From the NCBI GenBank assembly GCA_013299105.1, contig JAAFJY010000001.1, forward strand, positions 452,978-516,977: a DNA stretch of 64,000 nt. Reading direction: 5' to 3'. Within the stretch, counting starts at the first letter, position 1. Each line of letters opens with the position of its first letter. Source of the DNA: Chitinophagales bacterium. GTDB lineage: Bacteria; Bacteroidota; Bacteroidia; Chitinophagales; Saprospiraceae. Positions 1-64,000 of this stretch are shown here, in pieces. Both the position numbers and the translations under genes were made by a program. The notes beneath the pieces were generated by a model. It worked only from the letters and a program-made list of their open reading frames with translations, did no database searches and was not told where the DNA came from.

Positions 1-344
1 GCCAGCCCCGCAGCAAATTTGCGGCTTCTGCCACTTACCGCACGGGCAAACTCATCGGCACCCTGCGCGCCATCCGCTTTGGCGAAGTAGCCACCTGGGA
101 TGAAACCAATACCGCTTTGGATGAAGTTTTCAGCCCAAAAATAGTGACTGACGCCAGCTTGGGCTACAAGGTACACAAGTTTGTAACCGCTACCTTGGGC
201 GTGAATAACCTGTTCGACACCTACCCCGATCCCATCAAAAATGCAGGCAACCGTTCCGATAACCGCTTTGTATACAGCCGGGGCGTAACCCAGTTTGGCT
301 TTGGTGGCCGCTACTGGTTCCTGGCTGCTACTGCGAATTTTTAA
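1..344 (+). CDS. TonB-dependent receptor, C-terminal end (partial)
   Basis: The reading frame is open from base 3 to the stop at 342-344 and has no start in the window, so this is the last 113 or so residues of a longer protein. The sequence alternates short beta strands (SKFAASATYRTGKL, SLGYKV, FVTATLGVNNLFDTYPD) and ends in an aromatic-rich strand closing with F, as expected for the last strands of an outer-membrane beta barrel recognised by BAM. The phrase GVNNLFDTYPD is typical of the final part of TonB-dependent receptors. The substrate cannot be read from this fragment. A hairpin with a T-run follows 37 bases after the stop. Confidence 0.9.
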   Translation, partial: QPRSKFAASATYRTGKLIGTLRAIRFGEVATWDETNTALDEVFSPKIVTDASLGYKVHKFVTATLGVNNLFDTYPDPIKNAGNRSDNRFVYSRGVTQFGFGGRYWFLAATANF

Positions 345-380
345 GTTACTACTATCTTGAACCTGTTTGTTGTGATGTGG

Positions 381-418
381 AAAGCGGCAAGTTGACTTTG
401 GTTGGCTTGTCGCTTTTT
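381..418 (+). terminator. Putative rho-independent terminator of the receptor gene
   Basis: An 11-bp stem (381-391 pairs with 406-416, one G-U pair) with a 14-base loop is followed by a run of T at 414-418. It lies 37 bases downstream of the receptor stop codon, in the right orientation. The rest of 419-554 shows nothing I can name. Confidence 0.55.
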
Positions 419-554
419 GATTTACCCGTTCGCTTTTGGAGAGTACTTCACTGTGCTCATTATGGATCAGCGATTACTTTCAAGCTCTTCTTTAAAAAAT
501 ATCTCTTGGGAACAGAAAAGAAATAAAGTGGACATCTTTGACTTTTGATCAAGC

Positions 555-690
555 CCTTTACGTGGCAAGGTTATGGCCAAAATCATGGTCAAAATCATGC
601 TGGCAATCCGTGAAAATCAGTTTTATCCGTTTCATCCGTGTTCCCAACTAGCCTCGCACAGCGAGGCAACCAAGATGTCTAGTTTATTTA
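555..690. repeat. Diverged, internally deleted copy of the ~300-bp repeat family D
   Basis: This stretch shares blocks with the two longer copies at 35191-35508 and 58335-58632: a CATGCTGG.AATCCG block, then TTTTATCCG, then TTCCCAA followed by AGCCTCGC.CAGCG.GGCAAC. The middle part of the long copies (the TGTGAGTG-rich hairpin) is missing here. It overlaps the most upstream possible start of the Uma2 gene, which argues that the upstream codons there are not real coding sequence. Confidence 0.5.
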
Positions 691-755
691 ACCTGCGGCC
701 CTTGTCTTGTGTTGTAGTAATAAATGGATTAATTTTAGGGCTTAAAGCGAATGAC

Positions 756-1364
756 ATGTCAAGTATGGATATTTCTTCAAAAATCACAAAATTATCGCAA
801 TTGGACCCCAATGGGCAATATACCTATGGAGACTATTTGACGTGGCAATTCAAAGAACGTGTGGAACTCATTCGAGGGCGTTTGTTTAAAATGAGCCCAG
901 CACCAAGTTCAGTCCACCAAAGAATAATCAGTCGGCTTCACATCAAGTTAGGCATATTTTTATTGGGTAAAAGTTGTGAAATTATTGGTGCACCCATTGA
1001 TGTGCGTTTACCTGTAAGCTTAAAAAAAGGTAAAATAACTACCGTCCTACAACCTGATCTTTGCGTGGTGTGTAATCCTGGAATTATTGATGAAAAAGGT
1101 ATTGATGGTGCTCCAGACTTGGTCATTGAAGTACTTTCACCTGGGAACTCAAAACGCGAAATGAACGATAAATTCCAGGTTTATGAAGAAGCTGGAGTAA
1201 GTGAGTATTGGATCATTGACCCTGCATTGCAAATCGTTCTGATTTATGTATTAAATGAAGAACACAGATTTATCGGTTTGGCTCCTTTGGTGAGTGACGA
1301 TATACTGTATTCAAAGACACTTGATGGTTTTAGTATCAATTTGGGCGAAGTTTTCATCCACTAA
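756..1364 (+). CDS. Uma2 family (DUF820) endonuclease-fold protein
   Basis: A 202-residue protein of the Uma2/DUF820 family, a PD-(D/E)XK nuclease fold common in cyanobacteria and Bacteroidota. The sequence shows the family core: QPDLCVV, then APDLVIEVLSPGN followed by a lysine helix, YEEAGVSEYWIIDP near the C-terminus. The Asp of PDLV, the Glu of IEV and the downstream strand form the predicted metal site. The family's biological substrate is not established. The frame stays open upstream to 573, but that part lies over a dispersed repeat and has no family similarity, so I chose ATG 756 (765 is an alternative). It stands alone, with no partner gene. Confidence 0.85.
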   Translation: MSSMDISSKITKLSQLDPNGQYTYGDYLTWQFKERVELIRGRLFKMSPAPSSVHQRIISRLHIKLGIFLLGKSCEIIGAPIDVRLPVSLKKGKITTVLQPDLCVVCNPGIIDEKGIDGAPDLVIEVLSPGNSKREMNDKFQVYEEAGVSEYWIIDPALQIVLIYVLNEEHRFIGLAPLVSDDILYSKTLDGFSINLGEVFIH

Positions 1365-1366
1365 GG

Positions 1367-1535
1367 ACTATTAGACTTTATTTAAATTGTTATGGTCAAA
1401 ACCGGGCCTTTTTCGCCTGCTTTTCGTTTCTTTTTTGGCCCGTAGCTGGGCTACGAACCAAAAAAGAAGCCTCAATCAGTCAAAAAATTCCTCAATTTTG
1501 CCTCATAAATCTAAAATACATAAAGTCTATTATAC
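1367..1535. repeat. Repeat family F, copy 1 (terminal inverted repeats, hairpin core)
   Basis: About 169 bp bounded by inverted ends (TATTAGACTTTAT at the left, ATAAAGTCTATTA at the right). The core at 1429-1468 is a long hairpin built around CGTAGCTGGGCTACG with flanking A/T-rich arms. An inverted copy with the same core and recognisable ends occurs at 2534-2706. No open frame is conserved between the copies. Confidence 0.65.
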
Positions 1536-1592
1536 TCAACCCCTCTAGGTTTTGTGCATTTCAAAACTAATTTTCTGATGTCATGGCTCAAG

Positions 1593-1738
1593 GCAAGAAC
1601 TTATCAATTAAAAATTTCAAAAATCTCAAACCGTGCAAACGAGAACCTAGAACATGACAAATTTCTCCAGCGAGCCCCTAAATTATATGTCGTAAGTCGT
1701 ATTTCGTCTATCGTATGTCAAAAAAACATGCTGAACGA
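1593..1738. repeat. Repeat family E, copy 1
   Basis: Reverse-complement match to 57992-58125, including shared blocks GGCTCGCTGG.GAAATTTGTC, AGGTTCTCGTTTGCACGG and TTTGAGATTTTTGAAATTT (all read on the minus strand here). It contains degenerate GTCGTA/TCGTAT units. The short frames across it are not conserved and I regard it as non-coding. The left flank (1550-1590, TTTTGTGCATTTCAA.CTAA) is echoed at 26980-27010. Confidence 0.6.
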
Positions 1739-1791
1739 ACTAGGCTCACCTTGACCAATGATTTGCACAAAACCAGTCGTGGACGAGTATA

Positions 1792-2331
1792 TCAACGATC
1801 AATCTTTTCCCGAATGCTCTTCATGGCTTTCACCAAATGATCACTCACCGTACTTTTTGAAATATTCAATTTTTGAGCAATTTCATCGTAACTCAAGCCT
1901 TCTACTTTGGCCAAGCGAAAAACCTCCTGGCGTTGCAGGGGTAATTCCTTCACCGCTGCCAGTGCTTTTTGTTGGGCTTTGCTGAAAACAGCTTCAAAAG
2001 CCTGTTGTTCTACTTGCAACTCCCAGCCTTCGCTGATTTGCTGGCGCAAAGACTGCTCGCGGGCTGCTTTTTTCAAGACATCCAAAGCCTGGTTGCGGCA
2101 AATGGTGAACAGGTAAGATTGAAATGAAGTGTCGGTTTTGAGCCCCTCGCGCGCCTCCCAAATTTTCAAAAAGACGTCATGTACTACTTCTTCTGCAAGG
2201 GCTTCTGACTTGAGCAAACGCACGGCCAACTGGTACAAACCCGCATGAAAGCGCTCGTACAGTAGCCGGAAGGCCGATCGGTCTCCTGTTTTTACCTGTT
2301 CAATCAGTGTCGCTAGCTGTGGTTCTTGCAC
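1792..2331 (-). CDS. ECF RNA polymerase sigma factor, FecI-like (Bacteroidota type)
   Basis: A 179-residue sigma-70 family protein with region 2 at about residues 22-90 (FHAGLYQLAVRLLKSEALAEEVVHDVF, here shown by its LAEEVVHDVFLKIW helix) and region 4 at about 122-175 (LPLQRQEVFRLAKVEGLSY, then EIAQKLNISKSTVSDHL as the DNA-reading helix-turn-helix). Such factors in Bacteroidota normally sit beside a FecR anti-sigma gene and a TonB receptor/SusD pair and respond to outer-membrane signals. Neither lies directly next to this gene: the nearest receptor (ending at 344) is 1.4 kb away and on the other strand. The gene is bracketed by inverted copies of repeat F, so it may have been separated from its partners. 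Confidence 0.9.
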   Translation of the reverse strand: MQEPQLATLIEQVKTGDRSAFRLLYERFHAGLYQLAVRLLKSEALAEEVVHDVFLKIWEAREGLKTDTSFQSYLFTICRNQALDVLKKAAREQSLRQQISEGWELQVEQQAFEAVFSKAQQKALAAVKELPLQRQEVFRLAKVEGLSYDEIAQKLNISKSTVSDHLVKAMKSIREKIDR

Positions 2332-2533
2332 AAGTCAAGGTAATATTTATTTCAGCGAGGTTGTTACTTCAGCATTCCTCAAAAATAAGATAAAAGTCTA
2401 GTTCTCTTTTCTTTTGGTAAAAAAATGGTCATGTTGGTATCACTTGAATTTCAGCTTTAGGCTCATTTCAGGCTGACACATTAAAATGAAAATAAATTTA
2501 AATACTTAAATGCCTACCTTTGGGCACAAAGAG

Positions 2534-2706
2534 GCTATTCCTTAGACTTTGTATACACCAGATTTTTGAGTCAGAACAGTGGCGTTTTTTGGCTGATTGA
2601 GGCTTCTTTTCTAGTTCGTAGCCCAGCTACGGGCTAAAAAACAATAAGCAGGTGGGAAAGACCCTGTTATGGCCAATTAATTTAATTGTTCATAATGTCT
2701 ATTTAT
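2534..2706. repeat. Repeat family F, copy 2 (inverted relative to copy 1)
   Basis: Matches the reverse complement of 1367-1535 through the block GACTGATTGAGGCTTCTTTT (GGCTGATTGAGGCTTCTTTT here) and the hairpin core GTTCGTAGCCCAGCTACGGG, and keeps degenerate ends (TTAGACTTTGTAT and TAATGTCTATTTA). It is more diverged than copy 1 at the ends. The 200 bases between the sigma gene start and this repeat hold no gene I can support. Confidence 0.6.
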
Positions 2707-2733
2707 GAACATATGCTTAATACAGTGTTTTTT

Positions 2734-2882
2734 AGAGCATGTTTGAAATTTTTTGTTTGTCATACAACAGCTCAATTTCGACTACTCTACGATAGGAAAA
2801 TGCTCATTTTGCGCTGCATAACTCCGCTTTTCCTGCCTCGATTTGTCAAAATTTGACTCGTTTTCTTTCCAAACCTCAAATA
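2734..2882. repeat. Diverged member of the MITE-like family A
   Basis: Begins AGAGCATGTTTGAAA and carries the family A core (AAAATGCTCATTTTGCGC followed by TGCATAACTCCGCTTTT) seen in the two 161-bp copies. Its right end (TTTCCAAACCTCAAA) departs from the standard end, so this is a subfamily or a decayed copy. It is packed directly against repeat C at 2883. Confidence 0.55.
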
Positions 2883-3028
2883 CTAAGTACAGCGTTTTTT
2901 TAAGTTCTCGTAATTATCTCCCCTACTGATTGGCGGAGGTGAATCGGCAAAAGGGCTGAAATACTAGCTCTTTGATGCAAAAACTCATTTACGATGGTTT
3001 AGCGAACTTAAAAAACAAACTACTAAGT
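2883..3028. repeat. Repeat family C, copy 1 (terminal inverted repeats)
   Basis: About 146 bp with related ends: CTAAGTACAGCG then TTTTTTAAGTTCTCG at the left and GCGAACTTAAAAAACAAAC then TACTAAGTA at the right. The reverse complement is found at 58194-58340 with the same length, and a partial copy lies within 30500-30615. No conserved open frame. Confidence 0.65.
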
Positions 3029-3031
3029 ATT

Positions 3032-3170
3032 GGAGCTAAAATAAGACGGACAGCTTTATTTTTGAGGTTTAATGAAAAAAGAACACAACTTCGTTTCATC
3101 CAGTTGCTTAAACTGGTAGTGATCTTTTTTCACTAACCCAAACCTGTCCACCTTATTTTTTTACGCTCCC
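3032..3170. repeat. Repeat family B, copy 1 (terminal inverted repeats)
   Basis: About 139 bp whose ends are inverted versions of GGGAGC.TAAAATAAGGTGGAC (left GGAGCTAAAATAAGACGGAC, right GTCCACCTTATTTTTTTACGCTCCC). The reverse complement occurs at 48136-48262, sharing the block GAACACAACTTCGTTTCATC (minus strand of the other copy) and the outer ends. Non-coding. Confidence 0.65.
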
Positions 3171-3265
3171 TAAGAAGCCCCATTTTAACATTACACTTCG
3201 TCCGAACCGTGTCACGCCACAGCGTTCAAAAGGCACTATCACGGAATACGGATTGAGAACTCACC

Positions 3266-3372
3266 TAATTGAAGGCACCGAAGGCATTGCATTTTATGAT
3301 CCTTTTGCTTCTTTTGTGTTTCAAAAAATAGGCTTTCGTCATTTGCACAAAACCTTTGGTGGTTTAGTATAA
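3266..3372. repeat. Repeat family G, copy 1
   Basis: Matches the reverse complement of 38735-38831: AATTGAAG.CACCGA, then CTTTTGTGTTTCAAAAAA, then GGCTTT.GTCATTTGCACAAA (one or two differences) and CTTTGGTGGTTTA. One frame reads as 34 codons ending at 3372, but the other copy breaks that frame, so I do not call a gene. The stretch 3171-3265 shows only a motif (ACGGATTGAGAACT) that recurs at 48875. Confidence 0.5.
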
Positions 3373-3467
3373 GAGAAAGCGTATCTTGGCTATTAGAATT
3401 TATGAGTACTAATTCAAATGGTCACAAAGTCTATTGTATCACTTGATTTTCCCAAAAGCACCAGATT

Positions 3468-3701
3468 ATGAAAAGCGCCATCAACGATTGGAAGTTTGTC
3501 GTTTTGTGTTGCCTGACCTTGGGCTTGGCGCCTTATTTTCCACTTCCACATGTGGTCTCCAAGTTGGTTTGGGTACGCGACGGGGCCAAGGGCGGGGATT
3601 GGCTCGATTGGCTCGATTTATTGGTGCACGGAGTTCCTTGGCTTTTATTGGCGCGCATGGTGGCTCTATTTTGCTGGAAATTCACTTTTGGGGCAAAATA
3701 A
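3468..3701 (+). CDS. Small membrane protein of unknown function (often labelled RND transporter-like)
   Basis: A 77-residue protein with two hydrophobic segments, roughly residues 9-27 (FVVLCCLTLGLAPYF) and 52-70 (LLVHGVPWLLLARMVALFC), joined by a charged loop (DGAKGGDWLDWLDLL). I recognise the layout from short Bacteroidota proteins with a conserved WKF.....LGLAP...PH start and a DW.DLL.HG.PW centre, whose function is not known; the RND label given to them is not supported by length. ATG 3468 follows a purine-poor leader typical of this phylum. Longer overlapping frames here are in another phase and look like shadows. Confidence 0.65.
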   Translation: MKSAINDWKFVVLCCLTLGLAPYFPLPHVVSKLVWVRDGAKGGDWLDWLDLLVHGVPWLLLARMVALFCWKFTFGAK

Positions 3702-3733
3702 GGGGATTCTAAAACGAAAACGCTGATGACAAT

Positions 3734-3918
3734 AACATGTTGCAATTTTTTATTTTTCATAAACCGGCCTAATTTCGCCTTACCCTTATTAAGAAGGTCA
3801 TTAGGAAAATGCTCATGATGCGCTAAATACCTCCGTTTTCCTGCAACCCGTCGAAAGGCGGTTAGTCAAAATTTGACTCATTTTTTGACTAAACCTCCAA
3901 TATTTAAACACGCTCCCT
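3734..3918. repeat. Diverged member of the MITE-like family A, copy 5
   Basis: Carries ACATGTTGCAATTTTTTA at the left, the family core GGAAAATGCTCATGATGCGC with CTCCGTTTTCCTGC, the block AGTCAAAATTTGACTC shared with 2734-2882, and ends TTTAAACACGCTCCCT, close to the family A right end TTTAAACATCCTCT. It lies between the small membrane protein and the RNA-binding protein gene, which converge here. Confidence 0.5.
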
Positions 3919-3923
3919 AAAAC

Positions 3924-3963
3924 GCCAAACGGGCATCCGAAAAATTCCGAACGCCCGTTTGGC
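3924..3963 (-). terminator. Hairpin, putative terminator of the RRM protein gene
   Basis: Perfect 11-bp inverted repeat GCCAAACGGGC (3924-3934) and GCCCGTTTGGC (3953-3963) with an 18-base loop. It lies 67 bases beyond the stop of the minus-strand RNA-binding protein gene. Read on the minus strand it is followed by GTTTTAGGG, so the T-run is weak; it may act as a terminator or RNA 3' end stabiliser. Confidence 0.5.
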
Positions 3964-4030
3964 ATGAAAAGTAAAAACTAAGTTCTTACTGTAAAGCGAC
4001 TAAAAAATCACTTCAACATTACGGCTAAGA

Positions 4031-4903
4031 TCAATCTTCATCGTTGTTGCTGTAGTAATCCTTCTCGTAGCTGTCATCGCTCTTGTTGAAACGATCACGA
4101 TAGCTCCCGCTGTCATTGTTGCGATCACGGTAGCCACCACCGCCGCTGTTGCGATCACGGTAGCCACTGCCGCTGCTGGTGCTGTTGCGATCGCTGTAAC
4201 CGCTGCTGGTATCGTTGTTCTTGTCTTTGAAACTGTCCAGGTAGCTGCCGCTGCCGCCACCGCTGCTGTAACGGTCATTGTCGTAGCTGCTGCTGCGATC
4301 ACGGTAACCACTGCCACCGCTGTTGCGATCGCCGTAGCCTCCGCTGTTGTAACCGCCGGTGCTGCTGCTGTTGTAGCCGCCACCGCCACCGCTGTTGCGA
4401 TCACGGTAACCACCGCCACCACTGCTGTTGCGATCACGGTAACCGCCGCCACCGCCGCTGTTGCGATCACGGTAACCACCGCCGCCACCGCCGCCGTAGC
4501 CGCCACCACCGCCGCTGTTGCGATCACGGTAACCACCGCCACCGCCACCGCCGCCGTAGCCGCCACCGCCACCGCGATTGCCACCATAGCCGCCGCCGCC
4601 GCCGCCATAGCCACCACGGCCACCACCGCCGCCAAAACCGCCACGGCCGCCGCCGTCGTCTTTGCGAGGTTCTGCTTTTTTACATACGATGGTGTTGCCT
4701 TCAAATTCTTGTTCATTCAGGGCATCAAGTGCCGCTTGCGCTTCATCGTCATTGGGCATTTCTACGAAACCAAAGCCACGGGATTTACCCGTTTCGTGAT
4801 CCATGATCACTTTAGCAGAGTCCACTTCACCGAAGGCTTCAAATGCTTCTCTCAAGCTCTCACTGGTAGTCTCGAAACTGAGTTTTGCAACAAAAATGTT
4901 CAT
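4031..4903 (-). CDS. RRM-type RNA-binding protein with long glycine-rich YRDRN-repeat tail
   Basis: A 290-residue protein. Residues 1-80 form one RNA recognition motif with RNP2 (IFVAKL) and RNP1 (RGFGFVEM), giving single-stranded RNA binding. Residues 85-290 are low complexity: glycine stretches, RGG-like GGRGG and GGYGG units, and repeated GYRDRNSGGG units (six exact YRDRN plus variants such as YGDRN and YSDRN), ending in an acidic D/E/N/Y stretch. Short RRM proteins are common in Bacteroidota and cyanobacteria and often cold-induced; a tail of 200 residues is unusually long and resembles eukaryotic glycine-rich RNA-binding proteins. Expected role is RNA chaperone or post-transcriptional regulator in the cytoplasm. 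The gene stands alone. Confidence 0.92.
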   Translation of the reverse strand: MNIFVAKLSFETTSESLREAFEAFGEVDSAKVIMDHETGKSRGFGFVEMPNDDEAQAALDALNEQEFEGNTIVCKKAEPRKDDGGGRGGFGGGGGRGGYGGGGGGYGGNRGGGGGYGGGGGGGGYRDRNSGGGGGYGGGGGGGYRDRNSGGGGGYRDRNSSGGGGYRDRNSGGGGGYNSSSTGGYNSGGYGDRNSGGSGYRDRSSSYDNDRYSSGGGSGSYLDSFKDKNNDTSSGYSDRNSTSSGSGYRDRNSGGGGYRDRNNDSGSYRDRFNKSDDSYEKDYYSNNDED

Positions 4904-5188
4904 CCGAAAAGATTAAAAAATTATGGTAGAAACAAAAAAAAATACGATCCTTGAACTTTAAGTGAAGCGGAAAAGGGACTTATGCTATGTAATCCGTGAT
5001 GCGAAGTTTTTTCCGAAAATAACTGGTAAAAAAAACAACTACACAAATCAACTAAACTTAAAGGCAAACAATCTGAGCAAAGTTAGGGGGTTTTATACCA
5101 ATAATTCAAGTAGAATGTGCAAAAAGACAAAAAAAACTGCTTTAGATCAGACAATTTGCCAATTTTGAGCCGAAAAACCTTTGTTTTG

Positions 5189-7627
5189 ATGCGCATCATT
5201 GCCGGTATCCGCCGCCGAATTGCTGATTTTTACACCCTTTGGCGTTTCGCTAAGTTTGGTTTGGAGTATTTGGGCCAAACCAAAGCTTTGCTTATTGCCT
5301 TGCTGACTGCACTATTTTTCTTCCTGATTTTTTGGTGGAGCCTACCCAATACCCTCTTTGAGACACCCTTGAGCGGAGTGCTCGAAGACCAAAAAGGCAC
5401 CCTACTCTCCGCTCGAATTGCCAGCGATGGGCAGTGGCGTTTTCCGGCATCTGATAGTTTGCCTGATGCTTATGTCAAATCCCTAATCGCTTTTGAGGAT
5501 CAGCGATTTTACCATCACCAAGGGGTAGATCCCATTTCTTTGAGCCGGGCCATGATCCAAAACCTCAGCAAGGCTCGGGTAGTCAGTGGGGGCAGTACCA
5601 TTACCATGCAGGTGATTCGCCTTGCACGCCACGATCGTTCCCGCAGTATTTGGCAAAAGATGATCGAAGCTTACCTGGCTATTCGCCTCGATTTTTCGCA
5701 TCGCAAAAAAAGCATCCTTAAATTATATGCCGCCAACGCACCTTTTGGAGGCAACGTGGTAGGCTTGGAAGCCGCTTCCTGGCGCTATTTTGGCAAGGCT
5801 CCGGCCTATTTGTCTTGGGCGGAAGGGGCGCTGATGGCTATTTTGCCCAACAGCCCCGCTTTGATTCATCCTGGCCGCAATCGCAATGTATTGTTGGCCA
5901 AGCGCAATCGCTTGTTGGATAAACTGGCCAAAACCGGGGTGATCGACGCCACTACCGCCGATCTGGCCAAAGCCGAGGAATTGCCCTCCGCACCGCTGCC
6001 TTTGCCCAAAGCGGCCCCTCACTTGCTCGACCGCATGATCCGTGAAAAAGGGGCCATGCGCGTAGTGAGTTCATTGGATGTTGATTTGCAAATGCGGGTT
6101 TTGGACATTGCCCGCAGGCGGCACGATCTGCTGCGTTTTAACCAAATTCACAACTTGGCCATTTTAGTAGCCGACGTAGAGAGTGGTGCAGTTTTGGCTT
6201 ATGTAGGCAATGCACCTGAAACTGGTGCTCAACACGGCCAGGATGTAGACATCATCACCGCACCGCGCAGCACGGGCAGCATCCTCAAGCCCTTTTTATA
6301 CGGTTTGGCCATGCAGGATGGCATCATTTTGCCCCAGTCCTGGCTACCCGATGTACCCCTGACCATCAGTGGCTATCGCCCTGAAAACTTTGAGGGCGGC
6401 TATGAGGGCCTAATCGCTTCCGACGAAGCCCTGGCCCGTTCTTTGAATATACCTTTTGTCAGCCTTTTGCAACAGTACCGGGTACCCAGATTTCATTACC
6501 ATTTGCAAAAAATGGGCCTAAAAACCCTCACGCAGCATCCTGATCATTATGGACTTTCTTTGATTTTGGGCGGCGCTGAGGCCAATTTATGGGACCTCTG
6601 CGGCATGTACGCCTCGATGGCCCGCAGTTTGGGGCATTTTTGGCCCTACAACAGCCGTTATGACCCAAAGGATTGGCATCCACTAAGTTATTTACCGGTC
6701 AAAGCCAAAACCCAACGCTGGTGGGAGACTTACGATACCGAAGCCCAATACCTGAATGCGGGCAGCATTTGGGCTACCTTTGAGGCCATGCAGGAAGTAA
6801 GGCGCCCTGGCGAAGAGGGCGAATGGGAACGCTTTACCAGCAACAAGAGAGTGGCCTGGAAAACGGGAACCAGTTTTGGGTTCCGCGACGCCTGGGCCAT
6901 AGGAATTACCCCACGCTATGTGGTAGGCGTATGGGCTGGCAATGCCGACGGTGAAGGCCGACCAGGGCTGGTTGGCACCCAAGTAGCCGCGCCAATTTTG
7001 TTTGAGGTAATGGGACTTTTGCCATCAAGGGGCTGGTTCAAAGCACCTTATGACGATCTGAAACAAGTACCGATTTGTAGCAACAGTGGATTCCGAGCCA
7101 GCAAAAACTGCCCGGTCGACAGCGCATGGGTACCTAAAAAGGCGCTGAATGGACCTCTTTGTCAGTACCACCAATTGGTACACCTCGATGAATCAGGTGC
7201 TTATCAAGTGACCCAAAGCTGCAATCCTAGAGGCCAAATTCAACATGTACCCTGGCTGCAATTGCCGCCTTTGGAGGAGTATTATTTTCGGCAAAAACAT
7301 CCGGAATTTAAGGCACTACCCCCTTTTTTTCCAGGCTGTGGTGGTGCCGCGAGTGGCAATCCCATGCAGTTGATCTACCCCCGGCAAGCTGCCAAAATTT
7401 ACGTGCCCATCGACCTAGACGGTCAACGCTCCAAAACCATTTTTCAGGTGGCCCACCGCAAACCCGAAACCAAAATCTATTGGCACCTGGATGAAAGCTA
7501 TGTCGGCACTACCCAAACCTTTCACCAATTCGCTTTTGCCCCGCCGCCAGGCAAGCATGTGCTCACGCTCGTGGACGAGCAAGGCAATCGCCTGGAGCAA
7601 CGCTTTGAGATTGTATTGAAAGAATGA
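5189..7627 (+). CDS. pbpC: Penicillin-binding protein 1C (bifunctional transglycosylase/transpeptidase)
   Basis: An 812-residue class A-type penicillin-binding protein. A short cytoplasmic tail and one membrane helix (about residues 33-52) precede the GT51 transglycosylase domain, marked by the catalytic Glu in FEDQRFYHHQGVDP (E103) and by GGSTITMQ. The transpeptidase domain has SxxK at S364-ILK (STGSILKPF), SLN at about 418 and KTG at about 558 (KTGTSFGFRDAW). The C-terminal 90 residues are the BiPBP_C beta domain typical of PbpC. It polymerises and crosslinks peptidoglycan at the outer face of the inner membrane. I prefer ATG 5189 to 5117 because the residues before it are not membrane-anchor-like. 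Related proteins often pair with an alpha-2-macroglobulin gene, which may lie elsewhere. Confidence 0.93.
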   Translation: MRIIAGIRRRIADFYTLWRFAKFGLEYLGQTKALLIALLTALFFFLIFWWSLPNTLFETPLSGVLEDQKGTLLSARIASDGQWRFPASDSLPDAYVKSLIAFEDQRFYHHQGVDPISLSRAMIQNLSKARVVSGGSTITMQVIRLARHDRSRSIWQKMIEAYLAIRLDFSHRKKSILKLYAANAPFGGNVVGLEAASWRYFGKAPAYLSWAEGALMAILPNSPALIHPGRNRNVLLAKRNRLLDKLAKTGVIDATTADLAKAEELPSAPLPLPKAAPHLLDRMIREKGAMRVVSSLDVDLQMRVLDIARRRHDLLRFNQIHNLAILVADVESGAVLAYVGNAPETGAQHGQDVDIITAPRSTGSILKPFLYGLAMQDGIILPQSWLPDVPLTISGYRPENFEGGYEGLIASDEALARSLNIPFVSLLQQYRVPRFHYHLQKMGLKTLTQHPDHYGLSLILGGAEANLWDLCGMYASMARSLGHFWPYNSRYDPKDWHPLSYLPVKAKTQRWWETYDTEAQYLNAGSIWATFEAMQEVRRPGEEGEWERFTSNKRVAWKTGTSFGFRDAWAIGITPRYVVGVWAGNADGEGRPGLVGTQVAAPILFEVMGLLPSRGWFKAPYDDLKQVPICSNSGFRASKNCPVDSAWVPKKALNGPLCQYHQLVHLDESGAYQVTQSCNPRGQIQHVPWLQLPPLEEYYFRQKHPEFKALPPFFPGCGGAASGNPMQLIYPRQAAKIYVPIDLDGQRSKTIFQVAHRKPETKIYWHLDESYVGTTQTFHQFAFAPPPGKHVLTLVDEQGNRLEQRFEIVLKE

Positions 7628-7635
7628 CGTTACTT

Positions 7636-7796
7636 AGAGTGTGTTTAAAAATTTTTGCTTGGTCCAAAATGCCCCCTTTCCGCCCACTCTTCGTTACCAA
7701 AATGCTCATTATGCGCTGCATAACTCCGCTTTTGGCGCCTTGATTGGACGAAAATGTGCTCATTTTCGCCTTCAATCCTAAACTTAAACATCCTCT
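7636..7796. mobile_element. MITE-like element, family A, full-length copy 1 (161 bp)
   Basis: Ends are inverted repeats: AGAGTGTGTTTAAA at the left and the complement of AGAGGATGTTTAAG at the right. The whole unit matches 62141-62301 in the same orientation with identical length, including TTTTTGCTTGG.CCAAAA, TCGTTACCAAAATGCTCATT, ATGCGCTGCATAACTCCGCT and TTCAATCCTAAA. No transposase is encoded. It sits between the convergent pbpC and formyltransferase genes, 8 bases after the pbpC stop. A clear target duplication was not visible. Confidence 0.75.
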
Positions 7797-7828
7797 TACT
7801 CACTTTGTATTTGAGCTCAAATACTTAC

Positions 7829-8647
7829 TTACTTCAACTCAAACCTTCTCATCCAAGCCAAATAATTTTTGGGATCGACGATTTTGTACCCCTTGTTTTC
7901 AAAATCCTGCCATTCTTGTTCGATAGGGAAGCTGTAATAAGCGGGCATCCCCTGGTCTTGAGGATGAGTAGGTATCGCTTCTCCAGCTAAAATGCGCTGA
8001 ATGTTACTGGTCAGCAAATCACTCGCCGCAGGGTACAAACGTAAAATGTGGTCCAACAAGCTATCATTTGATTCCGCCAGAATCGAAACCGTACCCAAGA
8101 CTCGCCCTGTATCAATGGTGCCATCGTCGATGAAATGCAGGGTACCTGTGATCTCGGCATCACCATTTTGCAAGGCGCGGAACACAGCTAATACACCCCG
8201 GTACTCCGGCAAGCGTCCTGAGTGGAAATTGACCACTCCCAAGTGGGGAATTTTCAAAAATTCAGCACCAAAGATCCGACCATAACGCACTGACAAGACT
8301 AGATCTGGTCTCAGGCTGCGAAACTGCTCCAGGGCTGCTGGGCTGCGCACATCGTTGCAAGAGGCGATGGGTATCCCATATTTTTGTGCCAACTCGCCAA
8401 AACTAAACCAGTGTTCGCCCCGTAGATCGCGCTTGGCGGCCTCCCATGCTGGAAAAAGAAGTTCATTGGGCAGATTTTGCTCAAAAAACTTGAGCGCTTG
8501 CAATTGAAAGGGTACTTCCTTTTGGGCCCCACCTACTTTATCTGACAAAAAAACATGGCTGACCAAGTGATGGATGCTGGGCAAGAGGCAATTGAGATTG
8601 ACCAAGCTGGCTAGGTCGCGGTTGGTGAAGATGATGATTTTAGGCAT
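7829..8647 (-). CDS. Formyltransferase-fold protein (methionyl-tRNA formyltransferase-like)
   Basis: A 272-residue protein with the formyltransferase fold. Key residues of the family are visible: N140 and H142 in VVNFHSGRLPEYRG and the Asp of HFIDDGTIDTG (D174/D175), equivalent to the Asn-His-Asp set that transfers formyl from N10-formyl-tetrahydrofolate. It lacks the C-terminal tRNA-binding domain of Fmt, so it is not the general initiator-tRNA enzyme; a sugar-nucleotide N-formyltransferase or small-molecule transferase is more likely, but the acceptor cannot be read. ATG 8647 fits the N-terminal beta strand (PKIIIFTNRD). It begins 7 bases after the sensor gene's stop and is probably co-transcribed with it. 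Confidence 0.8.
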   Translation of the reverse strand: MPKIIIFTNRDLASLVNLNCLLPSIHHLVSHVFLSDKVGGAQKEVPFQLQALKFFEQNLPNELLFPAWEAAKRDLRGEHWFSFGELAQKYGIPIASCNDVRSPAALEQFRSLRPDLVLSVRYGRIFGAEFLKIPHLGVVNFHSGRLPEYRGVLAVFRALQNGDAEITGTLHFIDDGTIDTGRVLGTVSILAESNDSLLDHILRLYPAASDLLTSNIQRILAGEAIPTHPQDQGMPAYYSFPIEQEWQDFENKGYKIVDPKNYLAWMRRFELK

Positions 8648-8654
8648 GTTATGG

Positions 8655-11600
8655 TCATTCACTTGGCAATTTACCAAATTCCTTCTTATAGGTTTTGGTA
8701 AAGTAGGAAGGCGTATTGAACCCCACTTGATACGCTACTTCGGCTACGGTAAGATTGCTGGTTTCGAGCAATTGTTGTGCCCGCATCAAGCGTACTTGAC
8801 GGATATAGGCATTGCCCGACAGGTTAGTCAGGCTCTGGAGTTTGCGGTACAGTTGCATTTTACTCATGCCCAGCGCAGCCTCCAGGCGATCCACATTGAA
8901 GTTTACATCGGCAATGTTTTCTTCAATGAGGCCAATGACTTTTTGCAAAAACAACTCGTCTTTTTTGGCAATGGATCCAGCTTGTTTCGCTTCTGTTTCG
9001 CCAGGTTTCAGCAGTTTAGAGTAATAAGCCTGCAATCGTTGTCTTTGTTCCAATAGGTTGCGGATGCGGGCAGCCAACACCTTGAAATGAAAAGGCTTGG
9101 TGAGGTAATCATCCGCTCCGGTTTCCAAACCGATCAGTTGGCTTTCTACCACCGAGCGAGAAGTCAACAACACAAAGGGAATGTGTGAAGTTTTTTCATC
9201 GTTTTTCAGCGCCTTACACAATTCGAAACCGTCCATTTCGGGCATCAGTAGGTCGCTGACAATGAGGTTGGGTAAATATTTCAGCGCCAAGTCTTTGGCT
9301 ATTTTACCATTTTCAGCGCTCATCACGGTGTATTCCGAGCCCAAGTTCATTTCCAGGTAATTGCGCATTTCTTCGTTGTCGTCAGCAATGAGAATAATCT
9401 TGGCTAAGGCTAGTTCTTTTTCACTTTTTAATGCCTGACCGTTGCTCAATTTTAGTTCCGGTTCAGGAGAAAACCATTCTTGTTGCTGCCCCCCTTGCTC
9501 GCTGCCCAACCATTCGGCCGGGAAAGCTTTAGCATAAATTGGAATTTGAACACTAAATTGGGTACCCACACCCTGTTCACTTGCTACTTGGATGTCTCCC
9601 CCGTGAATTTTTACCAGTTCTCTGGTCAATGCCAATCCAACGCCAGTTCCTGCCTGTTTTTGGTAGTGCTGGCGATCAATTTGGAAAAATCGCTGAAACA
9701 AATGCTCTAATTCCTGCTTTGAGATACCATGCCCAGTATCCTTGACACAAAAAGTCAAAAAGGGCCTTTCCTGCCCTTCAATTTGGGCTTCAAAGACCAC
9801 TGTGCCCCCTTTCGTGGTAACCTTCAAAGCATTAGACAGTAGATTGTAAAGGATTTTTTCCAAGGCATCAGCATCAAACCAAGCTTGCTGCTCGGCAAAT
9901 GGGGCATCAAAAACTAAAAAAACACCTTGTTTTTCGGCTTGATAATCGAAAGAATGCACGGTTTTTTCTAAAAGCGATCGAATGTCTTGCTGGTCAATAT
10001 GCAAATGAAAACGATTGGCATCTATCTTAGATAAATCGAGTAGTTGGTTCACCAAACGGACCAAACGGCTAGCGTTGCGGCGAATAATAGCGTAGCGTTC
10101 ACGGGTTTTTTCTTTGCCTAAATCCTGTGTGTTCAACAGCTGCTCGATAGGGTCAAGGATCAGGGTAAGTGGTGTACGGAGTTCATGTGAAATATTGGTA
10201 AAAAAATTGGTCTTCATTTGGTCCAAAGCCCGAATATTGTCAGTTTCAATTGCTTGGATGCGCAGTTGAGATTTCAGTTCTTCGCGTTTTCGTACGTGAT
10301 CGCGGTACAGCCAAAGGGCAAAAGCAAAAAGCAAAAAGTAAACCAATATTGCAGGCCAAGACAAATACCAGGGGGCTGCAACGCGCAATTCAAGGCTACG
10401 GCCTTTTTCGTCCCAAATCCCATCGCTATTGGCCGCTTTTACTCGAAAGGTATATGTCCCCGGACTCAGGTTGGTGTACGTTGCACTGCGCTCTTTGCCA
10501 GCATAAATCCAATCTTCGTTGAAGCCTTCCAATTTATACGCATAGGTACATTCATTATTGGGCTGAAAAAAAAGCGCTACAAAATCAAGGGTGATTGATC
10601 GGGCCTGGAAGTAACTCAGGCGCAAACATTTGGTTTCATCCAAGCTTTTTTCAAGTGGCGACCCCGTAGCCTGAGGCGTAGCAACCTGGTTCAGTAGGCG
10701 CAAGTTGCTGAAATACATGCGTGGCCTGCGTTGGTCGTCCTTTACATCCTTAGGGTTAAAGTAGTTGAGCCCGTGCATGCCCCCGAAATACAATCGGCCA
10801 TCAGGTGCTTGGTAAGATAGGTTGTTGAAAAACTCTTTGCCCTTCAATCCGTCCCGATTGCTAAAAGTTCGATAGGAGTTTTTTGCAAAATCAATCCTAC
10901 AAATTCCTTCATTGGTGGCTACCCAAAGCCTGCCCTGGTCATCGTCCTGGATGCTGCGAATTACATCATTGGGTAACCCATTATGGATACTGTAACGTTG
11001 GAAATCACCAGTTTTTGCTTTGTACAAATACAAACCGCTGCCATTGGTGCCTACCCAAATGCGTTTTTTACGGTCACAAAACACATTGTTGATGTGGCGT
11101 TGATTAGGGTCTCGATCTGGGTTTCGGTCCAACAGCATAGGGATAACTTCACCTGTGCGAGGGAAATAACGCCAAATACCCTGGTTATAGGTCCCGATCC
11201 AAAAAGTACCATATTCGTCGGTGGTGATGCTGGTTAAGGAAGCAATAGATTGTTTGAGTACATTGGTCACTTCTTTCTTGACTGGATCAAAACGCAAGAA
11301 CTGACCTAAACTAGTCCCCATCCAATAATAACCATCATAAAAAAAGACATTGGTCTGTACTCTAAATACTGGTCCCTTGGGTTCTTGTAAAGTGTAGCGA
11401 TACTGTGTAAAGGTTTCCCCTCCATCCGCTGAGTAGTAAAAACCTTCATGCCAAATGGGTATAATCATTTCTCGGCCTCGGGTGTGCAGAGTGGTGATGT
11501 CTTTGTCATGAAGTATTAGCGTACTGGTTCCAGTTCGATCATCCACAAACAAAAGCCCTCGAGAGGTTGCCGCCCAAAAGCCCTTTTCGTTGGAGCCAAG

Positions 11601-12665
11601 CCCAGTTACTTTGTTTACACTAATGCTATTGATCGGCGAGTAATGGCCAAATGTTAGCGGCTTAGAATAAACAATGTTGATACCTCCTTCCCAAATGCCG
11701 ATCCAAATATTTCCAAATGCGTCGCAATAAACGGTGTGAAGGGCATGGCTACTAAGGTGACCCAGTTTTGAATCTGGGGGAATAAAGGAGGGATCACGCA
11801 AAGTTTCAGCGTCGACTACAATCATGCCCGCATCACAGGTAATCCACAGTTTGCCATTATGGTCCTCTATAAATTTCCGCATCAAATTTCGGCCTTCAAA
11901 TTCCCCTTGATAGAAGATGGCAGATTTTAATGCCTTTTTTTGTTCATCATATACAAAAATTCCTTGTTGATTTGTACTACACAAGATTTTACCGCCACTG
12001 GTTTGAGCAAGATTGTTTATCCGCCCTACTGCTACGGGAAGTGGTTTTTTGCTCCATGCTATTTGCTTGAAATCCCCTTTGAAGTTATCTGCCATCCAGA
12101 TTTCTCCTTGTGAATCACCTATCCATACTCGTTTTTGTCGATCGATAAAAAGGGAGCTGTAAGGAGCAGAAGGAGGTATCTTATCCAGGGTCTGGACTTT
12201 ATTCGTTGAGTCGATTTTAAAAATTCGATTGAGACCTATCATCCAAACATTTCCCTCTGGATCCTCCGCAAAACCTGAAATTTCAAAATGCTGAATATCT
12301 AAACCCTCAACTGTACGCGTAAAGCGGGTTATTTTTTCTGTGGTGCGGTCCAACAAATTGAGCCCACCCGTAGAAGTACCAATCCAAAGTCGGCCCCTAG
12401 AGTCCTCAAAAATGCTACGGATGTCATTGTTGGAAAGGGTGTTGGGGTCTTTGAAATCGCTGCGGTAAACCTTGAACCCATAACCGTCATAGCGATTCAG
12501 GCCATCCATACTGCCAAACCACAAGAAACCCTTGCGATCTTGCAGAATACATTGGATGCTGCTTTGCGACAAACCATCGGCTGAACTGAGTTTTTGAAAG
12601 TGGTATTGTGTAAATCCTTGAACAGCCCACAGCATAGCAAAGTAAACAGCTAGCGATCTTAACAT
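8655..12665 (-). CDS. Hybrid two-component system sensor/response regulator (Reg_prop, Y_Y_Y, HisKA, REC, AraC)
   Basis: A 1336-residue one-protein two-component system. After a signal peptide (LRSLAVYFAMLWAVQGFTQ) come about 650 residues of Reg_prop beta-propeller repeats (e.g. DRKGFLWFGSMDGLNRYD, DSRGRLWIGTSTGGLN), a Y_Y_Y domain near 680-745, one membrane helix near 765-785, HisKA with the phosphoacceptor in NISHELRTPL (about H826), an HATPase domain, a receiver domain with the phosphoacceptor Asp in IVSDLLMPEMDGFEL (about D1137) and an AraC-type DNA-binding domain at the end (LTVAEVAYQVGFNTPSYFTK). In Bacteroidota such proteins sense oligosaccharides in the periplasm and activate adjacent degradation genes. 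The glycosidase pair upstream is a likely target. Confidence 0.95.
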   Translation of the reverse strand: MLRSLAVYFAMLWAVQGFTQYHFQKLSSADGLSQSSIQCILQDRKGFLWFGSMDGLNRYDGYGFKVYRSDFKDPNTLSNNDIRSIFEDSRGRLWIGTSTGGLNLLDRTTEKITRFTRTVEGLDIQHFEISGFAEDPEGNVWMIGLNRIFKIDSTNKVQTLDKIPPSAPYSSLFIDRQKRVWIGDSQGEIWMADNFKGDFKQIAWSKKPLPVAVGRINNLAQTSGGKILCSTNQQGIFVYDEQKKALKSAIFYQGEFEGRNLMRKFIEDHNGKLWITCDAGMIVVDAETLRDPSFIPPDSKLGHLSSHALHTVYCDAFGNIWIGIWEGGINIVYSKPLTFGHYSPINSISVNKVTGLGSNEKGFWAATSRGLLFVDDRTGTSTLILHDKDITTLHTRGREMIIPIWHEGFYYSADGGETFTQYRYTLQEPKGPVFRVQTNVFFYDGYYWMGTSLGQFLRFDPVKKEVTNVLKQSIASLTSITTDEYGTFWIGTYNQGIWRYFPRTGEVIPMLLDRNPDRDPNQRHINNVFCDRKKRIWVGTNGSGLYLYKAKTGDFQRYSIHNGLPNDVIRSIQDDDQGRLWVATNEGICRIDFAKNSYRTFSNRDGLKGKEFFNNLSYQAPDGRLYFGGMHGLNYFNPKDVKDDQRRPRMYFSNLRLLNQVATPQATGSPLEKSLDETKCLRLSYFQARSITLDFVALFFQPNNECTYAYKLEGFNEDWIYAGKERSATYTNLSPGTYTFRVKAANSDGIWDEKGRSLELRVAAPWYLSWPAILVYFLLFAFALWLYRDHVRKREELKSQLRIQAIETDNIRALDQMKTNFFTNISHELRTPLTLILDPIEQLLNTQDLGKEKTRERYAIIRRNASRLVRLVNQLLDLSKIDANRFHLHIDQQDIRSLLEKTVHSFDYQAEKQGVFLVFDAPFAEQQAWFDADALEKILYNLLSNALKVTTKGGTVVFEAQIEGQERPFLTFCVKDTGHGISKQELEHLFQRFFQIDRQHYQKQAGTGVGLALTRELVKIHGGDIQVASEQGVGTQFSVQIPIYAKAFPAEWLGSEQGGQQQEWFSPEPELKLSNGQALKSEKELALAKIILIADDNEEMRNYLEMNLGSEYTVMSAENGKIAKDLALKYLPNLIVSDLLMPEMDGFELCKALKNDEKTSHIPFVLLTSRSVVESQLIGLETGADDYLTKPFHFKVLAARIRNLLEQRQRLQAYYSKLLKPGETEAKQAGSIAKKDELFLQKVIGLIEENIADVNFNVDRLEAALGMSKMQLYRKLQSLTNLSGNAYIRQVRLMRAQQLLETSNLTVAEVAYQVGFNTPSYFTKTYKKEFGKLPSE

Positions 12666-12797
12666 GCTTGTAGGTGATTTTAACTCGAACACCAAGGTAG
12701 ACTTTCGATTGGTAAAATGCCAAATAAAAATATGGTTTACCTAAAAATAGATAATTTTTCCATTGTTTAATCTTTAAACCACGTGCGGATGGAAAAC

Positions 12798-14069
12798 TTA
12801 CTCCACCAAAAAAGGCAAATTTCCTACTGCAAATTTTCCTGCATTTTCATCGTAGCTGTAAATAAAAACGCGGTACTGACCCACTTGTAAAGGGGCTTTG
12901 AATGACCAGTTTTTTTCATCAGCAATCAGTGTTGCGGGAGTGATTATTGCTCCAGGTTTTTCGCCCTGACCAGCATAGGCCGCAGGGATTACTTCCCGAC
13001 GCACGTCAAAATATGTTTTGAACTGGGGGGATTTTGGGTCAATTACACAATACATGCCGAGGTTTTCACCTACCTTTACCCGGATGTTTTGTACATCCGA
13101 ATAGCCTTTCATTTCAATCTTACCGAACCGAGGAATAAAATCATCCATTGGTATTTTCTTCCAAGCCTCACACATGGCTGCTACCGTTTCGGTATAGCGC
13201 CCTTGTGCGTCAAACATACCGTACCACGTGTGGGTAATTTCCTGTTTATGGTGCCAGTAAAAAACGTAGGAACCCAGGCAGAATCCTGGGTTGCCCAGGA
13301 TATCCTCTTGGTACCTTTTCCGATAGCTATTGGCTTTTTCACTTGAGTTTTGTTCCAAGGGCACTTTCCACGTAGTTTTGGGTCTTTCCCAGTGCCCGTC
13401 GGGGCCCCACTCCGTGACCACCAGTGGCTTGGAGTAATGCACACTTATCTGCTTTATTTTCTCGCCCAAGTCGGCATAAGCATTCAAACCAATGAGGTCT
13501 AAATTGGGGCATTGTTTTTCTATTTCGACAATTTTCTGCGGCATGTCACTGGTGCCGATGACCGTCATGACAGGATGATTGGGATCGATTTTGTGGATGG
13601 ACTTGGCCAGGTCGTTCAACACATCCCAAAGTTTGCGGTTGTAAGGCTTACCGGGAGGAATCCAATCCAACTCATTGCCCAGGGCCCAAATCAGAAGCGC
13701 TGGGTGATCTTTGAGTTTTTTTACCTGTTCTAGAGTCTCTTTTTTAAGCCTGGCCACGCGTTTTTTATCGTTCCAATCCATGCCATCGCGTTCGCCGGGG
13801 ATGGAAAGCCCATAAAGCGCAGTCATTCCGTTTACTAGTGCCGAATCCAAGCCTTTTCTTCCGCCATAAGTACGAATCGAATTGGCTCCACATTGCGCAG
13901 CAAATTTGAACCGGCTGCCAGCTACTACTCCTTTGATGAAAAAGGGTTGATGATTGACTCGAAGCTCAAAAGCCCCTTTGTTTCCCAGAATCTCAACATG
14001 GAGGGCTTGGGGAAAAAGCGATTGAACCAGGCCAAACCACAGGAAACATAAAAACGCAGCATTTTTCAT
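12798..14069 (-). CDS. Exported glycoside hydrolase, GH2-type TIM barrel
   Basis: A 423-residue protein with a signal peptide (AFLCFLWFGLVQSLFPQA). The N-terminal part has the short ELRVNHQPFFIKGV strand pair that precedes GH2/GH5-like barrels, followed by GANSIRTYG. The acid/base Glu is in LIWALGNELD and the nucleophile Glu in PLVVTEWGPDGHW. After the barrel comes a beta-rich C-terminal domain of about 110 residues. It lacks the sugar-binding and immunoglobulin-like domains of full GH2 enzymes. The substrate is unknown. It starts 2 bases beyond the GH3 gene's stop, so the two form an operon; the sensor gene follows after a 132-base gap. Confidence 0.85.
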   Translation of the reverse strand: MKNAAFLCFLWFGLVQSLFPQALHVEILGNKGAFELRVNHQPFFIKGVVAGSRFKFAAQCGANSIRTYGGRKGLDSALVNGMTALYGLSIPGERDGMDWNDKKRVARLKKETLEQVKKLKDHPALLIWALGNELDWIPPGKPYNRKLWDVLNDLAKSIHKIDPNHPVMTVIGTSDMPQKIVEIEKQCPNLDLIGLNAYADLGEKIKQISVHYSKPLVVTEWGPDGHWERPKTTWKVPLEQNSSEKANSYRKRYQEDILGNPGFCLGSYVFYWHHKQEITHTWYGMFDAQGRYTETVAAMCEAWKKIPMDDFIPRFGKIEMKGYSDVQNIRVKVGENLGMYCVIDPKSPQFKTYFDVRREVIPAAYAGQGEKPGAIITPATLIADEKNWSFKAPLQVGQYRVFIYSYDENAGKFAVGNLPFLVE

Positions 14070-14071
14070 GG

Positions 14072-17068
14072 TCAGGGTTGCTGTGCAGAAGTAAACGCCA
14101 CTTGAGTTGGTTTCCCCCCTTTAATCGCTTTATAGATGGTTCCATGAATGCGCTGGCGAGTGTCTAGGCGCTCTAGCTTGGTATTGTGCTGAGTAGGGTA
14201 GGTGCGGTTAGATAAAAACACGTACACCAGATTGTGGGCCGGATCTACCCAAGTACAAGTGCCCGTGAAACCAGTATGTCCAAAAGTTTGGGTAGAGGTG
14301 TGCATCGACATGTTGCTGGGGATGCCACTCACCGGGCGCATGTCGAAACCAATTCCCCGGCGACTGCTACGTGGGTGGTGCGATACGAATTGTTGTAATG
14401 TCCCATTCTCGATGAAACGATGGCCGCCGTAGTAGCCCCTTTGCAGGTACATTTGCATGATGACGGCCAGGTCGTTAGCGGTGCCGAATAGACCTGCATG
14501 ACCACTCACGCCGCCGAGCATGGCCGCCCCCATGTCGTGTACATAGCCCTGTACCCGCTGCATGCGGAAGTAACGGTCTTCTTCGGTAGGTGGAATTTGG
14601 TCGATCGAAAATTTCTTCCAGGGGTTGAAAGTCATGGTTTGCAGGCCCATGGGGGCATAAAATTCATCGTTGACAAACTCGTCAAATGATTTTCCACTGA
14701 AACGAGACACCATATCAGCTAGCATGTAAAAACCCAAGTCACTGTACCGGTAATTGAGGTTGGGACGCAACTCTGACTGCTGGATGGATTGGAAAATAGT
14801 ATCCCTGTACTTGTCTTTCAGAAACAGGTTGGCAGCAACGGGCATGTTGAAACTATCGCGGGCTTCGCTGCGGTAGTAAGTTTCCATGTTCAGCTTGCCG
14901 ATGGTTTCGGGCTTTTTACCCATGGTCATTTTGTAAAAAGGAATCCAACCCGTTAAGCCCGCATTGTGGGCCATGATGTCGTGGATGGTCATCAGGGCCT
15001 TGTTGGTTTTTTGCAATTCGGGCAAGTATTCACTCAAGGGGTGCTTGAGGTCAATTTTTCCCTGGTCCACAAATTTCATGATCGAAGGCGTAGTCGCGGC
15101 GATTTTGGTGATCGAGGCCAGATCGAATATATCGTCCACCTGCATGGGCCTGTCGCGGGTGTAGGTATGGTAGCCAAAGGCCTTTTCATACACCACATTG
15201 CCGTCTTTGGCGATCAAAACCACGCAACCAGGCATCGCCCCGTTGTTGATGGCTTCTTGCGCCAGTAGTTCGATGCGGCGCAAAGTATCAGAGCTGATGC
15301 CTGCGGCTTCAGGAATGGTGTAACCAAAACGGCCTGCGGGCGCGGTTTCTTCACCAGCATTCAAGCGGCTTGTAGCAGATGCAGTTACGGGCAAGCGGCC
15401 CCGAATGCCAAAGGCTCCGAACAAGCTCTGGGCCGCCAGGTCTTGCACCACCTCTTCGCCATCGTAGCATTCGAGTACCCAATCTAGTTCGTCGAAGTAT
15501 TTGAGGCTGTAAGGCGAGCCAAATACGGCCAACACCACACGGGTTTTTCCTTTGAGTTTGTGCAAAAAGTCGATGGTGCTTTGGGTCAGGCCAAAATTCT
15601 TGCTGGCCGCAGTGACCATGTCGTGCAAACCTACGATGACCACCTTGTTTTTGGCCAATTGAGTGATCAAAGCTGCTTGCCTTTCATCACTCAGTTCTTT
15701 TTCGGCCTGCAGATGGGTCATTTTCACATATGATCCCAAACGCTTCTGGAATGGCGTCATGCTGCTGGCACCAATGCTGAGGCTGGCAAAAGAAAGGGTG
15801 TCGAGCCGCCCAAAAGGAATCAGGTGGTCCTTGTTGCGGAGCAGAGTCAAGGCGTTTTTGATCAAATCGCGCTTCAGGGCCTCGGCTTGTGGGTTGTTGA
15901 GGTCTTTACGCACGTTTTCTACGTTGACAGGCGTGTATTTGGTCAAGCCCAAGCGGTATTTGTACTTCAAAATCCGCTTGACCGAAGCCTCGAACTGTTC
16001 TTTTGAAATTTTTCCCTCGCGCAGGTAACGCTTGATGGCCTCGATCGAAGCTACCGCGTTTTCGGGTACACATAGGATATCGTTGCCAGCCAGAATGGCC
16101 TCTGCCTCCGCAATGCCGTCGGTGAAGTACTTGGTCACGCCTTTCATTTCCAAGCCATCGGTAAACACCAGTCCATCAAATCCCATGGCCCGGCGCAAAA
16201 CATGCGTGACCGTATTGCGCGAGAGTGAGGTTGGGCGATTGGCACGGTCGTCGAGGGCAGGCACGTGCAAGTGAGCTACCATCACGCCACCGATCCCGTA
16301 ATTGATCAGCGATTTGAAAGGGTAAAACTCCACGCTATCCAGGCGCGACATGGGGTGCTTGATCACTGGCAGGTCGTAATGGGAATCCACATCGGTATCG
16401 CCATGACCAGGGAAATGCTTGGCGCAGGCCAAAACCCCGTGGTCCTGCATGCCTTTCATGTACATGTAAGCCTTGACCGAAACATTGTTGCGGTCTTCCC
16501 CAAATGAGCGATAGCCGATGACCGGGTTGCGGGGATTGTTGTTCACATCGCTATCAGGAGCGAAATTGACGGTCAAGCCCACACGTTTGCACTGTTTAGC
16601 GATCTCTTCGCCCATGCGATAAATGAGGTCATTGTCTTGAATGGCCCCCAGCATCATTTGCTTGGGAAATGCCATTACACTCTCTTTCATGCGCATGGCC
16701 AAGCCCCATTCACCGTCAATGGCCACCATCAGGGGTACTTTGGCCAGGCTTTGGTAGCGATTGGTGAGTTCCAATTGCTTTTCGGGCGTACCCTGAAAAA
16801 AGCACATGCCACCCACCTTGTATTTGCGCACAAATTCTTCTACCTGGGCCACATGGTCCGCTCCCCGGTCCGAATGTGCCCTCACCATGACCAATTGCCC
16901 TACTTTTTCGTCTTCCGAGAGGGTCTGAAATACCGAATCTACCCAGCGTTTTTCAGTTGCGGTAGGTTCTTGTATGCTGTAAACTTTTTGTGCGAAAACG
17001 TCATGCTCACTGAGGATTGTCATCAGCAGGGCAAGGGAGGCAAGCAAGTTAGTCGTTACTGGTCTCAT
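14072..17068 (-). CDS. GH3 beta-N-acetylglucosaminidase fused to class C beta-lactamase-type serine hydrolase
   Basis: A 998-residue exported two-domain protein. The first domain is a GH3 glycosidase with the NagZ signature KHFPGHGDTDVDSH at about residue 223 and the nucleophile Asp in LVFTDGLEM near 304, which points to beta-N-acetylglucosaminidase activity on peptidoglycan fragments. A GH3 C-terminal-like region links to a serine beta-lactamase/D-Ala carboxypeptidase fold (about 590-990) with SxxK at SITK (about 652), YSDLGFYML and a late HTGFTGTCTWVDP motif in the KTG position. The fusion is known in Bacteroidota and fits joint attack on glycan and peptide of cell-wall material. ATG 17068 gives a better signal peptide than the upstream start at 17086. 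Confidence 0.92.
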   Translation of the reverse strand: MRPVTTNLLASLALLMTILSEHDVFAQKVYSIQEPTATEKRWVDSVFQTLSEDEKVGQLVMVRAHSDRGADHVAQVEEFVRKYKVGGMCFFQGTPEKQLELTNRYQSLAKVPLMVAIDGEWGLAMRMKESVMAFPKQMMLGAIQDNDLIYRMGEEIAKQCKRVGLTVNFAPDSDVNNNPRNPVIGYRSFGEDRNNVSVKAYMYMKGMQDHGVLACAKHFPGHGDTDVDSHYDLPVIKHPMSRLDSVEFYPFKSLINYGIGGVMVAHLHVPALDDRANRPTSLSRNTVTHVLRRAMGFDGLVFTDGLEMKGVTKYFTDGIAEAEAILAGNDILCVPENAVASIEAIKRYLREGKISKEQFEASVKRILKYKYRLGLTKYTPVNVENVRKDLNNPQAEALKRDLIKNALTLLRNKDHLIPFGRLDTLSFASLSIGASSMTPFQKRLGSYVKMTHLQAEKELSDERQAALITQLAKNKVVIVGLHDMVTAASKNFGLTQSTIDFLHKLKGKTRVVLAVFGSPYSLKYFDELDWVLECYDGEEVVQDLAAQSLFGAFGIRGRLPVTASATSRLNAGEETAPAGRFGYTIPEAAGISSDTLRRIELLAQEAINNGAMPGCVVLIAKDGNVVYEKAFGYHTYTRDRPMQVDDIFDLASITKIAATTPSIMKFVDQGKIDLKHPLSEYLPELQKTNKALMTIHDIMAHNAGLTGWIPFYKMTMGKKPETIGKLNMETYYRSEARDSFNMPVAANLFLKDKYRDTIFQSIQQSELRPNLNYRYSDLGFYMLADMVSRFSGKSFDEFVNDEFYAPMGLQTMTFNPWKKFSIDQIPPTEEDRYFRMQRVQGYVHDMGAAMLGGVSGHAGLFGTANDLAVIMQMYLQRGYYGGHRFIENGTLQQFVSHHPRSSRRGIGFDMRPVSGIPSNMSMHTSTQTFGHTGFTGTCTWVDPAHNLVYVFLSNRTYPTQHNTKLERLDTRQRIHGTIYKAIKGGKPTQVAFTSAQQP

Positions 17069-17451
17069 AATAAGGTTCAAAAGCAAGATTTAACAAAATA
17101 GACTGATATGGGCTGAATGGTGTTGTGAATTCTCCCGAAAACTGGAAAAATCCCTCCAATGAAAAAGTAAAAGTTCTTGGGAAAAATAGCGTGCAGAGAT
17201 GCTCTCAGTGGCTAAATATAGGTCCTTTAGCCGAGACTACAAGGCTGAGGCCGATTTTTTGCGGAAAATTAACGTTTTGGGGTGGTGATCGTTCAGGGAA
17301 AAAAGCATGCTCTTTAGCCCGAAATTGGAAACATTTATCTATTCTTGGGCCAAGATTGTAAAAAATTCCTGAAATTGATCCTCATCTCTATGTTCCCTTC
17401 TTTTCAACATTTCAACCCTGGTCTTTTCAACTAAAAAACCGCCTGCGTAGT
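17069..17451. other. Divergent intergenic region, no gene seen
   Basis: This 383-base gap separates the minus-strand GH3 operon from the plus-strand amidohydrolase and must hold both promoters. I see no convincing TTTG-N19-TAnnTTTG match. At 17398-17432 it holds a CTTTTCAAC..TTCAAC motif cluster that recurs before the trpB2-like gene and next to scpA. Confidence 0.5.
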
Positions 17452-18792
17452 ATGAAAAACACCACATTCCTGCTGGTCTCAGCTTGCTTGCTGAGCCTGT
17501 CTTTGTTTGCCCAAAACAAGCCCATCAAAGCCCTGGTGGGCGGCACCCTGATCGACGGCTATGGCAGCCACCCGATCCGCAACAGCGTGATCATCATTGA
17601 GGGCGAAAAAATTGCTAAAATTGGCCAGGTCGGGCAAATCGACATCCCCGCTGGAGCCGAAATCATCTCCACCGAGGGCATGAGCGTGATGCCTGGCCTC
17701 TGGGACATGCACGTACACCTCATGCTCAATGGCCACAGCAACTACGAACATTGGGACAAAAAATACCCCAAGCTTTTTGGCCCGGTCATCATGCCTTCAT
17801 CGGCCAAACAACTGCTCTTGGCGGGTGTAACCAGTGCCCGTGACTTGGGCGCTCCACTCGAAGAATCAATCCAGGTGCGCGACCGCATCAATCGTGGCGA
17901 AATCGACGGGCCTACCATCTATGTGTCTGGTCCTTTCATCCAGAAAAAACCTTACCCCGGCACCGAGCTTTTCCGCTGGGGCGTGGAAGGCCCTGAAGAC
18001 GCCCGCGCCAAGGTGCGAAAACTGGCCAAAGCAGGCGTGGACTGCATCAAAATGATTGACCATGACCAAATGACCGACGCCGAAATGTTGGCCGTTGTCG
18101 ATGAAGCCCATCGCAACAAACTCAAAGTGGTGGCGCACTCGCACCGCCCCGAGGAAATCCGCCGGGGCATGAAAGCTGGGGTGGATTGTTTCGAGCATAC
18201 GGGCCTGGCTTCAGCCCCCGAATACCCCCAAGACATCCTGGCCCTGATCAAGGAACGGACCGCCCAAATGAGCCTGGGCCCCCTTTACTGGACACCCACG
18301 ATCGAAGGGCTCTACAATTATACTTACAACCGCGATAACCGCGAAAAACTCGATGACCCCTCCTGGAAAGTGGGCTTACCCGATTCGATCATCGCCGATA
18401 TTCGCGAGTCGATCATGTACCCCGACCGTTTGTCTTACTTTCAACTTACGCCCATGCGACAACCCACTTTGGCCCGCAAGTTTCAGCAGCTGAAGGAGTC
18501 AGGGGTGGTTTTATTGATCGGCACAGACAGTGGCATTCCCATGAAATTTCACAGCCAATCCACTTGGAATGAGCTCGATGTATGGGTTAATCACCTGGGG
18601 GTCGATCCCATGTACGCCATTCGAGCCGCGACCTACTGGCCTGCCCTGGCTTGTGGGGTAGCCGACAAAGTAGGAACCGTCACCGAAGGTAAATACGCCG
18701 ATATCATCGCTGTGAAAGGAGACGTTTTGCGCTACATTGCCTTGCTACAAGACGTGGACCTGGTGATCAAGCACGGCAAAAGGTACAAGTGA
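17452..18792 (+). CDS. Exported amidohydrolase family metal-dependent hydrolase
   Basis: A 446-residue member of the amidohydrolase superfamily. A signal peptide (FLLVSACLLSLSLFAQ) is followed by the usual small beta domain and then the barrel with the metal-binding HxH in GLWDMHVHLML, a carboxylatable-lysine region (DCIKMIDHD), the His of VVAHSHRPEE, HTGLAS and the last metal ligand Asp in LLIGTDSGIPM. The C-terminus ends with GTVTEGKYADIIAV, typical of imidazolonepropionase/prolidase-like members. It probably hydrolyses a cyclic amide or dipeptide outside the cytoplasm; the substrate is not readable. It is a single gene. Confidence 0.9.
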   Translation: MKNTTFLLVSACLLSLSLFAQNKPIKALVGGTLIDGYGSHPIRNSVIIIEGEKIAKIGQVGQIDIPAGAEIISTEGMSVMPGLWDMHVHLMLNGHSNYEHWDKKYPKLFGPVIMPSSAKQLLLAGVTSARDLGAPLEESIQVRDRINRGEIDGPTIYVSGPFIQKKPYPGTELFRWGVEGPEDARAKVRKLAKAGVDCIKMIDHDQMTDAEMLAVVDEAHRNKLKVVAHSHRPEEIRRGMKAGVDCFEHTGLASAPEYPQDILALIKERTAQMSLGPLYWTPTIEGLYNYTYNRDNREKLDDPSWKVGLPDSIIADIRESIMYPDRLSYFQLTPMRQPTLARKFQQLKESGVVLLIGTDSGIPMKFHSQSTWNELDVWVNHLGVDPMYAIRAATYWPALACGVADKVGTVTEGKYADIIAVKGDVLRYIALLQDVDLVIKHGKRYK

Positions 18793-19020
18793 ATTGAGAA
18801 GTTGAGGGGTTAATGGGTTGGCTCAAAAGTGCCGAGTATTGCGAAATCAATGCCGCTGGTCGCCAATATCAGTTCATCTGCCGCAATTAACGGTATTTAA
18901 CATAGTGGTAGCTGCGCTTTTTTTGTAAATTCGAGCCAAGTTCTTTCCTAGACATGAATCATTTAATCACGTTCTGGGGTGCCGCCATGTAGGAGAATAC
19001 CCCTCAACTCTGACCTAATA

Positions 19021-20127
19021 ATGAAATTGCTACGACTATTTTTTTGCTTTTTAATCTTGATTAGCCTGGGGGCTTGTAAAGGAAAAGAAGCTGGAGCTGG
19101 CCCCGCTGGGCCAGGAGGCCCTGGCAAACCCGGCCCAGGAGGACCAGGCGGACCGCCTGCTGGTCCGATTCCGGTGGATTATCAAATCATCAGTGCCCAG
19201 GTTTTGGAGAACACCCTTTACAGTACAGGCAACCTCGTAGCCAATGAGCAGGTCGAAATCCGTGCGGAACGATCCGGGCGCATGACCAAGTTATTGTTCA
19301 AAGAAGGTGGTTTGGTGCAAAAAGGAGCCTTGTTGGCCGAGTTAGACCGTGCGGAATTGGAAGCGCAGTTGTCAAAATTAACGGTCAATGAAAGCTATGC
19401 CGAGCGCGAACTCAAACGCGCCAAAGACCTTTTGGCCATTGATGGCATCGCCCAGGAAGATTACGACCGCATAAACCTGAGCCTGGATCAAACCCGCGCC
19501 GATATTCGCCTGACCCAAGTGGCTTTGGACAAAACCCGCATCCGGGCCCCGTTCAGCGGCAAGTTGGGCCTGCGCCAATTGAGCGAAGGAGCTTACATCT
19601 CACCCAGCGATGTGCTGGTAAAATTACAACAAACCGATCCCATTAAACTCGAATTTGAAGTACCCGAACGCTCGGTCCGCGATGTGCGCACGGGCCAGAG
19701 GGTGTCTTTTACCATTGAAGGTTTGAGCCAAACTTTCAGCGCTGAGGTGTATGCCATTAGCAATGAAGTAGCCTCAGGCACCCGCACCTTGAGTGTGCGT
19801 GCGCGTTGCCCTAACCCACGTGGACTTTTGCAACCCGGCAACTTTGCCAAAGTACGACTGACCACCAGTCAAAACCGCGCAGCAGTACTAGTACCCACCG
19901 ATGCGGTGATCCCGGTACTCAACGGCCAGCAAGTCTTATTGATGAGGGGTGGCAAAGTGCTGGCCCAGGATGTGGTCGCAGGCCAACGCCTCGAAACCAG
20001 CATTGCCATCCTGGAAGGCTTGGCTCCTGGCGACACCATTATTCTCAGTGGTTTGTTGGCCCTCAAGCCGGGCATGCCCGTGAAGGCTGAAAAACGCATT
20101 GAATCACTCCAATCCTCCGGCTTATGA
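19021..20127 (+). CDS. RND efflux system periplasmic adaptor (membrane fusion protein), lipoprotein
   Basis: A 368-residue HlyD/AcrA-type adaptor. The N-terminus is a lipoprotein signal with lipobox LGAC (C19), followed by a glycine/proline-rich linker of about 25 residues with collagen-like GPGGPG repeats. Then come the biotinyl-lipoyl half motifs (VEIRAERSGRMTKLLFKEGG and KTRIRAPFSGKLGLRQLSEG), a short alpha hairpin between them and the beta-barrel domain. It bridges the RND pump and TolC in the periplasm. ATG 19021 fits the lipoprotein signal; 18979 would spoil it. Its last four bases overlap the pump gene start (ATGA), indicating translational coupling. Confidence 0.95.
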   Translation: MKLLRLFFCFLILISLGACKGKEAGAGPAGPGGPGKPGPGGPGGPPAGPIPVDYQIISAQVLENTLYSTGNLVANEQVEIRAERSGRMTKLLFKEGGLVQKGALLAELDRAELEAQLSKLTVNESYAERELKRAKDLLAIDGIAQEDYDRINLSLDQTRADIRLTQVALDKTRIRAPFSGKLGLRQLSEGAYISPSDVLVKLQQTDPIKLEFEVPERSVRDVRTGQRVSFTIEGLSQTFSAEVYAISNEVASGTRTLSVRARCPNPRGLLQPGNFAKVRLTTSQNRAAVLVPTDAVIPVLNGQQVLLMRGGKVLAQDVVAGQRLETSIAILEGLAPGDTIILSGLLALKPGMPVKAEKRIESLQSSGL

Positions 20128-23100
20128 ATCTCTCCTCTCTGAGCATTGATCGCCCGGTATTGGCGACGGTGATTTCGATCAGTTTGTTGTTGTTCGGGTA
20201 CATTGGGTTCCGTTCTTTGGGCTTGCGCGACTACCCCAGTGTGGATCCACCAACGGTTTCGGTTTCGACGAGCTACACCGGGGCCAACAGCGAGGTGATG
20301 GAATCGCAAATTACCGAGCCCCTGGAGGAAAACATCAATGGCATCGCGGGGATTCGCTCCCTCTCCAGCGTCAGTTCGGATGGGCGCAGCACCATCACCG
20401 TAGAATTTGAATTGGGTGTAGACATCGAAAACGCCGCCAATGACGTGCGCGAAAAGGTATCCCAGGCCCAGCGCCTGCTGCCGCCTGATGCCGATCCTCC
20501 GATCGTATCCAAGGCCGATGCCAACGCCAGCCCGATCATGTCGATCACCGTACAAAGCACCAAGCGCGACCTGATGGGCCTGAGCGAATACGCCAACAAC
20601 GTGATGAAAGAGCGCATCCAAACCATCCCCGGTGTATCGCGTATCTTCATTTGGGGCGAAAAACGCTACGCCATTCGCATCAAAATGGACCCTGGCAAGT
20701 TGTCGGCTTATGGCCTCACGCCCTTGGATGTACGTGATGCCTTGCAGCGCCAAAACCTGGAGTTGCCCTCCGGAAAAATCGAAGGTTACCGCACTGAGTT
20801 AACCATCCGCACCCAAGGGCGCTTGTACACTCCCGAAGAATTTGCCGACATCGTTCTGCTCGAACAACGCGGCTCGGTAGTGCTGCTCCGCGATGTAGCC
20901 ACCGTCAACCTCGAACCCCAAAATACCCGCAGCATGTTGCGCGGCAATGGCGGTATTCCAATGGTGGGCGTAGCCGTCACCCCCTTGCCTGGTGCCAATT
21001 ACATCGACATCGTGGACAAGGTAAAACAAAGGGTGACTGAAATTGCCAAAGACAAACCAGAGGACATCAAAATCGATTACGCTTTCGATTCCTCGATTTT
21101 TATCCGCAAAGCCATCACCGAGGTAGAAGAAACCTTACTGCTGGCTTTTGGCCTGGTGGTTTTGGTGATTTTTGTATTCTTGCGCAACTGGCGCACCACC
21201 CTCATTCCGGTGCTGGCCATCCCGATCTCCCTGATCGCAGCCTTTTTCATCATGTACATTTTTGGCTTTTCCATCAATATCCTGACCCTTTTGGCCATCG
21301 TACTGGCAACTGGCTTGGTAGTGGACGACGCCATTGTAGTGATGGAAAACATTTACCGCCGCATTGAAGAAGGGGAAAAACCTTACGAAGCGGCCCACAA
21401 AGGAGCCAAAGAGATTTATTTTGCCATCATCTCCACTTCGCTGACGCTGATCATCGTGTTTTTGCCCATTGTATTCCTACAGGGGCTTACCGGGCGCTTG
21501 TTCCGCGAATTTGGGGTTACGGTAGCGGGCTCGATCCTCATTTCGATGATCGTATCCCTGACCCTCACCCCGATGATGAGTGCCAGGTTTCTCAAAAAAG
21601 GCCGCGAAGGCTGGCTACACCGTGTCACCGAGCCTTTCTTCCTGGGTTTGAACAATGTTTACAACCGCACTTTGCAGTTTTTCATGCGTTTCCGCTGGGT
21701 ATCGTTTTTGCTGATCATCGCTTCTGCTTTTGGCATTTCAAGCCTGATCAAGCTGATTCCTACAGAGTTGGCCCCCCTCGAAGACCGCAGCCGCTTTCGG
21801 GTAGTCATTACTGCTCCCGAAGGCACTTCTTTTGAAATGATGGACCGCTATGTGCAGGAAGTGCTGAAAATTGCGGACACCATCCCAGAGAAGCAAGCCC
21901 TGATTGCCGTAACCGCACCCGGCTTTGGAGCCTCTTCAGCAGTCAACGCGGCTTTTGTGAACATCATCCTGAAAGAACCGGAGGAACGCACCCGTACCCA
22001 GGATGAGGTACTCAAATCTACCTTTCCACAAATTGCCAAGCTCAATTATGCCCGCTCGATCGCCCTGCCCGAACAAACCATCAGTACCGACCGGCGCGGT
22101 GGGGGCTTGCCTGTGCAGTTCGTGATCCAGGCACCTAACTTTGAGAAGCTCAAAGAAGTCATCCCAAAATTCATGGAAGAAGCGGGCAAAAACCCTGCTT
22201 TTGCCCTGGTTGACCTTGACCTGAAGTTCAACAAACCAGAATTGCGCATCGAAATCGACCGCGAACGGGCCCGCAAATTGGGCATCAGTATACGCGACAT
22301 CGCCGAGACTTTGCAGCTTTATTACTCTGGCCAACGCTATGGTTACTTCATTCGCGACAGCAAGCAGTACGAGGTCATTGGTGAAGCCGAACGCCAGTAC
22401 CGCGACGACCCTCGCGACTTAGCCTCGCTGTATGTACGCAATCCCCGTACCCGCGAGCTCATCCCAATCAGCAACCTAGTGCGCCTGGAAGAAGTGTCGA
22501 ATCCACCCCAATTGTACCGCTTCAACCGCTACATTTGCGCCACCGTATCGGCGGGCCTCAACGAAGGTTACACCATCGGACAAGGCGTGGATGCCATGCG
22601 AGAAATCTCCGGGCGGGTGCTCGGCGATTCCTTCCAAACGGCCCTGGCGGGTGCTTCCAAAGACTTTGCCGAAAGCTCCAGTGGGGTGTATTTTGCCTTT
22701 TTGCTGGCTTTGGCCCTGGTTTATTTGACTTTGGCGGCCCAGTTCGAGAGTTTTCTTGATCCTTTGGTGATCATGATGACGGTACCACTGGCTTTGGTCG
22801 GGGCCTTATTGGCTTTGTATTTCTTCAACCATACCTTGAATATTTTCAGCCAAATTGGCATCATCGTATTGGTGGGAATCGTGACAAAAAACGGGATTTT
22901 GATCGTCGAATTTGCCAATCAAAAACTGGAGGAAGGGCTCAAACCGAGCGAGGCGGCCATCGAAGCGGCTACCTTGCGCTTGCGCCCCATTTTGATGACC
23001 AGTATCGCCACCGCCTTGGGGGTTTTGCCCATTGCCCTGGCTTTGGGCGCGGCTTCCACCAGCCGTATTTCGATGGGGGTCGCCATCATTGGTGGCCTGA

Positions 23101-23201
23101 TGTTTTCGCTGGTTTTGACTTTGTACGTAATCCCAGCCCTTTTCACTTTTGTCAACCGAAAAAAAGAGGTCGTTCATGAAAAAATGGAACCAGCGATCTA
23201 A
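20124..23201 (+). CDS. RND efflux pump permease (AcrB/MexF family)
   Basis: A 1025-residue inner-membrane proton/drug antiporter of the HAE1 RND family. It begins with the typical LSIDRPVLATVISI first helix, has two large periplasmic loops (porter and docking domains) and twelve predicted membrane helices in two blocks. The fourth helix carries GLVVDDAIVVMENIYR with the proton-relay Asp pair, and the tenth region has GIVTKNGILIVEFAN. Substrates cannot be predicted from sequence alone. It is the middle gene of the adaptor-pump-TolC operon and overlaps both neighbours by a few bases. Confidence 0.97.
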   Translation: MNLSSLSIDRPVLATVISISLLLFGYIGFRSLGLRDYPSVDPPTVSVSTSYTGANSEVMESQITEPLEENINGIAGIRSLSSVSSDGRSTITVEFELGVDIENAANDVREKVSQAQRLLPPDADPPIVSKADANASPIMSITVQSTKRDLMGLSEYANNVMKERIQTIPGVSRIFIWGEKRYAIRIKMDPGKLSAYGLTPLDVRDALQRQNLELPSGKIEGYRTELTIRTQGRLYTPEEFADIVLLEQRGSVVLLRDVATVNLEPQNTRSMLRGNGGIPMVGVAVTPLPGANYIDIVDKVKQRVTEIAKDKPEDIKIDYAFDSSIFIRKAITEVEETLLLAFGLVVLVIFVFLRNWRTTLIPVLAIPISLIAAFFIMYIFGFSINILTLLAIVLATGLVVDDAIVVMENIYRRIEEGEKPYEAAHKGAKEIYFAIISTSLTLIIVFLPIVFLQGLTGRLFREFGVTVAGSILISMIVSLTLTPMMSARFLKKGREGWLHRVTEPFFLGLNNVYNRTLQFFMRFRWVSFLLIIASAFGISSLIKLIPTELAPLEDRSRFRVVITAPEGTSFEMMDRYVQEVLKIADTIPEKQALIAVTAPGFGASSAVNAAFVNIILKEPEERTRTQDEVLKSTFPQIAKLNYARSIALPEQTISTDRRGGGLPVQFVIQAPNFEKLKEVIPKFMEEAGKNPAFALVDLDLKFNKPELRIEIDRERARKLGISIRDIAETLQLYYSGQRYGYFIRDSKQYEVIGEAERQYRDDPRDLASLYVRNPRTRELIPISNLVRLEEVSNPPQLYRFNRYICATVSAGLNEGYTIGQGVDAMREISGRVLGDSFQTALAGASKDFAESSSGVYFAFLLALALVYLTLAAQFESFLDPLVIMMTVPLALVGALLALYFFNHTLNIFSQIGIIVLVGIVTKNGILIVEFANQKLEEGLKPSEAAIEAATLRLRPILMTSIATALGVLPIALALGAASTSRISMGVAIIGGLMFSLVLTLYVIPALFTFVNRKKEVVHEKMEPAI

Positions 23202-24513
23202 GCCCTATATCGTTTTTTTATTGTGTAGTTGCTTGTTGGGGATTGGGGTCGAATCAATGGCCCAGGCTGCTCCAGTGCTTAGTTTGGAAAATGCAGTCAA
23301 GACAGGTTTGGAAAAAAACTACCAAATCAAAATCCTGCGCAACCAGGAACTCATTGCGACCAACAACAACACGCCCGGCCGGGCAGGCATGACGCCTACC
23401 CTCAACGCTGCGGGCAATATCTCTTACGCCATCAACAATACCCAACAGCAATTTTTCAATGGTGACTCGCGAGGAGCGCCTTCTGCGGGCACATTCAATA
23501 CCCGTGTGGGACTGGAATTCGACTGGGTTTTGTTCGATGGTTGGAGCATGTACGCCGTGCGTGACCGTTTCGACGCTTTTGAACGGCAAAGCCGTGCCCA
23601 AACCAGTGCCCAAATCCAAAACCTGGCTGCTGACATTGCCTTGGCTTACTACAACATCGTACAACTGGAGCGCACCGCCAACAACCTGCGCTATTCCTTA
23701 AGACTCGACCGCGACTTGTTGGACTTGGTGCAACGCAAAAAAACCATCGGCTCGGCGACTGGCCTGGAGGTGTTGCAAAGTCGCTCGCGCCTGACCGCTG
23801 ACAGCACCCGCCTGACCCAACTCGAAGTTGAGGCGGCTCGACTGCACATGGCCTTCAACCAATTGCTTAACGAACCTGTAGACCAGGCTTTTTCAGTGGA
23901 CACTACGCTGAACATCAGCACCCTTTTGCCCCTGGAAGAACTAATCACCAAGGCCAAACAGGCCAACCCAATGGTGATCATGACCCGCATTGACCGCCAA
24001 ATTTCAATGTTGAATACCAAGGAAATCAAAGGCAATTTTATGCCTCAAGTCGATTTGGTAGGCCAGTTCAATTACAGTTATTTGCGCAACCAGGTGGGCT
24101 TTTTGCTCTCCAACCGCAACCTGGGTCCTACGGCTGGCATCAGCATCCGCTACCCGATTTTGGACGGCGGTATCCGCAAGCAAAACCTGGCCAACGCCAA
24201 AATCGCCGAGGAAAATGCCCGCCTGCGCGAAGAAGACCTACTCGACGACCTGGAAGTACGCATCCGCACCCGTTACGCCGATTACCAAGCCCAATTGCGC
24301 CTGCGCAACCTCGAAAACACCAACCTGCAAGTAGCCTTGGACCAAGCCACATTGGCCCGCGAGCTGTACCGCCTGGGCAGAATCACCAATTTTGAAGTAC
24401 GTGAAGCGACTTTGCAAGAGGTACAAGCCCAGGATCGCTTGATTCAATCCTGGTTCAGGTTGAAGCAGGCGGAGGTGGATTTGCTGAACTTGGCTGGGAT
24501 GTTAGGGTTTTGA
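23176..24513 (+). CDS. TolC family outer membrane efflux protein
   Basis: A 445-residue outer-membrane channel subunit. After a signal peptide (VFLLCSCLLGIGVESMAQA) it shows the two tandem OEP repeats: LSLENAVKTGLEKNYQI at the start and a second copy of long amphipathic helices after residue 240, with paired beta strands such as AGISIRYPILDGG. It completes the tripartite pump. ATG 23176 lies inside the end of the pump gene (26-base overlap); 23149 is also in frame but would place charged residues ahead of the signal peptide. Confidence 0.93.
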   Translation: MKKWNQRSKPYIVFLLCSCLLGIGVESMAQAAPVLSLENAVKTGLEKNYQIKILRNQELIATNNNTPGRAGMTPTLNAAGNISYAINNTQQQFFNGDSRGAPSAGTFNTRVGLEFDWVLFDGWSMYAVRDRFDAFERQSRAQTSAQIQNLAADIALAYYNIVQLERTANNLRYSLRLDRDLLDLVQRKKTIGSATGLEVLQSRSRLTADSTRLTQLEVEAARLHMAFNQLLNEPVDQAFSVDTTLNISTLLPLEELITKAKQANPMVIMTRIDRQISMLNTKEIKGNFMPQVDLVGQFNYSYLRNQVGFLLSNRNLGPTAGISIRYPILDGGIRKQNLANAKIAEENARLREEDLLDDLEVRIRTRYADYQAQLRLRNLENTNLQVALDQATLARELYRLGRITNFEVREATLQEVQAQDRLIQSWFRLKQAEVDLLNLAGMLGF

Positions 24514-24530
24514 GCTCAAGGGCCCAAACC

Positions 24531-26738
24531 CTACCAATCCAAACTCTTTTTCACCCCCACATTCAACACTACCCCATTTTGCGGCGCAAAAACATCCTGA
24601 AATTGCGGCTCGCTGATGAAGCCGCTGTACATCGGGCCAAAGCGGCTTTGTTTCACATTTAGTAAGTTTTCCAGGCGCAGGTAAGTCGAAAATTTGCGCC
24701 AGCTTTTTTCTGCCATCAAATTGAGCACAAAAAAGGAAGGCGCTCGGCTTCCATCGCGCAGCATTTGCGGGCGGCTGTATTGGCCATTCAAGCCCAGCCA
24801 AAATTGTGGAGAAAAATCGTGTTGCAGCGTAAAGTTCAGGCGGTGCCTGGGTGTTAATGGCAATTGACGCTGCCCCTTTGCACTAACTTCGTCTGCTAGT
24901 ACAAACAGGTAATGAACACTCATTTGCCAGGTCGAGCGGTAGCGCAGGCGCAGGTTCAGCCCCAGTCCTTTGCTGTTGTAGTTGCCCTCCAGGTTGCGGA
25001 AAGACCAGCGGGAGGCGGTATCGGGCTGCAAAACCAGGGGATTGTTGAGGCGGGTGTAGAAAAAATTGCCCTGGGCTTGCAGCGCAATTGCCCCCAAGAG
25101 TGGCAAATTGACTTGGTCTTGAAAATTGAGGGCAAAATTGGCCCCCAGCGAACGCTCCGCTTTCAAGTCTGGGCTCAAGGGATTGATGCCCGCAAAAGAC
25201 CGGGTTTCACTCCATTCATTGAACAAAGAGGGCGTTTTGTAACCCATGCCCATGCCAATTTGGGCCGACCAGGCATCGGTGAGTTGGTAGCGGCCATTCA
25301 GGCGCGGCAGGATCAAAGCTTGGCTGTTGCTGGGCAATTCCACCCGCAGGGCCGATTCCAGTAAGTATTTTTGATCGGGTTGCCAGCGGTTTTGCACAAA
25401 AAGCCCCAGGCTGCGCTGTTGGTAAAAACGTTGGGGAATGCGGCTGCGATTGGGCGCTTCTTCAAAATGATCGTTGGCATAGTTCAGTCCGCCGATCCAG
25501 GTACTTTTTTCTGAAGATTGATATTTGAGGTGCACATCGCTGAAACTCGCAATTTGGGCACCCTGAAACCTGGAAGTCAAGGCGCTGATGTCGCGGTTAA
25601 AGCGATTGATGGTGTTGGCCACCCGCAAGTTGAGCTTTTTGGAAAAACGGTGATCCAACTGGGCTTGGGTAGCAAAACGAGAGCTTTCATTGTCGCGGTA
25701 AAAGCCAAAATTGCTGTTCCGGGTGATGAAGTTCATATCGCCCCCCAAGCGACTTTCGCGCAGGTAGTTGAAGCCCACCTGGATTTTGGTGGCTTCTTCA
25801 AACTGGAACCAAAAGCGCGGCTGGAGCACCAGACGTGAAAAACGGGGAATATTGCTCAGTTCGTCCTGGTCTGCATCAAAACCACCATTGCTGCTACGGG
25901 CCAAGAGCAAGGTTAGGGTTACTTCATCATTCAGTTTTTTGCTGGCATAAGCGCTCAAATCCATGCCCTCGGTACTGTTGACATTGGCTTGCAAGTCAAT
26001 TCTGGACTGATCACCGGGTTTTTTCGTGATAAAATTGACCACCCCAGCAAGCGCCCCATTTCCATACAAAGCAGAGGCTGGGCCTTCGATGATTTCTACT
26101 TGTGCCAAGTCAGGCCCTGCTATTTGGGGCATACTCAAACTTCCCGCAAAACCCTGGTACATGGGCAAGCCATCGCGCAATACCTGAACTGAACCACTGG
26201 GCAAGCCCTGCAAGCGCAAGTCGTACTGTCCCGTGAGTGAATTGGTAGTTTGAACCAATACTTGTCCGAAATCTTGTAAGAGAGTTTGCACATCGCTCTG
26301 CCTTAAGGTACGAAAAGCAGGATTATTGGCCCCCACAACCTGACCAACCTGTGGACTCTCAGCAAGATTTTGCTCAAAGCGGCTGGTGTGAAGAGCAAGT
26401 GATGCTTCCTTTTTAGCAATTTGCTTTTCCAGTTTGATGATAAGACCGGAACCTTGGGCCAAGGGTAGGGTCAAGCTGTAAGATTTGGGATAATAACCCG
26501 ATTTAGAAAAACGCAGGGTCAAGCCACCTTTGATGGTATCACTCAAAACCAATGCGCCAGCGTTGTCACTTTTGGCACTGGTTTTGGGTTGGCTGCAAGA
26601 AAGGCTTACGCCCACCAGTGCTTGGCCCGTTTGCAAGTCCTGGACTTGAATTTTCAAGCCGTCTTGGGCCAGTATGAACTCACACGACCAGCAGAATAAG
26701 CCAAACCAGGCCAGGATTTTTGGTAAAAATCTACTCAT
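24531..26738 (-). CDS. TonB-dependent outer membrane receptor
   Basis: A 735-residue receptor. A signal peptide (ILAWFGLFCWSCEFILAQ) precedes a carboxypeptidase-regulatory-like domain (about 27-110), the plug (about 140-240; DVQTLLQDFGQVLVQ, EIIEGPASALYGNGALAG, VVNFITKKPG) and a beta barrel ending in an aromatic W. The GPASALYGNGALAGV plug motif is like those of vitamin B12, siderophore or colicin-type receptors. There is no SusD partner. It converges on the tolC gene with 17 bases between stops, so it is not part of the efflux operon. The ligand is unknown. Confidence 0.92.
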   Translation of the reverse strand: MSRFLPKILAWFGLFCWSCEFILAQDGLKIQVQDLQTGQALVGVSLSCSQPKTSAKSDNAGALVLSDTIKGGLTLRFSKSGYYPKSYSLTLPLAQGSGLIIKLEKQIAKKEASLALHTSRFEQNLAESPQVGQVVGANNPAFRTLRQSDVQTLLQDFGQVLVQTTNSLTGQYDLRLQGLPSGSVQVLRDGLPMYQGFAGSLSMPQIAGPDLAQVEIIEGPASALYGNGALAGVVNFITKKPGDQSRIDLQANVNSTEGMDLSAYASKKLNDEVTLTLLLARSSNGGFDADQDELSNIPRFSRLVLQPRFWFQFEEATKIQVGFNYLRESRLGGDMNFITRNSNFGFYRDNESSRFATQAQLDHRFSKKLNLRVANTINRFNRDISALTSRFQGAQIASFSDVHLKYQSSEKSTWIGGLNYANDHFEEAPNRSRIPQRFYQQRSLGLFVQNRWQPDQKYLLESALRVELPSNSQALILPRLNGRYQLTDAWSAQIGMGMGYKTPSLFNEWSETRSFAGINPLSPDLKAERSLGANFALNFQDQVNLPLLGAIALQAQGNFFYTRLNNPLVLQPDTASRWSFRNLEGNYNSKGLGLNLRLRYRSTWQMSVHYLFVLADEVSAKGQRQLPLTPRHRLNFTLQHDFSPQFWLGLNGQYSRPQMLRDGSRAPSFFVLNLMAEKSWRKFSTYLRLENLLNVKQSRFGPMYSGFISEPQFQDVFAPQNGVVLNVGVKKSLDW

Positions 26739-26872
26739 AATGCACGAAAAAGCACGCGCAAAATAAGCAAAATTGCCAGTCGGGAGTGAGCTTGTGTAAG
26801 GTGGAATGATTTACTCGTGAACTTTGCCTGGAAAATCTGCAAAACTTACACGTTTTGAGTAGGTTTGGGGTT

Positions 26873-26955
26873 ACGCGTTGCAAACGCATAGAGATGGTTC
26901 CGGTCAGGAGACCAAGAACCAGCCCCGGTCGGTAGACCCAGGAACCAGCGTTCAC
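26873..26955. repeat. Repeat family H, copy 1
   Basis: Contains ACGCGTTGCAAACGC, GATGGTTCCGGTCAGGAGAC and GGAACCAGCGTTC, all shared with the longer copy at 48703-48835. The GGTTCC..GGAACC halves can pair. It lies upstream of the minus-strand receptor gene. Between here and 27300 the sequence holds only other repeat fragments (26980-27010, echoing 1550-1590). Confidence 0.5.
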
Positions 26956-27107
26956 TTAGACTCGGCCACCAAAGGTTGTGTGCATTTCAATCTAATGTTC
27001 TAATGCCATGGCTCACGCAGAGCGCGACACGGTACGCCATTTTGAAGAAATTTTACTTGCTTTTGCTACACAATGCCAGCCCTCCGGGCTTTTTCCGCAA
27101 AAAAAAA

Positions 27108-27176
27108 CGCGTAGCGGTGACATTGTGGTAGAAAAGTGTGGAACCAGTCATTTCCTAACCGCGTAGCGGCGGCATT
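27108..27176. repeat. Two direct CGCGTAGCGG units
   Basis: The 17-base unit CGCGTAGCGGTGACATT at 27108-27124 recurs as CGCGTAGCGGCGGCATT at 27160-27176, 52 bases apart. Each is followed by an A-rich AGAAAA stretch. I see no gene in 26956-27299. Confidence 0.4.
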
Positions 27177-27299
27177 AGAAAATAAATAGGGTTTGCACAA
27201 AATCAGAATTGGAGAAGTATAGTGAGGATAGTGGCCATAGCAACCAAAAATGAGCACGTTTTTGGTTGCCATGACTTCAAGGCAGAATATGACCTAATA

Positions 27300-27587
27300 T
27301 CACCAAAACAAAACCTGCCCCCCGCGAGCATATTGGGTCTCGTGTGGCTTCATCACCAGCGAAAAACTGAATTTTAAATCATTTTCGTAGCAAAAGCTAT
27401 GCTTATCGCGGTGATAAGCAATGTCAGCTCCTAATTCCTTCAGCACATCCAATAAATGGTGCACCTGCTGGTTGGAAACCCCCATCCGGGCGGCCAGGTT
27501 TTCCGCATCGCCAGTGTGTTCGCGGCGGATCATGGAGTCAATTTGCTCCAACAAATTCAGTTCATCTAAGAAACGCATGTTGCTCAC
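27300..27587 (-). CDS. Small HTH-domain DNA-binding protein
   Basis: A 95-residue protein whose first 60 residues resemble an HTH_11/DeoR-type winged helix: LNLLEQIDSMIRREHTGD, then NLAARMGVSNQQVHHLLDVL as the helix-turn-helix, then a wing-like strand (ADIAYHRDKHSFCYEND). The remaining 30 residues form a beta-rich tail. Proteins of this length and layout are common in Bacteroidota and are taken as transcription regulators with unknown targets. It has no operon partner. Confidence 0.75.
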   Translation of the reverse strand: MSNMRFLDELNLLEQIDSMIRREHTGDAENLAARMGVSNQQVHHLLDVLKELGADIAYHRDKHSFCYENDLKFSFSLVMKPHETQYARGGQVLFW

Positions 27588-28073
27588 TCTTTTCGTTAGT
27601 CAAAAAATATGATGTAGATAGACCACAGTGCTCATCTCGAATGATTTTCACAAACGGATGATCTGAAATAAGCTTGTTGAGCGAGGTACAAAAAAGGACT
27701 AGTTTGCATCAAGCCTGCCGGGTGAAACAGTGCTTGGTTATCTCAGCTATTGAAAGTGTTAAAGCCATTGACTAGGGACAATCACTCCTTCACTTGCATT
27801 TTTCTTCTGTGATCAAAAGCAGTCAATAAGGTTTGGTTGTAAAGGCGAAGTTTCATTTTTAAATCTGCTCTTAAATTTAAGGGACTTTATAAAACAACAC
27901 AACTAAAAAATGATAATTCTGGGCGTAAAAATAAAATAACAACACAAAAGCGGATACTATGCTTATTTTTATTCCGCAAGCAGGTGGCAATCTCGACCTT
28001 AGCACCTAAATTCAATGCTTGGAGCAGGACGTACCAGTCTCCACAAAACAGTACTACCACAAATATCTTCACC
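27588..28073. other. Divergent intergenic region, no gene seen
   Basis: These 486 bases separate the divergent HTH and NTF2-like genes. They are A/T-rich and hold no open frame, repeat or hairpin that I can support. The frame of the NTF2-like gene is open back to 27984, but that part has no signal peptide or family similarity. Confidence 0.45.
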
Positions 28074-28937
28074 ATGCGTTACATTTTTATACTACTCGTT
28101 TTCTTTTGCCTAAATCCAGTAAGCCAGGCCCAGGACGCCCGCGAGCAAGTGGTGGCCGTCATCAAGCAAATGTTCAATGGCATGAGAGCCGCTGATAGCA
28201 ATGCCATCAAAGCAGTCTTTCACCCCGAAGCCCAACTGCAAACCTCCACTTTTGACCGGGAAGGCAAGCCTCGCCTCGCCACTACCCCGATCCCGATGTT
28301 TGCAAGCAGGGTGGGCAGCGCCAAACCACAGAGCCTGGACGAAAGAATCTGGAGCTACGATGTGCGCATCGACCAGGGTTTGGCTACCGTTTGGACCGAA
28401 TATACCTTCATTGCCAATGGCCAGTTCAGCCATTGTGGAGTGAACGCTTTTCAACTGATCAAAATGAGCGATGGCTGGAAAATCCACCAAATCACCGACA
28501 CCCGCCGCAAGGAAAACTGCATCATGGAAGCCCCGCTGACCGAAAAAGAAGTGGGAGCCTTCATCGACAAATGGCACCAAGCCGCCGCCACTGCCGATGA
28601 AACGGCATATTTCGGGGCGATGAGCGCCGATGGCGTGTTCCTGGGCACCGATGCCACCGAGCGCTGGGTACGCGACGACATGGCCAAAGCGATGGAGAAA
28701 GCCTTTGCAGGTAAAAGCGCTTGGGATTTTAAGTCGCGTAACCGGCAAATCATGCTTTCTGCTGATGGCCGTTATGCCTGGTGGGACGAGCTATTGGACA
28801 CCTGGATGGGTGTATGCAGAGGCTCTGGAGTCCTGGAACGAGATGGTCAAACCTGGAAAATCAAACACTACGACCTGGCCGTCACCGTACCCAATGACAA
28901 AATGAAGCAATTCATGAAACTCACTAAAAAGAAATAG
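28074..28937 (+). CDS. Exported protein with two tandem NTF2-like (SnoaL/DUF4440-type) domains
   Basis: A 287-residue protein with a signal peptide (IFILLVFFCLNPVSQAQ). It has two copies of an NTF2-like alpha+beta cone: residues about 22-150 (EQVVAVIKQMFNGMRAADSNAIKAVF, shown by its first helix, and ending with GWKIHQITDTRR) and about 160-280 (VGAFIDKWHQAAATADETAYF, ending WKIKHYDLAVTV). Such domains bind small molecules or act as simple enzymes; no catalytic set is evident here. ATG 28074 starts the signal peptide directly. It stands alone, 60 bases before the trpB2-like gene. Confidence 0.82.
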   Translation: MRYIFILLVFFCLNPVSQAQDAREQVVAVIKQMFNGMRAADSNAIKAVFHPEAQLQTSTFDREGKPRLATTPIPMFASRVGSAKPQSLDERIWSYDVRIDQGLATVWTEYTFIANGQFSHCGVNAFQLIKMSDGWKIHQITDTRRKENCIMEAPLTEKEVGAFIDKWHQAAATADETAYFGAMSADGVFLGTDATERWVRDDMAKAMEKAFAGKSAWDFKSRNRQIMLSADGRYAWWDELLDTWMGVCRGSGVLERDGQTWKIKHYDLAVTVPNDKMKQFMKLTKKK

Positions 28938-28967
28938 ACCCAAATTTTTGAGTTGGGTCCTCTTTTC
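28937..28967 (+). terminator. Putative terminator after the NTF2-like gene
   Basis: A 7-bp stem GACCCAA / TTGGGTC (28937-28943 with 28953-28959), 9-base loop, followed by the T-rich CTCTTTTC. The stem begins at the last base of the stop codon. Confidence 0.45.
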
Positions 28968-28996
28968 AACACTTCAACCTTTCAACTTAAAATACC

Positions 28997-30358
28997 ATGC
29001 AACACCGCAAGATTTTACTGACTGAAAATGACATTCCAGACCATTGGTACAACATTGTGGCCGATATGCCCAATAAGCCCCTGCCTCCCCTGCACCCAGG
29101 CACTAAAGAGCCGATCGGCCCGGAAGCCCTCGCGCCCCTGTTTCCGATGGAGTTGATTAAACAAGAGGTGAGTGCTGACAAGTGGGTAAGCATCCCCGAC
29201 CCTGTGCGGGACGTGTACACCCTTTGGCGCCCAACGCCCTTGTACCGGGCCTATGGCCTCGAAAAAGCCTTGGACACCCCAGCCCGCATTTATTACAAAT
29301 ACGAAGGCTTAAGTCCAGCGGGTTCGCACAAGCCCAATACTGCGGTGCCTCAAGCTTACTATAATAAAATGGAAGGCGTAAAACGCATCACCACCGAAAC
29401 CGGGGCCGGTCAGTGGGGCAGTGCATTGTCTTTTGCCTGCAACCATTTTGGGATCGAATGCGAAGTGTACATGGTGAAAATCAGCTACGAGCAAAAGCCT
29501 TACCGCAAGTTCATGATGAACACTTGGGGCGCAACCGTGCACTCCTCCCCCACTGACCATACCAATGCAGGCCGCCAAATCCTGGCCGGAGATCCCAACT
29601 CACCCGGTAGTTTGGGCATTGCGATCTCCGAAGCAATGGAACGCGCCGCTACCGACGACAACACCAAGTACGCCCTCGGCAGCGTGCTCAACCACGTACT
29701 CATGCACCAAACCATCATCGGCCTAGAAGCAGTGAAGCAAATGGAAATGGCTGGTGAAATGCCCGATGTAGTGGTAGCACCATTTGGCGGTGGCTCGAAC
29801 TTTGCAGGTATTGCTTTCCCGTTCTTGCGCCTCAACTTTGACGAGGGCAAAACAATCCGCTGCGTGGCCAGTGAGCCTTCTTCTTGCCCAAAATTGACCC
29901 GTGGGGTTTTCCGCTACGATTTTGGTGATACGGTGGGCATGACCCCTTTACTGCCAATGTACACCCTGGGTCACAATTTCGTGCCCGCACCCATCCACGC
30001 GGGGGGCTTGCGCTACCACGGGGCCGGGGTCATCGTGAGCCAATTGCTCAAAGATCAGTTGATTGAGGCCCGTGCCCACGACCAATTGGAATGCTTTGAG
30101 GCCGGTGTAGCCTTTGCCAAGGCGGAGGGCATCATTCCTGCTCCAGAGGCTTCTCACGCCCTGGCAACGGTATTTGCCGAAGCCCAGGCCGCCAAAGAGG
30201 AGGGCAAGCCACGCACCATCCTCTTCAACCTCTGTGGACATGGTCACTTTGACCTCAAGGCCTATGATGATTACTTCAGCGGTCGCCTAGTCAAACACGA
30301 AGTAACCTCAGCCGATATTGAGAACTCACTGGCGATGTTGGATACGCCATTGATTTAA
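28997..30358 (+). CDS. trpB2: Tryptophan synthase beta chain-like PLP enzyme, TrpB2 type
   Basis: A 453-residue PLP-dependent enzyme of the TrpB2 subgroup, longer than the usual TrpB (about 400). The PLP lysine is K112 in SPAGSHKPNTA, and the phosphate-binding loop is APFGGGSNFAG. The N-terminal 60-residue extension (PDHWYNIVADMPNKPLPPLH) is characteristic of TrpB2. TrpB2 condenses indole with serine (or phosphoserine) without needing TrpA; it is often a stand-alone salvage enzyme. No other trp gene is nearby, which fits salvage. The leader contains the CTTTTCAAC..TTCAAC motif seen at three other places. Confidence 0.9.
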   Translation: MQHRKILLTENDIPDHWYNIVADMPNKPLPPLHPGTKEPIGPEALAPLFPMELIKQEVSADKWVSIPDPVRDVYTLWRPTPLYRAYGLEKALDTPARIYYKYEGLSPAGSHKPNTAVPQAYYNKMEGVKRITTETGAGQWGSALSFACNHFGIECEVYMVKISYEQKPYRKFMMNTWGATVHSSPTDHTNAGRQILAGDPNSPGSLGIAISEAMERAATDDNTKYALGSVLNHVLMHQTIIGLEAVKQMEMAGEMPDVVVAPFGGGSNFAGIAFPFLRLNFDEGKTIRCVASEPSSCPKLTRGVFRYDFGDTVGMTPLLPMYTLGHNFVPAPIHAGGLRYHGAGVIVSQLLKDQLIEARAHDQLECFEAGVAFAKAEGIIPAPEASHALATVFAEAQAAKEEGKPRTILFNLCGHGHFDLKAYDDYFSGRLVKHEVTSADIENSLAMLDTPLI

Positions 30359-30369
30359 AGTCAATGTGC

Positions 30370-30615
30370 CCCACATGAGGGTGCGTAAAAAAACAAGGTA
30401 AACTAGTTTGGATGGGTTTAGTGAAAAAAATGAGAAGCAGTTTAAGAACCAGTTTAAGCCACTGACTGAAAGGAAGAGGTATTCTTTTTTTGCTAAACCA
30501 CCGAAAATGAGTTTTTGAATTGAAGCATTAAGCACGTCAATCCTTTTGACCTATCCACCTATGCCAATCAGGAGGGGAGATGTTTGCAAGAACTTAAAAA
30601 CACAGTACTGAGGTG
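30370..30615. repeat. Composite of repeat families B and C
   Basis: The left part (30370-30510) begins GGGTGCGTAAAAAAACAAGG and includes GAAAGGAAG..GT.TTCTTTTTTTGCTAAACC, as in family B at 48136-48262. The right part (30510-30615) matches family C: GCTAAACCA.CG.AAATGA, CCAATCAG.AGG.GA and AAGAACTTAAAAACACAGTAC, as in 58194-58340. It looks like one element inserted into or recombined with another. It lies downstream of trpB2. Confidence 0.55.
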
Positions 30616-30616
30616 T

Positions 30617-30653
30617 AGAAATGCCAGCCTGAATTCCTCAGGTTGGCATTTCT
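30617..30653. terminator. Hairpin between convergent trpB2 and scpA
   Basis: A 16-bp stem with one G-U pair (30617-30632 with 30638-30653) and a 5-base loop. It lies between two convergent genes (trpB2 ends at 30358, scpA at 30827), so it could terminate either. Neither side has a strong T-run. The bases 30654-30826 show nothing else. Confidence 0.5.
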
Positions 30654-30826
30654 CTTCGAACCTTGGAGCAGGCGGTTTTAATAGCCTAAAGCAATAAATG
30701 ACAAAAGACTATTTTGAACAACAAAAGAAGAAAAACAAAAAAGAACTATCCCTTTTGCGTCTTCACTTGGCAGGAAATATGTTGTGATTTTGCCCAATAC
30801 CGAGAGCCGAATATACTTCCCCCAGC

Positions 30827-31615
30827 TTATTCCTCTTCACTAGTTCCCCATTCCGACTCTTGTTCTTCAATGGGTGGCTCTTCCAACCAGAAGTTGTTCA
30901 TGCCTTCACCAGGAATCACTTTCACCTTGTAGAGATTGATCAAATCCAATAGGGCAAGGAAAGTAATGATGGCGTGGATGCGGTCTTTGCATTCGCCAAA
31001 AATCGAGCGGAAATCTGCTTTTTTTCCGCCAATGATCGAGCCAATGATGCGTTCTTGTTGCTCTTCAACGCTGTAATTGAAGCGCACGATCTGGTGCACT
31101 GCCTTGGGCGGGCCTTTGTCGAAGCGGTCCATTACGCCCTCAAAAGCTTTGAGCAATCGGAAAAGCGTGAGGGATTCCAATTCATTGTCGACCAGGGCTT
31201 TGGTAGCGATTTGTTGAAGTTCTTTGCTGATGTTGCCCCGGCCGTCTCGCAGGGATCGGTCTTCTTCCAGGGCGGCCATTTCGTCGAGTACACTTTTGTA
31301 GCGCTTGTACTCAAGCAAGCGTTGGACCAGTTCTTCGCGGGGGTCGATTTCCTGGCCCAGTTCATCCACTTGCTTGCGTGGCAGGATTAGTTTTGCCTTG
31401 ATCCGGCACAGGGTGGCCGCCACCAAAATGAATTCACTGGCCAAATCGATGTTCAACCTTTCCATTTGGTGGATATAGTCCAGAAAATCATCGGTGATTT
31501 TGGCAATCGGAATGTCGTGAATATCCAGTTCATCCCGCTCAATGAAGAACAGGAGCAAGTCGAAAGGTCCTTCGAATTGCGGCAGGTGGATCGTATATGT
31601 TTCGTTTACTGGCAT
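30827..31615 (-). CDS. scpA: Segregation and condensation protein A
   Basis: A 262-residue kleisin subunit of the SMC-ScpAB condensin. The N-terminal signature FEGPFDLLLFFIERDELDIH is very clear, followed by IDLASEFILVAATLCRIKAK and LILPRK; the C-terminal winged-helix part (about 190-250, IHAIITFLALLDLINLYKVKV) binds the SMC head. The protein acts in chromosome compaction and segregation on the nucleoid. scpB and smc are not in the window. A beta-rich GH10-like gene lies upstream on the same strand, 98 bases away, with a hairpin between, so scpA may have its own promoter. Confidence 0.95.
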   Translation of the reverse strand: MPVNETYTIHLPQFEGPFDLLLFFIERDELDIHDIPIAKITDDFLDYIHQMERLNIDLASEFILVAATLCRIKAKLILPRKQVDELGQEIDPREELVQRLLEYKRYKSVLDEMAALEEDRSLRDGRGNISKELQQIATKALVDNELESLTLFRLLKAFEGVMDRFDKGPPKAVHQIVRFNYSVEEQQERIIGSIIGGKKADFRSIFGECKDRIHAIITFLALLDLINLYKVKVIPGEGMNNFWLEEPPIEEQESEWGTSEEE

Positions 31616-31647
31616 TTGGGGGACGAAGATAGGGTTTTTAGTTTAAA

Positions 31648-31709
31648 TGTTGGAAAGTTGAAGAGAGAACCCCTCTTTTCAACCTTATTGGATTTCAACT
31701 TTTCAACTT
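31648..31709. repeat. TTTTCAAC-rich inverted repeat between scpA and the GH10-like gene
   Basis: GTTGGAAAGTTGAAGAGAG pairs with CTCTTTTCAAC and again with the second TTTCAACTTTTCAACTT block, giving alternative stems. The CTTTTCAAC motif recurs at 17398-17432 and 28961-28987. Could end the upstream GH10-like transcript or be a dispersed repeat. Confidence 0.45.
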
Positions 31710-31713
31710 GATT

Positions 31714-33513
31714 TTAGTCAGCTTTGACGACTTTACGCACTACCCTTTCCCGATTGACTTCCAGCATCACGTAATAAATGCCAGCTTCAATGCGAGCAGG
31801 TGGTTGCCAGGATGCCTCGTATTTTCCCTCAGGTTGACGATCGTGCCAATAAATGCGGCCAATTTCTTGTCCCAATGCATTGAGAATACGCAGGTTCACC
31901 CTGCTTTTGCTGCCCAATACGTAATGCACATGCAACTCGTCTTTGAAGGGATTGGGGTAGGCATTGGTGATGCCGAAATCGCGGTTAGAGTGCATACTGG
32001 CCGTAGGTTCCGCAACGGCAGTGGTTTCGCGAATGGTGGCTGGCAAACTTTCTGAAGAGTTGTACCCCACCCCAGTAACTGCATACCAATAAGGATCACC
32101 AATTGCCCGAGCGGTACTGTCAATAAAGATTCTTTCACCACTTACTGCGAGCAGGCTTTTGCCGTCCAGCATCGCATCGGCCCACACGGGTTGGCGCGCA
32201 CTTTGCACCCGGTAGATGGCAAAATAGCGGGCGCATGAGTCTACAGAGCGCCAACTCAGCTCGGTACCTTGGCGTACAATGCGGCGTTTGAGGTCTTGCG
32301 GAGCTTCTACCACTTCTACATTTTTCCACTCCATCACCGGAGGCAACGCAGGCCTTCGATATAGTCGATTGCGCAATGAGTCGCTCAAACCTTGGGTACT
32401 GACTTTGGAAAAATTAGCAGCCCTAAAATGAATGACCCCAGGAATGCCATTTTGGCGGGTAAAATCAATCTGGTTGGGAATTTCCGCAGGGCTGAACAGG
32501 CCACTGGCGCTTATCATGGTGGGCTCGGCGCGGTAAGAAGCGATGCCTGGATACAAATGCCGCCCATTCATTTGGCTTTTCCACCACAAGGCCAATTTGG
32601 CAAAATCTTGTGCACCGCCAAATTTCCAGTACAACTGCGGGGCCAGGTAGTCGATCCATTTGTTTTCAAGCCACACCACTGCATTGCCGTAGGTCACATC
32701 CGCTCCCGAAAGACCACTGATTCCCGCAGGCACCCCACTCCGCCAAATGCCAAAAGGGCTGATGCCATATTTGAGTTGTGGTTTTTTTTGCAAAATGGCC
32801 TGGCCCAAGTCTTTTACAAATCGGTTGACATTGTCCTCGCGCCAGGCATTGAGGCTCATGCCTGCACCATAGCGGGCAAAAGTAGCCGCATCTTCGTTGG
32901 CCATGCCTTCGTAAGGGTAAAAATAATCGTCGTAGTGGATGCCATCAAGGTCGTAACGGGTGGCTAGGTCCACACAAACTTGGATGATGTAATGCCTGGC
33001 ATCGGGGACTCCGGGATCAAGGAGCAAGAAATTTTTAACGGGCAACATCCATTCAGGGTGCTTAACAGATACGTGCAAACTGTCTTTAGGATAGGTGCTG
33101 TTCACACTGCGAATGGCCCGAAAAGGGTTGAACCAGGCGTGTAACTCCATACCCCGTTTGTGAGCTTCTTGGATCACAAAGGCCAGGGGATCCCAAAAAG
33201 GCGCGGGTGCTTTGCCCTGAATACCGGACAGGTAATAAGACCAAGGCTCCAGTTTGGAGGCATACATGGCATCACTTTCTGAGCGGACCTGGAAAAAGAC
33301 CACGTTCATACCCGAACGCTTCAAGTCGTCGAGCAGCTTCAACAATTCGGCTTGCTGCACTGCTGTACTGGCCCCTCTAGTAGGCCAATCTAGGTTGATG
33401 ACGGTAGAAATCCAAGCTCCACGAAACTCGTACTTGAGGGTACTTGGGCTTTGTGCACTCAAATAGCCCAAAAAACAGAACAAGGCAAGAATGATGACAA
33501 GTATTCGATTCAT
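31714..33513 (-). CDS. Secreted GH10-like (DUF187/GHL10) hydrolase with T9SS sorting domain
   Basis: A 599-residue exported protein. After the signal peptide (ILVIILALFCFLGYLSAQ) lies a GHL10 TIM-barrel (about 25-390): EFRGAWISTVINLDWP, GMNVVFFQVRSESDAMY, LHAWFNPFRA, DGIHYDDYFYPY and YGISPFGIWR, as in YngK-like proteins that act on glycans. A fibronectin-III-like region follows (about 415-500), then a type A T9SS C-terminal sorting domain (ITNAYPNPFKDELHVHY through GIYYVMLEVN.ERVVRKVVK). It is therefore sent across the outer membrane by type IX secretion. ATG 33513 starts the signal peptide; the longer frame to 33639 adds an unrelated stretch. Confidence 0.92.
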   Translation of the reverse strand: MNRILVIILALFCFLGYLSAQSPSTLKYEFRGAWISTVINLDWPTRGASTAVQQAELLKLLDDLKRSGMNVVFFQVRSESDAMYASKLEPWSYYLSGIQGKAPAPFWDPLAFVIQEAHKRGMELHAWFNPFRAIRSVNSTYPKDSLHVSVKHPEWMLPVKNFLLLDPGVPDARHYIIQVCVDLATRYDLDGIHYDDYFYPYEGMANEDAATFARYGAGMSLNAWREDNVNRFVKDLGQAILQKKPQLKYGISPFGIWRSGVPAGISGLSGADVTYGNAVVWLENKWIDYLAPQLYWKFGGAQDFAKLALWWKSQMNGRHLYPGIASYRAEPTMISASGLFSPAEIPNQIDFTRQNGIPGVIHFRAANFSKVSTQGLSDSLRNRLYRRPALPPVMEWKNVEVVEAPQDLKRRIVRQGTELSWRSVDSCARYFAIYRVQSARQPVWADAMLDGKSLLAVSGERIFIDSTARAIGDPYWYAVTGVGYNSSESLPATIRETTAVAEPTASMHSNRDFGITNAYPNPFKDELHVHYVLGSKSRVNLRILNALGQEIGRIYWHDRQPEGKYEASWQPPARIEAGIYYVMLEVNRERVVRKVVKAD

Positions 33514-33849
33514 GAAATTGGATTGTCCTTTGGAAGGAGTGAAATTGGATAATGCAAAAATGATCATTAGGTACAAAAAAACGCTATCTTTCCGCCTGTA
33601 AAAATTCAAAAAGCTTTTGACCGAGGGAATAGTTGCCAAAAGTAGTAAAAAATTAGCCTAGCGGTTTCGAGACAAAAAAGCAGGCAGTTTTTGTTCCATC
33701 AAGCCTATTTTTTGGAGTCGATGCCCAGCATCGGCGGAAAAAAGGCAGGGGGGAGCAAAAATTACCTTTTTGGGCCGAAACATGAGCAGGATAAGCTTTT
33801 ACCAAAATTAAATGTTTTCCTCATTCAAGTTCCAATTTTGCTCACCCGC

Positions 33850-34926
33850 ATGAAAGACGTTATTGACCTCTACCGCGATGTGGTCATTGAAATCGCCACC
33901 CCATATTTTGTTGGCACCGGATTTTATCTCCGGGAACATGCCCTTATTGTGACCAATGAGCATGTGGTTCGCGACAACAAGGCGGTAGTGATCAACGGCC
34001 CTAAATTGGAAAAACAACTGGCTCCGGTTGTTTTCATTGACGTTCGGCACGACTTGGCTTTTTTGGCTGCTCCTCAAATTGACGTACCCATCGTTGCATT
34101 GGCTAACGACAAACCCGTACATGAAGGAGATCCCGTCATTGCCATTGGTCATCCCTTTGGGTTGAAATTTTCGGCTACCCAAGGCATCGTATCCAATGCC
34201 AAGCACGATCGAGAAGGGGTAACCTACATCCAACACGATGCGGCGCTGAATCCGGGCAATAGCGGTGGCCCCTTGGTAAACGCCAATGGCGCGATTTTGG
34301 GAGTGAATACCTTCATCATGAAGGATGGCAACAGCATCGGTTTTTGCCTGCCCGTTGACCACCTTCAGGAATGCATCGACGCTTACCAAAAAGGCAGGGG
34401 GGAATTGGGTGCCCTTTGCATTTCTTGCAGCAACGCCGTTTTTCAATCCACCATCGAAGGCCAATACTGCCCTCATTGTGGTGCCAAAGTTGCCTTGCCC
34501 AACAAAGCCGACGACTTTGAGCCGATCGGCATTCCCAATACCATCGAAGAAATCATCGAAAACGCAGGCTACCATGCCGAGTTGTCAAGGTCTGGCCCCA
34601 ACAATTGGTCGATCCAAAAAGGAAGCGCTCGGATCAATATCACTTATTACGAAGAAACAGGCTTGATCACGGGCGATGCCTACTTGTGCAACTTACCCAA
34701 AGACAACATCAAGCCTTTGTATGAATTCTTGTTGCGCCAAAATTACCTCTTGGAGGGCCTTACCCTCAGCATGAAGGATTCAGCGATTATTCTTTCTCTA
34801 CTTATTTTTGACCGTTATTTGAATGTAGAAATCGGCTTACAGATGTTTCAATACCTCTTTGAACAGGCGGATTATTATGACAATGTTTTAGTGGAAGAGT
34901 ACGGTGCTGTGTGGAGAGAAGAGTAG
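33850..34926 (+). CDS. Trypsin-like (S1C) protease fused to zinc ribbon and YbjN-like domain
   Basis: A 358-residue three-part protein. Residues 1-175 are a DegP/HtrA-like protease with the triad H38 (VTNEHVV), D68 (VRHDLAFL) and S138 (NPGNSGGPLV). Residues 185-215 form a zinc ribbon with CxxC pairs C190/C193 and C207/C210. Residues about 222-350 resemble the YbjN/type III chaperone-like fold (NTIEEIIENAGYHAELSRSG at the start). There is no signal peptide or membrane helix from ATG 33850, so it should be cytoplasmic, unlike classical DegP, and it has no PDZ domain. The in-frame extension to 33691 has no family similarity. The role of the fused domains is not known; they may recruit substrates. 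Confidence 0.85.
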   Translation: MKDVIDLYRDVVIEIATPYFVGTGFYLREHALIVTNEHVVRDNKAVVINGPKLEKQLAPVVFIDVRHDLAFLAAPQIDVPIVALANDKPVHEGDPVIAIGHPFGLKFSATQGIVSNAKHDREGVTYIQHDAALNPGNSGGPLVNANGAILGVNTFIMKDGNSIGFCLPVDHLQECIDAYQKGRGELGALCISCSNAVFQSTIEGQYCPHCGAKVALPNKADDFEPIGIPNTIEEIIENAGYHAELSRSGPNNWSIQKGSARINITYYEETGLITGDAYLCNLPKDNIKPLYEFLLRQNYLLEGLTLSMKDSAIILSLLIFDRYLNVEIGLQMFQYLFEQADYYDNVLVEEYGAVWREE

Positions 34927-35076
34927 TGGTGCCCTATTTAGGGTGCTCGCAGGGGAGATTTACCGTGTTTTGGGTTATTGTTTTTAAGTTTGCGGCTCCT
35001 GTTTGATGTACTTTTAAACGAAAAAAGTACACCCAAGCCTAATGTATGAGTTTTCAAAATGAACCTCTGTTTCTTT

Positions 35077-35145
35077 TTTTTGACAAAAAAAGAAACAGAA
35101 AAGTCAAGGGCTCCGATCAAGTATTAGTGAAAAAGCTTGATTTTT
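35077..35145. repeat. Repeat family I, copy 1
   Basis: TTGACAAAAAAAGAAACAG..AAGTCAAGGGCT.CGATCAA is shared with 48416-48480. TTGAC and GTCAA flank the A-rich centre as a short inverted repeat. The bases 34927-35076 carry weak similarity to repeat E (TGCTCGCAGGGGAGATTT) and no gene. Confidence 0.45.
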
Positions 35146-35190
35146 TACACCAGATTGGAGCCGGACCCAAGTAGCCTTACATCTATAGCA

Positions 35191-35508
35191 CTTAGTAACG
35201 GGTAAAAAATAAACCTTTCCAGTTTTATAAAACTCACGCACATCAACGTAACGGTCAACGTCATACTGGAAATCCGCAAGAATGGGTGTCTCGAGTGTGA
35301 GTGTGGGTACGAGTGTGAGTGGCTTCGAGCCGAATCTATCGACTCAGCTAATTGGAACTGGGGTTCATGCACACTCACACCCAAACCCAATTTTATCCGC
35401 GTGCTAAAAACGGCCTCACGCACCGTGTCAAGCTCCGCCTGAGCAAGGACATAGTTAATAAAGTACGCAGTTGCAATTGGTAAGGTTTATTCGTGGCTTG
35501 TCACTAAC
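35191..35508. mobile_element. Repeat family D, copy 1 (~318 bp, inverted ends), abuts truncated gene
   Basis: Starts CTTAGTAACGGGTAAAAAAT and ends with TAAGGTTTATTCGTGGC then TTGTCACTAAC; the ends are imperfect inverted repeats (TTAGTAAC and TTAGTGAC; AAACCTT on both sides). The unit matches 58335-58632 in the same orientation, including CTGGAAATCCGCAAGAATGG and CCCAAACCCAATTTTATCCG. The centre has a TGTGAGTG/CACTCACA hairpin. No transposase. Its right end coincides with the point where the adjacent AAA-ATPase gene is cut. Confidence 0.65.
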
Positions 35509-36491
35509 GGTTGTCGATGGTATAACTTTCGAAGGCCCGCTCGTTGTGTTCTAATTGCTCAAGGCTAAAAAACTGGTATTTGCGCAACTGTTCAATGAGA
35601 AATTTGGGTGTTCCGGTAGCAAACCAGTAGTTGCTGAAATGTCGGTCGTGCAAAAAACGCATGAAGGAAACTGGGTTGTACAACAAGTTTTTGACATCCC
35701 AGGAATAACCATTGTACCAGCGCTTGATTTCGGCGGCAAAAGCTTTGGGTTCGTAGCCCAGTTCTAGCCGGGCGAGTGATAAGTAATCTTAAAAATACTT
35801 GCTTAGCTCAGGTTCAGTATAGCCCAGTAAGGTCGAAAAAGGACGGGCTAGGGTAACGTCTTCCAACTGGTTGAGTTTGGAAACACACTCACCGGGCTGA
35901 ATTTGAAGATGCCCGTGAGCATCAAAAATTCCAATTTATCGCCATTGGGTTTGGATATGCCATAGAAGTCGCCTAAGATGGTCCAGCTTAGTTCGGCCTC
36001 ATCGGGTTTGTGAAGTACGTCCAGCATGGGCATGTCATACTCGTCGATGAGGATGACCACTTTTTGGCCATGTTTTTCGTAAAGCTTGTCAATGAATTCT
36101 TCCAGGCGTAAGCCAGGCGTTTCCGCACTCAGGCTAATGCCTTGGGGCCGGGCCAGGTTATCTAAGTGCGCCATCAAGCCTTTTTTCAAGCCCAGATCCT
36201 AGAAGCACATGCGGTCCATGTAAAAATGAAGGCTGGATGCACCCGGCTCCAGTCCCATTTTTCTTCGGCCCATGGTCCCTTGAATAAATCCTTGTGCCCA
36301 GCGAAGAGTTGGGCAATGGTGGACAAGAGCCGGGACTTGCCAAAACGGCGGGGGCGGGCAAGAAAAACGCTTTTGTATGCTCCAAGTAACTCACAAATCA
36401 AAGAGGTTTTGTCCAGGTAGATGGTGCCTCGTGTAATCAGTTCGTCAAAACGTTGTATGCCTAATGGTAGGTTTTCATGGGGTAATGACAA
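35504..36491 (-). pseudogene. Broken AAA-ATPase-like/PDDEXK_9 family gene
   Basis: Pieces of a protein of the AAA-ATPase_like plus PDDEXK_9 family are spread over three frames. 36491-36186 encodes the N-terminus (LPLGIQRFDELITRGTIYLD, Walker-type VFLARPRRFGKSRLL). 36189-35848 encodes the central part (VVILIDEYDMPML, LEFLMLTGIFKFS). About 35730-35504 encodes WYNGYSWD and LYNPVSFMRFL then stops at TIDNR. Frameshifts lie near 36215, 36180 (a run of A/T) and 35870. The C-terminal nuclease domain is absent: the frame runs into repeat D at 35508, whose end provides the TAG stop. Intact members are poorly understood and often multi-copy. Confidence 0.8.
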
Positions 36492-36602
36492 GGCAAAAAC
36501 TTAGCCTGGTGGTGCGAGTTCTGGCCATCGTCAGGCAAATAACCTTGAAAATCTTGGCAATTCTGCTTTGGGCAAAAAAATCATGCTGGAAAATTTCGCT
36601 GC

Positions 36603-37370
36603 TCACTTGAACTCAATCTGTATTCCATCCTCTTTTTTCAAGCCCAAAAGACCAGCGGCCTTACCCATGTTGATCGAAATTTCGAGGTGATCGGCGGAGT
36701 TGAAAAGGCAGAGGATTTCGCCCACTGGTACATCGTAATAATGCTCACTGAGCTTGGTAAGCGGATCAAAACGCTTGAAATAAAGCTCAAAGGGCCGCCC
36801 TTTGCCAATGCGCTCGAACAAGTTGCGATTCACGTTGCTAACCACATTCTCATACTGGTCGATGTAAACGATTGAGCCACGAATCTGCTTGGTGGTGGTC
36901 ACAGGTTGAAAACTCATGCGTTCTACCCGACTGGCGGTGATTTCGGCAAATTGATCCAGGCTTTCGCCTGCGGTGAGTTTGGTGACCGTTACAGCAAAAA
37001 TATCTTTGAGGGGAAAGGAACTTTTTTCGGGCTTTGGAAGCTTATAGATGGGTTCATTGAGCTCATCAAACAAGAGGGAAAAAATCCCATTGTCGGGTGC
37101 AATGAAGTAGTGACCGTTTTTTTCCAAAGCCAAAAATGACTGTTGGGCATTGGCCAAGTCATTCACCGAAACGAGGTGAATGGTCTTTTCCGGGAAATTG
37201 TGCCAGGCATTGCGCAGAATAAATGCGGCTTGTACAATGTCAAAGTTTTGAACCTGGTGCGAAACGTCAACGAGTTGCAAGGTTGGGCAAACCTTGAGCA
37301 GTGTACCTTTAATCAATGCACAGTAGTAGTCTTGTAAGCCAAAATCAGTGGTTAAGGTTACGATGGTCAT
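36603..37370 (-). CDS. SAM hydroxide adenosyltransferase (DUF62 family)
   Basis: A 255-residue member of the SAM hydroxide adenosyltransferase/fluorinase-like family, which splits S-adenosylmethionine with water into adenosine and methionine. The family motifs are visible: VTLTTDFGLQDYYCALIKG at the start with the SAM-binding Asp, VDVSHQVQNFDIVQAAFIL, LVSVNDLANA, YFIAPDNGIFSLLF and later VYIDQYENVVSNVN. The protein lacks the fluorinase-specific insertion. It is cytoplasmic. It is a single gene, divergent from phoH. Confidence 0.9.
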   Translation of the reverse strand: MTIVTLTTDFGLQDYYCALIKGTLLKVCPTLQLVDVSHQVQNFDIVQAAFILRNAWHNFPEKTIHLVSVNDLANAQQSFLALEKNGHYFIAPDNGIFSLLFDELNEPIYKLPKPEKSSFPLKDIFAVTVTKLTAGESLDQFAEITASRVERMSFQPVTTTKQIRGSIVYIDQYENVVSNVNRNLFERIGKGRPFELYFKRFDPLTKLSEHYYDVPVGEILCLFNSADHLEISINMGKAAGLLGLKKEDGIQIEFK

Positions 37371-37630
37371 AGCATGGGTTTATGGGGTTTATGCTGGTTT
37401 TGAGGTCATTTGAGGTTTTTGGTAAAAAACATCGCCAAAAGTACGTTATTATTTGTTTTTCAAACTTTTTAGAGATGACTGTAAAAACAATTTGTCCTTT
37501 GTCGCCAAATTAAAAGCGCTCGAAGTGGCATGAACGAATTGAAAGTCTTAAATTTAGCCAGAAAAGTAGCAAATTGGTACCCAACTAGGAACTTCAAGCC
37601 AATGTGCCATTTTCTACATTACCCCAACTT

Positions 37631-38689
37631 ATGAAAGGAGGAAGTTTGAGTGAAATTGTACTAACGGTGGATGGCGTAGATCCACTGGCCTTGTTTGGAG
37701 AAAACAATGTCAAATTGAACCTGCTGCGCAAAGCGTTTCCAGAAATCACCATCACTTCACGGGGTAGCAACCTGAAGTTGGCTGGTGAAAAAAAATATAC
37801 CCAAGGGGCCAAGGCCAAGTTTGAGCTGATGGTCAAAACCCTGAAGGATTACAACGAGCTGACGGTGCAAATGGTGGAAGACCTGCTGCAAGGTGAAAGC
37901 CTCTTCGATAACCGCATTCCCGAAACGGACGGCAACCGCACCATTCTGTACAACCGCGAAGGTAAGCCAATCAAGGCTAAAACTCGTAACCAGCGCAAGC
38001 TCGTCGATGCCTCGGAGCAAAACGACATTGTTTTTGCCATTGGTCCCGCTGGCACGGGCAAGACCTATACTGCGGTGGCACTAGCAGTGCGCGCACTGAA
38101 GAACCGCAGCGTCAAAAAAATCATCCTGACTCGTCCAGCCGTAGAGGCAGGCGAAAACCTGGGTTTTTTGCCCGGCGACCTCAAGGAAAAGGTAGATCCC
38201 TACCTGCGCCCCTTGTACGATGCCTTGGATGACATGATTCCTGCCGACAAGCTGGCCCAGTTCATGAGCAATCGCATCATCGAAATTGCCCCCCTGGCGT
38301 TCATGCGTGGGCGTACGCTCGACCAGGCTTTTATCATCCTCGATGAAGCACAGAACTGCTCTACCCTGCAAATCAAAATGTTTTTGACGCGCCTGGGGCC
38401 AAGCGCCAAGTGCATCATCACGGGCGACTTGTCGCAAATCGACTTGCCGCACAACCAAAAATCAGGTCTGCAACGGGCGCTGGATATTTTGGAAGGAGTG
38501 GAGGGCATCACCAGGGTCAACCTCACCACCGAGGACGTGGTGCGCCACCGTTTGGTGAAGGAGATCATCAACGCCTACGAAAAATCGGACCGCGAACTGC
38601 GGGCCCGCAAATTGCGCAAGGAATTGGAGGAGGAAGAAGCCGCCCTGCGTGAACTGGAACAAAGGCAAGCGGAAATAGAGGAAGAATAG
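37631..38689 (+). CDS. phoH: PhoH family ATPase
   Basis: A 352-residue PhoH/YbeZ-type protein. The N-terminal 110 residues form the usual alpha/beta extension (VDPLALFGENNVKLNLLRKA), followed by a P-loop NTPase with Walker A GPAGTGKT at about 138-145, the VEAGENLGFLPGDLKEKVDP motif shown by LGFLPGDLKEK, and Walker B FIILDEAQNC. The last 30 residues are a charged coiled tail rich in Glu. The family is linked to RNA metabolism with YbeY. I chose ATG 37631; a GTG at 37604 is in frame. ybeY is not adjacent. Confidence 0.93.
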   Translation: MKGGSLSEIVLTVDGVDPLALFGENNVKLNLLRKAFPEITITSRGSNLKLAGEKKYTQGAKAKFELMVKTLKDYNELTVQMVEDLLQGESLFDNRIPETDGNRTILYNREGKPIKAKTRNQRKLVDASEQNDIVFAIGPAGTGKTYTAVALAVRALKNRSVKKIILTRPAVEAGENLGFLPGDLKEKVDPYLRPLYDALDDMIPADKLAQFMSNRIIEIAPLAFMRGRTLDQAFIILDEAQNCSTLQIKMFLTRLGPSAKCIITGDLSQIDLPHNQKSGLQRALDILEGVEGITRVNLTTEDVVRHRLVKEIINAYEKSDRELRARKLRKELEEEEAALRELEQRQAEIEEE

Positions 38690-38734
38690 TGGTACGATTA
38701 GGATGGCTTGAGTCCTTTTTGTAGTTCCAAAGCT

Positions 38735-38831
38735 TCATAATAAACCACCAAAGACTTTGTGCAAATGGCAAAAGCCTTTTTTTGAAACACAAAAGGGCTA
38801 AAAGTACCATGCTCTCGGTGGCTTCAATTGG
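38735..38831. repeat. Repeat family G, copy 2 (inverted relative to 3266-3372)
   Basis: Reverse complement of copy 1: shares TAAACCACCAAAG, TTTGTGCAAATG, TTTTGAAACACAAAAG and the CTTCAATTGG end. Lies between phoH and psuG. The other bases of this 232-base gap hold no gene. Confidence 0.5.
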
Positions 38832-38921
38832 TACAAAATATTTTATGGTTTTGCACAATACCTAATGTGGCCGAGTATAACTATCTTGCCCACACAAATC
38901 CAACAGTCCGTTGTCTAAGCC

Positions 38922-39833
38922 ATGAAACTTTTTCTCGACCTTTCACCTGAAGTAGCAGCTTGCATCAAGGCCAAACAACCTATCGTTGCCCTGGAAAGCA
39001 CCATCATCTCACACGGGATGCCTTACCCGCGAAATGTGGAAACAGCACTGATGGTGGAGGAAAAAGTACGCAAACACGGTGCTGTACCCGCAACCATCGC
39101 CATCATTAAAGGGCGCATGAAAGCGGGGTTGAGCAAACAGGAAATTGATTTTTTGGGCAAAGAAGGTAATAAAGTGCTCAAAGTAAGCCGCCGCGACTTG
39201 CCTGTGGCCATTGCCCAAGGCTACAATGGAGCCACCACTGTCGCAGCCACCATGATGATTGCCAAAATGACGGGAATTGCTGTTTTTGCAACTGGTGGAA
39301 TTGGCGGTGTACACCGCGGCGCAGCTTCGTCAATGGATGTATCGGCAGACTTGCAAGAACTGGCCAACACCAATGTGGCAGTAGTCACGGCTGGAGCCAA
39401 ATCAATCTTGGATATTGGCCTGACCTTGGAATACCTCGAAACCCACGGGGTACCCGTTTTAGGCTATAAAACCGATGATTTTCCTGCTTTTTATGCCCGT
39501 CAAAGTGGCTACAAAGTTGATCACCGGGTGGATAGTTCCAAAGAATTGGCCAACGTCCTCTCGATCAAGTGGCAATTGGGTATGCAAGGCGGAGTGGTAA
39601 TCGCCAACCCGATCTCCGAAGAAGACCAGATGGATTTTGGATACATCGAGAAAAAAATCCAAAAAGCCCTCGCCGAGGCTGCGAAAAAAGGCATCAAAGG
39701 CAAAGAAATCACACCTTATTTGTTGTCAAAAATCGAAAACCTGACCGAAGGCCAAAGCCTCGAAGCCAACATCAAACTGGTGCTCAACAACGCCAAATTG
39801 GCCGCTAAGGTCGCCAGCCACATGCGGCGATGA
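38922..39833 (+). CDS. psuG: Pseudouridine-5'-phosphate glycosidase
   Basis: A 303-residue PsuG (IndA-like) enzyme that interconverts pseudouridine 5'-phosphate with uracil and ribose 5-phosphate. The sequence begins VALESTIISHGMPYPRNVET, keeps the active-site lysine region TIAIIKGRMKAGLS and RRDLP, the GATTVAATM loop and the metal-binding FATGGIGGVHRGA. PsuG normally works with the kinase PsuK, which is not adjacent. The stop codon touches that of the convergent outer-membrane gene with no bases between. Confidence 0.95.
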   Translation: MKLFLDLSPEVAACIKAKQPIVALESTIISHGMPYPRNVETALMVEEKVRKHGAVPATIAIIKGRMKAGLSKQEIDFLGKEGNKVLKVSRRDLPVAIAQGYNGATTVAATMMIAKMTGIAVFATGGIGGVHRGAASSMDVSADLQELANTNVAVVTAGAKSILDIGLTLEYLETHGVPVLGYKTDDFPAFYARQSGYKVDHRVDSSKELANVLSIKWQLGMQGGVVIANPISEEDQMDFGYIEKKIQKALAEAAKKGIKGKEITPYLLSKIENLTEGQSLEANIKLVLNNAKLAAKVASHMRR

Positions 39834-42296
39834 TCATCCATTTCCCTTCACTCGGCCACTTTCTTCGTCGGCGCTGCCTGTTTTGCGCGGGCCTTTGGCA
39901 CCTTGGCCGCGACTGAAATTGTAACTGAAATTCAAGGTCGCAAAACGCGTGTCGCCCAGGTTGCGGTAGCTGCTGTTGATGTTGCTTAGGAAAAGAATTT
40001 GTCCAGCATTGATGCGGGTGTAGAAGGGGTCTGCTATGCTTAATTTGAGAGTGCCCTTGTTTTTCATCACCCTTTTGGCCACGCCAAAAGTGGCTTGCCA
40101 CTGTTGAATCACCGCAATTTGGCTGAACAAAACCCCACTGCGGAACCAAGCACCAGCCTCGGCACTCCAGCCCTTGCCCAATTGGAAAACGTTGTTCGCA
40201 TTGACAAAGCCAAGGTAGCCTGCGGTGTCGATTTTTTGCCCATACAGTTCGGTATTGATTCCGAGCCGCGTGCCTTCACTGCTCAGGATCAAGGTCCAAA
40301 ACTTGCGGGGATTGACCGAGCCATTGATCGTTAAACTGGTGGTAGTACGGCTGGCGATGTTGTTGGGGCGGCTGTAGTAAAATGCCCCCTCGAAGTCGAT
40401 GGTTTCGGTGATCAGGTTGTTGACAAAGCCTAGGGTGAGCGCAGCGGTCCAGCGGCGCTTAAAGGTGTAGGAAAATTCAAAGTTATTGGAAAAAACGGGC
40501 AATAGAAAAGGATTTCCCACATAAAAAGTGTACTTGTCGAGCGGCGAAAGAAAGGGATTGAGGTCCTGGTAAAAAGGCCTTTCGATGCGGCGGTTGAAAT
40601 TGAATCCAAAGTGGTGGTTGTCGAGGCTATCGGCTTGGAACGACAAATAAAAGGTAGGAAACAAACTGGTGTAATTGCGCCGAAAACTCGAATCTGGTCG
40701 TCCTTCCAAGGCCAATTGATTGCCTTGTAGAACGGTGTTTTCCAGGCGCAGGCCCGCTTGCATACCCAAACGACCCCACTCTTGGTTGGCATTGAGATAG
40801 GCCGCGTTGATGTTTTCGCGGTAAGTAAAATAGTTGGTGAGGTTGAAATCAGGGCTGGTTACGCCTTGAAAACGGCGGAAGTACTCGGCGTCGTTTTGGG
40901 TGCGGATTAAGCTGCTTTTTACCCCTGTTTCGAAGCGACCATTTTTGCCCCAAGGCTGGGCATAATCGGCTTTTACGGCATAAATGTTGAGATTGGACGG
41001 CAAATCACCGATCACATCGTCTTGTCTTACCAACACTTGATTGGTATTGTAAGTAAAGTTTCTGTACAATTGCTCCGCGCGGGTAGCGTAAGTAATGAAG
41101 TCGGCGTCCATGCCAAATTCCCGGTTGGTTTTAGGGTTTTGGCGACGCAGGTTGAAATTCAGGCCGAGGTTGTTGAACTGGTTTTCGTCCAGGTTATCGG
41201 CCCCGATGATCGAGTCGATGCGGTTGAACCCATCGCGCAGGTAGCTGGTGTTGCGGGTGGTATTGCGCCCCTCACGAAACATGCCCGTAGCCACAAAGCC
41301 CAAGGTGGTTGTCGGGCTGGCGAAGTAGTCAATGCCCACTTTGCCATTCACCCCATGATTAGCACGGTAAATATCCGAGTTTTGGTCAAAAGACGAGGCA
41401 AGGCTGCCTTTCTCATTCAAAAAACGGCGCTCCAGGTCCAGGTCTGCGAAGTTGGTCCGCAGGCTTTGGCCAAAATTGCTGAAAAGATTGACCTTGTTTT
41501 CGCGCAGGTTAAAATTGAAGCTGTTGTTGGCTTTGGGGTACACGCCTTGGCTGTAGCCCAGGTTGATATTGCCTGTTTTACCCTTGATTTGGGTCTTTTT
41601 GGTACGAATGTTGATTACCCCAGCATTGCCTGCCGCGTCGTATTTGGCGGGTGGATTGGTGATCAGTTCGATTTTGTCGATCGTGCCAGCGGGCAGGGAG
41701 CGCAGGTAGTTCATCAGGTCTTCGCCAGCGAGATAAGTAGGTTTGTCGTCGATAAAAACCATCACGCCCTCTTTGCCTTTGAGGCTCAAACTTCCTGAAT
41801 CATCGGCCCTGACGCCTGGTGATTTTTCCAGAACCTCCCAAATACTGAGTCCGGCATTGGAAATCAAAACTTCAGGATTGACAATGGTGCGGTCGATTTT
41901 TTGCTCAATAAAGGCCTTTTGCGCTTTCACGGTTACCCCCTCGAGTTCTACTGCCGAGCCAGATTGCAAAACAATGGTTGGCAATTGAAGATGGGACGTT
42001 TTTTCGTTGACTTGTAAAAAATCGCTGCGGTAGGTTTTTGCGCCTAAAAAACTGACTTCGAGTTGGTATTCGCCGTATTTCAGGTCTTCTATTTCAAATT
42101 TTCCAGCAGGGTCGCTGAAGGCCACTTTTACTACCGAAGAATCAATTGCTTTGCGCAAAATCACATTAGCGGCTGCTACGGCCTGTTGATTAACATCGGC
42201 GATTTGGCCGCTGATTTTTCCTGGGGATTGCGAAAACAAAGGGGATATTGCTAATGTCATTAACAACCAAGTGCAATAAATAGTCAGCTTTTTCAT
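39834..42296 (-). CDS. Outer membrane beta-barrel protein with carboxypeptidase-regulatory domain
   Basis: An 820-residue protein of the outer-membrane beta-barrel family (PF14905 type), related to TonB-dependent receptors. After a signal peptide (IYCTWLLMTLAISPLFSQ) comes a carboxypeptidase-regulatory-like domain (GKISGQIADVNQQAVAAANV), a plug-like domain (SIWEVLEKSPGVRADD, GKEGVMVFIDDKPTYLAGED, IELITNPPAKYDAAGNAGV) and a barrel. The NPPAKYDAAGNAGVINI motif is typical of this family. The C-terminal 20 residues are basic and polar rather than ending in a barrel strand. Ligand unknown. ATG 42296 fits the signal peptide. Confidence 0.9.
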   Translation of the reverse strand: MKKLTIYCTWLLMTLAISPLFSQSPGKISGQIADVNQQAVAAANVILRKAIDSSVVKVAFSDPAGKFEIEDLKYGEYQLEVSFLGAKTYRSDFLQVNEKTSHLQLPTIVLQSGSAVELEGVTVKAQKAFIEQKIDRTIVNPEVLISNAGLSIWEVLEKSPGVRADDSGSLSLKGKEGVMVFIDDKPTYLAGEDLMNYLRSLPAGTIDKIELITNPPAKYDAAGNAGVINIRTKKTQIKGKTGNINLGYSQGVYPKANNSFNFNLRENKVNLFSNFGQSLRTNFADLDLERRFLNEKGSLASSFDQNSDIYRANHGVNGKVGIDYFASPTTTLGFVATGMFREGRNTTRNTSYLRDGFNRIDSIIGADNLDENQFNNLGLNFNLRRQNPKTNREFGMDADFITYATRAEQLYRNFTYNTNQVLVRQDDVIGDLPSNLNIYAVKADYAQPWGKNGRFETGVKSSLIRTQNDAEYFRRFQGVTSPDFNLTNYFTYRENINAAYLNANQEWGRLGMQAGLRLENTVLQGNQLALEGRPDSSFRRNYTSLFPTFYLSFQADSLDNHHFGFNFNRRIERPFYQDLNPFLSPLDKYTFYVGNPFLLPVFSNNFEFSYTFKRRWTAALTLGFVNNLITETIDFEGAFYYSRPNNIASRTTTSLTINGSVNPRKFWTLILSSEGTRLGINTELYGQKIDTAGYLGFVNANNVFQLGKGWSAEAGAWFRSGVLFSQIAVIQQWQATFGVAKRVMKNKGTLKLSIADPFYTRINAGQILFLSNINSSYRNLGDTRFATLNFSYNFSRGQGAKGPRKTGSADEESGRVKGNG

Positions 42297-42388
42297 GTCA
42301 GGTCGGGTGATGTTCAAGGTGCAAAGTACGACAGGAAAAAGCCTTGAAAAACCAATCAAGCATACTGATTTGAGCGGTTCCTTCAAAA

Positions 42389-42712
42389 TCACGCCTTTGG
42401 GGGGAGCGAAGCATGTCCGCAAGGAAAGTCTTTTTCAATCAAAATTTTCAAATTGAGCATTGAGTGCTCTATGCCTATTTGGTCCGTGTTGATCCATTGC
42501 ATCGCTGCATCCTTTGGCAAGATGACCCTGATTTCATTGTATTCAAACTCCACTATGATTTGTGCCACTTCAGACAGTTCAAGGGTGTACTGCAAGCCTT
42601 TTCCAGGTGGGATCGGCACGGTCACTGAAACCAAATGGTGCATACGCAGCAGTTCTAAATCGGCTTCATCAACCCTTAATCGAATGCTATCGGCGCTGCA
42701 CCTGAGTTTCAT
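42389..42712 (-). CDS. Conserved hypothetical protein (DUF7009-like)
   Basis: A 107-residue soluble protein starting MKLRCSADSIRLRVDEADLE, a beginning I recognise from small Bacteroidota proteins of the DUF7009 kind (usually MKIRI..NSIRLRL....). A beta-rich middle (VEFEYNEIRVILPKDAAMQW) and an acidic-to-basic C-terminus with a possible Cys-containing end follow. Function unknown. The outer-membrane protein gene begins 93 bases downstream on the same strand; co-transcription is possible. Confidence 0.75.
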   Translation of the reverse strand: MKLRCSADSIRLRVDEADLELLRMHHLVSVTVPIPPGKGLQYTLELSEVAQIIVEFEYNEIRVILPKDAAMQWINTDQIGIEHSMLNLKILIEKDFPCGHASLPPKA

Positions 42713-42908
42713 GTTGCTTGTTTATGACTGACCCTTGGAAAGAAATTAGGTTGCACAAGAACCTCTTTTTTTGGGCAAAAATGGGTTTTAACCACAAAAA
42801 ATTGATTAAAAAGGTACTACTTTATCTATATTCCGCATTTTATACGTATTTTTCATTAAAATTTGAGTGGAGCTTTTCGCCATTAAATTTTTTTCCAAAA
42901 AACCCACT

Positions 42909-43766
42909 ATGCGTTTATTGCTCGTTTTCCTTGCTTTTGTACTGTTCTCCTTGGGGGTCAGGTGGTTCTACGTATGCCAGATCAGGGGAGAATGCGGACC
43001 AAAACTGGAAAATGGCACCCTGCGCCTCAGTACCCTCGAATTGCAGGCAGATGGCAAAACGATCTTGAGCGGCTACGACCATTTTTTCTTTCCTACCAAC
43101 TCAGCAGTGCCTGAACTGAACGAGGACAATCGGAAATTTTTGGATAAAACGGCTGTTTTCCTTTTTGACAATGCGCGCCAAAAATTGTGCATCACGGGCA
43201 ATTATGGCTTGGATGAAAAAGGAGCTGATACGGGTTTTTACGAAAACCTGGGTTTGCAAAGGGCTAATGCCATTCGGCAGGAGTTGGTGAGCAGAGGCGT
43301 AGAAGAAAAACGCTTGAGCTTGGACTACAACGCTGGCGCGGCCACGGTTCGCCAACAGCCCATCGAATTCAACCCTTTTGATGTGGCCAATACCATCGAC
43401 TATGCGCGTTTGTCCTATACGTTTGAAGACATGACTTTTTCAGACCTGAACTTTTTACCGGATTCGGCAGCCTTCAAACCAGGTTTATACCTTGTGCGTT
43501 ATGCCGATGCACTGCGCCAGCACCTGGTCAAAAATCCGCAAGCTAAACTCATGATTGTGGGACATACAGACAACACTGGGGACCCCAAATCCAACTTTGA
43601 ATTGGGGCTCAAACGCGCTCAAAGTGTCATGCGCTACCTGCGTGAGCTGGGGCTTGCACCCGATCGCATGACGGCCGTGTCGGAAGGCGAAAAACACCCC
43701 ATTGCGCCCAATGAAACTGAAGTAGGGCGAAGGCGCAACCGTAGGGTGAATTTTATCATTGAATAA
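42909..43766 (+). CDS. OmpA family protein with two OmpA-like domains
   Basis: A 285-residue envelope protein. An N-terminal hydrophobic segment (LLLVFLAFVLFSLGVRWFYV) is a signal anchor or signal peptide. It is followed by a diverged OmpA-like domain (about 50-150, FFPTNSAVPELNEDNRKFLD) and a second canonical one (about 165-285): LPDSAAFKP, LMIVGHTDNTGDPKSNFELG, RAQSVMRYLRELGL and GRRRNRRVNFIIE. The second binds peptidoglycan diaminopimelate through Asp/Arg residues. ATG 42909 was preferred to 42867. It tethers the envelope to the wall. Confidence 0.9.
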   Translation: MRLLLVFLAFVLFSLGVRWFYVCQIRGECGPKLENGTLRLSTLELQADGKTILSGYDHFFFPTNSAVPELNEDNRKFLDKTAVFLFDNARQKLCITGNYGLDEKGADTGFYENLGLQRANAIRQELVSRGVEEKRLSLDYNAGAATVRQQPIEFNPFDVANTIDYARLSYTFEDMTFSDLNFLPDSAAFKPGLYLVRYADALRQHLVKNPQAKLMIVGHTDNTGDPKSNFELGLKRAQSVMRYLRELGLAPDRMTAVSEGEKHPIAPNETEVGRRRNRRVNFIIE

Positions 43767-43843
43767 AGTCCCTTCAACATTAGACTTTATGAATCCTAGA
43801 TTTATTGTTCATGAATTCTATTGTATGGGTTAAACAACTAAAT

Positions 43844-45088
43844 ATGTTACACGAACTTTTTTCAGGACTTGATTCCTCCCAAAGCTTGATTGTACTTTCC
43901 TGGCTGTTGATTGCTTTTTTATTGGGGCTTTTGGCGGGCTATTTGCTACGCGACCGCTACGCCAAACAATTAGCGATACAACTGGACGCCAAAGAGGCTG
44001 AACTGAAAAATGCCAAGGCTTCGATCGAGGCCGCTGAAGCCAACTTGGCCCACAAAGACGCGGAAATGAAGCGCGCCCAAGTCGATGAACAAGCGGCCCG
44101 CAGTGCCGTTTTGCGCCTGGAAGACGAGAAAAGGCAATCGAGTCTGGACCTGGATACTGCCAAAGGTAGCCTTGAAAAAAGCAAGTACGAACTGAGCGTC
44201 CAAAACCAAACCATCGTCGACCTGCAAAAAGAAGTGGACAAGCTCAAGGTCGAAGCCAGTGCCGCTCCAATCGCTACTGAAATTACCCACAACGATGACG
44301 CCCGCGAAATCCTGGCCGCCATTGAAGCACAACTGAGCTCTTTGACCCAAGAAAATACCGCCCTGCGCGAAAACCTGCAACAACTGATGGCCAGTGGCAC
44401 TGGCAAACGGGGCAGTAAAGCCAAAGCCGATCCCAGCCCAGCGGTAACTCCAGCACCAGTAGAAGAAGAGAGCAAGCCAGAATCGCCTAACCTGGGAACC
44501 GACAATACCAGCTTGTTGGAAGCGGACAAGGCCCGTTTGATTCATTTTGACAAGGATGATCTGAGCGCCATCGAGGGCATCGGGCCATTTTTGGAGAAAA
44601 AACTGAATGAGCAGGGCATTTTCACTTACGAACAAGTAGCTGCCTGGACCGAGGCGGATGTAGATAGCGTGACCAAGGCCATCAACTTCTTCGATGGCCG
44701 CATTGCCAAAGACAATTGGGTGGGCCAAGCCAAGGATTTAGCTGCCAAAAAAGCCGCTACCCCAGTCGAGTTTTCTGCTAGCAGCAGCGCCGAAGATCTA
44801 CTGGATGTGGACACCCGCGATGTCAATTTTGAATTGGCCGAAGACCTGAAAATTATTTTTGGGATCGATGACGAAGTTGAAAAAATCCTGCAAAATGCCG
44901 GGGTTGATTCTTACGCCGAATTGGCAAAAATGGAACCAGACGGCCTACGCAATATTCTGGAAGTGATCAACCCTGCCTTGAGTAGCAAAGACCCAAGTAC
45001 CTGGCCAGCCCAGGCTCGGCTGGCATTGGACAAAGAGTGGGAGGCGCTACTGGACTACCAAGACCAGATCAAGGCTGGGGAGGCTTGA
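43844..45088 (+). CDS. Membrane-anchored coiled-coil protein with helix-hairpin-helix (DUF4332-like) domains
   Basis: A 414-residue protein. One N-terminal membrane helix (IVLSWLLIAFLLGLLAGYLL) is followed by a long coiled coil rich in Ala/Glu/Lys (about 40-180), a proline-rich linker, then a helix-hairpin-helix domain LSAIEGIGPFLEKKLNEQGI (about 240) and a second related one (LKIIFGIDDEVEKILQNAGV). Similar domains are found in DUF4332-type and some ribosomal-L21-linked proteins. The function is unknown; DNA or protein binding at the membrane is plausible. The start may instead be ATG 43811 or TTG 43805. It is co-directional with the ompA-like gene (77 bases) and the topoisomerase gene. Confidence 0.85.
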   Translation: MLHELFSGLDSSQSLIVLSWLLIAFLLGLLAGYLLRDRYAKQLAIQLDAKEAELKNAKASIEAAEANLAHKDAEMKRAQVDEQAARSAVLRLEDEKRQSSLDLDTAKGSLEKSKYELSVQNQTIVDLQKEVDKLKVEASAAPIATEITHNDDAREILAAIEAQLSSLTQENTALRENLQQLMASGTGKRGSKAKADPSPAVTPAPVEEESKPESPNLGTDNTSLLEADKARLIHFDKDDLSAIEGIGPFLEKKLNEQGIFTYEQVAAWTEADVDSVTKAINFFDGRIAKDNWVGQAKDLAAKKAATPVEFSASSSAEDLLDVDTRDVNFELAEDLKIIFGIDDEVEKILQNAGVDSYAELAKMEPDGLRNILEVINPALSSKDPSTWPAQARLALDKEWEALLDYQDQIKAGEA

Positions 45089-45113
45089 TTGGGTGCGACT
45101 TACCAGGACCTTC

Positions 45114-45170
45114 AGTAACACCTTTACGTTTGCCAAACTTTGGAAGTTTGGCAAACGTAAAGGTGTTACT
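45114..45170. repeat. Perfect 27-bp palindrome with 3-base loop
   Basis: Bases 45114-45140 are the exact reverse complement of 45144-45170 with loop TGG. The arms contain AACACCTTTACGTTTGCC and its complement, centred on AAACTT TGG AAGTTT. It lies 26 bases after the coiled-coil gene and is not followed by a T-run, so it is not a classic terminator. It could stabilise an mRNA 3' end or be a repetitive extragenic palindrome. Confidence 0.9.
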
Positions 45171-45234
45171 GCGTTTAAAAAACTGCTGTTCCATTGCTTT
45201 TAAAAATGTTTTACAATTAGAATAAAAAACAAAA

Positions 45235-45265
45235 TTTGTTTTTTGAAAAAAATTCCGTAGCTTTG
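45235..45265 (+). promoter_or_regulatory. Bacteroidota-type promoter for the topoisomerase gene
   Basis: TTTG at 45235-45238 and TAGCTTTG at 45258-45265 are separated by exactly 19 bases, matching the known TTTG-N19-TAnnTTTG consensus. Transcription would start near 45272, at the edge of the mini-MITE 45273-45320, about 70 bases before the start codon. Confidence 0.7.
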
Positions 45266-45272
45266 AGCGCTT

Positions 45273-45320
45273 AGAGGATGTTTAAACTTACGACCAAGCA
45301 AAAAATTTTAAACATACTCT
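45273..45320. mobile_element. Internally deleted MITE-like element, family A (48 bp)
   Basis: AGAGGATGTTTAAACTTACG at the left and the complement of AGAGTATGTTTAAAATTTTT at the right correspond to the two ends of the 161-bp element (right end and left end, inverted here) with the middle missing. The ends can pair as a 14-base stem with one mismatch. It falls between the predicted promoter and the start codon of the topoisomerase gene, so it should form a hairpin in the 5' leader. Confidence 0.75.
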
Positions 45321-45344
45321 CAATTTCGATTCAAAGCATTTGCC

Positions 45345-47939
45345 GTGTCAGCACCCAATAACGACAATACCCAGATCATTCACTTGCAAGGCATGTACCA
45401 GGATTATTTTCTGGACTATGCCTCCTATGTAATCCTCGAACGTGCCGTTCCCAACATCGACGATGGTTTAAAACCCGTGCAGCGCCGCATCCTGCACTCG
45501 ATGAAAGAAATGGACGACGGGCGTTACAACAAGGTCGCCAACATCATTGGCCAGACCATGCAGTACCACCCGCATGGCGACGCGGCCATTGGTGATGCAC
45601 TCGTGAACATGGGGCAAAAGGACTTGCTGATCGATACCCAGGGCAACTGGGGCAACATTTTCACTGGCGACGGTCCAGCGGCTCCGCGTTACATTGAGGC
45701 TCGCCTGACCAAGTTTGCGCTGGAGGTCCTGTTCAATGCCCAAACCACCGAGTGGCAGCTCTCCTACGACGGCCGCAAACGCGAGCCGATTGAACTACCT
45801 GCCAAGTTTCCATTGCTGCTGAACATGGGTACGGACGGAATCGCGGTGGGTTTATCCACCAAAATTTTGCCCCACAACTTCATTGAGCTTTGCGACGCTT
45901 CGGTGGACATTTTGAAGGGCAAAAAAGTTAAAATTTACCCCGATTTCCTCACGGGAGCTTCGGTGGATGTGAGTGACTACAATGGCGGCAAACGCGGCGG
46001 CAGGGTCAAGGTGCGGGCGCGTATTGAAAAAATGGACAAGGATGTGCTTGCTATTCGCGAATTGCCTTATGCCGTGACCACCGAAAGCCTGATCGAAAGC
46101 ATCATCAAGGCCAACGACAAGGGTAAAATCAAAATCAAAAAACTTTCCGACAATACCGCCAGGGACGTTGAAGTACTGATCGAACTGGTGCCAGGCACCT
46201 CGCCCGACGTAACCATCGACGCCTTGTACGCCTTTACTGACTGTGAAGTATCGATCTCGCCCAACGCTTGCGTAATCATTGACGAGAAGCCACACTTCAT
46301 GACCGTAGAGGAAATCTTGGAGCGCAATACCCAAAATACCAAGGACCTGCTGAAGTTGGAGCTCGAAATCAAGCTGCACGAACTCCTGGAAAAATGGCAC
46401 CTGGCGAGCCTGGAAAAAATCTTCATCGAAAACCGCATTTACCACGAAATCGAAGAGTGCGAAAGCTGGGAAGAAGTGCTCCTCACCATTGATCGCGAAT
46501 TGCGGAAGTACGTCGTGGTTCCATCCGAAAACCCCGATGCCAAGGACCATCGCCTACGCCTGATGCGCGACATCACCGAGGACGACATCACCAAGCTGAC
46601 TGAAATCAAAATCAAGCGCATTTCAAAGTACAACACCTTCAAAGCCGACGAGTACATCGGCAACCTGGAGGAAGAAATGAAGCAAGTGCGGCACGACATC
46701 GAAAACATCGTCGATTTTAGCATTGCTTTTTACCGCCGCCTCAAAGAAAAATATGGCAAAGGCCGCGAGCGCAAAACCAAGCTCATGGCCTTTGAGTCAA
46801 TCCAAGCCACCGAGGTAGTGGCCAACAATGCCAAACTCTACGTCAACCGCGCCGATGGCTTCATCGGTTTTGGCATGAAAAAAGACGAGTTTGTATGCGA
46901 TTGTTCGGACATTGACGACATCATCGTTTTCCGGGCCGATGGCAAGTTCATGGTCAAGCGCATCACCGAAAAAACTTTTGTGGGCAAAGACATCATCCAC
47001 GTAGCAGTGTGGAAGAAAAACGACGAGCGCACTACTTATAACTTGGTGTACAGCGACGGCAAAACTGGCCGCACTTTCGCCAAGCGTTTCAACGTAACGG
47101 CCATCACCCGCGACAAGGACTACGACCTGACCAGCGGAGAAAAAGGCTCTAAATTACTCTACTTTACCGTCAACAACAACGGCGAGGCAGAAATCGTCAA
47201 CATCCAATTGACCCAATCCTCCACGGCCAAGAAAAAACTCTTGGAGTTCGACTTCAAAGAACTGGCGATCAAAGGCCGCAGCTCGCAAGGCAACATGGTG
47301 ACCAAGTACCCTGTGCGCAAGGTTTCGCTCAAGGAAGCTGGCAAATCGACCATCGGTGCCCGCAAAGTGTGGATGGACATGGTGAGCGGTCGCCTGTACA
47401 CCGACCCGCGTGGTCATTTCCTTGGCGATTTTGACACGGGCGAAAAAATGATGGTGCTCTACAAAGATGGCACTTACGAACTGCAAGAGCTCGACCTGAC
47501 CCGCCGCTACAACCCTGAGGAGCTCATCACCCTGAGCAAGTTCGATCCCGAAGCAGTGATCAGCGCGGTGCATTATGACGGCATCAAGGGCCAAACCTTG
47601 GTCAAGCGTTTCCGCATCGAAACCAGCACCCTCAACCAACGCTTCAGCTACCTGAGCGACCACAAAGACTCAAAACTGCTCTTTGCCACCCTGGAAACCA
47701 ATCCCAAAGTGCGCTATGTGCTGAAAGTGAAAAACAAAAAACTGGAAGGAGAAGTCAATCTCGTGGACTTCATCGACGTGAAAGGCTGGAAAGCCCTGGG
47801 CAACAAGCTCAGCGACCAGCGCCTAAGCGAGGTGGAAATGATCGAAAACAAGGAAGCCGCCCCTGTCGTGCCTGAGAAACTGCAAGCTGGCGACAGCGTG
47901 GAGTTTGAGGTGGATAGGCAGCCGAGGTTGTTTGAGTGA
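45345..47939 (+). CDS. parC: DNA topoisomerase IV subunit A (GyrA/ParC family)
   Basis: An 864-residue type IIA topoisomerase A subunit. The catalytic tyrosine is Y116 in APRYIEARL; the quinolone-pocket region HPHGDAAIGDALV precedes it. A winged-helix, tower and coiled coil follow (to about 450), and the C-terminal 350 residues form a degenerate beta-pinwheel. The length and weak GyrA-box conservation fit the ParC-type enzymes of Bacteroidota rather than gyrase. It decatenates daughter chromosomes with ParE, which is not in the window. The start is GTG 45345. A small frame overlaps its stop by four bases. Confidence 0.93.
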   Translation: MSAPNNDNTQIIHLQGMYQDYFLDYASYVILERAVPNIDDGLKPVQRRILHSMKEMDDGRYNKVANIIGQTMQYHPHGDAAIGDALVNMGQKDLLIDTQGNWGNIFTGDGPAAPRYIEARLTKFALEVLFNAQTTEWQLSYDGRKREPIELPAKFPLLLNMGTDGIAVGLSTKILPHNFIELCDASVDILKGKKVKIYPDFLTGASVDVSDYNGGKRGGRVKVRARIEKMDKDVLAIRELPYAVTTESLIESIIKANDKGKIKIKKLSDNTARDVEVLIELVPGTSPDVTIDALYAFTDCEVSISPNACVIIDEKPHFMTVEEILERNTQNTKDLLKLELEIKLHELLEKWHLASLEKIFIENRIYHEIEECESWEEVLLTIDRELRKYVVVPSENPDAKDHRLRLMRDITEDDITKLTEIKIKRISKYNTFKADEYIGNLEEEMKQVRHDIENIVDFSIAFYRRLKEKYGKGRERKTKLMAFESIQATEVVANNAKLYVNRADGFIGFGMKKDEFVCDCSDIDDIIVFRADGKFMVKRITEKTFVGKDIIHVAVWKKNDERTTYNLVYSDGKTGRTFAKRFNVTAITRDKDYDLTSGEKGSKLLYFTVNNNGEAEIVNIQLTQSSTAKKKLLEFDFKELAIKGRSSQGNMVTKYPVRKVSLKEAGKSTIGARKVWMDMVSGRLYTDPRGHFLGDFDTGEKMMVLYKDGTYELQELDLTRRYNPEELITLSKFDPEAVISAVHYDGIKGQTLVKRFRIETSTLNQRFSYLSDHKDSKLLFATLETNPKVRYVLKVKNKKLEGEVNLVDFIDVKGWKALGNKLSDQRLSEVEMIENKEAAPVVPEKLQAGDSVEFEVDRQPRLFE

Positions 47940-48118
47940 GGAAAACAATCCATGACCATGATCAAAGAACCATCGGAGTAGACCTCAATATAGCGCCTAG
48001 TCATTTAAGTGATGAAGACCGGCAATTGATCAGCGCTATCATTGCCGATTACAAACTTACCCGGCAAATTCCCCAAAGATTTGTAAAAAAAAGAAAACTA
48101 AGAAAGCGCGTCCACTAA
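47936..48118 (+). CDS. Possible small basic protein overlapping parC stop
   Basis: A 60-residue frame starting with GTG at 47936 that overlaps the parC stop (GTGA). It is acidic to mixed in the middle (LSDEDRQLISAIIADYKLTR) and very basic at the end (RFVKKRKLRKRVH). I know no family for it. Translational coupling is suggested by the overlap, but the lack of an ATG and of recognisable homologues makes it doubtful. Confidence 0.35.
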   Translation: MRKTIHDHDQRTIGVDLNIAPSHLSDEDRQLISAIIADYKLTRQIPQRFVKKRKLRKRVH

Positions 48119-48135
48119 GCCTAAAAACTCAGTAA

Positions 48136-48262
48136 GGGAGCGTAAAAAAATAAGGTGGACAGGTTTGGGGTTCGTAAAAAAAGATGAGCAACTGGATGAA
48201 AGGAAGTTGTGTTCTTTTTTTGCTAAACCTCAAAAACAAAGAGGTCCACCTTATTTTAGCTC
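48136..48262. repeat. Repeat family B, copy 2 (inverted relative to 3032-3170)
   Basis: Bounded by GGGAGCGTAAAAAAATAAGG and GTCCACCTTATTTTAGCTC, an inverted pair. Shares AACTGGATGAAAGGAAGTTG and TGTGTTCTTTTTT with the reverse complement of copy 1. A short frame across it is not conserved. The remaining 48263-48994 gap holds repeats I and H, palindromic GCGCTTTAAAGCGC at about 48568, and no gene. Confidence 0.65.
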
Positions 48263-48415
48263 AAATACGAAGGCGATTTTTAAATTAAAACCTACTCAAA
48301 TAGAACAGAAAATAGGCTACTTCTTGGATGGACATTGTCCTGAATTTTTTCTTGCTTTTTAGTACCTGACAAGGCTGGATACAAATCTAAAGCCTTGATT
48401 TTCAATAAAATATTT

Positions 48416-48480
48416 TTTCTTGACAAAAAAAGAAACAAAAAAGTCAAGGGCTGTGATCAAATCCTGCGATCTTGCTTGAA
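48416..48480. repeat. Repeat family I, copy 2
   Basis: Same block as 35077-35145: CTTGACAAAAAAAGAAAC through AAGTCAAGGGCTGTGATCAA. CTTGAC (48419-48424) and GTCAAG (48443-48448) form a short inverted repeat. Confidence 0.45.
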
Positions 48481-48702
48481 AGTGCAGTTCCAATGAACAA
48501 CGGGAATCCACCAAACTCGCTCCTTCGTCGCTCAGACAGTGGTGGCTTCTGATCCGTCGCGCTTTAAAGCGCCCTTTCGCAAAATCGGGATTTACTCAAG
48601 GTCTGTTTGGCCCCGGGCAAAATCCCCACAAAAGCATAGGCTTACATCGTTTTGAGCAGCACTTTTTTCGTAAGTTCTCAATCGGTCAAATATCCGTTTA
48701 CG

Positions 48703-48835
48703 CGTTACAAACGCGTGGATGATGGTTCCGGTCATAGACCTGGAACCAGCGTCCGATCAGCGTTGCGCTGGTGTCAGGTCTCCTGACCGACACCAGGCAT
48801 TTGCACGTTTGCAACGTGCTTGCGAGTACTTTCCT
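48703..48835. repeat. Repeat family H, copy 2, chain of small hairpins
   Basis: In order: ACGCGTT-ACA-AACGCGT palindrome, GATGGTTCCGGTCATAGACC with GGAACCAGCG, CTGGTGTCAGGTC pairing with GACCGACACCAG (about 48768-48797), and CACGTT-TGC-AACGTG. The first two blocks are shared with 26873-26955. The linear chain of four hairpins suggests a structured RNA or an element built from palindromes; no promoter or gene is evident. Confidence 0.55.
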
Positions 48836-48994
48836 TTGAAACCTCAGCCGGAGTAAGGTCCTTCTAAAACACGGATTGAGAACTTACCTTTTTTCGGGTA
48901 TCTTATTTTTTGCACCACCCCTAAAAAGCTTCCCCCAGGCAAAAACCTACCAAAATGGTGAAGTGAGATACAGCTCAATTCAAGCATTCAAGTC

Positions 48995-50662
48995 CTAATT
49001 GTTTTCAAGCTCCCCCAAAATCTTCCTCACCCCCTCATCCGATCCCGTCATTTCCCAATGCCCCAACACGGCGGGAATGTCCCCCATTGCATTGAACTGG
49101 TCGAGGAAATTTTTGATTTGGAATGGCTGCGGGGCACTTTCCTGCAGGCGGGCATAATCCATCAGCATGTTTTCGATCAGGTACTTTCCGGTGATGTAAC
49201 TGGTGCCATAGCCCGGCTGGCGCAGGTAAAGGTGCTGCTCAAAGATCAGGAGTTCTTTTTCGGTTTTCATCCAGCCGCGTGGAGTATAAGTCGAATGGAT
49301 ACCCCCCGCTTCCTGCATGGTCATTTCGTTGGCGTGGGCGTACAGCGAGCCCAGGCCCCTTGCAGCCCTTTGGGCGATCATGATGTACACAATTTCGCGA
49401 ACCCGTGGATTGTCGTCGTACAAGCCAGCTTGCATGAACATTTCCTCTACAGCAGTGGCAATGCCTTCGTTGTGCGAGTCAAAAATGTTGTAAAGCAGCG
49501 GTTGGCGGCGAATTTCGCGGGCGTGGGGCTCGCGGTCCATCAAGGCCAGCTCAAACCAGTGGTAAAAATGCGAATACAAAGGCCGGGGATCGTAATGCGC
49601 AGTGATCCAGAAGAAGTTGCGCTTTTCTTGCGGCACAAACTTGCCCAAGTGGGCTTCCAAGGCCGGAGTGAAATAATCCCGCAGGGTCATCATGTCCTCT
49701 TTTTCCAAAAAGCTCATCAAGCTTTGGGCTGATTTTTTGGCCAAGACATCGTACTCTTCCGGTGAGTTGGCGGCTTTCAAAAGGGGCAACTTGCGGTTGC
49801 GGTGTTCTTCCAGTTTGAGCGCAGTCCAGGCGCGGGCCAGTTCGCGTTTCAGGATCATCACCTCGTCTTCCCAGGTCAGGGGCACGAGGTGTACGTTTTG
49901 CAAGTACCAGGTGTAATTTTCCTTGCCGATGCCAGAAGGTCCAGTTTTTTTGCTGGCCTCGGCCTCCAGCCAATCGGCAAAACGATCGGTGGACGCGATG
50001 CCTGCCTGCACAGCTTTTTCCACCTGCGGATCCTCCTTTACTCCAGGCAAATCCAGGATACCTTTGAGGTTTTCGGATTGAGCACGGATGTCTCGAATGC
50101 CTGCGATCCAAAGGTCTTTGGCATTGCCGACAAGATTTTTTCGGGCCTGTAGGTGCAAAGGCTCAATCGACAAAAGCCCATCGATGAGCTTTTCTTTTTG
50201 GGCTTGCTTGAGCGGAAAAGTATAGGTCCACAGGTCGATCACGCCGTGGTGTGTAGGCCCTTCGTGGGCGGGCACGTCACTGCGATCCAGGTACAAAGTT
50301 GTGTAAAAGGCCGGGTCGCGTACCCAGGGTTGTAGCACCCTTTGGTTGAAATCGTAGCCATTCATCTCGGCCCACACAATCATCCAATCCACTTTTTCGG
50401 GGGTGCTCCAGGCGCTGGTGTCCATTGCAAGGAGTTGGGATTGCAGTATTTTGAAAACAGGTTCACGCTTTTTGAACGTCGCAGCCCGGTAATCGGGGGC
50501 TCCATCCAGCAGTGGCGGGGTTTCAAATGCCCGCCAGGATTTGAACAAGGCTACCAAGTCAGCGTATTTATTCGAACCTTTAGCAGTTTTTTCGCTGTCG
50601 CTTCGGCAAGCTGTTCCCAATAGGAGCAAAAAACAAAACGTAAAAAATGGGCGAGGAGACAT
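48995..50662 (-). CDS. DUF885 family lipoprotein, metal site degenerate
   Basis: A 555-residue protein with a lipoprotein signal (FTFCFLLLLGTAC, lipobox Cys 19). The alpha-helical body resembles DUF885 proteins, including the late LRQPGYGTSYITGKYLIENM motif. In typical members an HExxPGH-like metal motif lies about 120 residues before that; the equivalent region here reads SHFYHWFELALMDREPHARE and then IFDSHNEGIATAVEEMF, so the first histidine-glutamate pair seems lost while an EG.A..EE motif remains. It may be a non-catalytic or altered hydrolase anchored in the envelope. ATG 50662 gives the lipoprotein signal directly. Confidence 0.82.
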   Translation of the reverse strand: MSPRPFFTFCFLLLLGTACRSDSEKTAKGSNKYADLVALFKSWRAFETPPLLDGAPDYRAATFKKREPVFKILQSQLLAMDTSAWSTPEKVDWMIVWAEMNGYDFNQRVLQPWVRDPAFYTTLYLDRSDVPAHEGPTHHGVIDLWTYTFPLKQAQKEKLIDGLLSIEPLHLQARKNLVGNAKDLWIAGIRDIRAQSENLKGILDLPGVKEDPQVEKAVQAGIASTDRFADWLEAEASKKTGPSGIGKENYTWYLQNVHLVPLTWEDEVMILKRELARAWTALKLEEHRNRKLPLLKAANSPEEYDVLAKKSAQSLMSFLEKEDMMTLRDYFTPALEAHLGKFVPQEKRNFFWITAHYDPRPLYSHFYHWFELALMDREPHAREIRRQPLLYNIFDSHNEGIATAVEEMFMQAGLYDDNPRVREIVYIMIAQRAARGLGSLYAHANEMTMQEAGGIHSTYTPRGWMKTEKELLIFEQHLYLRQPGYGTSYITGKYLIENMLMDYARLQESAPQPFQIKNFLDQFNAMGDIPAVLGHWEMTGSDEGVRKILGELENN

Positions 50663-50772
50663 AGGTGCTGGTTTTTGTGGAAAGATAGGGATTTGAGTTA
50701 ATTTCGGGCAAGAAAGCCCAGGATCAATTAAACTTGTGCCAGTAAATAGCCTACTGAAAGCTCCAAACCACC

Positions 50773-51117
50773 ATGAACCCATTCGATTTTGAACAATTCA
50801 AAGCCAACTCAGCGCACAGCATCTTCATTGATTTTTTGTTGATTGCAGTACAAGGCGTTCTTTCGTCCGCCTTCTTATACGACTTGACCCTGGGCAAACA
50901 TGGATACGAATATCTCTTCAGTGGTATGGTCTTTGTGACCATGTTGGCGGGGCTCAAAATGCTGTACTTGTTATTTTTCATGTTTTACGGGCTCTTCTTG
51001 AAGCAGTATCCATCGGCGCTGGCCATTGTTTTGAATTTGGTCTTGTTCACAGTGGTTTTTGGGCTGGTGTCTACGCCGGGTTTCTTGATTTATCTTTTCC
51101 ATGATTTTCCAAATTGA
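50773..51117 (+). CDS. Small membrane protein of unknown function
   Basis: A 114-residue protein with three predicted membrane helices: about 17-37 (IFIDFLLIAVQGVLSSAFLY), 48-73 (YLFSGMVFVTMLAGLKMLYL) and 82-108 (ALAIVLNLVLFTVVFGLVST). No family recognised. It is divergent from the DUF885 gene with 110 bases between, and lies 86 bases before the DUF2490 gene on the same strand. Confidence 0.65.
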   Translation: MNPFDFEQFKANSAHSIFIDFLLIAVQGVLSSAFLYDLTLGKHGYEYLFSGMVFVTMLAGLKMLYLLFFMFYGLFLKQYPSALAIVLNLVLFTVVFGLVSTPGFLIYLFHDFPN

Positions 51118-51203
51118 ACGGCTTTTACCAACTGAATTTTTAAATTGTTGTTGTTATTGCTGACTTTATTTATTTCAGCTTTCCCCTAAAAAGCGACTAT
51201 ACA

Positions 51204-51920
51204 ATGTACAAACTACTCATCGTTTGTGGTCTCCTGTTGGGACACCACAACTGTGTTCATGCCCAATCCGAGGCCCTAGGCTCTTGGAATGTCCTCAATG
51301 TAAAACTCAATTTGAACGAGCAATGGAGCCTGTTCTTAGAGCCGCAAATCCGCAGTTTGGCTTTTTACGATGATTTTCACTACTACGAGGTCAAAGGGGG
51401 CTTCACCACCCGCTTGAGCAAGACTTTTTCTTTCACCAGTGGGATCGGGCGCTATGATACCTACCGCGAAGGCGGCAATTTTGTCACGCCTAAAGCCAAT
51501 AACGAGATTCGTACCTGGTTGCAATTGAGCATGCACCAAAACCTAGATCGCATCCGTTTTGAGCACCGCTATCGCGCCGAGCAGCGCTGGACCAGCAATG
51601 GCTACCGCAACCGCTTTCGGTATCGCCTAAACACCATAACTCCCCTCAACAAAGTACAAGTGGAGCCAGGTACTTTATTCCTGACAGTTTGGGACGAAAT
51701 TTTTCTCACCGATCGTGCCCCCTATTTTGAGCGCAACCGCTTCTTCGCGGGTCTGGGTTATGAGTTTTCACCAAATTTCACCCTGCAATCGGGTTTCATC
51801 AACCAATTCGATTACCGCCTGAATGACGAAACGGGGCGGAATTTTCTACAAATATCCCTTCTGTTCGAGCTGGATTGGAAGAAATTTACCCATGTGGCAA
51901 CGCCGGGTGCGGTAGAATAG
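51204..51920 (+). CDS. DUF2490 family outer-membrane protein
   Basis: A 238-residue protein with a signal peptide (LLIVCGLLLGHHNCVHAQ) and a run of beta strands with alternating hydrophobic residues. The family signature is clear: LGSWNVLNVKLNLNEQWSLF, RIRFEHRYRAEQRW, NRFRYRLNTITPL, NRFFAGLGYEFSPNFTLQSG. DUF2490 proteins are predicted 10-12-stranded barrels of unknown function. It converges on the DUF5682 gene with three bases between stops. Confidence 0.88.
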   Translation: MYKLLIVCGLLLGHHNCVHAQSEALGSWNVLNVKLNLNEQWSLFLEPQIRSLAFYDDFHYYEVKGGFTTRLSKTFSFTSGIGRYDTYREGGNFVTPKANNEIRTWLQLSMHQNLDRIRFEHRYRAEQRWTSNGYRNRFRYRLNTITPLNKVQVEPGTLFLTVWDEIFLTDRAPYFERNRFFAGLGYEFSPNFTLQSGFINQFDYRLNDETGRNFLQISLLFELDWKKFTHVATPGAVE

Positions 51921-51923
51921 GCT

Positions 51924-54167
51924 TTACGGTAAACCTAAAAGCGGTCGTACCCCCATCAATACCCGGCTTGCTCGCTCAAGATCATATACCTGGCTGCTTG
52001 CCTCGCCTTTGCTTTGGCCACCTTTCGCCAAATCGAACATTTGCTTGCGCTCCTCGCCATGAAACTGGGCAAAAGTGCGCCGTAAAACAGGCAAGGCTTC
52101 CCGAAAGACCTCATAATCGAGCGATTGTAACCACTCATCCAACAATCGCCAAAGATCTAAACTGTGCAGCAGTAATTGCCCACTGCCGTGCAAAAAGCCT
52201 TCCAGCCATTCGGCGGCTTTGCCCGGCCCTTCGGCCCGTGAGAGTGCGGCTGACAATTCCAGACCACTTTCGGCAGTGCTCAGTACTTGTTTATCAAGCA
52301 AAATACGGGTGGCGAGGCCAGCTAATAAAGGATGGGCTTGAGGAGTGTGCAAGGTTTTTAGCAAGGCTTCCTGCCACATTTGGGTAGCTTCAAGATTTTG
52401 CAAAAGCGCTACGGCACGATTCGCTGATTGGTAAAGCCTAAAAAATTCCCGCGCAGGTTCATCGTCCAAAGCACAGGAAGCATTGGGTAAACCCAAGCAA
52501 ACCCTGGGCAAAATTTGATCCAACAACTCGCCCAAAGCCTGGGTGTCGGTGGCCCGCACATTGCCGTAGCGCAGCATTTGGGCCAATGGGGCCAAGGCTT
52601 CCATCAGCGCCATAACGTCGAAGGTTTGAGCACCCAGTGCTTGCATTTTTTGGGTCATCGGCCCCACTGCTTCAGGCAAATCGGCTTTCAGCACTTGCCC
52701 CAGGCGCTGGAGCAGCAAGCTCAAATTGTTCTCAGTTTGCGCCAGGCTTAAAACGTAATGCAGGGCTGCTTCGCGAACGGTGTTGCCCCACATGCCCATC
52801 TCGATCAGCTGCAACACAAACTCTGGCACCCAGGGCTTGAAGATCCAGTGTTCGTGGAAACTGCCCTTTACCTTGTCCGACACTTCTGTCTGTCTGGCCC
52901 AAGGGATGCCCAAGATCAAAATCCGATTCAAGAACTGGCTGGCCCTCAGGTTGGCTGGTACTCGGAGGTCCAACTTTTTAGGCTCGTTTTTGCTGGAGCC
53001 TTCGCGGTATTCTTTACTCAGCAAAGCGTTTTTCACGCCTGCTTCAAAATCCTCCTGGAGTGGAATGCCAGTCACCTGAGGGGGTACTTCCCCTTTGGTA
53101 TGGCCAATGATCAGGGCTTGGCGAATGAAATCCAAAGGTACTCGGTCGCCGCCAAAAAACACGGCAAGTGCCGCTTCTTCCAGGTCATCGATGCCCGGTG
53201 CAGGGCGTTCCCGCAGGGCAGCCAAGGTTTCGGCCAGGCGAACGGCTTCCTGTACGTGGGCTGGCGAGGCCGATAAATCCTTTTCACGCAAAAGTTCGGC
53301 CACCCGAATCATCCAGCGGATGTTGCGCTCCTCGGCATGGCGAAACAAGAGTTCGTACCAAGCAGGCGATAAAATACCTGCTGCATAACCCGACTTGAAC
53401 GCCAGGCGCTCGTAGGTCCAGGGAATCCAGGTACACTGGGTTTTTTCTTTTTTCAAACCCTTGAGTAGGGCATTGTCGTTTTTGGCTGAAAAACGTGACA
53501 AATCAGCCAAAGCTGGCCCGTGCCAAGCCCCACAAACCACTGCGATGCGCTGAAAACCCTCTTTTTCGGAGTGTCGCAGGGTATTGCGCATCCAGGCTTC
53601 GCGCAGCAGGGTTTCGGCGCTTTCTTTGCGCAGGCCTTCGCCTTCGCGCAGGGCACTCATCATGTCTTGAATGGCTTCAAATACATCTTCTTCATTGCTT
53701 TGCTCCTCAAACATGCGCTCCCACCAGCGCTCGCTGTCTTCGTAGCCCGCCAAAGCGGCCAGGTAGTGCATGGGGTCGAGTCGCAAGCGCAATTCGTCGG
53801 CATCCAAGTCGCTCGCTAAAATTTGTACCGGGAGGTTTTTTTGATTGTCTCTTAGCGCAAATTGTAAGCCCATTGGCAGGTCCATTGCTTTGATTGGCAC
53901 CTCATTGCGCTGTGCATACTGAATGGCCTGCCACTCGGGTGAAAACTCCGCAAATGGTAAAAAAGAAGCCTGTTGTAAGTTTTTGGGGTGGTAAATCAGC
54001 AGCGCAATGGGTGGCACCAGTTTGGGGTGTTGCGCCCACTTCAAAGCGGGAGTGACATCTTCTGGCAATTCGATCACAATGCAGTCAGGCTGCCAACGCT
54101 CCAGGGCCGTGAGCAGGCGACGGGCAGAACCCGGTCCGTGGTGTCGAATGCCAAAAAGACGGATCAT
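51924..54167 (-). CDS. DUF5682 family protein
   Basis: A 747-residue cytoplasmic protein. The N-terminus IRLFGIRHHGPGSARRLLTA and ELPEDVTPALKW identifies DUF5682; VVCGAWHGPALADL near 215 is a second conserved motif. The rest is alpha-helical with repeats. In other genomes this family usually lies beside a MoxR-type AAA ATPase, a VWA protein and SWIM-domain proteins in a set proposed to act in biological conflict or protein remodelling; none is seen here. Instead it overlaps by four bases (ATGA) with an upstream two-helix membrane protein, so translation is coupled. The catalytic role is unknown; the HHGPGS motif hints at an active-site histidine. Confidence 0.88.
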   Translation of the reverse strand: MIRLFGIRHHGPGSARRLLTALERWQPDCIVIELPEDVTPALKWAQHPKLVPPIALLIYHPKNLQQASFLPFAEFSPEWQAIQYAQRNEVPIKAMDLPMGLQFALRDNQKNLPVQILASDLDADELRLRLDPMHYLAALAGYEDSERWWERMFEEQSNEEDVFEAIQDMMSALREGEGLRKESAETLLREAWMRNTLRHSEKEGFQRIAVVCGAWHGPALADLSRFSAKNDNALLKGLKKEKTQCTWIPWTYERLAFKSGYAAGILSPAWYELLFRHAEERNIRWMIRVAELLREKDLSASPAHVQEAVRLAETLAALRERPAPGIDDLEEAALAVFFGGDRVPLDFIRQALIIGHTKGEVPPQVTGIPLQEDFEAGVKNALLSKEYREGSSKNEPKKLDLRVPANLRASQFLNRILILGIPWARQTEVSDKVKGSFHEHWIFKPWVPEFVLQLIEMGMWGNTVREAALHYVLSLAQTENNLSLLLQRLGQVLKADLPEAVGPMTQKMQALGAQTFDVMALMEALAPLAQMLRYGNVRATDTQALGELLDQILPRVCLGLPNASCALDDEPAREFFRLYQSANRAVALLQNLEATQMWQEALLKTLHTPQAHPLLAGLATRILLDKQVLSTAESGLELSAALSRAEGPGKAAEWLEGFLHGSGQLLLHSLDLWRLLDEWLQSLDYEVFREALPVLRRTFAQFHGEERKQMFDLAKGGQSKGEASSQVYDLERASRVLMGVRPLLGLP

Positions 54168-54964
54168 TGGTTCGTAGGATTGGGCACTGAAATTGGATCA
54201 GGGTTTGGCGTAGCAAGGTCAAGGATCATGATCTTTTGCCAAATTTTATTAGAAAGCCCCTGGGCAAGCGATTCGAGGTCGTTCACTGCATTCAGCACCA
54301 CGGGGTCATCAAGGTATTGTACGTGCAGGGCCGCTAGTTTGCTGTTGAGTGCCAGCAGTTCGGAACAATATTCCAGGTAACGGGTCAGTTGGTAAGGCGT
54401 CATTGGCCGTTCTGGAGACGATTGAGTTGGAAGGTGTTGGGCCGCCAAGATGATCGCCGGGTCCTTGGTAAGTTGGTGCATGTCGACGACGTGCGCCAAG
54501 CTGCGCAAACTGTGCAAAGAGCGCAGCGCAATCCAACGCTTGTAACGCATTTCTAAACCGCCCAGAAAAAAAATGGCGATGGCCAAAAAAATGAGTTCGT
54601 TGATCGCAGCTTCGGCTCCCTGCAAAAAATCGCTCCAACCGTCCACTGCGGTTGACAGGTCTTCGATCAACATGACAATAAGGTAGATGATCAGGCTCAT
54701 CAAGCTGATGATTACCCCCACGACCAGCAAGCGCAAAGGCCAAATGGGCTGCTCGAGGCGATGCAGGGTCTTTTTCCCTTCCCGGCCCAAGTCCGCTAAT
54801 TCTTTACTCACCCCAAACAAGCCTGATTCTGGGAAGCGCTCACCGATGCGTTTGCTGAGTTGATCCAAGGTTGCCATGATCATCCCAGGATCCAGTTGGT
54901 TATATTTACCCTTGCGGCGATCATGTGGCAACCAATTGCGAAAAGCCCATTGCTGGAAATTCAT
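54164..54964 (-). CDS. Two-helix membrane protein coupled to DUF5682
   Basis: A 266-residue protein with two membrane helices, about 77-100 (LRLLVVGVIISLMSLIIYLI) and 121-137 (INELIFLAIAIFFLGG), an N-terminal cytoplasmic stretch of 75 residues and a helical C-terminal domain of about 125 residues rich in Leu/Ala (RSLHSLRSLAHVVDMHQLTK). The C-terminal tail is Pro/Asn-rich. I do not recognise the family. Its stop overlaps the DUF5682 start, so the two act together, perhaps with this protein as the membrane dock. Confidence 0.7.
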   Translation of the reverse strand: MNFQQWAFRNWLPHDRRKGKYNQLDPGMIMATLDQLSKRIGERFPESGLFGVSKELADLGREGKKTLHRLEQPIWPLRLLVVGVIISLMSLIIYLIVMLIEDLSTAVDGWSDFLQGAEAAINELIFLAIAIFFLGGLEMRYKRWIALRSLHSLRSLAHVVDMHQLTKDPAIILAAQHLPTQSSPERPMTPYQLTRYLEYCSELLALNSKLAALHVQYLDDPVVLNAVNDLESLAQGLSNKIWQKIMILDLATPNPDPISVPNPTNQ

Positions 54965-55148
54965 GGTCTGGGTTTTGGAGGTGAAGATAGGCGTTTTGGG
55001 CCCGTTTTTTACAAAGCTACTTCGTTTGCACGGGCACTAGTGAGTAGAAGACCATCGGGCTGGTAATGGCGCACCATTTCATTGGTGTTGCAGTAGTATT
55101 TGGATTTTTACATAGATTGTCAGAGGTCCATAATTAACAACGATCCAC

Positions 55149-55859
55149 TCATATGATTTCCATCGCTTGGTCATCGACTACCCGGCCATCGATGCAACGA
55201 ATGATACGGGCAGGGAAATTTTCCAAAATACGGTAATCATGGGTAGCAAAAAGTACAGCCGTGTTATTCAACTTGGCCAGGTGCCGCATCAGGAGCAAAA
55301 TCTCATCCGATGTTTCGGGGTCAAGGTTTCCGGTAGGTTCGTCCGCAACGATGAGTTGGGGTGTATTGAGCAAAGCACGAGCAATCACCACCCTTTGCTG
55401 CTCACCTCCGGATAATTGATGGGGCATTTTTTGACCTTTGTCGGCCAAGCCCACCGAATGCAGGGTCTCGGTAATCCGTTGCTCGATGAGTTGTTTATTG
55501 GTCCAACCAGTTGCTTTAAGCGTAAAATTCAAGTTTTGATAAACGCTGCGGTCGTTGAGTAGGTTAAAGTCCTGGAATACGATGCCCAAACGCCGCCTTA
55601 ACAAGGGTATGTTGCGTCGATTGAGTTGATGAAGGTCAAAACCAACTACTTTCCCGCTCCCCTCTTTGAGCGGTAGTGCTGCATAAAGGGTTTTGAGTAA
55701 ACTGGATTTACCACTACCTGTTTTGCCAATCAGGTATACAAACTCCCCTTGGCGAATTTGCAAGTCTACATTGCGCAATACCAGGTTGGTGTCTTGGTAA
55801 ATGACTGCGTTTTGCAGGCTTAGGATAGTTTCGCTGCTGATGGTGGTCGAATTAGACAT
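55149..55859 (-). CDS. ftsE: FtsE-type cell-division ABC ATPase
   Basis: A 236-residue ATPase of the FtsE/LolD/MacB group. Walker [10 protein letters not shown] at 45-53, Q-loop VFQDFNLL, signature [16 protein letters not shown], Walker [13 protein letters not shown] and the switch His in FATHDY are intact. With FtsX it controls cell-wall hydrolases at the septum. The match to FtsE rather than LolD rests on the sequence around [14 protein letters not shown] and on general similarity to Bacteroidota FtsE, so I put moderate weight on the name. ftsX is not adjacent. It lies 15 bases downstream of the subtilisin-SPOR gene, in an operon. Confidence 0.8.
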
Positions 55860-55874
55860 GTGGGTTTTTAATCG

Positions 55875-57812
55875 TTATACGTCAGCCAAATTTTTGACAA
55901 AACCCTGGTAACCCGCTGAGGCAAGGCGTTTTTGCATGGCTGTAGCTTCGGTGATGCTGGCATAAGCCCCTACTACTACCCGAAATACCTGCTTGCCGCC
56001 TGAATTGAGGATGGCAACATACACTGGCTGCCCAAACTGCTGCTTGAGTTTGGCCACCAGGGCCAATACGCTGTCTTGATTAGAAAAAACACCGATCTGT
56101 ACACCCCAACCAGTGCGAGGAATTGGGTTGGCGTTTACCTCAAAAATAGTGGAACTAGTACCACCAGTATTAGGGCTGGGGGTGGGAGCAGGGCCTGGAT
56201 TTGGACTTGGTGTGGGTCTAGGCTGCGGCTGAGGTTGGGGTGTTGGGATTGGCCCGGGCACGGGCGTAGTGCCCCCCATGCCACGGCGGCGTTGGGCTTC
56301 GGCCACTGCTCGTTCGGCATTTACCATGCCGTAGCCGTACTTCCGCGAATGCCCGTTGATGTAATCGGCAGGGTTGCCAATTTTATCAGCGGTTTGGATC
56401 AGAATCTGTTTTACTTCTCTTGCGCTCAGGTCTGGATTGGCACTCAACATCAATGCTACAATGCCTGCTACCAAGGGTGTAGCGCTGGAAGTGCCGCCAA
56501 AGTGCTTGTATTGGCTGCCACGGGCTACTCCGTCGATCCAGTAACGCATTTCGCCTGCGTTTCCGGTAATGCCTTGGTCCCACCAGGCACGAGGAGCGAT
56601 GATGGGCCAATCGCCATTGGAAGGGGCACAAATCGTTACTTCCATGCCTTGATTAGAGTAATCCGCGTGCACCCCCTGGCTGGTACATGCCGCCACCCCG
56701 ATCACATCAGGATGTTGGGCGTAATAATTGACGTAATTTAAAAAGTCGTTACCCACTGCGTACAAAACAACACACCCTCGGCCATTGCGCCCTCTGCGAG
56801 CAGCATTAGCGATAGCCTGCTGCTTGATCGAGTTGAGTTGGTAAGCAGGGTCGGTGGAGCCCCAACTGCAACTGATGATGTCGGCTCCTTGGTTGATGCA
56901 GTAATTGAAAATGTCCTCCGTTGCACGATTGCTAAAGGAGGTACCACTAACGGGCATAAACCGGGCATTGGGCGCAGCGCCAACCATGCCTGATCCATTA
57001 GATGCGGCCAGGGCTACTCCGGCACATGGTGTGCCGTGGGTGTAGCGCGAATCTCCCTGCATGATTTGCGGTGAGTTGTTCCAAAAATCGAAAGGCTTGG
57101 TCACCTTGTCCTTCATATCGGGGTGGCTGAGGTCAAAGCCATTGTCCACCACCGCGATGGTGACATTGGAGGCCCCCAAGCTGCCCAATCTCCGCCAGGC
57201 TGCTACGACTTTGGCATCAATACCCCGTTTGAGCTGCACATTGGCATCGGGTACAAAGCCATTGTTTTGCAAGTGCCAGCACTGCCCCATCAAGTTGTCG
57301 GTGGGCATAAAGTATTGGTCCAAAACGGTGTCAATATCAGGTTCAGCCTGCTTAACCAAGCAAGAAGCTTGCAGGTAAGCCGCTGTTTTGATTGGATTGG
57401 GCGACTTTGGCGTTACACGGGCTACCATGTAAGTTTCGCTGCGGCGTTCAATCAGGTCGAGGCTAAATTCGTCCAGGGCAATTTGTTGTTCCTCTTCACT
57501 CGTGCCGTCATGAAAAGTGATGAAAATTTCGCCCGTTGCGATCAAGGGGCGATCACTGTTTTCAGGATAATAGACATGCGTGCCTACTTCTACTTCATCC
57601 TGGTTGCGTACTTCATCCAGTTTCTCATTGATACTTTTGTCACTGGTGTCCAGTTCAACGACTTTGAAGCCGCCCAGGCTTTGGTGGATCTCTTTGTTGA
57701 TGTAATCGGGTTCCATCAGGTCCCGGCTTTCCGCCATTTTGAGTCCTACCAAGGCTTTACTTTTGCGGAGGCGGATTTCTCCATTATCACTTTGGATGGT
57801 GATCTTGTCCAT
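55875..57812 (-). CDS. Subtilisin-like S8 protease with C-terminal SPOR domain
   Basis: A 645-residue protein. Residues 1-165 form a prodomain-like region without a visible signal peptide. The S8 catalytic domain (about 205-510) has D223 (AVVDNGFDLSHPDM), H259 (YTHGTPCAG), the oxyanion Asn in YAVGNDF (N355) and S442 in GGTSSATPLVAG. A Pro/Gln-rich linker (about 515-555) leads to a SPOR domain (about 565-645: GWGVQIGVFSNQDSVLALVA, VFRVVVGAYASITEA). SPOR domains bind denuded septal peptidoglycan, so the protein should act in the periplasm, yet the N-terminus begins MDKITIQSDNGEIRLRKSKA with no hydrophobic core. Either export is by another route or the start is misjudged; no better in-frame start is seen upstream. 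It is paired with ftsE. Confidence 0.9.
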   Translation of the reverse strand: MDKITIQSDNGEIRLRKSKALVGLKMAESRDLMEPDYINKEIHQSLGGFKVVELDTSDKSINEKLDEVRNQDEVEVGTHVYYPENSDRPLIATGEIFITFHDGTSEEEQQIALDEFSLDLIERRSETYMVARVTPKSPNPIKTAAYLQASCLVKQAEPDIDTVLDQYFMPTDNLMGQCWHLQNNGFVPDANVQLKRGIDAKVVAAWRRLGSLGASNVTIAVVDNGFDLSHPDMKDKVTKPFDFWNNSPQIMQGDSRYTHGTPCAGVALAASNGSGMVGAAPNARFMPVSGTSFSNRATEDIFNYCINQGADIISCSWGSTDPAYQLNSIKQQAIANAARRGRNGRGCVVLYAVGNDFLNYVNYYAQHPDVIGVAACTSQGVHADYSNQGMEVTICAPSNGDWPIIAPRAWWDQGITGNAGEMRYWIDGVARGSQYKHFGGTSSATPLVAGIVALMLSANPDLSAREVKQILIQTADKIGNPADYINGHSRKYGYGMVNAERAVAEAQRRRGMGGTTPVPGPIPTPQPQPQPRPTPSPNPGPAPTPSPNTGGTSSTIFEVNANPIPRTGWGVQIGVFSNQDSVLALVAKLKQQFGQPVYVAILNSGGKQVFRVVVGAYASITEATAMQKRLASAGYQGFVKNLADV

Positions 57813-57991
57813 TTCTTTATGGTCTTTTAGGCACAGAAGTTGAAAACGGGGAATTTGATGGCCGTTCGCATCATTTGGTTTTACTGGCCAACAAATAGCG
57901 AACTAAGATAACAACTTTATCGCAATGTGGATAGTAAAAGTGTTGCAGGCAGTGATTTTCACCTAAAAAAACGTAAGTTCTGGTTTGTTAG

Positions 57992-58125
57992 GCATGTTTT
58001 TTGACCTATGATAGCCGATAGACGACATATGATTTGGGGGCTCGCTGGGGAAATTTGTCATGTTTATTAGGTTCTCGTTTGCACGGTTTGAGATTTTTGA
58101 AATTTAAAATTGACAAGTAATTGCC
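57992..58125. repeat. Repeat family E, copy 2 (inverted relative to 1593-1738)
   Basis: Contains GGCATGTTTTTTGACCTATG, GGGGCTCGCTGGGGAAATTT, AGGTTCTCGTTTGCACGG and TTTGAGATTTTTGAAATTT, as in the reverse complement of copy 1. The gap 57813-58760 contains repeats E, C and D in series and a hairpin, and no gene I can support. Confidence 0.6.
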
Positions 58126-58193
58126 AGTTTTCAAGAATAAATCCTTGAAAAACAACTTCTTTTAGGGCGTGTAAAAAATAAGGTGTATTGAGA

Positions 58194-58340
58194 ACTTAGT
58201 AGTTTATTTTTTAAGTTCGCTAAACCATCGTAAATGAATTTTGGCATTAAAAAGGTAAGCATATCAGCCTTTTTGCCGATTCACCTCCACCAATCAGTAG
58301 AGGAGTTAATTACGAGAACTTAAAAAACGCTGTACTTAGT
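58194..58340. repeat. Repeat family C, copy 2 (inverted relative to 2883-3028)
   Basis: Bounded by ACTTAGTAGTTTATTTTTTA and AACTTAAAAAACGCTGTACT, which are inverted relatives. Shares GCTAAACCATCGTAAATGA and GCCGATTCACCTCC.CCAATC with the reverse complement of copy 1. Its right end overlaps the left end of repeat D (both contain ACTTAGTA), so the elements are fused. Confidence 0.65.
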
Positions 58341-58632
58341 AACGGTTCAAAAATAAACCTTACCAAGTTTTTTGATTGCCAGTTGTCAACATCATGGTCA
58401 ACGTCATGCTGGAAATCCGCAAGAATGGGTGTGGAGTGTGCAAGTGTGAGTTGGGGTGTGGGAGCTTCGTGCTTTTACTTTTGTCTCCGATCACTTGAAA
58501 ACGGGATTTTCTCACACTCACACCCAAACAAACACACCCAAACCCAATTTTATCCGCGTTCCCAAAATAGCCTCGCGCAGCGGGGCAACGCAGTTGCGAT
58601 TTGGTAAGGTTTATTCGTGGCTTGTCACTTAC
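58335..58632. mobile_element. Repeat family D, copy 2 (~298 bp, inverted ends)
   Basis: Direct copy of 35191-35508: CTTAGTAACGG at the left, GGTAAGGTTTATTCGTGGCT then TGTCACTTAC at the right, with CTGGAAATCCGCAAGAATGG and CCCAAACCCAATTTTATCCG inside. The TGTGAGT/ACTCACA hairpin in the centre is kept but with different arm lengths, which suggests replication slippage or hairpin turnover. Confidence 0.65.
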
Positions 58633-58684
58633 AGTAAAAACGATGAGTTTTTTGACTCGCTAAAGTCTATTTTGGTACACACAC

Positions 58685-58720
58685 AGAAAGGGCTTCAGAA
58701 AATCTTCCGAAGCCCTTTCT
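58685..58720 (-). terminator. Hairpin downstream of the ECF sigma gene
   Basis: Perfect 12-bp stem AGAAAGGGCTTC (58685-58696) and GAAGCCCTTTCT (58709-58720) with a 12-base loop. It lies 40 bases beyond the stop of the minus-strand sigma gene. The following bases on that strand are GTGTGTACC, so it lacks a T-run. Confidence 0.5.
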
Positions 58721-58760
58721 CAAATACTGATCTTATGGAAAACAAGAATTGTAAAGGTAT

Positions 58761-59288
58761 TTAAGCCCTTTCGCGGTAGCTTTCATCAAAAAGCTTTTGC
58801 AGTTTTTTGCGGGCAAAGAAAATGCGGCTTTTGATGGTCCCCAGCGGAGAACCAAGTTCTTCTGCGATTTCTTCGTACTTAAAACCTTCGTAAGCCATCA
58901 AAAACGGCTCACGAAAATCTTCAGGAAGGGTATCCACCAATTTCATCAACTCATTAAACTCCACTGAATGTTCGCCGTCGTTATTTACAGCGTCACTGCC
59001 AGAGTTTAGGTAATAACCATTGGGGGTTTGGTCAACGATCAGGTTGCGGCGAACTTTCTTGCGGTAATTGTTGATGAAAATATTCCGCATAATGGTCACT
59101 GCCCAAGCTTTGAAATTGGTGCCTTGGTTGTATTTGTCTGCATTGGTGATGATGCGCACTGCGGTTTCTTGGTACAAATCATCTGCTTCTGCATTGCTGC
59201 CAGTCAGTTTGAGCGAAAAAGCGCGAAGAGAATTGCTCACGCGTTCTAACTGCTCGTAGATCGGATTTTTTTGGATGGCGTATAACAT
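58761..59288 (-). CDS. ECF RNA polymerase sigma factor
   Basis: A 175-residue sigma factor distinct from the FecI-like one at 1792. Region 2 (about 15-85: FSLKLTGSNAEADDLYQETA, FKAWAVTIMRNIFINNYRKK) and region 4 (about 112-170: LPEDFREPFLMAYEGFKY, EIAEELGSPLGTIKSRIFFA, KKLQKLF) are complete. The sequence is very like a widely kept, stand-alone ECF factor of Bacteroidota. There is no anti-sigma gene next to it. It is divergent from the XRE regulator, and has a good promoter upstream. Confidence 0.93.
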   Translation of the reverse strand: MLYAIQKNPIYEQLERVSNSLRAFSLKLTGSNAEADDLYQETAVRIITNADKYNQGTNFKAWAVTIMRNIFINNYRKKVRRNLIVDQTPNGYYLNSGSDAVNNDGEHSVEFNELMKLVDTLPEDFREPFLMAYEGFKYEEIAEELGSPLGTIKSRIFFARKKLQKLFDESYRERA

Positions 59289-59387
59289 GGCGCGTGAATT
59301 TATTTGGGTTATCGAAGAGCTTAAGCTCAGGTCGGGGACCGTTTTGAAGAGCTTTGCCAGGCTTCAAGATTTTGTAAATTCTGTTGA

Positions 59388-59418
59388 CAAAATTACCAAA
59401 ACCCGAGCCAGAATGCAA
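59388..59418 (-). promoter_or_regulatory. Bacteroidota-type promoter for the ECF sigma gene
   Basis: On the minus strand, TTGC (59418-59415) and TAATTTTG (59395-59388) are separated by 19 bases, a fair match to TTTG-N19-TAnnTTTG. It would start transcription near 59381, giving a leader of about 90 bases. The plus-strand side has TACATTTG at 59532-59539 ahead of the XRE gene, without a clear -33 partner. Confidence 0.5.
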
Positions 59419-59682
59419 GATTTTTTTTCTATTTAGACTTTATTTTGATAAAAATGATTCTTTGACGACATTTTTCGACTTTTTCGAAGTGAAATGTTAA
59501 AATTATTAACAAGTTTAGAACCAAAGTGGCTTACATTTGTATTTATATCTTAGCGGTCACTTGTCAGAACGGCATGACAAGCTGACAAAAAGCAACGTGG
59601 TCTGAATATTTTTTGTACAAACATGCCCTTTTGGCAGGTTTTTTTTGCAGTACTTTTAGAAAACCACCCTAAAGTAGTTTGG

Positions 59683-60234
59683 ATGAACATGGAGACCTTT
59701 ACGCCGCCGATGCTGGAACAGAGTACTTTTTTGCACAAAAACATTCGTTTTTTACGCAAACAAATTGGTTTGAGCCAAGAAGAATTGGCACTCAGCATTG
59801 GCCTCAACCGGGGCAATATCGCTTCCTATGAAAATGGCAGCGCCGAACCCAAAGTTTGTAACCTTTTGCGGATATCTAATCTGTTTAAAGTTTCGATCTG
59901 CGATTTGGCCAAACGCGATTTGAGTGAAGACAACAATTTTCGCGCCAAAGTTGCTTTCGACGCCATCACTTCAGCCTTGCCTGAAAATACATGTCTGGAT
60001 GCTCTTACTTTGGAAGCGCAGGATTTGCAAAAAATGATCGAGGGTTTGAGCACTTGTAGTAGATTGAAAATCAATCAATTGCGTGACAATGCGCCCTCCG
60101 AATACCGCTTGATCATCTCAAATCTGGAAGAGATGTCCAACACTGCCCGTATTCTCAGCGAAAGATACCTTTTCCTCTTGCAGCACATCAATTGCAAAGA
60201 TAAAACTGACCATCCGTCGAATAAAGGTTGTTAG
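59683..60234 (+). CDS. XRE family HTH transcriptional regulator
   Basis: A 183-residue regulator with an N-terminal Cro/C1-type helix-turn-helix (about residues 17-72: NIRFLRKQIGLSQEELALSI, GLNRGNIASYENGSAEPKV, LLRISNLFKVSICDLAKRDL) and a helical C-terminal region of about 105 residues that may dimerise or sense a signal. The residues before 59683 (frame open to 59623) lack similarity, so ATG 59683 or 59689 is the likely start. Divergent from the ECF sigma gene, which it could regulate; this is inference from position only. Confidence 0.85.
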   Translation: MNMETFTPPMLEQSTFLHKNIRFLRKQIGLSQEELALSIGLNRGNIASYENGSAEPKVCNLLRISNLFKVSICDLAKRDLSEDNNFRAKVAFDAITSALPENTCLDALTLEAQDLQKMIEGLSTCSRLKINQLRDNAPSEYRLIISNLEEMSNTARILSERYLFLLQHINCKDKTDHPSNKGC

Positions 60235-60329
60235 CCCTTGACTTCTTTGTTTTTTAGGGTATACATTTATAGGTTTTTAGCGCTCATTTTCAATGCTGAG
60301 CGCATTGCCCATGAACCTATTGTAATCTC

Positions 60330-61166
60330 ATGAACAAGATGTCTCTCCTGTTAGGGGGCTTATGGTGTATTTTCTTTTGCACTTGCCGCCTGACCGTTTA
60401 CGCCGATGTGCAATTTCAGCACCTTTCGCTGGCCGAAGCCAAAAACCAGGCCGCACAATTACGCAAACCAGCTTTGTTGTACTTTTCAGCCAATTGGTGC
60501 ATGCCTTGCCATTGGATGGAAGAAAATGTTTTTGCCGACCAGGAGTTGAGTAAAGTCCTGAACCAGCAATACCTTCCTGTCAAAATTGATGTGGATGAAG
60601 TACAGGGGTTTGCTGACAAAGAGAGCTGTCAGGTGCAGTTTCTACCCTCTCTGTTGTTGATTTCTCCTGAAGGACGAATAGTCGGACGATTTGAATCCAC
60701 CAGGAACGCGCAAGAGTTGATCAAGAACTTGACTGAGGCTCGAAGCAACCCTTCTGCCGCCCAAGCCAGCCCAAATCTTGTGGTTCGTAACGCGAGTAAT
60801 TTTACCATACCAAATGACGCCAAAGCCACAGAACCTGCACCCTTCAAAATCATGACCCAAGTACCAAGCAACGAAAACTTCGCAGTCAACGGGGGTTCAA
60901 GTGTACCGCCAGTGGCTCGCCAGGCCATTTTCAGGCCGCGTGGTATACAGTTAGGCATGTACAGCAATTACGAGGCGGTGATCAAACAAGTTCAGTTTTT
61001 TGAGCAAAAATTTGGCAGCACAGTAATCATCAATGCACAACTTCAAGAAGGTAAGACACTTTATCAATTGGCTGTTGGACCTTTCGATAACCCCGATCAA
61101 TTGCAGAATTACTTGGGGGCTTTACAAAAGGAAGGACTCAAATGGCTGCTTTTTGAGTGGAAATAA
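60330..61166 (+). CDS. Exported thioredoxin-fold protein with C-terminal SPOR-like domain
   Basis: A 278-residue protein. A signal peptide (LLLGGLWCIFFCTCRLTVYA) is followed by a thioredoxin_7-like domain (about 25-135) with the redox motif C57-MP-C60 in SANWCMPCHWMEENVF and the cis-Pro region VQFLPSLLLIS. A Ser/Pro/Asn-rich linker leads to a SPOR-like domain (about 200-278: RGIQLGMYSNYEAVIKQVQF, LYQLAVGPFDNPDQLQNYL). The pairing of a disulfide-handling domain with a septal peptidoglycan-binding domain suggests redox control of envelope proteins at the division site. Confidence 0.88.
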   Translation: MNKMSLLLGGLWCIFFCTCRLTVYADVQFQHLSLAEAKNQAAQLRKPALLYFSANWCMPCHWMEENVFADQELSKVLNQQYLPVKIDVDEVQGFADKESCQVQFLPSLLLISPEGRIVGRFESTRNAQELIKNLTEARSNPSAAQASPNLVVRNASNFTIPNDAKATEPAPFKIMTQVPSNENFAVNGGSSVPPVARQAIFRPRGIQLGMYSNYEAVIKQVQFFEQKFGSTVIINAQLQEGKTLYQLAVGPFDNPDQLQNYLGALQKEGLKWLLFEWK

Positions 61167-61231
61167 ATTGGTTCCAAATCCAAATCCCTACATGTTTCGT
61201 AAATGATTTTAAACCAAACACAGCTACGATC

Positions 61232-61816
61232 ATGTCAACAAATTATCATTTCATCACCCGCTGGGAATTGGACGCCACTTGCGAAGAAGTTTATCAAACC
61301 CTCGAAAATGCCCCAGACCTTTGCCGTTGGTGGCCCAGTGTTTATTTGAACGTGACTGAATTGCAAAAAGGTGCACCAGGGGGCGTGGGCAAAGTCATCG
61401 ACTTGTATACCAAAGGCTGGTTGCCTTACACCCTGCGTTGGCAATTCAAAGTACTCAGCAGCAATTTTCCAAATGGTTATGCACTGGAAGCCAAAGGCGA
61501 TTTTGAAGGGCGTGGTATTTGGAGTTTCAAGCCCCTGCCCGGAGGTGGTTGTGAGGCCATTTATGATTGGCAAATTGAAGCAGTAAAACCTTTATTGAAG
61601 CGCTTGACGCCACTATTACGCCCCATTTTTTCGGCAAATCACCTTTGGGCCATGCGCAAAGGTGAGGAAAGTTTGCGTTTGGAATTGCGCCGTCGGGCCG
61701 CTCAAAATGAAGCTGAACTGGCTGCTATTCCAGGGCCACCATTGCCCACCTGGCCGCATCGAAGCAAGGCACTGAGCGCGCGAAAAACGCAGACTATAAG
61801 TATCTCCAAGGCATAA
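61232..61816 (+). CDS. SRPBCC (polyketide cyclase/START-like) family protein
   Basis: A 194-residue soluble protein of the SRPBCC fold: YHFITRWELDATCEEVYQTL, DLCRWWPSVYLNVTEL, WRFKV-like LRWQFKVLSS and GIWSFKPLPGGGCEAIYDWQ, then a C-terminal helix (RGHLWAMRKGEESLRLEL-like; here NHLWAMRKGEESLRLELR). The cavity could bind a small hydrophobic ligand. ATG 61232 begins directly with the first strand; the open frame back to 61157 overlaps the preceding gene. It is 65 bases after the thioredoxin-SPOR gene and may share its transcript. Confidence 0.85.
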   Translation: MSTNYHFITRWELDATCEEVYQTLENAPDLCRWWPSVYLNVTELQKGAPGGVGKVIDLYTKGWLPYTLRWQFKVLSSNFPNGYALEAKGDFEGRGIWSFKPLPGGGCEAIYDWQIEAVKPLLKRLTPLLRPIFSANHLWAMRKGEESLRLELRRRAAQNEAELAAIPGPPLPTWPHRSKALSARKTQTISISKA

Positions 61817-62140
61817 GTGCAGTGCAAATCCCGATTTTAACCTTTGAAAGTCAAGATTATTGGGCGAAAAAACAACGATCTTCATTTTTGCCTTCATTTT
61901 CATGCGAAATGTGAGGTCAAGAAAAAAGGAAAAGATTTCTAGCACCACTCATTACAAGGAACTTAAAAAACGCTGTCCTTAGATTTCACAGTGCTTCACT
62001 AATTGAAAAATGCATTGGACCGGACCGTACGCAATCGAAGCACTACTAATCAATGGTTTTTTCAGTCGATTAAACTTTATGTGGCGCTTGGTCGTTCTTT
62101 CGTATATTCGCATTTTCGCCTTGCCGACTAGTCTAACCTA

Positions 62141-62301
62141 AGAGTATGTTTAAAAATTTTTGCTTGGGCCAAAACGGCCCCTTTCCGTCTATCCTTCGTT
62201 ACCAAAATGCTCATTATGCGCTGCATAACTCCGCTTTTGGTGCCTCGACTAGCCGAAGATGTGCTCGTTTTTGCCTTCAATCCTAAATTTAAACATCCTC
62301 T
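62141..62301. mobile_element. MITE-like element, family A, full-length copy 2 (161 bp)
   Basis: AGAGTATGTTTAAA at the left and TTTAAACATCCTCT at the right (one mismatch as an inverted pair). Same length and orientation as 7636-7796. Its right end is two bases before the ATG of the ABC transporter gene, so the element supplies the whole immediate leader of that gene. Frames across it are not conserved. The stretch 61817-62140 before it holds a fragment AACTTAAAAAACGCTGTCCT, like the end of repeat C, and no gene. Confidence 0.75.
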
Positions 62302-62303
62302 TT

Positions 62304-64000
62304 ATGCAGCATCTGGTTTACCTGAACAAGTATTTTTGGCGTTACCGCCGCCATTTTTTCATGGGTTTGCTTTTCGTGACCCTGTCCAATTATTTCCGGG
62401 TTTTGCAGCCACAAACCATCCGCGAAGCATTAGATTTGGTAGTAGAAAACCTGTACCTGTTCAATTTGTATCGGGGCACCGAGCTGCAATCCAAGTTCTT
62501 TGGCTTGTTGGGCAAGCAGTTGTTTTATTTTGGTGGCTTGGTTCTAATCCTGGCCGCAGTGATGGGCCTGTTTATGTACTACATGCGGCAAACCCTCATT
62601 GTGATGTCGCGCCTGATGGAGTACGATATGCGCAAGGAAGTTTTTGCCCATTACGAAAAACTCGACCTGGCGTTTTATAAGCGCAACAACACGGGCGACC
62701 TCATGGCTCGCATCACCGAAGATGTGAACAAGGTGCGCATGTACCTGGGGCCTGCTGTCTTGTATGGTGTGAATCTGGTTTCGCTTTTCGTGTTGGTCAT
62801 TTATTCGATGATCAGTGTCAATGCAGAACTGACTTTTTACTGTTTGTTGCCATTGCCATTGCTTTCTCTATCCATCTATTATGTCAGTACTTTGATCAAC
62901 AAGCAAAGTGAGACCATCCAAAAACAACTATCAGTACTCAATAGTGCTGCGCAGGAGGCCTATTCGGGCATTCGGGTGCTCAAGTCTTATGTGCAGGAAA
63001 AACCCATGACCGCCCATTTTTCGCATTTGAGCGATGACTTCAAGACTAAATCCTTGAGTCTTGTGCAAGTCAATGCCTTGTTTTTCCCGCTGATGTTGTT
63101 GTTGATCGGGGTGAGTACCATTATTGTAGTGTATGTTGGGGGCATGCAAGTGGTCAAAGGGACCGTTACTCCCGGCAACATCGCTGAGTTTGTGATTTAC
63201 GTGAACATGCTGACCTGGCCCGTGACGGCGATCGGCTGGATTGCCTCGATCGTGCAGCAAGCAGCTGCTTCGCAAAAGCGCATCAACGAGTTTTTGGACA
63301 CCAAGCCGACCATCACAAACCCTACCCAAGCAGAGCAACCTTTAAACGGTGACATCGAGTTTGCCAATGTGGGCTTTACCTATCCCGATACCGGCATCAC
63401 TGCCTTGCAAAACATCCAGTTCAAGCTCAAAGCTGGGCAAAAAATGGCCATCATTGGTCGCACGGGTTCGGGTAAAACAACCATTGCCGACCTACTGACC
63501 CGTATGTACGACGTAAGCAGTGGCAAAATCCTGATCGACGGCGTGGACATTCGCGAGCACGACCTCGAAAACTTGCGCCGCCGCATCGGATACGTGCCGC
63601 AGGATGTCTTCTTGTTTTCCAATACTGTGAGCGGTAACATTGCCTTTGGTAAAAGAGACGCGCCACAGGAAGAAATCGAACAGTTTGCCCGCTATGCCTC
63701 GGTATACGAAGACATCATGGACCTGCCTCAGGGCTTTGAAACCCTAGTCGGCGAACGCGGCGTGACCCTTTCTGGTGGCCAGAAACAACGCGTATCCATC
63801 GCCCGCGCCCTGATCAAGAAGCCCGATATTGTGTTGCTTGATGACTGCCTCTCAGCAGTGGACACCAACACCGAAAAGCAAATTCTGGGCTATTTTGAGG
63901 ACGCTTTGGCCGACAAAACCGCGATCATCATCACGCACCGCATCTACGCGCTCCTGGAGTTTGACCAAATCCTGGTGATGGACGACAGCCGCATCGTGGA
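62304..64000 (+). CDS. ABC exporter, fused permease-ATPase (partial, runs off the window)
   Basis: ATG 62304 opens a frame that continues to the window end (565 residues so far). Residues 1-320 are an ABC type 1 membrane domain with helices (FFMGLLFVTLSNYFRVLQP, LFYFGGLVLILAAVMGLFMY, plus further ones) and the coupling sequence YEKLDLAFYKRNNTGDLMAR. The ATPase domain follows: Walker A IIGRTGSGKTT (about 382), the Q-loop VPQDVFLFSN, signature LSGGQKQRVSIARAL, Walker B IVLLDDCLSAVD and the switch His in IIITHRIYA. It is a half-size exporter like MdlB/MsbA; the substrate (lipid, peptide or drug) is unreadable. Confidence 0.92.
   Translation, partial: MQHLVYLNKYFWRYRRHFFMGLLFVTLSNYFRVLQPQTIREALDLVVENLYLFNLYRGTELQSKFFGLLGKQLFYFGGLVLILAAVMGLFMYYMRQTLIVMSRLMEYDMRKEVFAHYEKLDLAFYKRNNTGDLMARITEDVNKVRMYLGPAVLYGVNLVSLFVLVIYSMISVNAELTFYCLLPLPLLSLSIYYVSTLINKQSETIQKQLSVLNSAAQEAYSGIRVLKSYVQEKPMTAHFSHLSDDFKTKSLSLVQVNALFFPLMLLLIGVSTIIVVYVGGMQVVKGTVTPGNIAEFVIYVNMLTWPVTAIGWIASIVQQAAASQKRINEFLDTKPTITNPTQAEQPLNGDIEFANVGFTYPDTGITALQNIQFKLKAGQKMAIIGRTGSGKTTIADLLTRMYDVSSGKILIDGVDIREHDLENLRRRIGYVPQDVFLFSNTVSGNIAFGKRDAPQEEIEQFARYASVYEDIMDLPQGFETLVGERGVTLSGGQKQRVSIARALIKKPDIVLLDDCLSAVDTNTEKQILGYFEDALADKTAIIITHRIYALLEFDQILVMDDSRIV

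What the first reader, a model, noticed from the sequence alone, without database searches (positions are those of the whole stretch)
7636..62301. A MITE-like family with 161-bp unit and AGAG..TGTTTAAA inverted ends
Two copies (7636-7796 and 62141-62301) have the same length and orientation 54 kb apart, with matching inverted ends, and a 48-bp copy (45273-45320) consists of just the two ends joined. Diverged relatives are at 2734-2882 and 3734-3918. Equal length, terminal inverted repeats and an internal-deletion derivative are the signs of a non-autonomous transposable element. No transposase is encoded here, so a helper must lie elsewhere. I know of no description of this family, but cannot search.
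Basis: partly seen in the sequence, partly recalled or inferred. Interest (0 to 1): 0.72.

Follow-up and report, generated by a model that had tools for sequence, protein, structure and literature searches.

The report
Widespread hairpin MITEs with differing ends
The repeats are small non-coding mobile elements whose whole length of about 160 bases can fold into one hairpin, and relatives with the same fold but different transposon-type ends occur in half of the related genomes sampled, which suggests that the hairpin itself is under selection.

Summary
The repeat is real and far larger than reported. The unit is 159 bp (GAG..CTC); the outer A/T belongs to a 3-bp TNA target duplication (flanks equal in 71 of 118 copies, 30.7 by shuffling). 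Its genome holds at least 150 matches (cap reached); 93 of 115 copies avoid long ORFs. Its ends closely resemble those of IS5-family insertion sequences (DUF4096+DDE transposase, TNA duplication) intact in related genomes. No helper with exactly these ends was found in its own genome.

The surprise is inside. In relatives the whole ~160 nt forms one hairpin: 58 of 65 pairs change on both sides, covariation 0.420 against 0.136 shuffled and at most 0.107 slid. Internal loops keep their places. A covariance model finds it in 60 of 120 genomes of the family, 56 of 112 genera. Elements with other ends (GACTTTAT.., GAAGCCATCTC..) share the hairpin but are flanked by TA, suggesting another transposase. 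The first of these is also in this window.

Verdict: a large, structurally constrained variant of a known kind (palindromic MITEs such as ERIC). Why the hairpin is kept is unresolved.

The parts
7637..7795 (+). Subfamily A copy 1, 159 bp GAG..CTC; flanked by TTA at 7634-7636 and 7796-7798; 9 bases after the end of the ORF 5117-7627 (transglycosylase/transpeptidase domains)
62142..62300 (+). Subfamily A copy 2; flanks TAA / TTT (no intact duplication); ends 3 bases before the ATG (62304) of an ABC-transporter ORF
7697..7735 (+). Central hairpin of copy 1: outer stem CAAAA/TTTTG, internal loop, 6-bp apical stem TTATGC-GCT-GCATAA
62202..62240 (+). Central hairpin of copy 2 (same place in the element)
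45274..45319 (-). Internally deleted subfamily A copy, 46 bp, both ends joined; just upstream of the gyrA/parC-like ORF 45345-47939; flanks TTA / TCA
2735..2893 (+). Subfamily B copy, right end eroded
3732..3916 (+). Diverged subfamily B copy, left end eroded
1374..1527 (+). Subfamily C copy: ends GACTTTAT..ATAAAGTC, TA on both sides; central hairpin CGTAGC-TGG-GCTACG
2545..2699 (-). Subfamily C copy 2, TA on both sides
33645..33802 (-). Possible distant relative: full-length hairpin (-44.5 kcal/mol) with ends GTAAAAGC../..TTTTTAC; R2 E=5.5e-5 only

Best explanation
These are copies of a superfamily of non-autonomous transposable elements (MITEs) of about 160 bp. Shown: sharp inverted ends; a 3-bp TNA target duplication for ends of the type GAnnnTGTT (subfamilies A and B and most relatives read); TA on both sides for ends GACTTTAT (subfamily C) and GAAGCCATCTC; mostly intergenic sites in the window's genome; a full-length imperfect hairpin kept by compensatory change, with internal loops at fixed positions, and matches to its model in half of the sampled genera of the family. 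Inferred: A and B are moved in trans by IS5-family (DUF4096 + DDE) transposases that recognise the outer ~17 bp; C and the GAAGCCATCTC type are moved by a different, TA-targeting (IS630-like) transposase; and the hairpin is selected for itself, while the ends are exchanged or drift to match the transposases available. The likeliest reasons for keeping the hairpin, in order: it makes the insertion tolerable or useful at the RNA level (an RNase III-type substrate or mRNA stability element in whichever strand is transcribed), or the folded DNA strand is needed for efficient movement.
For: Ends and duplication: 71 of 118 own-genome copies have equal 3-bp flanks (shuffle mean 30.7, sd 4.2, max 47 in 20000); the next base out agrees in 18 of 64. 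In other genera of the family 32 of 64 (shuffle 13.0, max 24). Transposase: in G002 four copies of a 256-aa frame identical to the query over 254 aa, with PF13340 and PF01609, the one read in full lying in a TAA-flanked element with ends GAGTATGTTCAAAATTTT. Of 13 PF13340 loci examined, eight, in seven genomes, gave ends of the same type with equal TTA or TAA flanks. First 17 nt of ten sets of IS ends against element ends of 29 genomes: best match 15-17 of 17; control at internal positions mean 4.7, max 11; 17 of 17 within the same genome for G125 and G111. Hairpin: (90.0% of cells paired against 73.2% shuffled and at most 48.8% slid; 605 double-change cells against 176.5 shuffled and at most 148 slid). 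A largely separate set of 62 distinct elements from other genera (two also in A2): 33 of 40 pairs with double changes, 93.5% paired against at most 53.1% slid. Distribution: 60 of 120 genomes; 55 of the 60 gave no sequence to the model. End classes: TA..TA in 15 of 18 C copies with 0 of 18 equal over 3 bp; 7 of 8 GAAGCCATCTC and 2 of 2 GACTTTATT elements elsewhere, against 4 of 54 for the GAnnnTGTT type and 3 of 118 for A/B. The GAAGCCATCTC type was not in the training set of R2, yet L307-L309 match it over 1-160 at 103.9-107.2 bits.
Against: No intact transposase gene with matching ends was found in the window's own genome. IS fragments there, cut at contig ends, have ends GAAGCTGTTTAAATTT, and one intact relative has GAA(G/A)CCGTTTTAAAATCC. 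IS ends do not follow the elements of the same genome: same-genome best scores were 10-14 of 17 in seven of nine comparisons. No TA-targeting transposase was looked for. No occupied/empty site pair was examined, so movement is inferred from duplications alone. In the window's own genome the full-length hairpin is weaker: RNAalifold on 44 A/B copies predicts only the central 17 pairs, copy 1 folds as several hairpins, and the stem of the A consensus pairs in 91% of cells (15 copies), that of B, which has side hairpins, in 95% (59 copies).
Confidence: 0.78

Rival explanations
1. An ordinary IS5-type MITE in which the hairpin is not selected. Palindromes keep themselves complementary because one arm is copied from the other by template switching or gene conversion during replication or transposition.
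For: Whole stem segments are replaced by unrelated yet complementary ones among subfamilies; G-T and A-C cells are both rare in stems, 31 and 86 of 3172, as expected of arm copying or of a DNA-level constraint.
Against: Arm copying would erase mismatches, but internal loops stay at the same places with conserved letters across genera. Wobble pairs are kept at some positions (columns 62-106 U-G in 51 of 59, 30-140 G-U in 48 of 59).
Confidence: 0.3
2. A structured non-coding RNA gene family (host-useful) that is copied by transposases.
For: Strong RNA fold (z -4.97 for copy 2); covariation over the full length; conserved loops; a weak likeness of subfamily C to Flavo-1 RNA (RF01705, 25.2 bits, gathering score 42).
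Against: No Rfam family reaches its threshold (window; sub-threshold only). G-U pairs do not outnumber A-C on one strand consistently: GT:AC 31:86 in A2, 45:55 in own subfamily B, 123:84 in the other-genera set. Strand relative to co-directional neighbours is only mildly skewed, 38 against 21, p=0.036 uncorrected. No promoter or expression evidence was sought.
Confidence: 0.2
3. REPIN/RAYT-like elements moved as single-stranded hairpins by a tyrosine (HUH) transposase.
For: Hairpin with conserved mismatches; intergenic; high copy number.
Against: REPINs leave no target duplication (recalled), whereas here a 3-bp duplication is strong; the ends resemble DDE-transposase IS ends. RAYT genes were not searched for.
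Confidence: 0.03

Closest known systems
ERIC / IRU (enterobacteria)
   Same: 127-bp intergenic imperfect palindrome, one long stem-loop, high copy number, regarded as a MITE (PMC2229807, PMC2267715, PMC10969869; passages read)
   Different: Different phylum; ERIC termini carry 5'-TA (PMC2229807, table in a passage); here TNA duplication and IS5-type ends in most members read, and several end classes on one hairpin. Sequence was not compared
YPAL / RU-2 (Yersinia)
   Same: About 168-bp palindromic intergenic element with RNA fold support (PMC2267715, PMC2229807; passages read)
   Different: YPAL duplications are 3-26 bp and its inverted repeats are internal (PMC2229807); sequence was not compared
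BrickBuilt, MITE239, MITE464/PgRS of Porphyromonas gingivalis
   Same: MITEs in the same phylum with ends like IS5-family ISPg elements (PMC4596501, passages read)
   Different: Their ends as tabulated there (e.g. GAGACCTTCGCA, ACGTGAGTTCGA) and interiors (23- or 41-nt tandem repeats in BrickBuilt and 464/PgRS) differ; no conserved full-length hairpin is described in the passages read
RUP (Streptococcus pneumoniae)
   Same: MITE with ends like IS630-Spn1 and TA targets (PMC2229807, passages read), an analogue of subfamily C
   Different: No hairpin shared with IS5-type elements is mentioned in the passages read; sequence was not compared
Correia / NEMIS (Neisseria)
   Same: About 155-bp MITE whose paired inverted repeats in RNA are cut by RNase III (PMC2229807, PMC10969869; passages read)
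   Different: Its TIR is given as 24 bp, while here the whole length can pair; sequence was not compared
Flavo-1 RNA (RF01705)
   Same: Bacteroidetes hairpin with internal loops; subfamily C aligns to the whole model at 25.2 bits
   Different: Below the gathering score of 42; Flavo-1 is 76 nt; link unproven

Membership tests
MITE (non-autonomous miniature inverted-repeat element) | Short, no transposase gene | tested here: met
   158-187 nt in the copies taken, too short for a transposase. One 157-aa ORF starts inside copy 2 (62207-62680) and runs out of it, out of frame with the ABC-transporter gene
MITE (non-autonomous miniature inverted-repeat element) | Terminal inverted repeats at sharp ends | tested here: met
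MITE (non-autonomous miniature inverted-repeat element) | Target site duplication | tested here: met
   TNA in 70 of 118 own copies (71 equal); 32 of 64 equal in other genera
MITE (non-autonomous miniature inverted-repeat element) | High copy number, mostly intergenic | tested here: met
   at least 150 matches; 93 of 115 outside ORFs>=100 aa, random placements 235 of 2013 outside (crude ORF caller)
MITE (non-autonomous miniature inverted-repeat element) | Demonstrated movement (occupied and empty sites) | not tested
   no empty-site comparison made
IS5-family derivative (subfamilies A, B) | Ends shared with an IS5-family IS | tested here: met
   in related genomes, 15-17 of 17 nt at best; matching helper in own genome not found
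IS5-family derivative (subfamilies A, B) | TNA 3-bp duplication as made by that IS | tested here: met
   that TNA is usual for IS427/IS1031-type IS5 elements is recalled
IS5-family derivative (subfamilies A, B) | Interior derived from the IS by deletion | tested here: inconclusive
   no likeness noticed in the IS loci read; not compared systematically
IS630-type derivative (subfamily C, GAAGCCATCTC type) | TA on both sides | tested here: met
   15 of 18 and 7 of 8
IS630-type derivative (subfamily C, GAAGCCATCTC type) | Same ends on an IS630-family IS | not tested
ERIC | Sequence of the ERIC consensus | not tested
   not compared; whether Rfam holds ERIC was not checked
Flavo-1 RNA (RF01705) | Score over the gathering threshold | tested here: not met
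   25.2 bits, threshold 42

The most novel reading that the evidence does not exclude
A hairpin module about 160 nt long is the conserved, selected unit across a bacterial family. It is independent of any one transposase: it travels with IS5-type ends (TNA duplication) in some lineages and with TA-targeting ends in others, even in the same genome. In effect it is a structured selfish or domesticated nucleic acid that changes its vehicle.
Probability: 0.35. Interest if true: 0.82.

Novelty: new variant of a known kind. Interest (0 to 1): 0.62.

Why it matters
The bacterial palindromic MITEs in the papers seen here are described within one genus or one bacterial family, and whether their hairpins are functional has been hard to tell. 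Here one hairpin can be followed through 56 of 112 sampled genera, with full-length compensatory change and at least two classes of ends. That makes the old question, what the hairpin of a MITE is for, directly testable: hairpin mutants, end swaps, RNase III mutants. It also gives a ready covariance model for annotating these genomes.

Tried and rejected
Structured RNA of a known family: rejected; no Rfam match over threshold in the window, and in ten loci only sub-threshold hits at E 0.045-0.55 (one of them lies on an element, L124, and calls its long hairpin a plant microRNA precursor). Flavo-1 likeness was followed and left open: no viral-contig match to a Flavo-1 stretch; matches on Paraclostridium plasmids did not lead back to these elements.

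Named-organism search: the exact core of subfamilies A/B gave 0 loci in genome contigs and viral contigs. The core of the relatives gave 18 loci, all in three MAGs titled Saprospiraceae or Chitinophagales. One element of G002 gave no match in phages and one in plasmids, on Haliscomenobacter hydrossis pHALHY01; subfamily C gave none in plasmids. That G002 is H. hydrossis DSM 1100 rests on recall of its chromosome length and on this plasmid.

Helper in own genome: eight PF01609 matches had no flanking ends of the right kind at up to two mismatches; PF13586 added no new place in G000.

Strand test (G-T against A-C in stems) for an RNA function was inconclusive. IS ends following element ends within genomes: true for two (G125, G111), not for the other seven compared, one of them a second IS of G111; G018 had an IS but I gave the script no G018 elements.

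Papers: of PMC4596501, PMC10969869, PMC2229807, PMC2267715 and PMC2864571 I read passages only; the rest I saw as search listings. Searches behind 'not described'; judged from titles and starts of abstracts, none describes these elements. Subscription journals and ISfinder were not searchable.

Rows dropped: 3 hits without recognisable ends and one window mis-assignment; A1 used 44 of 58 copies; one search used 15 A and 59 B of 118; 3 of 118 copies lacked flanks; of 40 loci, 2 gave no core, 2 no ends, and 2 gave lengths of 80 and 189 nt (left out of A2 with duplicates); one search used 24 of the 30 loci; one search used 13 loci, five of which gave no usable ends (for G002 the script took a wrong ORF; its ends come); one search used 62 distinct of 64; the 64 come from the best-scoring list, not a random sample, and one lacks a left flank.

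Full report
Observation. The window lies at 452978-516977 of contig C1 of a 7.67-Mb genome. BLASTN with copy 1 gave 41 matches there, most of them full length. The end pattern TWAGAGNATGTTTAAA with up to one mismatch occurs 232 times, its reversed control 4 times. A covariance model built from 44 copies (R1) matched 150 of 150 scored candidates in this genome, a cap, 51 of 150 in G002, 8-12 in the other three genomes of the genus, and 0-13 in five others of the family.

Exact ends. I took 118 own-genome copies with both ends recognisable. The 3 bases before GAG and after CTC are equal in 71 of 118, against 30.7 (sd 4.2, maximum 47) when right flanks are shuffled: TTA 36, TAA 28, TGA 4, TCA 2, one other. 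The next base out agrees in 18 of 64, as by chance. So the element is GAG..CTC and the target is TNA. Since TAA and TGA are stop codons, insertion at a stop codon can leave it intact: 14 of 93 intergenic copies begin or end at the last base of a neighbour's stop by a crude ORF caller. Of 115 copies with enough flank, 22 overlap an ORF of 100 aa or more by over 40 bp, against 1778 of 2013 random placements.

Subfamilies. B (163 bp, the commonest length, 59 of 118) includes 2735-2893 and 3732-3916. A and B share the apical stem TTATGC-GCT-GCATAA and differ by compensatory change in the stem below it: C-G 25, G-C 18 and G-U 1 at one pair, A-U 22, G-C 19 and C-G 3 at the next. Internally deleted copies recur: 45274-45319 in the window, and another in L080 with TTA on both sides.

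Helper. In G003 such ends lie within about 130 bp of a contig end in 18 of 23 hits, as if a longer repeat had been collapsed in assembly, and one kind of end reads inward as the C-terminus of an IS5-type transposase; four contig ends of the window's own genome hold a 71% identical piece. In G002 four frames of 256 aa are identical, with PF13340 and PF01609 domains; the one read in full (L092) is in an element flanked by TAA with ends GAGTATGTTC. PF13340 was found in 12 of 28 carrier genomes. Of 13 of these loci, eight in seven genomes (G004, G018, G076, G080, G111 twice, G122, G125) gave ends beginning GA and holding TGTT or TGTC, with equal TTA or TAA flanks. Element and IS ends agree in 15-17 of 17 positions at best, the internal control in 4.7 on average and 11 at most. 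Within the same genome the best match is 17 of 17 for G125 and G111 but 10-14 in the other seven comparisons. So the helper type is well supported and the individual helper is not.

The hairpin. The strand of each of the two window copies folds better than any of 200 shuffles (z -3.0 as DNA for copy 1, -5.0 as RNA for copy 2), although copy 1 prefers several hairpins to one, and RNAalifold on 44 own copies keeps only the central 17 pairs. In the genus it is clearer: of 36 copies with ends recognised, 34 are 159-164 nt long and fold into one hairpin of -50 to -83 kcal/mol (one of the 34 is from G023, another genus). Alignment A2 has 59 sequences: 45 from G001-G004, 6 from three other genera (G007, G020, G023), 7 own A/B and one subfamily C. 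With the hairpin of one member as structure, 90.0% of 3806 cells pair, 58 of 65 pairs change on both sides somewhere, and the covariation score is 0.420. Shuffles give 73.2%, 36.6 and 0.136; slid registers at most 48.8%, 48 and 0.107. Taking the structure from a member favours the unslid register for cells paired; the double changes are the stronger evidence, and relatedness was not modelled. Internal loops stay in place: TTCGTT or similar against GCCTC/T, TGCTCA or TCCTCA against ACTCC, and CAAA against CTCA/G. These letters are not universal: TTCGTT is exact in 38, GCCTC/T in 59 and CTCA/G in 62 of 62 elements, the last too short to mean much.

Spread. Model R2 from A2 matched 60 of 120 genomes drawn from the family at E<=1e-4, 56 of 112 genera, with up to 24 matches a genome, the number scored. 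Five of the 60 (G000, G002, G007, G020, G023) had given sequences to the model. The matches listed all run from position 1 to 160; the list is cut. In 64 of these from other genera, taken from the best-scoring list, 3-bp flanks are equal in 32, shuffle mean 13.0, maximum 24. These flanks were not part of the model, so they show that the matches end where transposons end and are not just any long hairpins. Realigning the 62 distinct ones (two also in A2), with RNAalifold's own structure, 33 of 40 pairs have double changes and 93.5% of cells pair, slid at most 53.1%. Named records put the elements in MAGs titled Saprospiraceae and Chitinophagales bacterium and, by BLASTN over 68% of the element, on a plasmid of Haliscomenobacter hydrossis DSM 1100 in a stretch without a listed gene. 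The family is therefore Saprospiraceae in the broad sense; NCBI places Haliscomenobacter in Haliscomenobacteraceae.

Different ends. Subfamily C (window 1374-1527 and 2545-2699) was found by R1, which had no C member, at E=6e-5 and 0.033. BLASTN with it gives 36 matches in the genome, some of them the two strands of one palindrome. Of 18 copies with both ends, 15 have TA on both sides and none has equal 3-bp flanks. The GAAGCCATCTC type in G012, G073 and G124, absent from R2's training set, matches R2 at 104-107 bits in three members and has TA on both sides in 7 of 8. The GAnnnTGTT type shows TA..TA in 4 of 54 and own A/B in 3 of 118. So one hairpin architecture is joined to at least two kinds of transposon end. 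That the TA kind means an IS630-like transposase is recalled knowledge; no such gene was searched for.

What it does. Movement in trans by IS5-type transposases is the best reading for A and B. Why the hairpin is kept is open. If only a one-strand RNA mattered, G-U should be common and A-C rare; the ratios GT:AC are 31:86, 45:55 and 123:84 in three sets, the last including columns where the wobble is conserved. This favours no strand and fits a DNA-level or both-strand constraint. Pure arm copying is disfavoured by the fixed internal loops. The weak orientation skew (38 against 21 co-directional, p=0.036 uncorrected) points to the minus strand if to any.

Novelty. Long-stem MITEs are known (ERIC, YPAL, RPE, Correia, RUP: PMC2229807 passages; PMC2267715 passages; PMC10969869 passages), and P. 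gingivalis has IS5-type MITEs (PMC4596501 passages). I found no description of this family in the listings. What looks new is the family-wide persistence, the full-length covariation with fixed loops, and the shared hairpin under two end types.

Noticed in passing
window 33645-33802 (-): A 158-nt full-length hairpin with ends GTAAAAGC/..TTTTTAC that R2 scores at E=5.5e-5; possibly a further end class or a chance hairpin.
   Followed up: partly
L389 (CP124692.1 plasmid, 12123-12180) and four other Paraclostridium bifermentans plasmids: The Rfam Flavo-1 consensus matches Paraclostridium plasmids at 84-90% identity over about three quarters of its length (E down to 6e-13, no annotated gene under the match), outside the Bacteroidetes in which Flavo-1 was described.
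   Followed up: partly
window 4087-4634: A minus-strand ORF region (4000-4716, 4031-4903) with a long array of degenerate ~30-nt repeats.
   Followed up: no
window 35243-35511 and 58386-58635; 1592-1693 and 58022-58125; 2896-3028 and 58194-58327; 3014-3171 and 48135-48281: Other dispersed repeats in direct and inverted copies; one of them (2896 onward) begins right at the eroded end of the subfamily B copy. Their relation to the MITE was not tested.
   Followed up: no
L066 (G003 C356:5859-5906): A perfect palindrome made of two copies of one IS left end (GAGTATGTTTAAATTTCTGCTAGCAGAAATTTAAACATACTC), extending into the flanks.
   Followed up: no
L082 (G000 C10, from 10610 for about 570 bp): An element with TAA on both sides that seems to hold a subfamily A unit lacking one end plus other DNA, a possible composite.
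   Followed up: no
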